A stretch of DNA of 36,742 nucleotides from positions 1 to 36,742 of the forward strand of contig NZ_QXXQ01000020.1 of the NCBI RefSeq assembly GCF_003570715.1. The letters run 5' to 3'. This DNA is from Gemmobacter lutimaris. Its GTDB lineage: Bacteria > Pseudomonadota > Alphaproteobacteria > Rhodobacterales > Rhodobacteraceae. The first letter of the stretch is position 1; every line of letters starts with the position of its first letter. Made by a program: the position numbers and the translations under genes. A model generated the notes under the pieces. It ran no database searches. It was not told where the DNA came from and saw only the letters and a list, made by a program, of their open reading frames with translations. This document shows positions 1-36,742 of the stretch, piece after piece.

Positions 1-19
1 TCCGCTGCACTGCGGGGCA

Positions 20-328
20 TCATGATATCCCCAATCTGACGCAGACATTATGTTGCGCCGACGGCAGCAACCCAAAACAAACAAAGGGGAAATCAAAGCC
101 CGGCAACATAACCCGCGCCGCAACATGGTCCTGCCATTTGCCAGCGGCACCTTTGCCCGAAACGGGGCCGGTGAGGCGCACGAACATCGAGCGCCCCGCC
201 GTGTTGCGGACATCGCCAACCTGCCAGTAATTGCCCTGTCTGCGCCCGTTGGAGAGATAGGTTCGGCAGACTGCCTCGGCCTGTTGGCCAAGGCGCTGCG
301 CCAAATCTGCGGCATCAATACGGGACAT
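20..328 (-). pseudogene. Truncated toprim/primase-like plasmid protein (N-terminal fragment)
   Basis: The first ~67 residues (MSRIDAADLA... to GKWQD) resemble the N-terminus of DUF7146/toprim-domain plasmid proteins, which are several hundred residues long. After residue ~67 (near base 127) the likeness stops, and an unrelated 35-residue tail runs to a stop at base 20. No zinc-ribbon core or toprim domain follows, so the gene looks broken by a rearrangement whose far side continues past the left edge. The start codon overlaps the stop of the strawberry-notch gene (TGATG), which suggests translational coupling in an intact ancestor. The family call is by recognition; the truncation follows from the visible length. 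Confidence 0.6.
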
Positions 329-3300
329 CAGGCAACCTCACGCTCGGAAATGCGGGAGATAGGCCAGAGGTTGAAGAGCTTGGCAAGCACTCCCGCGCCG
401 TCAGGTCCGACCGGCACGAAGAAGCGCAGCTTCCACGAGATGATCTCGCTGAAGAGGCCATAGGCCCGGAGCCGTTCGCGCATGCCCTCAGAGAACCCGA
501 TCAACTCGATCCGGTTCACCCCCATGACGCGGGACCGGCGCAGTTGCAGGCCCTCGGCCAGATCGAGGATGGTCTTGCCCTCGATGAGCGCGGCATAGGC
601 CTGTTCAGCGGTCAGGTCGGGCACCCTTGCCCCAGTCGCCGTGGCGGCCCAGGTGGGTGAAACCCTGCGCCCGATGATCCGCTCACCGTCGTCGGTCTGC
701 AGGCGATAGACTCGGGTTTCGTCCTGGGGCAAGCGTTTCCAGACCGGCAGGAGAAGACCAGACACGACATGCAGTGTGCTGTCGGTAAACTCTGGCACTT
801 CGGCGACTTCGGCATTCCAGGCGGCGACAAAGGTCGGACGATCTGTTTCGACCCATTGCGTGCCGCCCATCAGGCGGATGGCGATGTTTTGCGCCTCGGT
901 CGGTCGGATCAGCCGGACCCGCCGTTCGATCTCGCCATCATCCAGCATCAGGCTGGTGGTCGGCACCTGCACCGCCGCCCGACCCGAGCAGGTGTTGACC
1001 ATCAGCACGGCGCGCGGGTCGTCGAGTTCGGCGAGCGCTTCGTCCAGCAAGCGCGGCTTGTTGCGGCGGCGTTGCGTGATGGAGAGAAGTCGGGTTTCCG
1101 CGCCGGTGGTCGGGTGAGTGTAAATCACCTGTCGGTCGGTGACGAGAAAACTTTCCGCGCGCAGGGTCTCCAAGCCGAGGTCGTAGGTGCCAGACGCCAT
1201 CGCCCCATCAATCCGGGCCTCGAGAAGCTGTTCGAAGGCCGTGAAGAGGATGCCCTGCATCTCGATGGTCAGGGCCAGGAGGCGGTTCAGGAAGGTGGTG
1301 ATCGGTGGCAGATCATCCTTGATGCCATTGGTGTCCATCAGTTTCAGGCCCGTCGCCGCCTCGAAACGCTGCAGCGAGCAGCCTTCGATCTTGCCGCGCA
1401 CGATCAGAAGGTAGAGCTGGCGCAGCGCATCTCGCGCATAGAGGCTTTCGAGATTGTCCTCAGGCCGAAACAGCCCCTGCCCTCCGGTCTGACGCTGGCC
1501 GCGGGTGATAGCCCCGAGCGTGTCGAGGCGACGGGCGATGGTACTGAGGAAGCGCTTCTCCGCCTTCACATCGGTCGAGATCGGCCGGAACAGCGGCGGC
1601 TGCGCCTGATTGGTCCGGTTGGTGCGGCCAAGGCCCTGGATTGCGGCATCAGCCTTCCAGCCTGGTTCCAGCAGGTAGTGGACCCTGAGCCTCTGGTTCC
1701 TGGCCGAAAGCTCGGCGTGATAGCTGCGCCCGGTGCCCCCGGCATCGGAGAAGATCAGCACGCGCTTCTGGTCATCCATGAAGGCGGACGTCTCCGCAAG
1801 GTTGGCCGAAGGCGCGCGAGTCTCGACCGCGAGCCGCGCCGCAGGACCTTCGCCCTTGCGAATAATTCGCCGCGACCGACCCGTCACCTCCGCCACCATC
1901 TCCGTCCCGAAATGCTGGATCACCTGATCGAGCGCGCCCGGAACGGGGGGCAGCGAACCGAGGTGTTCCAGCATCTCGTCACGTCGGCGCACGGCCTCGC
2001 GGCATTCAACCGGCTGACCATCGCGGAACACTGGGCGCGACGACAGATTACCCTCGCCATCGGTGAAAGGCTCATAGAGCTGCACCGGGAAGGAATGCTG
2101 AAGGTACGAACCTACGTACTCTCTTGGAGTGACATCAACCGTCAGGTCATTCCATTCTTCGGTCGGGATCTCCGCCAGACGCCGCTCCATCAGCGCTTCG
2201 CCGGTCGAGACGATCTGGATGACGGCGGCATGTCCTGCCGCGAGGTCCGCTGTGACCGACCGAATCAGCGTCGGGGTTTTCATCGAGGTCAGAAGGTGGC
2301 CGAAGAAGCGCTGCTTGGTGGACTCAAAGGCCGAACGCGCAGCCGACTTGGCCTGGCGGTTCAGCGTGCCATCGGAGCCGGTGATGTTGGCGGCCTCCAT
2401 CGCCGCATCGAGGTTGTTGTGGATCACCGCGAAGGCCCCGGCATAGGCATCATAAATGCGCCGCTGCTCCTCGGTCAGCTGATGCTCGACCAACTCGTAT
2501 TCGACGCCGTCATAGGAGAGCGACCGCGCGGTATAGAGGCCCAGGGCGCGCAGATCGCGGGCCAAAACTTCCATGGCCGCAACGCCGCCAGCCTCGATTG
2601 CCTCGACGAATTCGGCGCGGGTGGCAAAGGGGAAATCCTCGCCGCCCCAGAGGCCGAGTCGTTGGGCGTAGGCGAGATTGTGAACCGTCGTGGCGCCGGT
2701 AGCCGAGACATAGACCACGCGGGCATTGGGCAGTGCGTGCTGCAGGCGCAGGCCCGCCCTGCCCTGCTGAGAGGCTTCCACATCACCGCGCTCGCCTTTG
2801 CCGCCACCGGCATTCTGCATGGCGTGGCTTTCATCGAAGATGATGACACCGTCGAAGTCGCTGCCGAGCCAGTCCACGATCTGCCGGACGCGCGAGACCT
2901 TTTCGCCGCGATCATCCGAGCGCAGCGTCGCATAGGTGGTGAAGAGGATGCCTTCGGATAGCGTGATTGGCTTGCCTTGGGCAAAGCGTGACAAGGGCGT
3001 GACCAGGAGACGCTCTTGACCGAGAGCTGACCAATCGCGCTGCGCGTCTTCGATCAGCTTGTCCGATTTCGAGATCCAGACTGCCTTGCGACGACCGCGT
3101 AGCCAGTTGTCGAGAATGATCCCGGCCGACTGGCGGCCCTTCCCTGCCCCGGTGCCATCGCCTAGCATGAAACCACGGCGGAAGCGGACCGAGCCCGAAG
3201 CTCCGTCGGCCGCTGCGGTGACCGTGTCGAAGGTCTCATCAAGGGTCCAACTTCCAGCGAGGCGGTCAGAATGCGCCTCTCCTGCATAGATCACGGTTTC

Positions 3301-4647
3301 CAGCTGCGCATCGGAAAGCCGGCCGCAAATGTCAGCAGGCAGCATGGGCCGATAGGTCGGGCGCGGCGGAGCGACCGAGGCCATGGCGGCGGATTGCACC
3401 AGCTTAGTCGGATGCGGGGCCGCGCCGGGAATCCGGGTCGATTGCAGGCCGTATTCTTCGTAGATTGCATCCAAAAGGCGGGCAGTGTCGGGCGGCACAG
3501 CATCGATAACCTCGTAGGCGAGTTCGACGGCGGCTGGCGAAGCGGTGGGTCTGCGGGGAGTTGGCACTGCGTTTGCCCGAGCGAGATAGCCCCGAACAGA
3601 CCGCGCTGCGGCGGGCAGGGTCGGCAATGGCGGATTGGGCAATTCCACCGGCAGGCGCGACGGCATGTAGTCTGCAATCCAGCCGAACAGGGTCGCAACG
3701 TCAGGAGCCATGCCCGGAGAAGCCGGGAACGAAGTGGGATCGTTGGCCGGGATCTTGTCGATCACAGTCAGCCGCGTCGGAAACGTCGTGCCGTGACGCG
3801 CATAGACCGAGCCGTCAATCGCCGCCGAGAAGACGACAGTCCCGCGTTCCTGCAACTTGACGAAAGCATCGCGCCAGGCGGGCATGTCAGGGCCAAACCC
3901 CGCGCCGGTGATCGTGACCAGTCGCCCACGCGGGGCGAGCCGCGCCAGCGCCGAAGTGATGTGGCGGAACGCGGCGTCCTGCACTTTGCCAGTGACATTC
4001 GCCATCGCCGAGAACGGCGGGTTCATCAGGACGACCGACGGAACCACGGCAGGATCGAGATGGTCATGGATCTGTGCCGCATCGAACCGGGTGATAGAAG
4101 GGGCCGGGAAGAGGGAGGAGAGGAGGTCAGCCCGGGTGTCAGCAAGTTCGTTGAGGATCAGGCGGCCACCGGAAATCTCGGCAAGGATGGCCAAGAGGCC
4201 GGTTCCGGCTGAAGGCTCCAGCACAACGTCGTCGGTCGTGATTGATGCGGCAGTCAGCGCGGCGAGCCCGAGCGGGACTGGCGTGGAAAACTGCTGCAAC
4301 GCCTGGCTTTCCTCGGAGCGGCGCGTGTGACTGGGCAGAAGGCCTGCGATCTTCGATAGGGCGGCCAGTCGCGCTGTGGGCGTGTGGGCTTGGCGGAAGA
4401 TGGCGCGACCGTATTTCCACAGGAAGAGGACGGTCGCGGCCTCGCAGGCCTCGTAAGCCGTCTTCCAGTCCCAGAGGCCGGAGGCATCAGTAGCGCCAAA
4501 GGCGGTTTCCATTGCCGCGCGCAGCGTGGAGGAGTCCAGGCGCTGTCCGCGTTCGAGCAAGGGCAGCAGCAATCCAGCCGTGGCCAGGATGGCAGAGGCC
4601 GGTGCGACCGGCGCCTGCGCCAAGGTCGCCGGGGAAAGGTCATTCAT
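328..4647 (-). CDS. Strawberry-notch family bifunctional methyltransferase/DEAD-box helicase
   Basis: This 1439-residue protein has an N-terminal SAM-dependent methyltransferase-like region: a VLEPSAGTG SAM-binding motif near residue 145 and an NPPF catalytic motif near 209, as in N6-adenine DNA methyltransferases. A superfamily 2 helicase of the strawberry-notch type follows, with Walker A GDGTGAGKGRQ near residue 498, a DESH Walker B box near 604 and a GLGRTNRTNQ motif VI near 1008, then the strawberry-notch C-terminal region. Proteins of this design are common on alphaproteobacterial plasmids and phages. Their role is not settled; DNA modification, protection or remodelling is inferred. 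The ATG follows a GAGGATTTCC ribosome binding region, and the upstream stretch holds a nested-hairpin leader and a ~90-nt repeated element. The start overlaps no other gene. Confidence 0.9.
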   Translation of the reverse strand: MNDLSPATLAQAPVAPASAILATAGLLLPLLERGQRLDSSTLRAAMETAFGATDASGLWDWKTAYEACEAATVLFLWKYGRAIFRQAHTPTARLAALSKIAGLLPSHTRRSEESQALQQFSTPVPLGLAALTAASITTDDVVLEPSAGTGLLAILAEISGGRLILNELADTRADLLSSLFPAPSITRFDAAQIHDHLDPAVVPSVVLMNPPFSAMANVTGKVQDAAFRHITSALARLAPRGRLVTITGAGFGPDMPAWRDAFVKLQERGTVVFSAAIDGSVYARHGTTFPTRLTVIDKIPANDPTSFPASPGMAPDVATLFGWIADYMPSRLPVELPNPPLPTLPAAARSVRGYLARANAVPTPRRPTASPAAVELAYEVIDAVPPDTARLLDAIYEEYGLQSTRIPGAAPHPTKLVQSAAMASVAPPRPTYRPMLPADICGRLSDAQLETVIYAGEAHSDRLAGSWTLDETFDTVTAAADGASGSVRFRRGFMLGDGTGAGKGRQSAGIILDNWLRGRRKAVWISKSDKLIEDAQRDWSALGQERLLVTPLSRFAQGKPITLSEGILFTTYATLRSDDRGEKVSRVRQIVDWLGSDFDGVIIFDESHAMQNAGGGKGERGDVEASQQGRAGLRLQHALPNARVVYVSATGATTVHNLAYAQRLGLWGGEDFPFATRAEFVEAIEAGGVAAMEVLARDLRALGLYTARSLSYDGVEYELVEHQLTEEQRRIYDAYAGAFAVIHNNLDAAMEAANITGSDGTLNRQAKSAARSAFESTKQRFFGHLLTSMKTPTLIRSVTADLAAGHAAVIQIVSTGEALMERRLAEIPTEEWNDLTVDVTPREYVGSYLQHSFPVQLYEPFTDGEGNLSSRPVFRDGQPVECREAVRRRDEMLEHLGSLPPVPGALDQVIQHFGTEMVAEVTGRSRRIIRKGEGPAARLAVETRAPSANLAETSAFMDDQKRVLIFSDAGGTGRSYHAELSARNQRLRVHYLLEPGWKADAAIQGLGRTNRTNQAQPPLFRPISTDVKAEKRFLSTIARRLDTLGAITRGQRQTGGQGLFRPEDNLESLYARDALRQLYLLIVRGKIEGCSLQRFEAATGLKLMDTNGIKDDLPPITTFLNRLLALTIEMQGILFTAFEQLLEARIDGAMASGTYDLGLETLRAESFLVTDRQVIYTHPTTGAETRLLSITQRRRNKPRLLDEALAELDDPRAVLMVNTCSGRAAVQVPTTSLMLDDGEIERRVRLIRPTEAQNIAIRLMGGTQWVETDRPTFVAAWNAEVAEVPEFTDSTLHVVSGLLLPVWKRLPQDETRVYRLQTDDGERIIGRRVSPTWAATATGARVPDLTAEQAYAALIEGKTILDLAEGLQLRRSRVMGVNRIELIGFSEGMRERLRAYGLFSEIISWKLRFFVPVGPDGAGVLAKLFNLWPISRISEREVA

Positions 4648-4735
4648 CGGGAAATCCTCACGAGAGCAGGAACAGGTCAGGCCCGATCAGCGCTCTCTCT
4701 CTCAACCGCCGGACCTGACCCGTCCCGGCACCCCT
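4648..4735 (-). promoter_or_regulatory. Nested-hairpin leader 1, before strawberry-notch gene
   Basis: On the minus strand, 4711-4720 can pair with 4675-4684 to give a 10-bp helix with one G-U pair. It encloses a purine-rich loop made of repeated GA (plus-strand CTCTCTCTCTC at 4693-4703). The ribosome binding region lies just 3' of the helix. This is the same layout as six other leaders in the window (see 8462, 10947, 13555, 13905, 19733, 21681). The pairing is read from the sequence; the regulatory role is inferred. Confidence 0.5.
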
Positions 4736-4750
4736 CTCCCTCTTCGCACC

Positions 4751-4842
4751 AAGGATCGCCGCCCGAATGGGTGGAGACTGCCCGCGGCAAGCTCCAGTCC
4801 GAAGGACCAGAGCGCGGTCCCGGCGGAACGCCGGGAGGTGCC
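4751..4842. ncRNA. Putative structured RNA element, copy A
   Basis: This ~92-nt stretch is clearly related to 14341-14429. Read on the plus strand it forms three successive helices: TGGAG/CTCCA (4772-4776 with 4792-4796), GTCC-GAA-GGAC (4797-4807) and CCCGGCG-GAA-CGCCGGG (4819-4835). In copy B the first helix has G-C in place of T-A at its outer pair and the second has G-C in place of C-G, so pairing is kept while the bases change. The strand cannot be decided; both copies lie upstream of minus-strand genes. Open reading frames across it are not convincing. Confidence 0.5.
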
Positions 4843-4974
4843 AAATTATCTTCATAGGATCGACGTGGTCGGCCCAGAGCTGCCGTTCGACGTCATTGCA
4901 ACGAAGGTCCACTTGGAGCCCAAAGTACCAGTTACTGCACTATGCGCGAATGTCGGCCATCAATGATACTACGC

Positions 4975-5835
4975 CTACACACGCGCAATCTCACGGATCA
5001 GATCATTTGTCTCTGGTCTCGTCGTTTGGTGCCGATAACGAAGAGCAGAAACAGTTCGCGAAATTTCAGGGCCGTCGATGGGTATCGAAACGAGGCCCCT
5101 GTCTGCTGGAATTGCCGTGGTTGGCAAAATCACCGCGCCTAATCCCTGCCGCGCGAGTTCGACTAACCAATCCACGCGATTTGACCGATAGGCTGCGTAG
5201 AGTTCGAGACCTTGGTCTGCACATGCCCGATGCAACGCATCGCGCATTTCGCAATTGGGTCGATCGAGCATGTCAGTTTCAGCGAGTGTCGAAAGAGAAA
5301 CAGCGTCTCGTTCAGACAACGGATGCGACTTGGACACCACAACCTTGTAGGACTCGTCATAGAGCCGGTCTATTCGATAGAGGTCTTCACTGACCGTCGC
5401 TGCTGTGACTACGACGTCAAATTCACCCTCTCGCAATCCGGCCAGAAGCTTGGAGGCCGACGCCACGATCAACTCTATTTCGGCTTGCGGCAATCGTGTA
5501 CGGAAGCGTTCCACGGCGGCTGAAATCCGGTTGTGACCAATCGTTTCGCCAACACCGACAGAAACAGGAACCCGCTCTAGTCGCGTGTGGCGGACGGCTT
5601 CTGCCTTAGCTGCCTGCGTTTCGTCATGCGCCTTCTGTAGCCTTGGCTGCATGAGTTTTCCGAGTGCCGTCAACCTGCATCCCGCGCGGTCCCTGACAAA
5701 CAGATCACCACCGAGCTCGTGTTCAAGTTTCTTGATCGCGGTCGTCAGGGACGGTTGGGAAACATTTGAGGCGCTAGCGGCATGGGTGAAGTTGCGATGC
5801 TGGCAGACAGCCAAAAAATACCTGATCTGGTTCAT
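4975..5835 (-). CDS. LysR-family transcriptional regulator
   Basis: This 286-residue protein has the layout of a LysR-type regulator. The N-terminal winged helix-turn-helix (MNQIRYFLAV, AASASNVSQPSLTTAIKKLE, LFVRDRAGCRLT) spans about residues 1-60, and a periplasmic-binding-protein-like effector domain follows. I chose the ATG at 5835 because family members usually begin within a few residues of this QIRYF motif; a GTG at 5859 would add eight residues. It diverges from the exported ABM-repeat gene at 5988, the usual place for a LysR target. A T-N11-A site (ATAG-N7-CTAT, 5880-5894) lies between them. The effector is unknown. Confidence 0.9.
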   Translation of the reverse strand: MNQIRYFLAVCQHRNFTHAASASNVSQPSLTTAIKKLEHELGGDLFVRDRAGCRLTALGKLMQPRLQKAHDETQAAKAEAVRHTRLERVPVSVGVGETIGHNRISAAVERFRTRLPQAEIELIVASASKLLAGLREGEFDVVVTAATVSEDLYRIDRLYDESYKVVVSKSHPLSERDAVSLSTLAETDMLDRPNCEMRDALHRACADQGLELYAAYRSNRVDWLVELARQGLGAVILPTTAIPADRGLVSIPIDGPEISRTVSALRYRHQTTRPETNDLIREIARV

Positions 5836-5879
5836 CTCCACTGCCACGGTCTCCGTCACTTTCCGCCATGAGGTTCACC

Positions 5880-5894
5880 ATAGCACATGTCTAT
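5880..5894. promoter_or_regulatory. Candidate LysR binding site (T-N11-A)
   Basis: ATAG and CTAT form a 4-bp inverted repeat with a 7-bp spacer, which satisfies the T-N11-A rule of LysR boxes. It sits in the divergent region between the LysR gene and the ABM-repeat gene. The motif is short and could occur by chance. Confidence 0.35.
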
Positions 5895-5987
5895 CAAAGA
5901 ATAGAAGTTCGGGATTGGTGTCTGAGGCATTCGGCATGGGAAAAGGGTGCATCGAAACCACAACGACCTGTCGATCAGGAGGCGACC

Positions 5988-6707
5988 ATGAAAGCCCAAA
6001 TTCTCAAGACACTCGCCGCTTTGGCCTTGATCACGACATCTGCACTCGCACAGGAAACCCCAATGGAAAATCACACTGCCAGCTACATCGCCATGCCCGC
6101 CGCTGAAGGCCAGACCGAAGCATTCGCCAAATTTCTGGCCGGAGCCGCCCCGATTGTCGCGGACACCGAACCAGGCACCGTGCTTTGGTTTGCCTTGCAA
6201 GCCGACGATACGCTCGCGATCTTTGATATCTTCGTGGATGAAAAAGCGCGCAATGCGCATTTCTCCGGCGCTGTAGCCGCGGCTTTGAACCAAAATGCCG
6301 ACGCGCTGGTCGCCGGGGGCTGGGACGATGGTGTTGTCGCGAATATCAACAATTCCGATGTCCTGTCGGTGAAAGAACCGGTTGATCTCTACTCGGCCAC
6401 GACAGCCACGTACATCACGCTCGAAGCAGCACCCGGCAGAGGGCCGGAATTGGCAGCCTTGCTGACCGCAGCTGGTCCCATCGTCGGAGAAAGCGAACCC
6501 GGCACACTGTTCTGGGCGGCGCTGCAGATTGACGAGACATCCTTCGCAATCTTCGACATCTTCGCCAACAATGCTGGCCGTGAAGCACACTTTGCCGGTC
6601 AAGTCGCCGGGCTGCTGAACGAACGGGCAGCGGAGTTGGTCGCTGGCGGGTGGGACGACGGTGTGGTCGCTAACGTCCACAACTTCGACATCCTCGCCAT
6701 CAAGTAA
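5988..6707 (+). CDS. Exported protein with two tandem ABM-like repeats
   Basis: The 239-residue product begins with a clear Sec signal peptide (charged MKAQILK, hydrophobic core, likely cut after ALA-21). Two homologous units follow, about residues 30-130 and 138-239. Both contain an EPGT...W.ALQ strand, an AIFDIF segment, an AHF.G helix and a GGWDDGVVAN loop. This matches two fused antibiotic-biosynthesis-monooxygenase-like (dimeric alpha-beta barrel) domains, so one chain may fold as a pseudodimer. ABM domains include quinol monooxygenases and heme-degrading enzymes, but no substrate can be assigned here. An AGGAGG ribosome binding site at 5977-5982 supports the ATG, and a strong hairpin terminator follows at 6730. 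It is probably controlled by the divergent LysR protein. Confidence 0.8.
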   Translation: MKAQILKTLAALALITTSALAQETPMENHTASYIAMPAAEGQTEAFAKFLAGAAPIVADTEPGTVLWFALQADDTLAIFDIFVDEKARNAHFSGAVAAALNQNADALVAGGWDDGVVANINNSDVLSVKEPVDLYSATTATYITLEAAPGRGPELAALLTAAGPIVGESEPGTLFWAALQIDETSFAIFDIFANNAGREAHFAGQVAGLLNERAAELVAGGWDDGVVANVHNFDILAIK

Positions 6708-6729
6708 CGCGATGTGACAGGAACAAGAG

Positions 6730-6757
6730 GCGCCTGGTGCAACGCATCAGGCGCTTT
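6730..6757 (+). terminator. Intrinsic terminator after ABM-repeat gene
   Basis: GCGCCTG (6730-6736) pairs with CAGGCGC (6748-6754), and a further GTGC/GCAT extends the stem to ~11 bp around an AAC loop. TTT follows. It lies 23 bp after the stop codon. Confidence 0.7.
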
Positions 6758-6893
6758 CCCGAACGAATTTAGATCATCGTGAAGCGGTCGTTCGAGTAAC
6801 TGCAGCGAATTGGCGCTTTGTTCGCATTGCTGACCTCCATCCTTTGCGCAGCGACCGTCCGCTCTCCGCCCTTGTGTGGAGCCGCAGTGCTTC

Positions 6894-6921
6894 GGCCCCG
6901 GTCTTTCAACCGGGGCCTTTT
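6894..6921 (+). terminator. Intrinsic terminator at left end of repeat copy 1
   Basis: GGCCCCGGT (6894-6902) and ACCGGGGCC (6909-6917) form a perfect 9-bp stem with a 6-nt loop, followed by TTTT on the plus strand. The matching hairpin in the second copy is at 16240. It faces the 3' end of the minus-strand DUF736 gene and would block plus-strand read-through into it. Confidence 0.7.
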
Positions 6922-6931
6922 GCATTGGCGA

Positions 6932-7255
6932 TCAGTCGCCACGGCGGGTGTTGGGGCGGGACCAGATGAGACTGTAGCCCTCGCCGTCTTCGTCATCGAA
7001 GAGGTTGGCGTAGATAGGGGCGGCAAAGCTCGGATCATCCAGCTTCAGGCCCAGGTATTCGCGGCCCTCGTTCGATTTCTTCGTCCAGGCGGCGCCGATC
7101 TCGGCGCGGCCGACCAAGACCCGGTGGCTGGGGGCGTTCTCGCCGGAGGCCCGCAGGTCGGCGGCGAGACGCACGCCCTTGGCCTGCAGGCTGAGGGTGA
7201 AGATTTCGCCGGTGTATTCGGTGCCGGTCTTCTTGAAGGTGCCGATGGTCGCCAT
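6932..7255 (-). CDS. DUF736 family protein, copy 1
   Basis: This 107-residue protein begins MATIGTFKKTGTEYTGEIFTL, the signature of DUF736, a small beta-rich family common on alpha- and betaproteobacterial plasmids and integrative elements. Its function is unknown. The ATG at 7255 is preceded by GGAGAAAGATC on the minus strand, and it matches the copy-2 start. Compared with the paralogue at 16277 only a few residues differ (T/N at position ~12, AA/VP before DLR, N/T near the C-terminus). Both genes appear intact, so the duplication is either recent or maintained. Confidence 0.9.
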   Translation of the reverse strand: MATIGTFKKTGTEYTGEIFTLSLQAKGVRLAADLRASGENAPSHRVLVGRAEIGAAWTKKSNEGREYLGLKLDDPSFAAPIYANLFDDEDGEGYSLIWSRPNTRRGD

Positions 7256-7430
7256 GATCTTTCTCCGTTTTGCTCTGTGATCCAAGCCCGCGTCCTTGCG
7301 GCCTCGATGGCGATCAAAGAGCCCGGAGGCGACTGCTGGCGCAGTCCCCCTGGGGAGCCTGACAGCCGAGGCGCAACTTTCTTGTCCCGCGAGGAATGAC
7401 GGTGCACCGCGCCGACAGGGGAAGAAAGTT

Positions 7431-7595
7431 GTGACGACGCTGTTGCGCCAAAGCGGTCGAGGCGAAGACGTCCTTCGGGCAGATCAGCCCATCACCAGAG
7501 GCCGTTTGGACGCGGCCTGGGACAGACGGGGAGAGGAGATCAAGGCGACGCTGAAGGCCCGTCAGGAGAGACAGGACTGGCGTAACCGGCAATGA
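7431..7595 (+). CDS. Small ORF in repeat copy 1 (54 aa, hypothetical)
   Basis: The GTG at 7431 is preceded by GGGGAAGAAA and opens a basic 54-residue frame rich in R, K and Q, ending RQERQDWRNRQ. The same frame with the same start and length is present in repeat copy 2 (16773-16937). Against a coding role, most of the base changes between copies alter amino acids (Q/R, D/A, A/V, G/R). It diverges from the DUF736 gene. I recognise no family. Confidence 0.4.
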   Translation: MTTLLRQSGRGEDVLRADQPITRGRLDAAWDRRGEEIKATLKARQERQDWRNRQ

Positions 7596-8038
7596 GAACC
7601 CTCGGCCCATCAGGCCTGCGCGCGCGCCCCCTGCCCTGCTGTCTCGCGGCATTCGCCGCCCCCTTGGTTTCTGGTCTGCCCGCAGAGGGCAGAGCAACAG
7701 ACGATCCTCGAATGACGCGGCCGCGATTGGGCCAAGATGCTGGCCCATCCAGGCTGCGGTCTCCTGTTCCCCCGATCAATTCGGTGAGAAACAGACGGCA
7801 CGGAGTATGCCCTGGTCCCCTGCCCTACTCACTGCTGCGCCGATGTTCGCTTGGCAATGGTGGGTCAAAAGCCAGGGACGTCGTGCCGTGAAACAGCCGA
7901 CGACACGGGACAGTGCGTCTGCGCCGAATGTCCAGCCTGAGCCAGTTGTATCCGCGAAATGCAAACACCCCCCCCGACGAAACCGCCGAAGGGTGCCACA
8001 GAATTGCGAGGTGCCAGTCAGATCGGCGCCGCCCAGTG
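7596..8038. other. Gene-poor stretch: decayed distal part of repeat copy 1 plus spacer
   Basis: Bases 7596-7850 are the diverged end of the long repeat. The reading frame seen in copy 2 (at 17044) is interrupted here by a stop. Bases 7851-8038 hold no convincing gene; a run of eight Cs lies near 7967. Nothing here looks like a terminator for the ArdB gene that ends at 8039. Confidence 0.5.
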
Positions 8039-8461
8039 TCAGTCGATCGCCTTGAAGATCTCGCCCACCTCGGGATGCTCGCCCGCGAACTCGTAAAGCC
8101 GCATATAGGCTTCCGACAGCTGATCGGCTTCGTGCCGGAACGACAGATGCGACAGGGCAAAGAGAGTGGCGATGACCCCGGCAGCCTCTGCCGAAACCTC
8201 GCCCATATAGCCGTTGGTCTCGCAGAAGATGCGGAAGCGCTTATCGGCGGCGGGCGACAGGAACAGGGGCCGGCCATCCCGCTCGTGAAAATGCCAGAGG
8301 CCGCCGGTGTAGTCATCCGGGGCCAGCCAGGACATGAACTGATAGACGGCCCGCTCACCGATCAGCATCAGCGCGGGGCTGAAGAGGGCGGGCAGGAAGG
8401 CCATGCGGCGCGCTTCGGGCACGAGGGTCGCGGGTTTCAGGGTGGAGGCAGCGTCGGTCAT
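8039..8461 (-). CDS. ardB: ArdB/KlcA-type antirestriction protein
   Basis: The 140-residue product carries the ArdB/KlcA core: AVYQFMSWLAPDDYTGGLWHF near residues 38-58 (the YxGGxW block), followed by a small alpha/beta domain of the usual ~140-residue length. ArdB and KlcA help incoming plasmids escape type I restriction in the cytoplasm and do not act as DNA mimics of the ArdA kind. The ATG at 8461 follows GAGGATTTCC. The 5' leader can fold to hide this site (next entry). The gene diverges from the LexA-boxed gene at 8628, so a DNA-damage link is possible. Confidence 0.85.
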   Translation of the reverse strand: MTDAASTLKPATLVPEARRMAFLPALFSPALMLIGERAVYQFMSWLAPDDYTGGLWHFHERDGRPLFLSPAADKRFRIFCETNGYMGEVSAEAAGVIATLFALSHLSFRHEADQLSEAYMRLYEFAGEHPEVGEIFKAID

Positions 8462-8558
8462 CGGAAATCCTCTTGATCAGGGGTGAAAGACACGTACTGG
8501 CGGCTCTCTCGACCCGCCCGAACGCCCCGGATTTCCGACCCAACTCTCGCTCTTTCAC
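8462..8558 (-). promoter_or_regulatory. Leader 2: antirestriction gene leader with two competing helices
   Basis: In the minus-strand transcript GTGAAAGA (8558-8551) pairs with TCTTTCAC (8490-8483), enclosing a GGCGG/CCGCC hairpin (8503-8499 with 8518-8514) with a GAGAG loop. Separately TCGGAAATCC (8538-8529) is a perfect 10-bp complement of GGATTTCCGA (8470-8461), which contains the ribosome binding region and first start base. The order 1-2-1'-2' means the two long helices interleave. They must either exclude each other or form a pseudoknot, as in riboregulators. The pairing is seen; the switching is inferred. Confidence 0.55.
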
Positions 8559-8568
8559 GGGCGTGGAG

Positions 8569-8597
8569 TTGACTTTGTTCCCTATATGTTCTATACT
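8569..8597 (+). promoter_or_regulatory. Sigma70-type promoter with embedded perfect LexA box
   Basis: TTGACT (8569-8574) and TATACT (8592-8597) are separated by 17 bp, a near-consensus promoter. Between them lies GTTC-CCTATAT-GTTC (8577-8591), an exact match to the alphaproteobacterial LexA site GTTC-N7-GTTC. LexA bound here would cover the spacer and block the gene at 8628, so SOS induction is the likely control. Confidence 0.75.
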
Positions 8598-8627
8598 GAG
8601 GGCTACGATCCGCATGGGAGACCCATC

Positions 8628-8918
8628 ATGGATGCTGCCCCTTTCGCCCTGCCCGCCACCGAACGCCAGATCGCCTATGCGCGGTCGCTGGCGCTTCGGA
8701 ACCAGAGCCTTCTGCCTTGGGAGGTCCAACAGGACCGCCGCTTGCTCAGCGCCTGGATCGAGGCGCAGGCGAAGCTGAAACCCTCCGACTCTGGCCAGCC
8801 GACGTCGAAGCAGGTGGCCTTTGCCGAGCGGCTCGCGCGGATCAAGCGCCGCGCGGTGCCGGATGAATGCTTCCGCGACCGCGCGCTGATGTCGAAGTGG
8901 ATCGACGGGAACCGGTGA
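8628..8918 (+). CDS. Small protein of two tandem ~38-residue repeats, LexA-box promoter
   Basis: I chose ATG 8628 because GGGAGA lies 7 bp upstream and it fits the promoter at 8569-8597; an upstream ATG at 8586 overlaps the -10 region. The 96-residue product is two repeats of one pattern: T-(R/K)-Q-x-A-(Y/F)-A-x-x-L-A, then P-x-E, DR-x-L-x-S-x-WI (about residues 8-47 and 56-95). Helical repeats beginning TEKQ-like resemble small DNA- or RNA-binding modules, but I recognise no named family. The damage-inducible promoter and the adjacent antirestriction gene suggest a role when the plasmid is under stress or entering a cell. That is inference. Confidence 0.75.
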   Translation: MDAAPFALPATERQIAYARSLALRNQSLLPWEVQQDRRLLSAWIEAQAKLKPSDSGQPTSKQVAFAERLARIKRRAVPDECFRDRALMSKWIDGNR

Positions 8919-8938
8919 GGTCAGTAGACCTCCACCGA

Positions 8939-9358
8939 TTACTTCATGCGATCCACGAGCTTTGCTGCCCCGGCCCTGGCAAGCGCCAGGAGCGTGGCGC
9001 GAATCTTGGCCGTGAAGGCCGGGCTAAATGCGCCAAGCGGCTTGCGATCATCCCAGACATAGGAGCGTTCGACGATGTCGGTGCTGACCTCGTCAAGCAT
9101 GATCAATTTGCGCACATAGGCTTCCAGAGCGACGCGCCGCGACTCGATTTCCGGCACTTCGATGGCGTGGCGCGCGGGCTGCGGCGGCTGCGTCGTGATC
9201 GGCAGGATGAAGACCACGGTCTCGCCATCCTGCCTCGCGACAGTCACCGCGATGCAAACGAGACGCTTCTTGCGACCTTCGGTTTCGCCGGAGAGTTCTT
9301 CCCGCTTCCAGAGGAACGGGTAGCGGAACACCTCGCCGGGGCTGGGCCTATTCGCCAT
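8939..9358 (-). CDS. PemK/MazF-like toxin
   Basis: This 139-residue protein has a PemK/MazF-type layout: GEVFRYPFLWKRE at the N-terminus, an ILPITTQPP strand-loop near residue 55 and a C-terminal FSPAFTAKI helix. MazF-fold toxins are mRNA endonucleases that stop growth when the labile antitoxin is lost. It overlaps the 3' end of the Phd-type antitoxin gene by 11 bp, the normal antitoxin-first order. It ends convergently with the gene at 8628; a GGTGAGGTC/GACCTCCACC hairpin sits between them. The exact subfamily is uncertain. Confidence 0.7.
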   Translation of the reverse strand: MANRPSPGEVFRYPFLWKREELSGETEGRKKRLVCIAVTVARQDGETVVFILPITTQPPQPARHAIEVPEIESRRVALEAYVRKLIMLDEVSTDIVERSYVWDDRKPLGAFSPAFTAKIRATLLALARAGAAKLVDRMK

Positions 9359-9602
9359 CCTGGTTCATGTCCTGCTCCAGCCCTTCAATCATCAAGGCCT
9401 TCAAATCGTCAGGCATCTCATCCAGCATGTGAACCTGCTGGGTCGCACCCCGGGCGAGCTGTTGGTATTGATCCATACTCATCAGCACGAATTTCGGCTT
9501 GCGATGCTTGGTGATGGCAATCGGCGACCGGATCGCCGCATCGAACAGCTCGCTGGTGTGCCGCGTCAGGTCTGCAGCCTTGAACTCGGGAAGCTCATGC
9601 AT
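9348..9602 (-). CDS. Phd/YefM-type antitoxin
   Basis: The 84-residue product begins MHELPEFKAADLTRHTSELFDAA and continues SPIAITKHRKPKFVLMSMDQYQQL, the Phd/YefM DNA-binding fold, with a charged C-terminal tail for binding the toxin. The start at 9602 was chosen over an upstream frame extension because it begins at the conserved motif. The palindrome at 9621-9642 lies just upstream and probably serves as the autoregulatory operator. The gene overlaps the toxin gene, consistent with one transcript. Confidence 0.8.
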   Translation of the reverse strand: MHELPEFKAADLTRHTSELFDAAIRSPIAITKHRKPKFVLMSMDQYQQLARGATQQVHMLDEMPDDLKALMIEGLEQDMNQDGE

Positions 9603-9620
9603 ACCGGGACCTCCATTTGT

Positions 9621-9642
9621 CCAGAATATACAGATATTCTGG
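9621..9642. promoter_or_regulatory. Toxin-antitoxin operator palindrome
   Basis: CCAGAATAT and ATATTCTGG are perfect 9-bp arms around ACAG. A further half-site, GGATATTCC, follows at 9641-9649. The position 19 bp before the antitoxin start fits conditional cooperativity at a Phd operator. Confidence 0.65.
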
Positions 9643-9674
9643 ATATTCCGCAAGAGCGACGGAGCGGCCCGCCT

Positions 9675-10319
9675 CTATCCGAACTGCCGCCCCTCCTCGG
9701 TGAAGGTGTAGCCGTTGATCAACAGCATCTCATCGACCGACTCGTCTGAGGTCAGATGGTCGTATTCCTGTTCCAGCTGGCGATAGAGCCAGTTGGCCAG
9801 ATCGCGCAGCGCTTCGGTGACAACGGACTCGGCATCCCCGGCGATCTCCTGTGCAACCGGACTGTTGCGGCATACCTCGATGGCCATGCTGTAGGCATGG
9901 CAATAGGTGCCACGATGGGCGACCTCGGCGTGAAGCTGGTAGAAGTTCTGCCGCTGTGCCGCCTGCAGTCGTTCGGCGATGCCATGAAGGATCTTATCTT
10001 GAGGCGCATAGGCACGGAGATCGGCAGCCGCAGACTTCCGGTAAGACCAGAAGCCCTCCCAGGCAGCGCCGTCACCCTGGGACGAGAAGCCGGTGAACCA
10101 GATGCAGGGGTCCTGGCGTATCCGCCCGCCAACCAAACGGACGGTGCGGGTTCTCACTCGGATGCCGAGGATTTCCGCGATGCGCTGGAAATCCTCGTAG
10201 ACGGCGTCGTACCAGTCATGGTCGAAGCCGCCCTCGCGATACCAGGCACGGGCCTTGTCCTTCGCACCTTGATCAAGTTCATCGAGGCGGTAGACGGTGG
10301 TGGTGATCAGTGCCAGCAT
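9675..10319 (-). CDS. Uncharacterised plasmid/phage-type protein (214 aa)
   Basis: This soluble 214-residue protein opens TTTVYRLDELDQGAKDKARAWYREGG and contains a WFTGFSSQGDGAAWEGFWSYRK block and HRGTYCHAYSM. These match a family found on phages and plasmids that is sometimes labelled an antitoxin of a stability system; that label is weakly founded and I assign no function. The ATG at 10319 has AGAGGG upstream. It lies between the 10946 gene and the Phd/PemK pair on the same strand and may share their transcript. No signal peptide or membrane segment is seen. Confidence 0.7.
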   Translation of the reverse strand: MLALITTTVYRLDELDQGAKDKARAWYREGGFDHDWYDAVYEDFQRIAEILGIRVRTRTVRLVGGRIRQDPCIWFTGFSSQGDGAAWEGFWSYRKSAAADLRAYAPQDKILHGIAERLQAAQRQNFYQLHAEVAHRGTYCHAYSMAIEVCRNSPVAQEIAGDAESVVTEALRDLANWLYRQLEQEYDHLTSDESVDEMLLINGYTFTEEGRQFG

Positions 10320-10382
10320 AAGAAAAGCCCTCTTTGGCGCGACGCGGTGGCGGAAACGGGGTAAAGTCCGGAAAGGAGAAGG

Positions 10383-10946
10383 TCAGATGGCATGCGCGTG
10401 GCCCATGAGGCTCCGGGCGAGGTCGCGCCAGAAGGGATCGACGAGACGGCCTTCCAGCGCACGTGCCCGAACGATCAGCGCATCCGCCCCAGTCGGATTT
10501 CCGGCGCCCACCGCCGCCCGTGCCTCGGACCGCAGGTGGCACGCCTCGCTGACCACGCTCCGCGCCTCAGCATCACTGGCCACTGGCGTGTACCAGGCGA
10601 TCCCGTCCGCCTTCACCTCGCCCGCCAGCACGAGGTAGTGGTCGGCATCGAGGACAGTGACAAACTGCGGCACCATCCGCAGATCGGGGTCGCGATCCGC
10701 AGCGATCAGACCGGACGCGACGGAAGTAGCGGCTTTGGCCATCGCGGATGCGAGGTCGCCGAAGGTGCCGAGTTCCACGTCGCGCTCGAAGCGCAGCTGA
10801 TCGAGCGCCGGGGCGTCCCAATGCGCGCGGCACTGGCAGCTGACCCGCAGCGGCAGGCGGGTCGCGAGGCGCAACTGGGCCAAGGCCCCACCAACGAAGA
10901 TGTCGCGCGGGCCGCGGAAGGCGGTCTGGGAAATGGGGGCGGTCAT
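10383..10946 (-). CDS. Uncharacterised plasmid protein (187 aa) with hairpin leader
   Basis: The ATG at 10946 (MTAPISQTAFRGPRDIF) was preferred to an upstream frame because it lies directly after a nested-hairpin leader and its GGAG site. The 187-residue product is soluble, with mixed alpha/beta character (LVLAGEVKADGIAWYTPV, WRDLARSLMGHAHAI). I recognise no named domain, only a family seen among hypothetical proteins of rhodobacteral plasmids. Its leader matches those of ParB, DUF932 and others here, so it probably belongs to the same regulon. Confidence 0.65.
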   Translation of the reverse strand: MTAPISQTAFRGPRDIFVGGALAQLRLATRLPLRVSCQCRAHWDAPALDQLRFERDVELGTFGDLASAMAKAATSVASGLIAADRDPDLRMVPQFVTVLDADHYLVLAGEVKADGIAWYTPVASDAEARSVVSEACHLRSEARAAVGAGNPTGADALIVRARALEGRLVDPFWRDLARSLMGHAHAI

Positions 10947-11008
10947 CAGGGTCACTCCGCGACGGGCGGCGGGAGACCTCCTCCCACCTGTTGACCCGTC
11001 ACGGACCC
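10947..11008 (-). promoter_or_regulatory. Nested-hairpin leader 3
   Basis: CCCGTCACG (10995-11003) pairs with CGCGACGGG (10958-10966) with one G-U. CTCCC/GGGAG (10981-10985, 10971-10975) forms the inner hairpin. GGGTC/GACCC (10949-10953, 11004-11008) extends the base so that the GGAG ribosome binding site lies in the internal loop. The same framework is seen before DUF932 (21681). Confidence 0.55.
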
Positions 11009-11072
11009 TATCCCCCCGCCTCTGCCTCTGGCGGGTGTCCGACCGCACACCAGGCACCCGCCTTCCGGTTCG

Positions 11073-11951
11073 TCACCCCCCTGCCCTGCCCCGCCAGCCG
11101 ATGAAGCTCGACCGGCCGTCATAGACGACATGGCGCGCTTCATCGATGACGAAGCCGAAGCGGCCGACCTTGCAATCCCCGGAGCGGACAAGGAAGCGGC
11201 GCTCTTCGGCTTGGGGATCCCGACGCCCGCCACGCGTGGCGACGACTTCGGTGAAACCGGGCTGCTGGTCCGAATAGATCGCCGAGATCACCACCCAGTT
11301 TTCCGCATGGTCGCGGGCGAAAGCCTCGCCGTCACGCACATGGGACTCGCCGGGCTTGAGCTTTCGCCCATGGATCGCCTCCCAGGCATCCGGCCAGCTG
11401 TTCCGCAGGGTTTCTTCGGCCTGCCGCCGCTCGAACCCTGTGAAGAGGTCGGGCCAGGCGACAGCCACGGCCGCCCAGGCGGAGTCTTCCTCGTACCAGC
11501 CGCCAGGCTCGCGCAGGAGCGGAGGAACCTTTGCATTGCGATCCGCTGCAAGTTGGAAGCCGCCATGACCGGAGGTAGTGTGAAACACCACGCCCTCGAC
11601 ATAGCGGACCGCGCCTTGTGACGGTCCCCAGGGCGTGTTGGCATGGGCGCGGAATTCCTGCCGACCAAGGGTCGCTTCCTCGCCCTGATGTTCGGCTTGT
11701 TCTTGGACAAATGCGCGGAAGGCGGCCTCGTCCGCGAGATCGCCGCCATGGCCGTAGAAATCGGACCGCTTCCAGTCCGAGAGCGGCTTGGTCAATCGCC
11801 AGCCGCTGCCGAGGAAATGGCCACCCTTGGCTTTGGGGATCATGGCATAGGCGGCATCGCCGATGCGGGCGACTGCAAAACCGGCGGCACTGCGACCGAA
11901 TTCCGGGACGGGGAAGGAAGCGGGCGTGGGGGTGGCAACGGCAGTGTTCAT
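11073..11951 (-). CDS. DUF7007 domain protein
   Basis: This 292-residue protein (MNTAVATPTPASFPVPEFGRS start) has the DUF7007 features I know from plasmid proteins: WGPSQGAVRYVEGVVFHTTSGHGGF and GGWYEEDSAWAAVAVAWPDLF. It ends in a region containing VGRFGFVIDEARHVVYDGR. The function is unknown. The ATG at 11951 overlaps the stop of the upstream gene at 11948 by 4 bp (ATGA), so the two are translationally coupled. It is soluble, with no signal peptide. I place the start here because the upstream frame extension is arginine-rich low-complexity sequence. Confidence 0.8.
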   Translation of the reverse strand: MNTAVATPTPASFPVPEFGRSAAGFAVARIGDAAYAMIPKAKGGHFLGSGWRLTKPLSDWKRSDFYGHGGDLADEAAFRAFVQEQAEHQGEEATLGRQEFRAHANTPWGPSQGAVRYVEGVVFHTTSGHGGFQLAADRNAKVPPLLREPGGWYEEDSAWAAVAVAWPDLFTGFERRQAEETLRNSWPDAWEAIHGRKLKPGESHVRDGEAFARDHAENWVVISAIYSDQQPGFTEVVATRGGRRDPQAEERRFLVRSGDCKVGRFGFVIDEARHVVYDGRSSFIGWRGRAGG

Positions 11952-12388
11952 GCGACCAGCGCCTCCACCGCGTCCACGTCGTCGCCGTTCAGGGCGGCGG
12001 TCAGCCATTCATGGGTGCTTACCCAGCCGATGCTCTTGCGGGCGCTGAGGTCGATGACATGGGCGCCGCCACCAAAAGCCTCAAGCCTCGGCCGGGAACA
12101 GGAGTGGGAGTAGTCGAAGCCCCAGAGGCCGGTGAGGCCGAGCTCTCCCGCGAGGCGCAGCACGAAACGGATGACGCCTTCGACATCGCCTTGACCGTCA
12201 TCGTCATGGAACCAGAGGATCGAACTGCCCGGACCGTCCTGCAGCGAAAGGGCGAAGCCCGAGAATTCGGGATTGTCCGCGTCCTCCTCTTCCGCGCACA
12301 AGCGCAGGAAGAGATCAAGAGCCGCGACGGCCTTGTCAGCCGCGCCCACGTCCAGGACGCAGGAGAATTGAGTGAAATAATCAGCCAC
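11948..12388 (-). CDS. Uncharacterised acidic plasmid protein (146 aa)
   Basis: GTG 12388 is used as the start; AAAGGAG lies 7 bp upstream. The 146-residue acidic product (MADYFTQFSCVLDVGAADKA) has a conserved-looking SSILWFHDDDGQGDVEGVIRF segment and a LWGFDYSHSCSRPRLEAFGGGA segment. I have seen relatives beside DUF7007 genes on rhodobacteral and rhizobial plasmids but know of no function. It is coupled to the DUF7007 gene by an ATGA overlap. A terminator-like hairpin with a U tract (12409-12435) precedes it, so expression may be attenuated. Confidence 0.7.
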   Translation of the reverse strand: MADYFTQFSCVLDVGAADKAVAALDLFLRLCAEEEDADNPEFSGFALSLQDGPGSSILWFHDDDGQGDVEGVIRFVLRLAGELGLTGLWGFDYSHSCSRPRLEAFGGGAHVIDLSARKSIGWVSTHEWLTAALNGDDVDAVEALVA

Positions 12389-12408
12389 GATGGGCTCCTT
12401 TCAGACTG

Positions 12409-12435
12409 AAAAACCCGAAGCCGCGACGGTCGGGT
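12409..12435 (-). terminator. Terminator or attenuator before the 12388 gene
   Basis: On the minus strand ACCCGA (12435-12430) pairs with TCGGGT (12418-12413), followed by TTTTT (12413-12409). It lies between the stop at 12464 and the start at 12388, so it either ends the upstream operon or attenuates read-through. Confidence 0.5.
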
Positions 12436-12463
12436 CAAAGTGCGTTGTAATGGAGGGAAGAAT

Positions 12464-12670
12464 TCAGCCCGCTTCCGCGGGCTGGGTGATGTCGGCGGTG
12501 GCCTGCGCTGCCGCATGGGCCTGCAAGAGCTCGCGGTAGTAGCGCTTGCGCGCCTCGCGCCAGCTGCGCACCGCGAGCGTGTCGGGGTGCAACCGCCGGA
12601 TCGCAGTGCGTAGGAGCGTAAGGGGGGAGGCCTCGGGCGCCAGGCCGAGGCTCTGATAGACGCGGCTCAT
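12464..12670 (-). CDS. Small basic plasmid protein (68 aa)
   Basis: The 68-residue product (MSRVYQSLGLAPEASPLTLLRTAIRRLHPDTLAVRSWREARKRYY...) is helical and basic. The start lies 1 bp after the stop of the DUF6915 gene, so it belongs to that operon. The opening (LGLAPEAS...LLRTAIRRLHPD) loosely resembles a J-domain, but the HPD sits in a shortened frame and I make no functional claim. Confidence 0.65.
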   Translation of the reverse strand: MSRVYQSLGLAPEASPLTLLRTAIRRLHPDTLAVRSWREARKRYYRELLQAHAAAQATADITQPAEAG

Positions 12671-12671
12671 G

Positions 12672-13049
12672 TCAGCTGACCTCCCGCACCGGGCCCGCCA
12701 GATGCGGATCGACCTCGCCCTTGATCATCTGGGTCCGGCCCATCCAGGGTTCTGCCCGGATCGATCGCGCCCAGTCGGCAAAGCTCGGAATGAAGCCCAG
12801 ATCCTCGCGGACATGCTGCTCGCCCACCCAACGGGTCGGGATAACCCGGCCGGTGGACAGGGTCAGGGTCTTGCCGTGGATCTGCTCCAACAGGAAAATC
12901 CCCTCGGCATGATGACGCAGCGCCCGATGCCGGAAGTCCGCCAAGATGAGTTTCGAGGCGTCGACAAACTCGTGAAGGACGAGATAGTCCTCGACCGAGC
13001 CGCCCCATTTCTTCACCGAGGAGAGCGCGTGGTGGTATGGATGTGCCAT
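12672..13049 (-). CDS. DUF6915 family protein
   Basis: The 125-residue product starts MAHPYHHALSSVKKWGGSVEDYLVLHEFVDASK and contains DFRHRALRHHAEGIFLLEQIHG and IPTRWVGEQHVREDLGFIPSF. This is a recognisable DUF6915-type histidine-rich family in which a bound metal is plausible but unproven. The ATG at 13049 was chosen because the family begins at this motif. It lies 10 bp after the DUF6878 stop and 1 bp before the next gene, within the 13554-12464 operon. Family members often occur on phages and plasmids. Function unknown. Confidence 0.8.
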   Translation of the reverse strand: MAHPYHHALSSVKKWGGSVEDYLVLHEFVDASKLILADFRHRALRHHAEGIFLLEQIHGKTLTLSTGRVIPTRWVGEQHVREDLGFIPSFADWARSIRAEPWMGRTQMIKGEVDPHLAGPVREVS

Positions 13050-13059
13050 CGCCGCCCCC

Positions 13060-13554
13060 TCAGAAATCATGGGTGTAGAGTTCGGACGAGGTGAACCGTT
13101 CGTTGAACTCGAGGTGGATGGTCCGGGCGTGGGCATCGATGCAGAACTCGCCATAGGCGCCGTCATTGTCCTGCCAGCCGGAATGAGTGTCAGAGAGGAG
13201 GTCGTAGACCAGTTCCTCAACAGCGCCTTCGAGGGTTAGGCGGCACTCGGTCGGGGCCCCAGACTGCCAGTCGATGCCGGCAAAGGTGATCTGGGCGGCG
13301 GGCAGCGTGACTCTGGCATCAAGGCCACTGCGGGCTTCGATGCTGTCGATCTGGCCACTGTCGCCCGAGCCATCAAAGCTGACGAGGACATGGGCGATGC
13401 CGACCTGGCGCAGACCGTCGAAGAGCACCTCCTTGTTTCGGGCGTGCAATGCCACTTCGGCAGCCTCACGCTCAGCCTGTTCGGCCAGGATGCGGGACAG
13501 TTCGGACGGGAGTTCAGGGGCCGGCGCAGCGCGGCCGGGAAGGTGGATGGTCAT
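13060..13554 (-). CDS. DUF6878 family protein
   Basis: The ATG at 13554 (MTIHLPGRAAPAPEL) was preferred to the longer frame because a nested-hairpin leader with a GGAG site ends right before it. The 164-residue product shows the DUF6878 core: LFDGLRQVGIAHVLVSFDGSGDSGQIDSIEA, then LVYDLLSDTHSGWQDNDGAYGEFCIDAHARTIHLEFNERF and the terminal YTHDF. The many acidic, Gly-rich turns suggest a small alpha/beta domain. Function is unknown. It leads an operon with DUF6915 and the 68-residue protein. Confidence 0.8.
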   Translation of the reverse strand: MTIHLPGRAAPAPELPSELSRILAEQAEREAAEVALHARNKEVLFDGLRQVGIAHVLVSFDGSGDSGQIDSIEARSGLDARVTLPAAQITFAGIDWQSGAPTECRLTLEGAVEELVYDLLSDTHSGWQDNDGAYGEFCIDAHARTIHLEFNERFTSSELYTHDF

Positions 13555-13633
13555 TTCGGATCTCCGGGAAGAGCGGGTTACAGGCGAGCCCGCCGCCGCT
13601 CTCTCTGTCTCGGCGGGCTCGCCTTGCCCGCTC
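13555..13633 (-). promoter_or_regulatory. Nested-hairpin leader 4, before DUF6878 gene
   Basis: The inner stem is 13 bp perfect (13611-13623 with 13583-13595) with a GAGAGAG-containing loop. The outer stem is GAGCGGG/CCCGCTC (13627-13633 with 13571-13577), extendable with G-U pairs. The GGAGATC ribosome binding region follows. Further upstream GCCGGACC/GGTCCGGC can form another 8-bp stem. Confidence 0.6.
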
Positions 13634-13739
13634 CCCCCTCGACCTCTCCTTTGCCGGACCCCTCGGTTCGGCGCCGTTTCCCCTGGTCCGGCGCGCTGGA
13701 ACAGCGCGACCCGGAAAGGGGATGAGGCGCTTGCGCGCC

Positions 13740-13904
13740 TCATTGCCAGGGATCGATTTCCAGGGCGACGAGCGCCTCGTCGCCATCGTATTCATCGGAC
13801 GGCATCGCCCCATGCGTGCCGTCCCCGGCCTGAAACACGGTGATCGCGACCATCAGCGTGGCGGCGAGGCTGGCGGCGTAAGCGGTGGCATCCTTCTTGG
13901 ACAT
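13740..13904 (-). CDS. Small acidic plasmid protein (54 aa)
   Basis: The start MSKKDATAYAASLAATLMVAITVFQAGDG at 13904 follows AGGAG in the leader. The 54-residue product has a moderately hydrophobic alanine-rich helix (about residues 8-26) that could be a membrane segment or a buried helix, then an acidic tail ending DPWQ. No family is recognised. A hairpin (GAGGCG/CGCCTC, 13724-13742) immediately follows the stop on the minus strand. Confidence 0.6.
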   Translation of the reverse strand: MSKKDATAYAASLAATLMVAITVFQAGDGTHGAMPSDEYDGDEALVALEIDPWQ

Positions 13905-13974
13905 GGGGTCAGCTCCTGTCTTCTTGGGGGCGGAGGACCATCCCCCGCGCGACAGGCGCCCGAAGTGTCTGACC
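13905..13974 (-). promoter_or_regulatory. Nested-hairpin leader 5, before small acidic gene
   Basis: Three nested helices are visible: GGTCAG/CTGACC (13969-13974 with 13907-13912), CTGTC/GACAG (13951-13955 with 13916-13920) and a GGGGG/CCCCC core (13942-13946 with 13926-13930). The AGGAG ribosome binding site lies in the short gap between the outer two helices, so it would be constrained when folded. Confidence 0.55.
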
Positions 13975-14340
13975 GGATATGCAATCACCCTCGTGCGTTC
14001 GGCTCGCCCGAATCCGCGAGGGCGGCACGCCCGCGTAGCCGACCCCTCTGGGGTTGAGTGTCAAAGAGACGGATCAGACCAAGGACAGCGAATGGAAGCG
14101 GGGGATGGGGCTTTGAACCCGGAAAGGAGCCCCGCACCGTCACAGGATGCCCACCGCTCGCCAGCCTTGCGGCCACGCGGGTAGCTAGCGATCGGCGCGG
14201 TTCAGACCGGGACAGAGAAGCGGAACGCTGCAAATGATGAATACGGGCGGGCATGCTCGCCCCCTGGAAATCCCTGGCACCAGGTCGAAGCGCCGAACTC
14301 TTCGGCAGCGCTTTCATTCTGGCCAGATTGGCCGTCGCGC
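13975..14340. other. Hairpin-rich intergenic region without a convincing gene
   Basis: Reading frames here are low-complexity and unconvincing. Several strong local stems are present: GGGGCT/AGCCCC around 14116-14141, GGGCG/CGCCC near 14248-14264, CCTGGCACCAGG near 14273, and GCCGAA-CTC-TTCGGC near 14293. The region joins leader 5 to element copy B, so it may be part of one long 5' untranslated transcript on the minus strand or a separate RNA. Confidence 0.4.
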
Positions 14341-14429
14341 AAGGGATCGCTGCCCGAATGGGGGGAGACTGCCCGGCAGGCTCCCGTCGGGACGACCAGA
14401 GCCCGGTCCCGGCTCTGCCGGGATGTGCC
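14341..14429. ncRNA. Putative structured RNA element, copy B
   Basis: This is the partner of 4751-4842. The helices are GGGAG/CTCCC (14363-14367 with 14381-14385), GTCG-GGA-CGAC (14386-14396) and CCCGGC-TCT-GCCGGG (14408-14422). The linkers GCCCGAATGG, GAGACTGCCCG and ACCAGAGC are shared with copy A almost unchanged, while stem bases differ in compensating pairs. Strand undecided. Confidence 0.5.
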
Positions 14430-14493
14430 ATGCTCTCTTGAAGGAACGCTTTTACCCTTGCGCCTCAACCATCCAGACTCAAGATCACCACAC

Positions 14494-14528
14494 TTGATTG
14501 TCAGAAAAGCATAGCCTATTTTCTGACA
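14494..14528 (+). promoter_or_regulatory. AbiE promoter with autoregulatory inverted repeat
   Basis: TTGATT (14494-14499) and TATTTT (14517-14522) are 17 bp apart. TGTCAGAAAA (14499-14508) and TTTTCTGACA (14519-14528) are perfect 10-bp arms with a 10-bp spacer, overlapping the promoter. AbiEi antitoxins are known to repress their own promoter by binding inverted repeats. Confidence 0.7.
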
Positions 14529-14529
14529 T

Positions 14530-15159
14530 ATGATGGTCTCATCCGCCTCTGTTCCCGATCGGGTCATGAAGCGTGTCCGGGCAAATGGACGCGGCAGTGT
14601 CTTCACGCCGCGTGATTTCCTAGACATCGCCACCCGGGCCGCTGTCGACCAAGCCCTGTCCCGATTGACGAAGTCCGGCCAATTGCGAAGGCTTGCTCGC
14701 GGCCTTTACGATTTTCCAAAGCTGCACCCCAAACTGGGGCCTCTGTCCCCTGCGCCGGACGATGTGGCACAGGCTCTCGCCCGGGAAACCGGCTCGCACC
14801 TGCAGATAGACGGCGCCCGCGCCGCAAACGCGCTTGGCCTTTCGACCCAGGTTGCCGCCCAAAGCTCCTGGCTCACCGATGGCCCCTCCAGGCGCGTCGT
14901 GCTGGGCAAGCGCATCGTGGATCTCCGTCATGCCTCGCCTAAGCATCTGATCGCCCCCGGCAGTCCAGCCGGGACCGTCGTTCAGGCGCTGCGGCATGTC
15001 GGCGTGTCCCGCGCTGCAGATGTGGCGCAGGTCGCGGCCCGTACCCTGTCGGACGGCGACAAGAAGATCCTCAGCAAGAGCGCAGTTCAAGCGCCTGCCT
15101 GGATGCGCGCTACTCTTCTGTCGATTGCCGGTCACGGATTGGGCGACCTTCGTGGATAA
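14530..15159 (+). CDS. abiEi: AbiEi-type antitoxin (DUF6088-like)
   Basis: This 209-residue protein begins with a winged helix-turn-helix (GRGSVFTPRDFLDIATRAAVDQALSRL, then GLYDFPKLHPKLG, about residues 20-68). An AbiEi C-terminal domain follows, including HLQIDGARAANALGLSTQ and TDGPSRRVVLG. It pairs with the nucleotidyltransferase toxin that follows in a type IV toxin-antitoxin system in which the antitoxin represses transcription and does not bind the toxin. The first two codons are both ATG; 14530 or 14533 is possible. The 3' end overlaps the toxin start by several bases. Confidence 0.85.
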   Translation: MMVSSASVPDRVMKRVRANGRGSVFTPRDFLDIATRAAVDQALSRLTKSGQLRRLARGLYDFPKLHPKLGPLSPAPDDVAQALARETGSHLQIDGARAANALGLSTQVAAQSSWLTDGPSRRVVLGKRIVDLRHASPKHLIAPGSPAGTVVQALRHVGVSRAADVAQVAARTLSDGDKKILSKSAVQAPAWMRATLLSIAGHGLGDLRG

Positions 15160-16189
15160 GGTCGCCCGTCTCCCCTTCGCCGAACGGGCTGCACTCTTCG
15201 GAGAGAGCGCCGCCATGCGGGGTATCGCCAATACGATCATCGAAAAGGACTTCTGGGTCTGCTGGACCCTGAGGCGCATCTTTGCCTTACCGAAGGGCGA
15301 GACGGCCTCACTTGTCTTCAAGGGCGGGACGTCGCTCTCCAAAGCGTACAACGCGATCCGGCGGTTCTCCGAAGATATCGACTTGTCATTTGATCGCGCC
15401 GACCTCGGATACGCAGGCGAACGTGATCCCGAGAAGGAGGGACTCGGTCGGAAAAAGGCGGAGAAGCTGATCGATGACCTCGGGAGCGATGTCGCGGCCC
15501 ATATCGCAGGCAGATTTCTCCCTGCTCTGCGGGCCGCCTTCGTCAACGCAATGGGAGAACCTGACAAAGGCGAGTGGTCCCTGGCCATTGATCCCGCTGA
15601 TGCTCAAACCGTGAACTTCCACTACCCGTCGGCGTTCTCCGACACCGAATATGCCGGAATGTCCTACATCATCCCCCGCGTGAAACTCGAACTCGGAGCG
15701 CGCGGCGATCCGTGGCCAACAGAAGAGCGGGTGATCCGGCCCTATGCGGCCGACGATTTTCCCACCTTCTTCGAGGACCACGACACAACCGTGACCGTCC
15801 TCTCTGCGCGACGTACCTTCTGGGAGAAGGTCACGGCACTCCATGCGGAAGCCCATCGGCCGGATGGCTCACCCACGCCGCAATATTTCTCGCGGCACTT
15901 CTACGATATCGCGATGCTGCTTGAGACCGACGACGGGAAGGCGGCCGCGCAGGATTTCGACCTCCTTGCACAGGTTACGCGGCACAAGTCGATCTTCTTC
16001 CGCTCAGCATGGGCGAGCTATGACACCGCAAAGCCCGGATCGCTGCGGCTCGTGCCCAGTGAGGATAGGATCAAGGATCTCCGCGCCGATTACCGGGCCA
16101 TGGCCCCGATGATGTTCGACGCGAAGGCTCCTGCCTTCGACGACATCCTGGCTCGGATCGGTCAGTTCCAGGACGATGCAAACCGCTGA
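15152..16189 (+). CDS. abiEii: AbiEii-type nucleotidyltransferase toxin
   Basis: GTG 15152 is chosen because it overlaps the antitoxin stop (GTGGATAA) and gives a 345-residue protein of the usual length; the first ATG (15215) would remove the conserved EKDFW-region helix. Motifs are EKDFWVCWTL near residue 30, KGGTSLSKAY near 57-66 and SEDIDLSF near 73-80. The last two form the GG/S and D-x-D metal-binding site of the DNA polymerase beta-like fold. AbiEii toxins transfer nucleotides to tRNA or other targets and can abort phage infection. A hairpin terminator follows at 16240. Confidence 0.85.
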   Translation: MDKVARLPFAERAALFGESAAMRGIANTIIEKDFWVCWTLRRIFALPKGETASLVFKGGTSLSKAYNAIRRFSEDIDLSFDRADLGYAGERDPEKEGLGRKKAEKLIDDLGSDVAAHIAGRFLPALRAAFVNAMGEPDKGEWSLAIDPADAQTVNFHYPSAFSDTEYAGMSYIIPRVKLELGARGDPWPTEERVIRPYAADDFPTFFEDHDTTVTVLSARRTFWEKVTALHAEAHRPDGSPTPQYFSRHFYDIAMLLETDDGKAAAQDFDLLAQVTRHKSIFFRSAWASYDTAKPGSLRLVPSEDRIKDLRADYRAMAPMMFDAKAPAFDDILARIGQFQDDANR

Positions 16190-16239
16190 CGCCCATCAGG
16201 CGCCGACGATCGGCTATCGCCGATTTGGAGGAAGCCTTC

Positions 16240-16266
16240 GGCCCCGGTCTTTCGACCGGGGCCTTT
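16240..16266 (+). terminator. Intrinsic terminator after AbiEii
   Basis: GGCCCCGGT (16240-16248) pairs with ACCGGGGCC (16255-16263); the TTTCG-type loop differs from copy 1 by one base. TTT follows. It lies 50 bp after the toxin stop codon. Confidence 0.65.
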
Positions 16267-16276
16267 GCCTTTGCGA

Positions 16277-16600
16277 TCAGTCGCCGCGGCGGGTGGTGGG
16301 GCGGGACCAGATGAGGCTGTAGCCCTCGCCGTCTTCGTCATCGAAGAGGTTGGCGTAGATGGGCGCGGCGAAGCTCGGATCGTCCAGCTTCAGGCCCAGG
16401 TATTCGCGGCCCTCATTCGATTTCTTCGTCCAGGCGGCGCCGATCTCGGCGCGGCCGACCAGGACCCGGTGGGAGGGGGCATTCTCGCCCGAGGCCCGCA
16501 GATCGGGGACGAGGCGCACGCCCTTGGCCTGCAGGCTGAGGGTGAAGATTTCGCCGGTGTATTCATTGCCGGTCTTCTTGAAGGTGCCGATGGTCGCCAT
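16277..16600 (-). CDS. DUF736 family protein, copy 2
   Basis: The 107-residue paralogue of the gene at 6932 begins MATIGTFKKTGNEYTGEIFTL and differs at only a few positions, including VPDLR in place of AADLR and TTRRGD in place of NTRRGD. The reading frame is intact. The ATG at 16600 follows GGAGAAAGAAC. As with copy 1 the family is widespread on mobile replicons and has no established function. Two near-identical copies on one replicon are unusual and make this a substrate for recombination. Confidence 0.9.
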   Translation of the reverse strand: MATIGTFKKTGNEYTGEIFTLSLQAKGVRLVPDLRASGENAPSHRVLVGRAEIGAAWTKKSNEGREYLGLKLDDPSFAAPIYANLFDDEDGEGYSLIWSRPTTRRGD

Positions 16601-16772
16601 GTTCTTTCTCCGTTTTGCTATGTTTCGGGCCCGCGTCCTTGCGGCCTCGATGGCGATCGACAACCCGGAGGCGACCTCTGGCGCACCCCCTTCACGGGGG
16701 CTGGACAGCACAGGAGGAACTTTCTTGTCCCGCGAGGAATGGCGGTGCCCGCACCGGCAGGGGAAGAAAGTT

Positions 16773-16937
16773 GTGACGACGCTGTTGCGCCGAAGCGGTC
16801 GAGGCGAAGCCGTCCTTCGGGCAGATCAGCCCATCACCAGAGGCCGTTTGGACGCGGTCTGGGACAGACGGAGAGAGGAGATCAAGGCGACCCTGAAGGC
16901 CCGTCAGGAGAGACAGGACTGGCACCACAGGCGATGA
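16773..16937 (+). CDS. Small ORF in repeat copy 2 (54 aa, hypothetical)
   Basis: The GTG start, GGGGAAGAAA upstream region and 54-codon length are the same as in copy 1. The product ends RQERQDWHHRR. Keeping the frame argues weakly for coding; the excess of amino-acid-changing differences argues against strong selection. No family is recognised. Confidence 0.4.
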   Translation: MTTLLRRSGRGEAVLRADQPITRGRLDAVWDRRREEIKATLKARQERQDWHHRR

Positions 16938-17244
16938 GAACCAACTCAGACCGCCAGGCCTGCGTGCGCTTCCCCTGCCCTGCTGCCTCGCGGTATACGA
17001 CGCACCGACGGGCTTCAGGTCTGCCCGCTGATGGCAAAGCAAATGACGATCTTCGAGCGACTTGGCCGCGATTGGGCCAAGATGCTGGTCGATCTGGCCT
17101 GCGGTCTCCACTACTTCCGCCCAATTCGTTGAGAAACAGACGGCGGTGTATGTGCCCTGGTCCCCCTGCCCCACTCACCGCCGCGCCGATGATCGCCCAG
17201 CAAACGCCTTTCGAAAACCGGGGCCGCGGCATCCGCACCCGAGC
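16938..17244. other. Distal part of repeat copy 2, no firm gene
   Basis: A 29-codon frame starting at 17044 (MTIFERLGRDWAKMLVD...) is open here but interrupted in copy 1. It could be a remnant of a short peptide or chance. Two GGGCAGGG octamers (minus strand, 16973 and 17164) fall inside, in the same relative places as in copy 1. Confidence 0.4.
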
Positions 17245-17273
17245 TTGAACGAAACACGAACAGGCTCTATGCT
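17245..17273 (+). promoter_or_regulatory. Sigma70-type promoter overlapping a perfect LexA box
   Basis: TTGAAC (17245-17250) and TATGCT (17268-17273) are 17 bp apart. GAAC-GAAACAC-GAAC (17247-17261), the complement of GTTC-N7-GTTC, overlaps the -35 element. It is the second exact LexA box found at a promoter in this window. Confidence 0.7.
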
Positions 17274-17303
17274 GAATCTACATCTTGCAAAGTGAGGCCA
17301 GCC

Positions 17304-17531
17304 GTGACTCCATACCGTGATTGGGACCAGGATTCCGGCATCCGGGCCTATGAGATTGGCTCAACGCATATGGATATCGTGTTCAAGGATGGAGCGATCT
17401 ATCGCTACACCTCGTTGTCGGCTGGGCAGGCCAATATCGACCGCATGATCGTGCTGGCGCGGGCGGGAGATGGGCTGAACCAGTTCATCAATCGGGCCGT
17501 TAAGACGCGCTACGCCGAACGGATGGCATGA
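17304..17531 (+). CDS. KTSC-like small protein with LexA-box promoter
   Basis: GTG 17304 is chosen because GTGAGG lies 6 bp upstream; a GTG at 17292 would add four residues. The 75-residue product has a KTSC-like core (MDIVFKDGAIYRYTSL, then ARAGDGLNQFINRAVKTRY). KTSC is a small domain found alone and at the C-terminus of some lysyl-tRNA synthetases; its biochemical role is not established. The promoter suggests induction by DNA damage. It ends convergently with the ParB-like gene, with a shared hairpin between them. Confidence 0.7.
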   Translation: MTPYRDWDQDSGIRAYEIGSTHMDIVFKDGAIYRYTSLSAGQANIDRMIVLARAGDGLNQFINRAVKTRYAERMA

Positions 17532-17558
17532 AGCATTCGCTCTCGATCCGCCCACATG

Positions 17559-17588
17559 AAAAAACGGGGTGACCGAAGCCACCCCGTT
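17559..17588 (-). terminator. Intrinsic terminator of the ParB-like gene
   Basis: AACGGGGTG/CACCCCGTT (17563-17571, 17580-17588) form a 9-bp perfect stem closed by a UUCG-type loop. On the minus strand it is followed by six Us (17559-17564), directly after the stop codon at 17594. It may also slow plus-strand transcription from the KTSC gene. Confidence 0.8.
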
Positions 17589-17593
17589 CCAGG

Positions 17594-19732
17594 TCATTCT
17601 GCCGCGATCAGCTGCTGGCGCTCCTCTTCGTCTTCAGGATGCGCCTCGTCGTCTTCCGTGAGGAAGGCGGGAAGCTCATCGCTGCCGACGTCCTGCACCG
17701 GAGCGGCAGCCGCATCGGGGTCGTCCAGCCGCAGCGGCTCGGGCAGCCAGCCGGAGCCGTCGAGGAGCCGTTCAGCCTCGCACGCCATGTCGCCCTTCTT
17801 CAGGTGGTCGATCAACTGCGCCGCACTTTCGCCCACCCCTTCGCGCACGGCTTCCAGGATGCGGCTCTTGGTGACGCGGCCGAGGTAGTTGGCGACCGTC
17901 GGCTTCCAGCCCGCCTCGACGAGATCGAGCCCGGTGGTACGGGCCAGACGATCCGCCTCGCGCAGACGGCGATCGAGACCGTGCTGGCTGATTCCCATGC
18001 CGCTGTAGGGGTTGGGACGCTCGTAGAGCGCGTTCACCCCGAAGCTGAGGCAATGGGCGAGGAGCGCCTGACGGCTCGCCTCATCCAGCGCATGCAGCCA
18101 ATCCCAGAGCACATCATCCCCCTGCCCCAGCGGCATGTCCGCCTTCCAACCGGCGTGGCGGGTGTCGATGTTCTGGGCCGGAAAGCTGTCGGCAAGATCT
18201 GCGGACTGCACGGCCAAGTGGATGTCGCGCACATTGGCTTCAAGCGCGGCCCCGGAGGCGCGAGAGACGAAGCAATCCGTGACCAACTTGTGCAGAAGCG
18301 CCGTCATCGCGATGCGCGGGTTGTTGGCGACGGCATCGCGCAGCGCCAGGGTGCGATGTGCGGTCAGTTCGATGACGAGACGCTCCGGCAGCGGCTTGAT
18401 CGCATCGCCTTCGTCCTCATCCTCCTCCAGCGGGCGCGTTTCGCCAGCCATGCTGATCACCGGAGCAGGGCGTTCGCCGGTGCCGGGGTCCATCGGCTCG
18501 GTGCCATCCGCGCCAACGTCACCCGCATTGCCCAGCGGCTCTGCGCGCGCTTCATCCTCGGGCCGAACAAACCCGCGTTCAACCAGCAAACTGCCGTCGC
18601 TGTCGATGCTGACGAAGGCCCCTGCACTGCCGATCTGATCGGGATCGAAGGCCATCCGGCGGCTATCAAAGGCGCTGAGCTGACGTTCGATTTCGCCCAA
18701 GCGCTGATCGACCTCTTCGGGCAGGTCCTCGGCCTCGGCATATTCGGCCTCCAGCCGGTCGTATTCGTCACGCAGCGCCTCGCGGGTTGCCCGCTCCTCG
18801 TTCGTCAGATCGACCGTGGTGCCCAGGAGTTCGCGCAGGCCCATGGTGTGTCCGTAGGGAAAGCCCACGGCGACCTCGATCCATTTCCAGCCCTCGCCAG
18901 CGATGGCCTCGGCTTCCGCCTTCAGCTTCTCGCCAACAAGGCGTTCAAGCAGCACAGAGTCTTGCAGCCAACCACCATCATCCTGCTGGAAGAGGTCGCG
19001 CAGGACGAAGCCGCCCGCGGCCTCATAGGCATCGAGCCCGAGGAACCGGGCGCGCTTGTCAGAGGCCCGCACAGACCCTTCCGTCAGCATGCGGCGGATC
19101 TGGTAAGGTTCTTTCGACCAGGAATTCTTTACCGCCTCCCAGACCTGCGCTTGACGTGCGTGATCGCTGGAGACGGTGAAGGCCATCAGCTGTTCCAGCG
19201 TCATCTCATCGGCGGCGTAGACTTCGAGGAGCACCGGCGCGACGGCGACGAGGCGCAGGCGCTGCTTCACCACCTTGGCATCGACGAAGAAGGCCGCCGC
19301 GATGGCTTCTTCGGTCATGCCCTTCTCGCGCATCGCCTGGAAGGCGCGGAACTGGTCCAGAGGATGCAGCGGCGCCCGCTCGATGTTCTCGGCCAGTGAG
19401 ACTTCATCGATCAGCACGCCATCATCGACGGAGCTGACGATGCAGGGCACCGGGGCCGATTTGGCTAGGCGCTTTTGCTTCACCAGCAGTTCCAGCGCGC
19501 GGTAACGGCGGCCGCCAGCGGGCACTTCGAACTTTCCGGTCTCGACCCCATCCTCACCGATCACCGGGCAAACGTGCAGGCTCTGGATCAGGCCGCGGCG
19601 GGCAATGGATTCGGCCAGTTCGTCCACCGAGATCCCGGCCTTCACACGCCGGACGTTAGACTGGCTCAGGACCAGATTGTGGAAGGGGATATCCCGCGAG
19701 GACGCGAGGGTGATTTTCTGCATATTGGTCAT
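17594..19732 (-). CDS. Large ParB/RepB/Spo0J-domain plasmid protein
   Basis: The 712-residue product starts MTNMQKITLASSRDIPFHNL at 19732, right after a nested-hairpin leader. Residues ~20-200 form a ParB N-terminal domain: VPAGGRRYRALELL near 72 (the GERRYRA CTP-binding box) and VSLAENIERAPLHPLDQFRAF near 112, followed by a helix-turn-helix. The long C-terminus holds a coiled, acidic stretch (about residues 340-385) and no known domain. Such oversized ParB-like proteins sit beside DUF932 and RadC genes on alphaproteobacterial plasmids. They are probably not the partition ParB, because a repABC system with its own RepB is expected upstream of repC. Confidence 0.8.
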   Translation of the reverse strand: MTNMQKITLASSRDIPFHNLVLSQSNVRRVKAGISVDELAESIARRGLIQSLHVCPVIGEDGVETGKFEVPAGGRRYRALELLVKQKRLAKSAPVPCIVSSVDDGVLIDEVSLAENIERAPLHPLDQFRAFQAMREKGMTEEAIAAAFFVDAKVVKQRLRLVAVAPVLLEVYAADEMTLEQLMAFTVSSDHARQAQVWEAVKNSWSKEPYQIRRMLTEGSVRASDKRARFLGLDAYEAAGGFVLRDLFQQDDGGWLQDSVLLERLVGEKLKAEAEAIAGEGWKWIEVAVGFPYGHTMGLRELLGTTVDLTNEERATREALRDEYDRLEAEYAEAEDLPEEVDQRLGEIERQLSAFDSRRMAFDPDQIGSAGAFVSIDSDGSLLVERGFVRPEDEARAEPLGNAGDVGADGTEPMDPGTGERPAPVISMAGETRPLEEDEDEGDAIKPLPERLVIELTAHRTLALRDAVANNPRIAMTALLHKLVTDCFVSRASGAALEANVRDIHLAVQSADLADSFPAQNIDTRHAGWKADMPLGQGDDVLWDWLHALDEASRQALLAHCLSFGVNALYERPNPYSGMGISQHGLDRRLREADRLARTTGLDLVEAGWKPTVANYLGRVTKSRILEAVREGVGESAAQLIDHLKKGDMACEAERLLDGSGWLPEPLRLDDPDAAAAPVQDVGSDELPAFLTEDDEAHPEDEEERQQLIAAE

Positions 19733-19787
19733 TGGACCGATCTCCCGACGGGCGCCGAGAACCTCTCTCTCGACTTCCAACCCGTCG
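19733..19787 (-). promoter_or_regulatory. Nested-hairpin leader 6, before ParB-like gene
   Basis: CGACGGG/CCCGTCG (19781-19787 with 19746-19752) forms the outer stem and CGAGA/TCTCG (19768-19772 with 19756-19760) the inner hairpin with a GAGAGGT loop. The GGGAGATC ribosome binding region starts at the base of the outer stem. Confidence 0.6.
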
Positions 19788-19845
19788 AAAACCCCCTGCC
19801 CTTCTCTCCCTCTGACCCACGCGGCCGCTGCGCCAGGGCTGGTCA

Positions 19846-20346
19846 TTAGAAATCCCCCCGGCCGCGCAGACTGACCTCCCGTCCCGCACCGACGATGATG
19901 TGGTCGTGCAAGGTGAGGCCGAGGACGCCACAGGCCTTCTGAACTTCCTTCGTCATGGCGATGTCGGCCTCCGATGGCTCGGGATCGCCGGACGGGTGGT
20001 TGTGGACCAGGATCAGCGCCGAGGCATTGAGGTCCAGGGCGCGCCTGACAACCTCTCGCGGATAGACCGGGACGTGATCGACCGTACCGACGCCAAGGCG
20101 CTCGTCGGAGATCAGGCGGTTCTTGCGGTCGAGGTATAACACATGGAACCGTTCGACCTCACCGCGAACTGCGAGCGCGCAATAGTCCAGAAGCGCAGCC
20201 CAAGACGCCAGCACAGGATTACGGTTGATGTGGCGGGCAAGGATCTCGCGGGCGGCAAAGATCGTGGCCTGCTCTTGTGCGGTCAGCTCGGCGCAGCAAG
20301 AGCGACGCGGGATGAAGGTGGCGGGGTGTTCGAAAAAGCGGGTCAT
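19846..20346 (-). CDS. RadC-like JAB-domain protein
   Basis: This 166-residue protein is essentially the JAB/MPN domain of RadC-family proteins, with the metal-binding motif VHNHPSGDPEPSEADI near residues 113-128 and an upstream FHVLYLDRKNRLI strand. Despite the RadC name, no DNA-repair enzyme activity is established; plasmid copies (YeeS-like) are very common in anti-defence islands. The ATG at 20346 starts MTRFFEHPATF. It lies between DUF932 (terminator at 20433) and the ParB-like gene on the same strand, without a recognisable leader of its own. Confidence 0.85.
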   Translation of the reverse strand: MTRFFEHPATFIPRRSCCAELTAQEQATIFAAREILARHINRNPVLASWAALLDYCALAVRGEVERFHVLYLDRKNRLISDERLGVGTVDHVPVYPREVVRRALDLNASALILVHNHPSGDPEPSEADIAMTKEVQKACGVLGLTLHDHIIVGAGREVSLRGRGDF

Positions 20347-20432
20347 GTCTGGTCTCATTTACTGATCCCAGCCGAAATCGCCCGGACAGCATCTTGCCGC
20401 CAAGGCGAATTGGCCGAAATTGGAGGAAGGCG

Positions 20433-20469
20433 AAAAGGCGGGGCAGCAGGCCACGGAGCCCCCTGCCCC
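20433..20469 (-). terminator. Possible terminator after DUF932
   Basis: GGGGCAG/CTGCCCC (20463-20469 with 20440-20446) forms a 7-bp stem with a 16-nt loop; on the minus strand GCCTTTT (Us at 20433-20436) follows. It begins 12 bp past the DUF932 stop codon. The loop is long, so strength is uncertain. Confidence 0.45.
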
Positions 20470-20480
20470 ACTGCCGATGC

Positions 20481-21680
20481 TTAGCCGACGTGATCGAGGA
20501 GCTTCTTGGCCCGGCCTTCCATGTCGAGACGGGCATCCTGCTGGGTCTTGTCGCGCGCAAGCCGCGTGATGCCCTGCACGAAGTCAAAGATACTTTCCGG
20601 TGGGCGGCCCTCTTCCATCAGCACCTTCTCGATGATCTTGCTGGACTCGGCTTTCGAGAAGCCGCGTTTCCTCAGGAAGTTGTCCCGGTCCTCATCCGTC
20701 CGCGCCACGATCTGCTGCCGCGCGGCCTTGATGCCCTTCACGAAGCCCTGCGGCGAGGAATTGGCAAACCGCGTTAGGGCCGGGGCGGCCTCATGGGCAA
20801 AGCGGGAGGCGGCATACTTCGAGTGGCGGATGGTGATTTCCTGAAACTCTTCCTGCCCCCAAATGTTCCGGTTCTGGCAGACCGCCCGCAGGTAAAAGCT
20901 TGCCATGCCCAGCGTCTTGGCCCCCACTTCGGAATTCCAGCAGTAGAAACCCCGGAAGTAGAGATCGGGGGAGCCGTCGGGCAGCCGGCCCGCCTCAATT
21001 GGGTTGTGATCGTCGACCAGGAACAGGAAGACGTCGCGGTCCGAGGCATAGAGCGTGGTTGTGTCGCGGCTGATCTCGACATCGGGGTTGTAGACCCCGG
21101 TCGACCAGTCGAGCACGCCCGGCACCTTCCAGCGCGTGTCGCCCGTGCCATTGCCCGCGATGCGCTGGACCGCCTCGACCAGTTCATAGTCATGGATGCG
21201 GCCGTAGTCCGGCCCGGTGACCGCGCGCAGTTCCGTGCGACCATCTTCCGTCTCGAAGGTCTTCACTTGCTCGGCGCGGTGGTTGGTCAGGCCATATTGC
21301 AGGTTGATCCCCGCCAACGGCGCGGGCAGCTGCCGCAGGTAGGAGGCCGGAGCGCCAATGATGCTGGCGAGCTGGCCGAAGGCCCAGTGCGTGGGTGCGA
21401 CGGGTTCATGAGCCTTCGGCAGCATCAGATGCAACCGCTCGGGGTTGTCGCGCGCGGCCTCGACCCGGATGTCGGCCGTCGCGACGACACGGGACCGACT
21501 GCGCTCAGACCGACCCTTCACCGAGGCCCAGAGTTCATCGAGCGAGAGATACCGCTCGTCATCCGGCCGGTTGAACCATTCGGACGACACCCGCCCGTTC
21601 CGCTCACCCCGGCTTACATCTACCTTCCAGCCACCCGACCGGGCCGGCGCGACCGGATCCTGAACCTCCACAACACCCAT
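20481..21680 (-). CDS. DUF932 domain protein
   Basis: The 399-residue product contains the DUF932 core (LHLMLPKAHEPVAPTHWAFGQLASIIGAP, GRIHDYELVEAVQRI, FYLRAVCQNRNIWGQEEFQEITIRHSKYA). The family is typical of phages and plasmids, and its function is unknown, though a role in replication or transfer is often assumed from context. The ATG at 21680 is preceded by GGGAGATAGCTG at the foot of a nested-hairpin leader. Neighbours on the same strand are RadC/JAB and ParB-like genes, a frequent trio on rhodobacteral plasmids. Confidence 0.85.
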   Translation of the reverse strand: MGVVEVQDPVAPARSGGWKVDVSRGERNGRVSSEWFNRPDDERYLSLDELWASVKGRSERSRSRVVATADIRVEAARDNPERLHLMLPKAHEPVAPTHWAFGQLASIIGAPASYLRQLPAPLAGINLQYGLTNHRAEQVKTFETEDGRTELRAVTGPDYGRIHDYELVEAVQRIAGNGTGDTRWKVPGVLDWSTGVYNPDVEISRDTTTLYASDRDVFLFLVDDHNPIEAGRLPDGSPDLYFRGFYCWNSEVGAKTLGMASFYLRAVCQNRNIWGQEEFQEITIRHSKYAASRFAHEAAPALTRFANSSPQGFVKGIKAARQQIVARTDEDRDNFLRKRGFSKAESSKIIEKVLMEEGRPPESIFDFVQGITRLARDKTQQDARLDMEGRAKKLLDHVG

Positions 21681-21740
21681 CAGCTATCTCCCGCGACGGA
21701 CGCCGGGAGCCACTCTCCCGAACCCTCAACCCGTCACCGG
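21681..21740 (-). promoter_or_regulatory. Nested-hairpin leader 7, before DUF932 gene
   Basis: GTGACGG/CCGTCGC (21731-21737 with 21693-21699, one G-U) forms the outer stem and CGGGAG/CTCCCG (21715-21720 with 21704-21709) the inner hairpin. The GGGAGA ribosome binding site abuts the outer stem. It is closest in sequence to leader 3. Confidence 0.6.
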
Positions 21741-21900
21741 GAAACCAGCTTCCTCTTACTCTGGCCGACGTGAAGGGCGGGAAGCGGACAGTCCATTACT
21801 TCATTCTGTCGCCTTCCAGCCGCTGAATTACAGACTGAAGGAACGAACGTTTTGTGCGCATCCGCATCCAAAACTGACGCCTTGCTTCGCGCCATTTTAT

Positions 21901-21919
21901 CGTTTATCGACGATAAACG
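21901..21919. promoter_or_regulatory. ArsR operator, ars operon 1
   Basis: CGTTTATCG-A-CGATAAACG is a perfect palindrome with 9-bp arms, 17 bp before the arsR start. A TTGCTT at 21882 could be the -35 element, with the palindrome covering the -10. Confidence 0.7.
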
Positions 21920-21935
21920 GTATGTGGAGCCACTC

Positions 21936-22256
21936 ATGCACCATGACGACCAACTGGCGGAACTTTCCAAAGCCCTCGCGCATCCGGCACGCCTTCGGAT
22001 CGTGAGACTGTTGCAGGCAACGCCCGGCTGCATCGGCGGGGATATCGTGGGCGCGGTGGGTCTCGCGCAATCAACCGTGTCAGAGCACCTGCGCATCCTC
22101 AAGGCGGCGGGGATCATTTCGGGCGAGATCGACGGGCCGCGTGTCTGCTATGCGCTGAACCCCGATGCGTTGGCCCCGCTGGCGGAGTTCATCGCCAGCC
22201 TGACAGCGCTCCCCGGCGATGTCTGCTGCGTCCCCACCCGGAAGGAAACCCCATGA
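21936..22256 (+). CDS. arsR: ArsR-family arsenic-responsive repressor 1
   Basis: ATG 21936 (GGAG 6 bp upstream) gives a 106-residue winged-helix protein ([21 protein letters not shown], then [21 protein letters not shown]). Cysteines occur at GCIGG, VCYAL and in a C-terminal VCC pair. The VCC pair is reminiscent of ArsR types that bind As(III) near the C-terminus rather than in the CxC helix motif. It opens the arsR-acr3-arsC-arsH operon and overlaps acr3 by 4 bp (ATGA). The palindrome at 21901-21919 is its likely target. Confidence 0.9.
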
Positions 22257-23272
22257 GCCTGTTCGAACGCTGGCTGACCCTCTGGGTCGCCCTCTGCATC
22301 CTTGCGGGCCTTGTGCTGGGCAACCTTGCGCCAGGCCTGTTCGGTGTGCTGGCCGGGCTGGAATATGCCTCGGTCAACCTGGTCGTTGCCCTGCTGATCT
22401 GGGCGATGGTCTATCCGATGATGATCGCCATCGACTTCGGGTCGCTGAAGGATGTGGGGCGGCGGCCGAAGGGTCTGGTCATCACGCTGGTGATCAACTG
22501 GCTGATCAAGCCCTTCACGATGGCGGCGCTGGCGGTGCTGTTCTTCGATCACCTGTTCGCGGGGCTGATCGACCCGGCCAAGGCGCCCGAGTATATCGCA
22601 GGGCTGATCCTGCTTGGCGCTGCGCCCTGCACCGCGATGGTCTTCGTCTGGTCACAGCTGACGAAGGGCGATCCCAACTACACCCTGGTGCAGGTGAGCG
22701 TGAACGACCTGATCATGGTCGTGGCCTTCGCCCCCATCGTAGCCTTCCTGCTGGGTGTCACTGACATCAGCGTGCCGTGGGAGACGCTGATCCTGTCGGT
22801 GGTCCTCTACATCGTGATCCCGCTGATCGCCGGGGCGCTCACCCGACGCGCCCTGATGGCGCGTGGCGTTGAAGCGGCGGTTGCGGACTTCACCGTGCGG
22901 ATCAAGCCTGGGTCCGTCCTCGGCCTCTTGCTGACGGTGGTGCTGCTGTTCGGCTTCCAAGGGCAGGTGATTATCGCCCAACCGCTGCTGATCGCGCTGA
23001 TCGCCGTGCCGATCATCATCCAGTCCTACGGCATCTTCGCGCTTGGCTATGCCTGGGCCCTTGCCTGGAAGCTGCCCCACAAGGTGGCAGCACCCTGTGC
23101 CCTGATCGGCACGTCGAACTTCTTCGAACTGGCGGTGGCCGTGGCCATCGGCCTCTTTGGTCTCAACTCCGGTGCTGCGCTCGCCACGGTTGTGGGCGTG
23201 CTGGTTGAGGTGCCGGTGATGCTGTCGCTGGTTGCTTTCGCCAACCGCACGCGCGGCAGGTTCCCGGCATGA
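22253..23272 (+). CDS. acr3: Acr3-family arsenite efflux permease
   Basis: The 339-residue protein has about ten membrane helices and the Acr3 signatures ([42 protein letters not shown]). Cys126 in the APCTAM segment corresponds to the conserved thiol needed for arsenite transport in Acr3 proteins. It exports As(III) across the inner membrane using the proton motive force. It overlaps arsR and arsC by 4 bp each (ATGA), so the operon is tightly coupled. Confidence 0.95.
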
Positions 23273-23697
23273 GCTTTCCCGTCGTTATCCACCACAACCC
23301 CGATTGCGCGACATCGCGCAACGTTCTCGGGATCATCCGCGCCGCCGGATATGCGCCCGTGGTCATCGACTACCTGAAGCAAGGCTGGACCCGCCCGCAG
23401 CTTCTGGCGCTGTTTGCCGCGGCGGGCCTTACCCCGCGCGATGCCTTGCGCGTCGCCCGTTCGCCAGCCGAGGAGATGGGCCTGACCGCCGCGGACGTGA
23501 CGGACGATCAGCTTCTGGACGCGATGGTTGCGCATCCGATCCTCGTGAACCGCCCCATCGTCTGCACGCCCAAGGGCGTGCGCCTGTGCCGCCCGTCCGA
23601 GGTGGTTCTGGACCTGCTGGACCGCTTGCCCCCAGGCCCTCTGGCCAAGGAGGACGGGCAGATGATCATCGACGCGGAGGGAAATCGTCTTGTCTGA
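23269..23697 (+). CDS. arsC: Glutaredoxin-coupled arsenate reductase
   Basis: The 142-residue protein matches the R773/glutaredoxin-type ArsC. The catalytic Cys13 is in [10 protein letters not shown], and the arginine triad that binds the oxyanion is at Arg61, Arg95 (LVNRPIV) and Arg108. It reduces As(V) to As(III), which Acr3 then exports. The 3' end overlaps arsH by 8 bp. Confidence 0.95.
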
Positions 23698-24406
23698 TAC
23701 GCCCAACATCGACGATGCGATGTTCCCCGCCATCGACCGCGACCGGCTGTTCGGTGGCACTGCCCCTGCGCATCCGCCGCGCATCCTGATCCTCTACGGC
23801 TCTCTACGCACCCGCAGCTTTTCGCGGCTGGCGGCCGAGGAGGCGGGGCGGATCCTGACCCGGCTTGGGGCGGAGGTCAGGTTCTTCACCCCCTCCGGTC
23901 TGCCGCTGGTCGATGACGGCGTGGATTCAAGCCACCCCAAGGTGCGTGAACTACGAGAACTGGTGGCGTGGTGCGAGGGGATGGTCTGGTCCAGCCCTGA
24001 ACGGCACGGCGCCATGACCGGACTGATGAAGACGCAGATCGACTGGATCCCACTCTCCGACGGAGCGGTGCGGCCGACGCAGGGCAAGACGCTGGCCGTC
24101 ATGCAGGTCTCGGGCGGATCGCAAAGCTTCAACGCGGTCAACCAGATGCGTGTTCTTGGCCGCTGGATGCGGATGCTGACGATCCCCAACCAGTCCTCCA
24201 TCCCCAAGGCCTTCCAGGAGTTCGACGAAACCGGGCGGATGCGCCCCTCGCCGCTTTATGACCGGATCGTCGATGTGATGGAAGAACTGATGAAGTTCAC
24301 CCTGCTGACGCGCGACCGGGCTGATTACCTCGTGGACCGCTATTCCGAGCGCAAGGAAAGTGCCGAGGCCCTGATGAAGCGGGTGAACCTGTCAGTTGCC
24401 ACTTGA
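23690..24406 (+). CDS. arsH: ArsH NADPH-dependent flavoprotein
   Basis: TTG 23690 is taken as the start because GGAGG lies 8 bp upstream and it overlaps the arsC stop; the first ATG is ten codons in. The 238-residue protein has the FMN-binding [20 protein letters not shown] segment near residues 33-52, [23 protein letters not shown] and [16 protein letters not shown], all ArsH hallmarks. ArsH oxidises trivalent organoarsenicals and reduces flavin with NADPH. It ends convergently with the OsmC-like gene, overlapping it by 15 bp. Confidence 0.93.
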
Positions 24407-24802
24407 GGCGCGGCGTAGGGAGCCTTCCAGTGGCACGGCCCCCGAAAGCGTGTTCGAGATCGTGCCGTATTTCAGGATGTTGCGGTGCAGAAGGTCCAGC
24501 CGCTGGTCGGTCTCGGCACTGTCGACGACGATCTCATACCGGATCAACGTCAGCTTCGGTGGTGCGTCCTGGCGGATCGCTTCCAGAGCAACCTCGGCCC
24601 CGTCGATCTGGAAATGCAGCATCGGCGTCACCCGCTCGATCCCCTTGAGCATGCAGGCGGCCAGTGCCGACAGCAGCAGTTCCACAGGGTTCATCGCATC
24701 GCGCCGCCCCGCCAGATCGGTGTCGAGCGTGACTTCGGCCTCCTTCGCCACGGCAAGACTGCCATGCGCGTCGATGCGGCGGGCGTGGACGCGATACTCC
24801 AT
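24392..24802 (-). CDS. OsmC-family thiol peroxidase-like protein
   Basis: The 136-residue product ([29 protein letters not shown]) contains the OsmC-fold block [23 protein letters not shown]. The cysteine in LAACM fits one of the two redox cysteines; the second is not where OsmC proteins place it (the expected position reads [14 protein letters not shown]). The enzyme may therefore be a non-peroxidase member. It overlaps the preceding CxxC protein gene by 1 bp (TGATG) in the operon 26338-24392, which suggests it serves thiol chemistry linked to the permease. Confidence 0.75.
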
Positions 24803-25029
24803 CAGATGAGCTTTCCGATTTCTTCCGCCGTCAGCACCTTGCCGGTCGAGACGACCTTTTCATCGACCACCAGCCCCGGCGTCGACATCACCCCATAGGC
24901 GGCGATCTCGGCAAAGTCGGTGACCTTGACGATCTCGGCCTCTTTCCCTGCGGCCGCTGCCGCGGCCTTTGCATTCTCGCCCAAGGCCACGCATTTCTTG
25001 CAGCCCGAGCCAAGGATCTTGATGATCAT
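24802..25029 (-). CDS. Small thioredoxin-like CxxC protein
   Basis: The 75-residue protein (MIIKILGSGCKKCVALGENA) is a minimal thioredoxin fold of the 'redox-active disulfide protein 2' type, with CKKC at residues 10-13 and a cis-proline segment STPGLVVDEKVVSTGKV. Such proteins typically follow ArsP-type permease genes and probably handle the metalloid or reduce the permease thiols; this is inferred from context. ATG 25029 is 15 bp after the permease stop. Confidence 0.85.
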   Translation of the reverse strand: MIIKILGSGCKKCVALGENAKAAAAAAGKEAEIVKVTDFAEIAAYGVMSTPGLVVDEKVVSTGKVLTAEEIGKLI

Positions 25030-25043
25030 GATGTGGTCCTTTC

Positions 25044-26042
25044 TCAGATGAACCAGTGGGTTATGGCATTGAAGATCAGCCCGATGGACAGGATGCCAAG
25101 CGTCACGACGCCGGTGAAGGTGACCAGAAGCGGCATCCTGACCACCCGCTTGAGCATGATCAGCGAGGGCAGCGACAGGGCGGTCACCGCCATCATGAAG
25201 GCCAGCACCGTGCCAAGGCCCACGCCCTTGCCCACCAGTGCCTCGGCAATCGGCAGGGTGCCGAAGATGTCGGCATACATCGGGATCCCCACCAGCACCG
25301 CCACCGGGACCGACCACCACTTGTCCTGCCCCAGAAGGGCCGAAATCATCTCGGCGGGCACCCAGTTGTGGATCGCGGCCCCGATGCCCACCCCGATCAG
25401 CACATAGGGCCAGACCCGGTGCACGATCTCGACCACCTGATCCCTGGCATAGGCCAGCCGCTCGCCCGTCGCCATCGTCGCGGCCTCGCCCGTCACCGGC
25501 ACGGTGCGCACGAAATCCGCGACCTGATCCTCCATCCCCAGCCGCCCGATCACCGTGCCGCCGACAATGGCCACGACCAGCCCGACCGCGACATAGGCCA
25601 GCGCGATGGGCCAGCTGAAGATCGACGCCAGCAGGATGACCGAGGCCAGGTCGACAAGCGGCGAGGAGATCAGGAACGAGAAGGTCACCGCCAGCGGCAG
25701 CCCCGCCGCGGTAAAGCCGATGAACAAGGGGATCGACGAGCAGGAACAGAACGGCGTCAGCGTGCCCAGAAGGGCCGCGAGCGTATTGGCACCCAGGCCG
25801 GACCGCCCGCCCAGCATGGCGCGCGTCCGTTCGGGCGGGAAATGGCTCTGGACGTAAGAAATAGCGAAGATCAGCACCGAGAGAAGGATGAAGATCTTGA
25901 TCACGTCATAGACGAAGAACTGCACCGACCCGCCCAGCTGCGAGGCAGGGTCCAGCCCGACGGCCGCCACGCCCTGCCCCACCAGATCGTTGAGCCAGGT
26001 CATCCGCAGCAACTGGTCGTTCAGCCAGCCGAACACGCTCAT
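25044..26042 (-). CDS. ArsP-type permease 1 (DUF318/UPF0718)
   Basis: The 332-residue membrane protein has about eight hydrophobic segments and the family signature TLTPFCSCSSIPLFIGF. The CSCS cysteine cluster lies in a membrane re-entrant region and is the expected site for trivalent arsenical binding. ArsP exports organoarsenicals; other DUF318 members are of unknown substrate. It overlaps the ArsR 2 gene by 4 bp and is followed by the CxxC protein and OsmC. Confidence 0.85.
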   Translation of the reverse strand: MSVFGWLNDQLLRMTWLNDLVGQGVAAVGLDPASQLGGSVQFFVYDVIKIFILLSVLIFAISYVQSHFPPERTRAMLGGRSGLGANTLAALLGTLTPFCSCSSIPLFIGFTAAGLPLAVTFSFLISSPLVDLASVILLASIFSWPIALAYVAVGLVVAIVGGTVIGRLGMEDQVADFVRTVPVTGEAATMATGERLAYARDQVVEIVHRVWPYVLIGVGIGAAIHNWVPAEMISALLGQDKWWSVPVAVLVGIPMYADIFGTLPIAEALVGKGVGLGTVLAFMMAVTALSLPSLIMLKRVVRMPLLVTFTGVVTLGILSIGLIFNAITHWFI

Positions 26043-26338
26043 GCTGCCCGCTCCGTGACCATGATCGGGCGCTCCAGCGCGGCTTCAACGAGGCGCGCGA
26101 GGGATGGCGCCAGTTCTGGGTTGATCCGGTAGCGCACCCATTGCGCGTCGCGCCGGTCCAGCACCAGCCCCGCCTGCTTCAGCACCTGCATGTGCCGCGA
26201 CATCCGGCTTTGGGTGGCTCCCAGCTTTCGCATCAGCTCGCAGACACAGTGTTCCGAGCCATCGGCCAGCAGGCGCATGGCTTCAAGGCGGGTCGGTTCG
26301 GCAAGGGCAGACAGAACGGCCAAGATCATTGGAGGCAC
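26039..26338 (-). CDS. ArsR-family repressor 2 (CxC type)
   Basis: This 99-residue winged-helix protein has the classical As(III) motif CVCELM in the recognition-helix region (near residues 31-36), as in plasmid R773 ArsR. The helix-turn-helix is TQSRMSRHMQVLKQAGLVL. It overlaps the permease gene by ATGA. Upstream lies a perfect palindrome at 26345-26364. It differs in type from ArsR 1 and ArsR 3, so the three ars units are likely of separate origin. Confidence 0.9.
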   Translation of the reverse strand: MPPMILAVLSALAEPTRLEAMRLLADGSEHCVCELMRKLGATQSRMSRHMQVLKQAGLVLDRRDAQWVRYRINPELAPSLARLVEAALERPIMVTERAA

Positions 26339-26344
26339 TCCCCT

Positions 26345-26364
26345 TCATGCGCATCTGCGCATGA
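26345..26364. promoter_or_regulatory. ArsR 2 operator palindrome
   Basis: TCATGCGCA-TC-TGCGCATGA has perfect 9-bp arms and a 2-bp centre, 6 bp before the arsR 2 ATG, so bound repressor would also block ribosome or polymerase progress at the start. Confidence 0.65.
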
Positions 26365-26408
26365 GCGGGCGACCAGTGCCGTGATCTGGATCAAGCAGCG
26401 CAGGAGTG

Positions 26409-26563
26409 ATGCTCCATGACATGGCGAGTGCCGCAGGTCGGCTGATCGGCTCGCTGCTCTCGGGCCTCAGCTACCAGATCGGGGGGCTTACGCTGGCCTC
26501 GCCACGGCCGGCCTGATGGCTTTGGCCCGTTGGCTGGCCGCCCGGCGGCTCAGGCCCGTCTGA
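26409..26563 (+). pseudogene. C-terminal remnant of an MFS transporter
   Basis: From base 26421 the plus strand reads MASAAGRLIGSLLSGLSYQIGGLTLA, then stops at 26514. If one base is skipped near 26495 the frame continues LATAGLMALARWLAARRLRPV to a stop at 26563. Together these match the last two helices of an MFS permease, of a type found in ars clusters (ArsJ-like is my guess). The rest of the gene is missing, and the 3' end overlaps the convergent MFS gene by 14 bp. It marks a deletion junction inside the island. Confidence 0.55.
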
Positions 26564-27710
26564 GGACAAGCAGAGCAATCGTCGCCAGCACACCAACTCC
26601 TGCGGTCAGCCAGATGGCGTGAAGGCCCCATGCTGTCAGAGCAGCGCCAAAGATCAGCGGCGCGGCCGCCTGCAAGATGCGCGCAGGCGCGTTGAGCCAG
26701 CCGATCCGACGCCCGTATCCCGCCGGCCCGAACAGGGCGAGCGGCAGTGTCCCCTTGGCGATGGTCAGGATACCATTGCCCGCCCCGTGCAGGAGCGTGA
26801 AGGCATAAGCCGCAGGGGCGCCGAATCCCATCAGTGCGACCGCCGCCACCGGATGCGCCGCCGCGGCCAGCCGGGCCGATGCAAGGGGATGGAACCGGCG
26901 CAACAGCCCGAATTCCAGCACCCGGGCCGCGACCTGAGCCGGGCCGATCAGCGCGCCCGCCGCGAGGGCCACGGCCGTGCTGGCCCCCGCCGCCTGAAGC
27001 AGCCCCGGCAGATGCGCGGCCATGGCGGTCGAGTTGAACCAGGTCGCCGCAAAGACGAAGGCCAGCAACCAGAGAGCAAGCCGGGAAGGCGGTGGGCCGT
27101 CCTCGACCGGCGTCGCCTCTGCGGTGACTGTCGTGGTGCCTTTCGGCAGCCACGCGTTCAGCGGCAAGGCCACCACCAGATGGATCAGTGCCCAGCCGAT
27201 ACAGGCCTCGCGCCAGCCCCATGTCGCCAGCATCAGCCCCGAAAGCGGCCAGCCCACCGTGCTCGCGAACCCGGCGATCAGGGTGATGCCGGTGATCGGA
27301 CCGCGGGCATCCTTGCCGTAGATCCCCGTCAGAGTGGCGAAACCAGCCTCGTATAGCCCGATCCCCATACCCAGCCCGATGACCGCCCAGCCTGCAAACA
27401 GGACCAGCGGCGACGGCGCCACGGCGAGCAACCCTAGGCCCGCCGCGAAGACGAGGTTCGACAGCATCAGCACGCCGCGCCCGCCAAAGCCGTCGATCCT
27501 CGCCCCGGCCCAGGGCCCGACCATGGCGGAAACCACCATCGCCATGGAAAACGCACCGAACACCCAGACCGGCGAGAGGCCGAGGTCTTCGGCCATGGGC
27601 ACAGCCAGAACGGCGGGGATATAGTAGCTGGAGGCCCAGCTGACGGTGAGAGAAGAGCCGACGGCAGCGACAATCAGTCCTCGCCGCGCCGGAGACAGTC
27701 CAGGGATCAT
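26550..27710 (-). CDS. MFS efflux transporter
   Basis: The 386-residue protein has 12 predicted hydrophobic segments and MFS features: GPWAGARIDGFGGRGVL (the loop 2-3 motif), GLGMGIGLYEAGFATLTGIYG and GAGNGILTIAKGTLPLALFGP. ATG 27710 is the conservative start; an in-frame TTG at 27746 with GAGG 4 bp before it would add 12 residues. Its place between two ArsP-type permease units suggests export of an arsenical or related metabolite, but sequence alone does not give the substrate. Confidence 0.8.
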   Translation of the reverse strand: MIPGLSPARRGLIVAAVGSSLTVSWASSYYIPAVLAVPMAEDLGLSPVWVFGAFSMAMVVSAMVGPWAGARIDGFGGRGVLMLSNLVFAAGLGLLAVAPSPLVLFAGWAVIGLGMGIGLYEAGFATLTGIYGKDARGPITGITLIAGFASTVGWPLSGLMLATWGWREACIGWALIHLVVALPLNAWLPKGTTTVTAEATPVEDGPPPSRLALWLLAFVFAATWFNSTAMAAHLPGLLQAAGASTAVALAAGALIGPAQVAARVLEFGLLRRFHPLASARLAAAAHPVAAVALMGFGAPAAYAFTLLHGAGNGILTIAKGTLPLALFGPAGYGRRIGWLNAPARILQAAAPLIFGAALTAWGLHAIWLTAGVGVLATIALLVLRRA

Positions 27711-27765
27711 GATGGGGCTTCGATGTGGAAGGGAGCTGCGAGACAATGCGCCTCGCCGCTGGTGT

Positions 27766-28818
27766 TCATGCCACCTGTGTCCAGAGCTGGAACAGCAGCC
27801 CCGAAGCGAAAGCGCCCGTCAGGGACAGGCCGATATAGACCGCAAAGACCTGTGGCCGCGCCAGCGCCCAGACCGCCATGGCCGCCGGGACCGAGGTGAC
27901 GCCGCCCGCGACAAGGAACGCCATGCCTGCCCCGGGCGCCATGCCCTGCTCGATCAGCCCACCGACCAGCGGCAGCGCGGCGTAGCCGTTGAGATAGGCG
28001 GGCACGCCCACCAGCGTGGCAGTCACGATCGGCAGCAGCCCCTCGCCCCCAAGCGCCGCGGTGACGGTTTCCGCCGGAATCCGCGCCAGCATCAGGCTTT
28101 CGAGGATGAAGGCCAGCGTCAGCCACTTGGCAAGGAACAGCGTGGTGGTCAGCGCCGTCTTGCCGAACTTTGCCCGGCGGTCCGCCTGTGCCCAGAAGCG
28201 CCAGACCACGGGCTTGGGCGCGCGAATTCTGGCGCCGCCGCAACCCCCGTTCCCGATCCCCTCGCGCAGCGGATCGGCGAAGGCGCCGCGCTTCATCATC
28301 AGGTGCACCACGGTGCCGCCGAAAACGCCCAGCCCGATGGCGGCCACACTCTTGGCCACCGCGAACTCAAGGTCCAGCACGCCCGCCGTCAGCACGAACA
28401 TCGACGGGTCCATGATCGGCGAAGCCAGCCAGAAGGCCATGACCGCTGATAGCGGCACGCCCATCGCCAGCAGCGCTGCGATCAGCGGGATCACCCCGCA
28501 GGAGCAGAAGGGTGAGATGCCACCCGCCAGCGCACCGAGCCCGATCATCAGGATCGGCGCGCCGGTAAATGCCTTGGCGATCAGGTTTTCGGCCCCCGTC
28601 GCATTGGCCCAGGCTGCGATGCCGATGGACAGGATCAAAAAGGGCGCTGTGCCCAGCAGGGCCTTGCCCGCAAACAGGGCGCTGTCCGCGGCCTGGGGTG
28701 CGTCGAACACGGCCAACGCCACAAGGATCAGCGCCGAAGCGAGCCAGACCCGCTCATCCCGCCACAGATGGCGCAGAATGGACCGGAGGCCGGGTGTCGG
28801 GAGGGTTGACTCAGTCAT
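27766..28818 (-). CDS. ArsP-type permease 2 (YraQ/DUF318)
   Basis: This 350-residue membrane protein has the GGISPFCSCGVIPLIAALLAMG signature and a second half-repeat with GVPAYLNGYAALPLVGGL, giving about eight to ten helices. A cytoplasmic loop contains a GNGGCGG stretch. ATG 28818 has GGAGA 8 bp upstream. It is downstream of ArsR 3 and upstream of the MFS gene on the same strand. It is only distantly similar to permease 1, so it is not a recent duplicate. Confidence 0.85.
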   Translation of the reverse strand: MTESTLPTPGLRSILRHLWRDERVWLASALILVALAVFDAPQAADSALFAGKALLGTAPFLILSIGIAAWANATGAENLIAKAFTGAPILMIGLGALAGGISPFCSCGVIPLIAALLAMGVPLSAVMAFWLASPIMDPSMFVLTAGVLDLEFAVAKSVAAIGLGVFGGTVVHLMMKRGAFADPLREGIGNGGCGGARIRAPKPVVWRFWAQADRRAKFGKTALTTTLFLAKWLTLAFILESLMLARIPAETVTAALGGEGLLPIVTATLVGVPAYLNGYAALPLVGGLIEQGMAPGAGMAFLVAGGVTSVPAAMAVWALARPQVFAVYIGLSLTGAFASGLLFQLWTQVA

Positions 28819-28873
28819 CACCAAATCTCCGGATTTATAGGTGTTTCAAGGCCAGAAAAAGAATGCGCGCACA

Positions 28874-29191
28874 TCAGGCCGCATCCTCCGACGAGCAGGT
28901 CGTGACGCCGGCGCAGCATTCGGACGTCAGGAAACCGACGAGTCGATTCACCGCGGGAAAATCGACCCGGTTGAACACCTCGCGGCCCTGCTTGTCCTGC
29001 AGCACCAACCCCGCATCGACCAGCGTCGAGAGGTGATGCGCCAGGGTCGACGGGGCAAGCCCCAGGTGCTCGCCGATATCGCTGACCCTCAGCCCGTCGT
29101 CGCCAGCCTTCACCAACAGGCGAAAGATCGACAAACGGGCATCATGGCCAAGGGCGGCAAGAGAGCGAGCGTTGGGACTGATCGTTGTCAT
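28874..29191 (-). CDS. ArsR-family repressor 3 (C-terminal cysteine type)
   Basis: The 105-residue protein (LAALGHDARLSIFRLLVKAGDDGLRVSDIGEHLGLAPSTLAHHLSTLVDAGL) is a winged-helix ArsR. In place of the CxC motif it has a C-terminal ECCAGVTTC cluster, the arrangement of the Acidithiobacillus-type ArsR, which binds As(III) there. It leads the 29191-26550 operon (permease 2, MFS). TTTACA and TATTTT on the minus strand upstream could be its promoter, with almost no 5' leader. Confidence 0.88.
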   Translation of the reverse strand: MTTISPNARSLAALGHDARLSIFRLLVKAGDDGLRVSDIGEHLGLAPSTLAHHLSTLVDAGLVLQDKQGREVFNRVDFPAVNRLVGFLTSECCAGVTTCSSEDAA

Positions 29192-29520
29192 GGAGCTAAA
29201 ATAACCACAATCCTAGTTTTGTAAATGATTCGTGTTGGGACCATATACGGGGTCAACCGAGACCACCCACTGTCCTGTGTCGCCCCCACTCCATCTGCTG
29301 AAGCATCGTCTACCACACGCGTCGCAGCTATCCCGTTTGCGCACCAGATATCTCGCACAAACCTTACGTCGGCAACAAACACGACTGGCCGGTTTGGAGA
29401 GTGCACGCTGAGGCGCGGCAATGGCGCCGACTGTCGGCTTTGGGCCGGAAGAAGACGATACCTCGCACGCTCTGGTTCATGACATTTCATTCGAGGCTGG
29501 CCAGCACGCGATGAGCGACT
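29192..29520. other. Intergenic region between ars island and dnaE2
   Basis: No convincing gene, repeat or terminator is visible. A plus-strand frame from 29421 runs 60 codons but overlaps the dnaE2 3' end and has no family likeness. It is less GC-rich to the left, where the ArsR 3 promoter lies. Confidence 0.4.
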
Positions 29521-32500
29521 TCAATGAAAATCCCTGCTCGGGAACAGCTTCTTCGCCTGCTCCCTCGGGTGTCGCGCTCTGCCCGCTGTTCGGCTGGGCC
29601 TGACGGTCTCCCCTGCCCTCTCGGTCTCAGCCCCGATCCGCAACTGCTGCCCGATGGTGGAAAGCCGGGCTGACAGATCCTCGATGGATTCTGCTATCAG
29701 ATGGGTCACCTGCCCGTCGCGCTCGATCCGCCCCGTCACCCGCAAGAGCCGCCCGGCGACCACAGCGGCGCGGAAGGCCTCATAGACCTTTTTCCAGACC
29801 ACGACATTCGCGGTGCCGGTTTCGTCCTCAAGGGTAAGGAAGACCACGCCCGAGGCGGTGCCCGGGCGCTGGCGGGTGATGACCAGACCCGTGAGCTGGA
29901 TCCGGCCCTTCGCATGGCTAGCTGACGCCGCAGGCAAGCTCTCCGGCAGGTTCGGGCGCAGGATCTCCATAGGATGGGCGCGGAGCGACAGCCGCAGCGC
30001 CAGGTAATCCTCGATGACCTCCTGGCCAAGCGTCATCCGGGGGAGCTCGACCAGCGGTTCATGCTCGCCTTCGCCATCCAGCCCGAACAGTGGCAGCGGT
30101 TTTGGCGCCTTCAGGGCCTTGGCCTGCCAAAGGGCATCGCGCCGCGAGAGACCGAGAGCCGCAAAGCCGTCCGCCTCGGCGAGCCGATCCAGCGCATCGG
30201 GCCTGAGCCCTGCGCGGCGCCAGACACTTTCGACATCGGAGTAGCCATTGCCGCGGGCGGCCTTGATCCAGATGGCATCCTCCTCGCGCATCCCCTTCAC
30301 CTGCCGGAAACCAAGCCGCAAAGCATGTGAACCATCAGCCCGGGGCTCGATGGTGCAATCCCAGACGGAATCGTTGATCGAGACCGGCCGGACCTCGACC
30401 CCGTGATCGCGCGCATCCCGCACGAGTTGCGCGGGCGCGTAGAATCCCATCGGCTGGGCATTCAACAGCGCGCAGGTAAAGATCGCCTGATGGTGACGCT
30501 TCAGCCAGGCCGAGACATAGACCAGCCGGGCAAAGCTGGCGGCATGGCTTTCGGGGAAACCGTAGGAGCCAAACCCCTCGATCTGGGCAAAGCAGCGCGC
30601 CGCGAACTCCGCATCATAGCCGCGTTCCAGCATCCCGCCGACGAAGCGGTCCCGGAAGCCGCCGATGGTGCCCATGCGCTTGAAGGTAGCGAGCGAGCGG
30701 CGCAGCCGGTCGGCCTCGGCGGGCGTGAAGCCTGCCGCGACCACGGCGATCTGCATGGCCTGTTCCTGGAAGAGGGGCACGCCATAGGTGCGACCGAGCA
30801 CCTCCATCATTGCAGGGCCGAGATCCTCGACCTTCTCCCTGCCCTGCCTCCGGTTGATGAAGGGATGGACCATGCCGCCCTGGATCGGCCCTGGCCGGAC
30901 GATAGCCACCTCGCAGACCAGGTCGTAGAATTTCCGGGGCTTCATCCTAGGCAGAAAGTTCAGCTGCGCGCGGCTTTCAACCTGAAACACCCCGATCGCA
31001 TCCGCCTTGCAGAGCATGTCGTAGACGCGCCCGTCCTCAGGCGGGATGTTCGCCAGCGTCAGCTGCCGCTGGCGGTGGGTCTCGATCAGGCCGAAAGCCT
31101 TGCGGATCGCGGTCAGCATGCCAAGTGCGAGGATATCCACCTTCAAGAGGCCAAGCGCGTCGATATCGTCTTTGTCCCATTCGATTACGGTGCGATCCTC
31201 CATCGCGGCGTTCTCGATGGGGCAGAGCTCGTCAAGCCGTCCTTGGGTGATGACGAAACCGCCAACATGCTGCGAGAGATGCCGGGGGAAGCCGATGATC
31301 TCGCCAATCAGCTTCACAGCCAAAGCAACGCGACTGTCCTCGGGGCTGAGGCCCGCTTCGCGCAAGCAGTCCTCGCCGGGGGCCGAGGAGGACCAGCCCC
31401 AGATCTGCCCAGCGAGCCGGGCGATCACATCCTGGCTTAGCCCCATGACCTTGCCAACTTCGCGGATCGCGGCACGGGAGCGGAAGTGGATCACCACAGC
31501 GGTTAACCCCGCGCGCTCGCGGGTGTAGCGCTCATAGATCCACTGGATCACCTCCTCGCGACGCTCGTGCTCGAAATCCACGTCGATGTCTGGCGGCTCA
31601 CCACGCTCTTTCGAGATAAAGCGCTCAAAGATCAGGGTGATACTCTCGGGGGGTACCTCGGTGATGCCCAGAAGATAGCAGACGACGGAGTTCGCGGCCG
31701 ATCCCCTGCCCTGACAGAGGATGCTTTTCGAGCGCGCGAAACTGACGATGTCGTAGACGGTCAGGAAGTAGGGGGCGTATTCCACCTCGGCGATCAGATG
31801 CAGCTCCTTCTCGACACGGGAGACGATCTTCGGCGGCGGCCCGCCGGGATAGCGCCAGTGCAGCCCTTCACGCGCCAGCCGCTCAAGACGGGTCTGAGCG
31901 GGCTCTCCGTCCCGCGCCTCATCTGGATATTGGTAGCACAGCTGATCCATGCGGAAAGCACAGCGGTCGGCGATTTCGACCGTGCGACGCAGGGCAGCCG
32001 GATAGCGGTGGAAGATGCGCGCCAGTTCCTCGCCGGATTTTAGGCGGTGCTCGCCATTGGCAAGGCGCCGGTCGCCAATTCTGTCGATGGTGCAGCCCTC
32101 GCGGATGCAGGTCAGGACATCTGCGAGCGGCCGCCGGTTTGATCGGTGCATCAGCACATCACCGACAGCGACTTTGGGCAGCCCCGTGGCCTGCGAAATC
32201 TCGGCCAAACGATCAAGCCGCTCCTGATCCTGCCCGTCATAGCGTGGTGCTGCGCCAAGGAAGCACTGACCGGCGAAACGGGCAGCGATCCGGCGCAGAT
32301 CCCGCTCGAAGCCGGTCGCGTCCAGCGGATCCGGTGGCAAGGCGATCAGCATCATCCCCCTGCCCCATTCCTCCATATCCGCCAGCCCTATATGGCAGCT
32401 GCCCTTTTCGGCGCGCCGCTTGCCGAGCGACAAGAGCCGGGTCAGCCGCGACCAGGCCGCCAGGTCGGTGGGTAGCGCCACCCATTCCACCTGGCTGTCG

Positions 32501-32763
32501 GTTAGCACGAGCCGCGCGCCCGGGATCAGCTTCGGCAACGAGGCCCCCTGCCCCACCTGAATTTGGCCCGCTTCCTCCGCAATGCGCGCGAGTTCCTTCA
32601 GCGCCGAAAACGCCCGCACCACTCCGGCAACCGAGTTCTGGTCGGTGATGGCTATGGCCGTGAGACCAAGCTCGGCCGCGCGCTTCACCAGTTCCTCGGG
32701 ATGCGAGGCTCCGCGCAGAAAGGTGAAGTTGGAGGTCACGCAGAGTTCGGCATGAGGAATCAC
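29521..32763 (-). CDS. dnaE2: Error-prone DNA polymerase DnaE2 (ImuC)
   Basis: The 1080-residue protein starts with a PHP domain (HAELCVTSNFTFLRGASHPEE, LGLTAIAITDQNSVAGVVRAF), followed by a C-family polymerase core with the catalytic aspartates in PPDIDVDFEHERREEV near residue 390. A helix-hairpin-helix and OB domain follow, and it ends ARHPREQAKKLFPSRDFH as usual for DnaE2. It performs lesion bypass with ImuA and ImuB. The GTG start overlaps the imuB stop by 4 bp (GTGA). Length is in the normal range and the gene looks intact. It contains three GGGCAGGG octamers near 30837-32553 and more at its edges. Confidence 0.95.
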   Translation of the reverse strand: MIPHAELCVTSNFTFLRGASHPEELVKRAAELGLTAIAITDQNSVAGVVRAFSALKELARIAEEAGQIQVGQGASLPKLIPGARLVLTDSQVEWVALPTDLAAWSRLTRLLSLGKRRAEKGSCHIGLADMEEWGRGMMLIALPPDPLDATGFERDLRRIAARFAGQCFLGAAPRYDGQDQERLDRLAEISQATGLPKVAVGDVLMHRSNRRPLADVLTCIREGCTIDRIGDRRLANGEHRLKSGEELARIFHRYPAALRRTVEIADRCAFRMDQLCYQYPDEARDGEPAQTRLERLAREGLHWRYPGGPPPKIVSRVEKELHLIAEVEYAPYFLTVYDIVSFARSKSILCQGRGSAANSVVCYLLGITEVPPESITLIFERFISKERGEPPDIDVDFEHERREEVIQWIYERYTRERAGLTAVVIHFRSRAAIREVGKVMGLSQDVIARLAGQIWGWSSSAPGEDCLREAGLSPEDSRVALAVKLIGEIIGFPRHLSQHVGGFVITQGRLDELCPIENAAMEDRTVIEWDKDDIDALGLLKVDILALGMLTAIRKAFGLIETHRQRQLTLANIPPEDGRVYDMLCKADAIGVFQVESRAQLNFLPRMKPRKFYDLVCEVAIVRPGPIQGGMVHPFINRRQGREKVEDLGPAMMEVLGRTYGVPLFQEQAMQIAVVAAGFTPAEADRLRRSLATFKRMGTIGGFRDRFVGGMLERGYDAEFAARCFAQIEGFGSYGFPESHAASFARLVYVSAWLKRHHQAIFTCALLNAQPMGFYAPAQLVRDARDHGVEVRPVSINDSVWDCTIEPRADGSHALRLGFRQVKGMREEDAIWIKAARGNGYSDVESVWRRAGLRPDALDRLAEADGFAALGLSRRDALWQAKALKAPKPLPLFGLDGEGEHEPLVELPRMTLGQEVIEDYLALRLSLRAHPMEILRPNLPESLPAASASHAKGRIQLTGLVITRQRPGTASGVVFLTLEDETGTANVVVWKKVYEAFRAAVVAGRLLRVTGRIERDGQVTHLIAESIEDLSARLSTIGQQLRIGAETERAGETVRPSRTAGRARHPREQAKKLFPSRDFH

Positions 32764-34235
32764 AAGAAGACCCCTTGAGCATACCAGTCCCGTGATCCGG
32801 ATTGTGGCGTGCGAAAGAGCCAGAGCCGCGGCCCTTCATTGGTCTCGATTCGCCAATAGTCCCGCACACCGCTGCGCCAGGCGGGGTCGTCAAACCACCA
32901 TTCGGGGCTGATCCGCTCAGGGCCATGCGCGCGCAGGGTGGTGAAACCCATCCGGCGCCAGCTGAAGCGGGCGGGAGGGCTGCCAGAGACCTGGGCCAAG
33001 GCTTCCGCCGGGAAGAGCGTGATGGGACGGCGGGGACGGCGCTTTGGCGGAAACGGCTCCGGTGCGGCATAGGCGGCAGGGACGGTCAGGAAGCTGCGCT
33101 CTGGAATGCGGCTGCTTGCCGGCAGGTAGCGTTGCACCGCATCGAAGCCCAGCCGATTGCCGATCCGCGAGATCAGGTCGGAAAGCTCATCTTCGGCCCG
33201 CGCCTGCGCGTTGCCGATCTGCTCAGACGCCAGTGGCTCGGTTATTGAAGCGGTCAGGCGCAGACCGTCGATCCCGAATCCGGAATCGACCTCATCCACC
33301 CCTTTGAGGAACAGGGCCGAGATCCGGACCGGGTCGCGCATTGCGCGGGCGAGACCGACATCGACCACCGCGGCCGAGCGATCCACGCGCTGCAGTTCCA
33401 GCCGGACAGCCCGTGCCCCCATCTGCGCCGATGCCAGCTTGTCGCAAAGCCGCACCAGAAGCCTGTCGAGCACGCCCATCACATCGGCTGTGAGCCCGAT
33501 CGGCTCGGGCAGGGTCATCCGCACCCCGAAATGCGGCGCATCCGCTTCGGCTGCAACAGGCTCGGCTTGGGTCCCAAGCGCCTGATCCAGACGGCGAAGA
33601 AGTTCAGCGCCGAACCGGCGCGCCAGTGGCGCCCGGGGCACAGCGGTCAGGTCGGCGATCTTGTGCAGCCCGAGGCGGGTCAGACCTTCGGCGACCGGAG
33701 CCTCAATCCGCAGCGCGCTCACCGGCATCGGGCCCAGCCGAGAGAGCAACCCGCCTTCCGGGATCACCCCGCCACCACGGCGGGCAAGTGCCCAGGCTCC
33801 GCCCCGGGTCTCGGCAATAGCGCTTTTCGAGGAGACCCCTGCCCTCTCGAGCCGCGCCTCGAGATCGGCCAGAAGCTCGACTTCACCGCCAAAGAGATGC
33901 GGCACGCCCGAAACATCGACGATCAGGCCGTCCGATCCATCTTTCGCAGCATGTGGTCCGTAACGGCTGGCCCATCTGCGCAGCCCTTCAAGCGCCCTGC
34001 CCTCCCGGATCAGATCGGCTGGCCGCGTGGAGAGGACCGGACAGACGGCGCGCGCATCGGCCAAGGGCATGCCACGATGGAGCCCGGCGGCGCTTGCGAT
34101 ACTGTTCAGACAATGCAGATGCTCCGCGTTCGACGCTAGGCGCGTCAAAGCGAAAGGCCCCTCAACGGGGCGGGCCCTCAGGCTGATGTCGCTCGCCAGC
34201 CTGGGGAACCAGATGGACAGCAGCCGTCGCGCCAT
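32760..34235 (-). CDS. imuB: ImuB, inactive Y-family polymerase-like protein
   Basis: The 491-residue product begins MARRLLSIWFPRLASDISLR. The catalytic carboxylate seen in active Y-family enzymes at this place is missing, as is the second acidic pair near SDGLIVDVSGVPHLFG. This is typical of ImuB, which acts as a scaffold that links DnaE2 to the beta clamp. The C-terminal region (RIETNEGPRLWLFRTPQSGSRDWYAQGVFL) is the usual ImuB end. The start lies within imuA, whose coding frame overlaps by 74 bp. Confidence 0.93.
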   Translation of the reverse strand: MARRLLSIWFPRLASDISLRARPVEGPFALTRLASNAEHLHCLNSIASAAGLHRGMPLADARAVCPVLSTRPADLIREGRALEGLRRWASRYGPHAAKDGSDGLIVDVSGVPHLFGGEVELLADLEARLERAGVSSKSAIAETRGGAWALARRGGGVIPEGGLLSRLGPMPVSALRIEAPVAEGLTRLGLHKIADLTAVPRAPLARRFGAELLRRLDQALGTQAEPVAAEADAPHFGVRMTLPEPIGLTADVMGVLDRLLVRLCDKLASAQMGARAVRLELQRVDRSAAVVDVGLARAMRDPVRISALFLKGVDEVDSGFGIDGLRLTASITEPLASEQIGNAQARAEDELSDLISRIGNRLGFDAVQRYLPASSRIPERSFLTVPAAYAAPEPFPPKRRPRRPITLFPAEALAQVSGSPPARFSWRRMGFTTLRAHGPERISPEWWFDDPAWRSGVRDYWRIETNEGPRLWLFRTPQSGSRDWYAQGVFL

Positions 34236-34761
34236 TCCAGCTCACATCATGGATTCCGGTCGTTCCTCTTTTGTTCTTATTAAGGATCCAGCGATGACGA
34301 GTCGAGTCCAGAGGCGAGGGCAGCGGATCACATTTCCAGCGGGTCTCGGCGGCATTGCTGCCCCTGCCCTCCTGGATCAGCATCAGACCCGTCGTGCCAC
34401 CGGCCTCGGCCGCCAGCTGGAGCCGTCTGCCCGCGGTCAGCGAGATGGGCTTTTCCGGAGCGGCGATGACCAGAGACACCGGCCGCGCCCTCAGCGCTTC
34501 TTCGACGGTCCAGAGCAGATCGGTCTCGCCCCTCGCTTCTATGAAATACAGGTGCTCGGCTATGCCGTCTGGCAGGGATCCCGGCATTGGCCGATCACGA
34601 TCATGCGCCAAGACGATCCAGAAGACCGGTCCCGCCAATCTTGCCGCCTGGAATAGTGCAAAGACGTTTCGCCCTTGTCCTTCTACTTCGTGGACGCGGC
34701 CCTTCAGCAGATGGAGAGGATCATCACTTCCGACCTGTAGCCGGTCACGCAGGGTCCGCAC
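34162..34761 (-). CDS. imuA: ImuA, RecA-like mutagenesis protein
   Basis: The 199-residue protein starts at GTG 34761 with GGAGG 6 bp upstream, and it overlaps the SRAP gene's end by 17 bp. ImuA relatives are RecA-like and lack a usable Walker A; none is seen here either. The end (STRHRWILNKNKRGTTGIHDVSWNG) is the conserved ImuA C-terminal segment. With ImuB and DnaE2 it forms the damage-inducible mutasome. The 3' part overlaps imuB in another frame. Confidence 0.88.
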   Translation of the reverse strand: MRTLRDRLQVGSDDPLHLLKGRVHEVEGQGRNVFALFQAARLAGPVFWIVLAHDRDRPMPGSLPDGIAEHLYFIEARGETDLLWTVEEALRARPVSLVIAAPEKPISLTAGRRLQLAAEAGGTTGLMLIQEGRGSNAAETRWKCDPLPSPLDSTRHRWILNKNKRGTTGIHDVSWNGATAAVHLVPQAGERHQPEGPPR

Positions 34762-35424
34762 GAGTGCCCTCCGCGACTATTTTGAGGCGCCCATTGGCTA
34801 GGGGCTGTTGAAGCTTCAGCGCCTCGCTCGTATCCACGGTCAGCCAGCAGCGCCATTCATCCGGCCAGGTGAGGATCACCGGGATGGCCTTGGCATGCAC
34901 CAGGCGGACCTCTGTTTTGGCTTCACAGGCCAGAAACCCGAAGAGCTCAGTTGTCATCTCGCCCTCCTTCAACTTTCTGACCGAGGTCCATTCGGTGCGG
35001 ATTCCAGCAAAGAACGCAAGTGGTCGATCCTGCCCGAGGGAAACCAGGCCGGGTGATTGCGACGCGCGTCAGGTCGAACATCAAGTTTGGAGAAGCTGGT
35101 GAAGGGAACGAGGCAGTGGTGTTCGATCCCGAGCCATCTTCGCCAATATGGCGAGCTGACGTTTCGTATATTTGTGACGCCGGGGTCTGTGCGCTTGCCG
35201 GCCAGATAGACGGGTGGCGTCGGCATACCCCATCGGGCCGTGGTCAGTGTCCAATCCCGTCTTTCACCGCGGCGAATGATCGGCGCGGCATAGTCGGGGA
35301 AGATGCCGGATGCGGGCGCGAGGTTACCTGCGGCATCGATCAGTTCCTCATCCTCTTCCAGCACGTCACTAAAGACCTGACGCATCGCGTCCTGGCTTTT
35401 CGTCTGGGCGTAAAGATTGCACAT
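34745..35424 (-). pseudogene. SRAP (YedK/HMCES-type) gene with a frameshift
   Basis: Residues MCNLYAQTKSQDAMRQVF to HPAWF (35424 to about 35041) are a SRAP N-terminus with the catalytic Cys2 that cross-links abasic sites. After WF the frame runs into LLESAPNGPRSES and stops at 34969. If one base is restored after base 35040, the frame continues ALGQDRPLAFFAGIRTEWTSVRKLKEGEMTTELFGFLACEAKTEV to DPA at 34745, the normal SRAP end. So a single-base deletion (or sequencing error) breaks an otherwise complete gene of ~226 codons. SRAP genes commonly neighbour imu operons. It leads the operon with imuA-imuB-dnaE2. Confidence 0.8.
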
Positions 35425-35452
35425 AATCTCGATTCCCGTTGTTCCTGTGTGA

Positions 35453-35493
35453 GAACATTCATAGAATCTATCCGATCGCCTTCTAGCGGTCTA
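35453..35493 (-). promoter_or_regulatory. SRAP-imu operon promoter with LexA-like box
   Basis: GAAC-ATTCATA-GAAT (35453-35467) matches the LexA box GAAC-N7-GAAC with one mismatch. On the minus strand TAGACC (35493-35488) and TAGATT (35470-35465) are 17 bp apart and could be -35 and -10, with the box over the -10. It lies 29 bp before the SRAP start. The mutasome operon is normally LexA-controlled, which raises the chance this is real. Confidence 0.5.
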
Positions 35494-35530
35494 TTTGGGT
35501 GTTTGAAGTCCATAAGACTGCGATCTGTGC

Positions 35531-36661
35531 TTAAGCTCGCAAGACGGATCTCACATAGGCATCCGGGTTGAGGATGGTTCCGATCTGTTTTGCCATGCGG
35601 TCTTCAAGCCTGAGAAGCTCCCACAGCCCGAGTCTGCTCGATGCGCTGGCGAGGATGTCCTGGCTTATTCTCAGCATCTTCCCGAACTCGAAAGCGACGC
35701 GTGTGGCCTCTTGGCTACTGGTTGGCTCTTCATAGAACGCGTTGACCTCGGTCAGGGCTGCCCAATTGGGAAGAGCTGTGGTTTTCTGCATTCTTTTTTT
35801 TGTATCTGACTCTTGCTCTATGTGGCGGACATTTCGTCCGTCAGAGCCGGGCTTTTGCTCGGTTGGCGGCAGGCGGCAGGTTTCTGCGGTGAGGGCCTGA
35901 AAGGTTTCGGGAACCGCTTGGTCTGGGGTGCGGCCCATGGTGGTCTCCTCGCAGGACGTAGTGTTAGCGGCTTCCGCATTGGAGGGAAGGCGTTGCTCAA
36001 CCTGTTCGGTTTCGCAAACGGCCCCCACCTGGCGGGCCGCATGAGACGATATGACCGCGGTCAGTTGCGAGAGAGCTGCCCGAGCCTCAATGAGAGTCAG
36101 CGAGGTGCGCCGCACAAGGTTACGCAGCCCGTCGATGAACGTGGTGACAGCGTCGCTCAAGTGGAGTTCGGCGCAGGCCGCGCGCAGTCTGAGGATCTGG
36201 GCCCGCAGCCCGCGCAACTCGTCTGCTTCCTCGCGGCGGCGCAGGGCAAGGGCGAGCAGCTCGTCGGACTGCGCGAAGAGGGGGGACAGGTCCAGCCCGA
36301 AGGCGCCGATCGGTTTGCCGTGCTGCATCACAGGGAAGCGCTTGCCATTTGCGCTGTCTCGGCGGCGAATAAGTCCGGCGGCTTCTAGCGTCTCAAGATG
36401 CCGGCGCAGCTGACGGTCGGTGAGACCCTTGGCGCGAAAGCACAGGGTTTCGTTGCTGGCGTAGACAGTGAGCAGGGTGGTCGGAGAGACCGGCGTCTCG
36501 CGGCCATCCGCGCCCTGGCAGGGCAGGCAGCTCAGCAGCGCATCGAGAACGACCACAGCGCCTTGCCGGATGCCGAGATCGCGACTGCATGTGTTGACCG
36601 CGGCCATGATGTCCCGACGCGAGATCGGCCGGAACGCTGGCTGTAGGTTGACCGAACCCAT
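35531..36661 (-). CDS. repC: RepC replication initiator of a repABC-type replicon
   Basis: The 376-residue protein has the RepC N-terminal winged helix: GIRQGAVVVLDALLSCLP, SPTTLLTVYASNETLCFRAKGLTDRQLRRHLETLEAAGLIRRRDSANGKR (about residues 30-110), and the C-terminal segment RISQDILASASSRLGLWELLRLEDRMAKQIGTILNPDAYVRSVL. RepC binds the origin, which in repABC plasmids lies inside repC. repA and repB would lie to the right, beyond the window. The ATG 36661 (MGSVNLQPAFRPISRRD) sits after a hairpin that covers its ribosome binding site. Confidence 0.9.
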   Translation of the reverse strand: MGSVNLQPAFRPISRRDIMAAVNTCSRDLGIRQGAVVVLDALLSCLPCQGADGRETPVSPTTLLTVYASNETLCFRAKGLTDRQLRRHLETLEAAGLIRRRDSANGKRFPVMQHGKPIGAFGLDLSPLFAQSDELLALALRRREEADELRGLRAQILRLRAACAELHLSDAVTTFIDGLRNLVRRTSLTLIEARAALSQLTAVISSHAARQVGAVCETEQVEQRLPSNAEAANTTSCEETTMGRTPDQAVPETFQALTAETCRLPPTEQKPGSDGRNVRHIEQESDTKKRMQKTTALPNWAALTEVNAFYEEPTSSQEATRVAFEFGKMLRISQDILASASSRLGLWELLRLEDRMAKQIGTILNPDAYVRSVLRA

Positions 36662-36662
36662 G

Positions 36663-36711
36663 CCGGGGAGCGAGTGCTCCTCAGATTTGGCACAGATCTC
36701 GTGCGCCCCGG
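36663..36711 (-). promoter_or_regulatory. repC: repC leader with ribosome-site hairpin
   Basis: GGAGC/GCTCC (36667-36671, 36676-36680) forms a hairpin that includes the GGAG ribosome site. CCGGGG/CCCCGG (36663-36668, 36706-36711) can form a larger alternative stem. repABC plasmids control RepC through such a leader and a small antisense RNA; the latter would run on the plus strand past the right edge and is not resolved here. Confidence 0.55.
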
Positions 36712-36742
36712 TCGCAATGACCGTGGATGTGATGTGTTTTTT

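Follow-up and report, generated by a model that had tools for sequence, protein, structure and literature searches.

Structured leaders before plasmid-establishment genes of Alphaproteobacteria, probably acting in cis on translation

Several unrelated genes in the 36,742-nucleotide stretch of DNA analysed here (the window) are preceded by compact leaders that are probably cis-acting structured translational mRNA elements, marking an establishment regulon of conjugative plasmids, and of probable integrative elements, in Alphaproteobacteria. The leaders would span about 80-100 nt from a purine-rich box to the start codon and mark establishment (leading-region) genes; the genes that bear them probably help a transferred plasmid to settle in a new cell. 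The analysis suggests one RNA-level switch for unrelated plasmid-establishment genes.

Leaders in the window

An earlier note described seven nested-hairpin leaders of one design. All seven are found on the minus strand before the genes at 4647, 8461, 10946, 13554, 13904, 19732 and 21680 (named here by their ATG), each reaching to or into the ribosome binding site. The single design does not hold: there are two related types and a separate element. Six of the seven leaders run from a 5' AGAGnnAGAG box through a rod-like stem and an apical hairpin with a GAGAG-type loop to the ribosome site and ATG. Leaders of genes 10946, 19732 and 21680 form type A; those of genes 4647, 8461 and 13554 form the longer type B. 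The leader of 13904 (type C) lacks the AGAG box and is an element common to plasmid ssb leaders. The features are as follows.

21678..21762, minus: type A leader of the DUF932-like gene (ATG 21680); core 21678-21738; profile matches
21753-21762, minus: AGAGTAAGAG box of leader 21680
20481..21680, minus: DUF932-like gene, 399 aa (DUF932 22.3 bits, just below the curated cut-off of 23)
19846-20358: RadC/JAB gene, downstream of the DUF932-like gene
19730..19813, minus: type A leader of the ParB-like gene (ATG 19732); also a weak match to the type B model R2
19804-19813, minus: AGAGGGAGAG box of leader 19732
17594..19732, minus: ParB-like gene, 712 aa (ParB_N)
13902..13963, minus: type C leader of the 54-aa hypothetical gene (ATG 13904); no AGAG box; a CCTGTC/GACAGG stem overlaps the AGGAG site, and there is a GGGGGATGGTCCTCC-type hairpin
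13552..13647, minus: type B leader of the DUF6878 gene (ATG 13554); long stem; weakest of the six, E 0.023
13638-13647, minus: box variant AGAGGTCGAG of leader 13554
13060..13554, minus: DUF6878 gene
10944..11029, minus: type A leader of the 187-aa hypothetical gene (ATG 10946)
11020-11029, minus: AGAGGCAGAG box of leader 10946
11004-11009 with 10948-10953, minus: outer AGGGTC/GACCCT of leader 10946, read from the sequence
10995-11003 with 10958-10966, minus: rod stem of leader 10946, pairs read from the sequence
10981-10988 with 10968-10975, minus: apical hairpin of leader 10946, pairs read from the sequence
10955-10958, minus: GGAG of leader 10946
10383..10946, minus: 187-aa hypothetical gene, no Pfam match
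8459..8553, minus: type B leader of the ArdB-type antirestriction gene (ATG 8461); GAGAGAG loop; a CGGAAATCC/GGATTTCCG helix spans the ribosome site
8544-8553, minus: AGAGCGAGAG box of leader 8461
8039..8461, minus: ArdB-type antirestriction gene (PF03230)
4645..4743, minus: type B leader of the strawberry-notch-like helicase gene (ATG 4647); GAGAGAGAG loop
4734-4743, minus: AGAGGGAGAG box of leader 4647
328..4647, minus: strawberry-notch-like helicase gene, 1439 aa (AAA_34, Helicase_C_4)

The type A profile R1 scores leaders 10946, 19732 and 21680 at 66.5, 59.7 and 70.7 bits. These scores are partly circular, since the three leaders are among the 20 training rows of R1; the fair test is a profile without window sequence. 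An independent type A profile (119 rows, none from the window or from G000) recovers the same leaders at E 2.5e-9, 9e-13 and 2.9e-13, and the two matches that follow in rank, at E 0.71 and 2.4, fall inside the 4647 leader. An independent type B profile, built from 12 non-window rows, recovers leaders 4647, 8461 and 13554 (E 6.5e-9, 3.2e-5 and 0.023); it also matches type A leader 19732 at E 7.7e-4, and its best match outside the leaders has E 2.1. All six type A and B leaders are thus recovered by profiles free of window sequence. RNAalifold gave a weak result on the mixed type B alignment; for this reason, the type B model R2 is sequence-only. Relatives of the type C leader sit before ssb and before the same 54-aa small gene, and the outer GGTCAG/CTGACC helix once read in leader 13904 is not kept in them. 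The match of the type C profile R3 in the window, at 13912-13963, is to a sequence among its own 13 training rows.

The most constant leader feature is AGAGnnAGAG, which the earlier note had missed; the purine loops that it had pointed out are also conserved. In the window, the box stands 81-96 nt before the ATG in five of the seven leaders, and leader 13554 carries AGAGGTCGAG instead. Although outside the R1 model, the box is present in 147/210 leaders, and 140 of these 147 have it 24-26 nt upstream of the core; in its strict form it occurs in 121/210, compared with about one expected from its density in the fetched loci (0.113 per kb and strand). The base is 210 of 211 leaders, one with too short a flank having been dropped. 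The A11 set, which supplies the 119 training rows of the independent type A profile and part of the larger covariation set, has the box in 114/118; this count is biased and is not evidence, as A11 was picked by a pattern containing the box.

Spread of the family and genes behind the leaders

Matches to R1 were found in 27/149, 28/385 and 34/398 genomes in three samples, every one of them within Alphaproteobacteria, the class of the window. The type B model R2, run on 38 of the 79 type A carrier genomes, has matches in 30 of them; some of these are type A leaders. The fetched loci hold 214 R1 matches, of which 211 end in ATG; in 203 of the 211, the reading frame that follows either has 50 codons or more or runs off the end of the fetched sequence. 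Rows not ending in ATG were dropped (3/214 in the first set; 5/335 in the larger set, leaving 330 leaders).

The 106 downstream proteins, taken from the first 119 matches only and leaving out proteins below 50 aa, form clusters of 39 ParB-like, 33 DUF932, 18 ArdC and 11 proteins of 172-187 aa, with 5 others; Pfam was run on 81 of the 106. Counts from the first 119 matches are used because single-linkage clustering of the 330-leader set merged ParB-like with ArdC proteins. The 187-aa hypothetical gene of the window clusters with the 172-aa gene of locus L010 when all leader-downstream proteins are clustered. The family precedes unrelated genes of plasmid lifestyle (ParB-like, DUF932, ArdC and others), as had been proposed. 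A multi-gene group, possibly a regulon, is borne out as well; its restriction to a single plasmid is not, as the leaders occur in many Alphaproteobacteria.

Stem covariation

The 17 stem pairs are paired in 95.1% of cells, compared with 92.0% in shuffles. Two-sided change is seen in 6 of the 17 (0/500 shuffles). With 113 sequences, no single pair goes beyond the tree null; more sequences and a stem-sum test were consequently used. On the model-fitted alignment (198 cores after identical ones were collapsed), the summed score of both stems exceeds all 300 null alignments under each of two tree-based nulls (0/300 each). The same is true of both nulls on a structure-blind alignment, the stem columns of which were set from its consensus after its per-pair results had been seen. 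In the larger set (297 cores, likewise collapsed), the top five of 1596 column pairs are all structural, and two single pairs reach E<0.05 with the uniform null and one with the rate-kept null. On the structure-blind alignment no single pair is significant (best E 0.1).

On the structure-blind alignment and with 113 sequences, covariation support is for the stems as a set. The compensatory stem changes suspected from the window alone are present, with stem sums beyond both nulls. A lack of covariation across homologues, named beforehand as evidence against the idea, was not seen when the stems are taken together; taken singly, the pairs pass only in part. Conserved stems with compensatory change stand directly upstream of the start codons of several gene families.

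Pairing of the ribosome site and the proposed switch

In type A, the Shine-Dalgarno is predicted to be mostly paired. Its predicted probability of being unpaired is 0.30 in 114 leaders, compared with 0.50 when the upstream is shuffled. Predicted Shine-Dalgarno pairing with the leader's own upstream strand is 0.67, compared with 0.55 with swapped strands (320 of 330 leaders; the 10 without a located Shine-Dalgarno were dropped). For the last 6 nt before the ATG, upstream pairing is no stronger than in swaps (0.364 compared with 0.328, p 0.08; the swap-test Wilcoxon p-values treat related leaders as independent). Single-sequence folds of type B often do not clearly sequester the Shine-Dalgarno; occlusion may therefore not be the common step.

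The strand lying immediately 5' of the rod in type A would pair with the Shine-Dalgarno, and the rod would thereby shut the ribosome site fully or in part. The AGAGnnAGAG box, purine-rich, mostly single-stranded and at the 5' edge, may form a constant recognition surface together with the apical GAGAG-type loop. A putative trans-acting factor (protein or small RNA) would bind box and loop and make the rod open or close, thereby coordinating the translation of anti-restriction, ParB-like, DUF932, helicase and similar genes, probably for a short period after entry into the recipient. For this trans factor, the direction of control and the timing, we infer what is given here.

It is unlikely that the leaders are instead elements of mRNA processing or stability (RNase III/E entry or 5' protection) with no translation switch. 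A stable hairpin by the ribosome site and a 5' single-stranded purine box could steer or block a nuclease, and the Shine-Dalgarno of type B, often not clearly hidden, suits such a role; against it, the type A Shine-Dalgarno pairs better with the upstream strand of its own leader than with one swapped in from another.

Candidate partners of the translational leaders were sought in the 79 type A carriers, the genomes with R1 matches in the three samples. As universal partners, CsrA (present in 5/79 carriers), ProQ/FinO (3/79) and DUF736 (54/79) were all rejected. That none of these three protein families is in all carriers fits a real regulon whose partner is RNA: a conserved small RNA, acting in trans, would pair through pyrimidine loops with the AGAG box and the loop. 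Both of these targets are purine-rich and repeat one sequence, which suits them to pairing. Such a partner is nevertheless unlikely: only occurrences of the box or its complement, and no such RNA, were found in the 12 loci inspected, and the exact box spacing also fits a protein.

RNA strand or DNA element

On the mRNA strand, changes of Watson-Crick pairs lead to G·U in 114 cases and to A·C in 29 (raw counts, including any C-to-T versus G-to-A strand bias); the structure-blind alignment has 488 G·U and 80 A·C cells. The transferred strand would be the complement of the mRNA, and each G·U would be an A·C mismatch there; the excess of G·U over A·C thus argues for RNA and against a promoter in transferred single-stranded DNA.

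That the leaders are DNA elements only (an operator, a promoter part or a recombination seam copied between genes), with RNA folds as by-products, is improbable. GACGGG and GAGAG are highly conserved in primary sequence, the spacing of box and core is fixed, and a palindrome lies upstream of some ParB-like leaders, all of which would fit; against this, the stems covary beyond the tree nulls with a G·U bias, and the element stops at the ATG in 211/214 matches.

In five complete plasmids with a located relaxase, the leader genes are oriented toward the mobC/relaxase end, a polarity that supports their reading as leading-region genes; it was read from relaxase position, oriT itself not being mapped, and the plasmids of L010, L013 and L016 are outside this count. 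No relaxase was found in the stretch of Ketogulonicigenium pYP1 examined. This orientation, the strong inverted repeats, the likeness of the constant TGAC of GTGACGGG to part of a -35 hexamer and the service of Frpo promoters to leading-region genes in other plasmids (described in PMC11541004) would suit Frpo/ssi-like promoters, with hairpins formed in the transferred strand and RNA polymerase starting there for early recipient expression, but this is very improbable given the dominance of G·U on the mRNA strand, the extension of the element into Shine-Dalgarno and ATG, and the lack of a conserved TATAAT-like or -10-like hexamer in the element (position profile, 210 leaders) and of a -35/-10 at a fixed position upstream of the box (252 leaders).

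Wider reading

A broader and tentative reading, possible but with the balance against it, is that one regulator acting at the RNA level, either common to hosts across Alphaproteobacteria or borne by the elements, recognises the AGAG boxes together with the purine loops and switches the entire establishment regulon at translation. ArdB, ArdC, ParB-like, DUF932 and helicase/methylase genes would be under its control; if true, it would be an RNA counterpart of the Frpo and pLS20 establishment regulons. In the boldest form, the signal would be the incoming single strand, for example by titrating a single-strand-binding protein off the leaders.

By our reading of the field and of PMC8708921, the way in which conjugative elements other than F-like plasmids activate their establishment genes is for the most part unsettled. 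A compact, class-wide RNA family would provide a signature by which to search for establishment and anti-restriction genes of unassigned function, among them the 172-187 aa family, DUF6878 and DUF932, and compact leaders make establishment control testable with standard reporters.

Comparison with known systems

The leaders match no described class in Rfam, in agreement with the earlier note. At the gathering cut-off, Rfam 15 gives no matches in the window and only rRNA/tRNA in L010-L012; with relaxed thresholds, nothing falls at the leaders in the window (4000-25000, E up to 3; 8420-8620, E up to 10) or in seven loci (E up to 5). The radC RNA motif precedes DNA-handling and plasmid genes. It is tabulated for Proteobacteria (PMC2864571); RF01754 was rejected, as its best score in the window's own genome is 15.7 bits, away from the leaders, against a 40-bit cut-off. 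No published description of the family was found by title and abstract opening, an incomplete search that does not establish absence from print.

CsrA/RsmA sites carry a purine motif in the loop of a hairpin close to the ribosome site. The leaders resemble such targets in this respect; they differ in that CsrA is present in only 5/79 carriers.

In F and ColIb-P9, Frpo/ssi hairpins precede leading-region anti-defence and ssb genes, according to PMC11541004. The leaders are similarly hairpin elements before leading-region-type genes. Unlike Frpo/ssi, described there as -35/-10 promoters in the folded transferred strand, they pair on the mRNA strand, adjoin the ATG and have no conserved -10.

EGeRS1 of the pLS20 family (Bacillus) is a GC-rich inverted-repeat region upstream of several establishment operons, including ardC; it defines an establishment regulon, the mechanism of which is not established in that source (PMC8708921). 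By description, rather than by sequence, the leaders are like EGeRS1 in being a common structured region that several probable establishment genes carry directly ahead of their ribosome sites. In contrast to EGeRS1, given in that source as 400-600 bp with multiple branches in Bacillus, the leaders are 80-100 nt long, form a single rod, belong to Alphaproteobacteria and carry G·U evidence for RNA.

Leader types in the window

The seven leaders described in the earlier note are all present on the minus strand, and each finishes at or in the ribosome site. They are named here by the ATG position of the gene that follows.

Leader-bearing genes and the replication gene of the window
4647, minus strand: strawberry-notch-like helicase gene
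8461, minus strand: ArdB-type antirestriction protein gene
10946, minus strand: gene for a 187-aa protein without Pfam match
13554, minus strand: DUF6878 gene
13904, minus strand: gene for a 54-aa protein
19732, minus strand: ParB_N protein gene
21680, minus strand: gene for a DUF932-like protein (score slightly below the Pfam cut-off)
35531-36661: RepC gene, near a DnaE-like/ImuB-like pair

The single design proposed for all seven resolves into two related types (A and B) and one outsider (type C, 13904); box, loop and ribosome site are shared by the other six. In type A, the box AGAGnnAGAG and some 15 nt lead to GTGACGGG; next come a bulge roughly 6 nt long (TTGAGG in many cases), a hairpin whose loop is AGNGG, a G, CCCGTCRC, GGAG and ATG. 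Type B runs from AGAGnnAGAGG through a longer and more variable rod to the loop GAGAGAG, GGAG and ATG. Box, loop and ribosome site are common to both types, and R2, a sequence-only type B model, also matches one type A leader, that of 19732 (E 1.3e-4). Scored with profiles that contain nothing from the window, the leaders of 10946, 19732 and 21680 group with type A, those of 4647, 8461 and 13554 with type B; all six assignments outscore every non-leader match, 13554 being the weakest (E 0.023). In eight compared regions of related plasmids, leaders of the window's types recur before both orthologous and non-orthologous genes.

The type C leader, that of 13904, lacks the AGAG box and forms a distinct short stem-loop covering the ribosome site, with a CCTGTC/GACAGG stem and a GGG..CCC hairpin. 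By sequence comparison it is also found before plasmid ssb genes (related loci L010 and L013-L017). The type C model, R3, matches 15 of the 149 genomes in the family sample; 13 of these also belong to the 27 that carry type A leaders.

A 41-bp repeat (88% identity) occurs at 4744-4784, directly 5' of the 4647 type B leader, and at 14335-14375. Two minus-strand DUF736 genes with similar flanks lie at 6913-7212 and 16258-16557 (repeats D1-D6; DUF736 matches at 6953-7249 and 16298-16594); they are a duplication spaced about 9.3 kb. Adjacent DnaE-like polymerase and ImuB-like genes near RepC (29521-34235, minus strand) resemble a plasmid mutagenesis cassette.

Covariation and strand

Among 20 sequences, 95.1% of stem cells are paired with 6 two-sided changes, a result seen in 0 of 500 shuffles; slid pairing registers of the same sequences reach 55% at most. 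Since kinship of sequences can imitate stem pairing, null alignments (300 each) were simulated along a tree under two schemes, one spreading substitutions evenly (uniform null), the other following column rates (rate-kept null). For 198 distinct leader cores, the rod has a summed score of 252 (null maximum 179) and the apical hairpin one of 578 (null maximum 163). A structure-blind MAFFT alignment gives 210 and 445 against 198 and 165. The compensatory stem change claimed earlier holds for summed scores, which exceed both tree nulls, but only in part for single pairs. With 297 cores, the top five of 1596 column pairs are all structural, and E<0.05 is reached by two single pairs when the null is uniform and by one when column rates are kept. 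No single pair passed the tree null with 113 cores, and none is significant in the structure-blind alignment (best E 0.1). Three hairpin pairs stand out from the uniform null in an extended alignment, and none does so against the rate-kept null; the strongest individual signals there reflect shifts in the phase of the AGAG box and are an alignment effect.

Uncorrected for strand mutation bias, changes from Watson-Crick pairs in the 198 cores end in G·U 114 times, in A·C 29 times and in another mismatch 44 times; G·U and A·C cells, likewise uncorrected, number 685 and 83 in the 297 cores and 488 and 80 in the structure-blind alignment. These counts argue for a structure in the mRNA strand, since an opposite-strand structure would give more A·C than G·U. 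This speaks against the rival explanation that these elements are ssDNA promoters of the Frpo type instead of RNA leaders: Frpo, according to PMC11541004, acts through ssDNA promoters, whereas the counts here favour pairing on the mRNA strand.

AGAG box and ribosome site

The box was left out of R1, the type A search model. Of 210 leaders, 147 have AGAGnnRRAG no more than 60 nt 5' of the core, and in 140 of the 147 the distance is 24-26 nt; 121 of the 210 have the strict form, against about 1 expected. In 252 leaders chosen for the box and aligned on it, the 60 nt upstream show no in-register conservation (0.03-0.34 bits/column). Predicted folds of 256 leaders leave the box unpaired at 0.56, compared with 0.27 for the segment after it.

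In L010, L013, L014, L015 and L016, the ParB-like leaders are preceded by perfect palindromes (e.g. TTCTTGACCGCGGTCAAGAA or AGTTCACAGCTGTGAACT) not more than about 40 bases 5' of the box. The palindromes differ in sequence among loci while symmetry is kept, and they look operator-like. A conserved hairpin pair, CCCCTTCTGCGGGGAGACCCCGCAACGCCCC, stands 5' of type A leaders in L048, L050, L250, L282 and L303, preceded in the last three by a GGGGAAAGCCTTCCCC-type repeat.

In predicted folds of 114 type A leaders, the Shine-Dalgarno mean unpaired probability is 0.30, against 0.50 with the upstream part shuffled. Shine-Dalgarno pairing with the leader's own upstream strand is 0.67, against 0.55 after swapping strands among leaders (320/330 leaders); for the final six bases before the ATG, own and swapped strands do not differ significantly (p 0.08). 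In single-sequence folds of type B, GGAG is often open or in a small weak hairpin.

We read the family as putative translational leaders. The rod would be closed or half-closed over the ribosome site, and box and apical loop would form a recognition surface for a candidate trans factor, whose binding there could bring about joint expression of establishment genes. The direction of its action, and any role of post-transfer timing, we infer. CsrA (only 5 of the 79 genomes with R1 matches), ProQ (only 3) and DUF736 (54) are each missing from some carriers and are therefore excluded as general partner.

Distribution and downstream genes

R1 matches 27 of 149 genomes in the family sample, 28 of 385 in the class sample and 34 of 398 in the phylum sample; these are lower bounds due to stricter search filters. 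All matches fall within the window's own class, the number of out-of-class genomes sampled not being stated. The exact box-plus-stem pattern occurs in at least 119 stretches among 84,980 species genomes, and in one stretch of the viral collection. Among the 80 matches listed, 75 carry alphaproteobacterial names (Rhodobacterales, Hyphomicrobiales, Sphingomonadales, Caulobacterales, Rhodospirillales and others, judged from names) and 5 only 'Proteobacteria' or 'Bacterium'. The Gemmobacter lutimaris genome itself has 10 type A leaders, 9 R2 matches (one being a type A leader) and 6 type C leaders, distributed over several contigs. Some matches sit on contigs of several megabases, presumably in integrated elements.

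The first 119 matches gave 106 type A leaders for which a following protein of 50 aa or more could be read. These proteins cluster into 39 ParB-like, 33 DUF932, 18 ArdC, 11 of a 172-187 aa family and 5 others. Pfam results for 81 of the 106 agree in outline (ParB_N 26, ArdcN 18, MPTase-PolyVal 17, DUF932 8), with a few HTH, sigma-region-4, TraG, DUF2958 and TrbI (2 of 81) matches. At L075 (184-1503), the product of a leader-bearing gene combines a ParB_N part with a TrbI domain.

Position in the element

In the five plasmids with a relaxase located (Pukyongiella p2, P. aminophilus pAMI8, C. ethanolicus, Ponticoccus p-SCP2 and Martelella pMM259), the leader genes are oriented toward the relaxase/T4CP cluster, which is transcribed away from them; mobC is annotated in 4 of 5. 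Judged from relaxase position rather than oriT, this orientation appears to be leading-region polarity, in which genes use the transferred strand as template (PMC11541004). In a sixth plasmid, Ketogulonicigenium pYP1, the stretch examined holds no relaxase. Among the named genes of the window there is no relaxase gene either. Two related plasmids have Qat anti-phage genes close to the relaxase or the cluster of leader genes (L170 13338-15184; L173 1154-3885).

Comparison with known systems

In line with the earlier note, which named no matching described class, Rfam gave no matching family at any threshold applied, and the literature searched, of partial journal coverage, gave no description. 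The closest concept is EGeRS1 of the pLS20 plasmids, whose mechanism is unknown according to PMC8708921. As described there, it differs from the leaders in its length (400-600 bp) and its Bacillus host, and resembles them as a shared structured region ahead of establishment operons.
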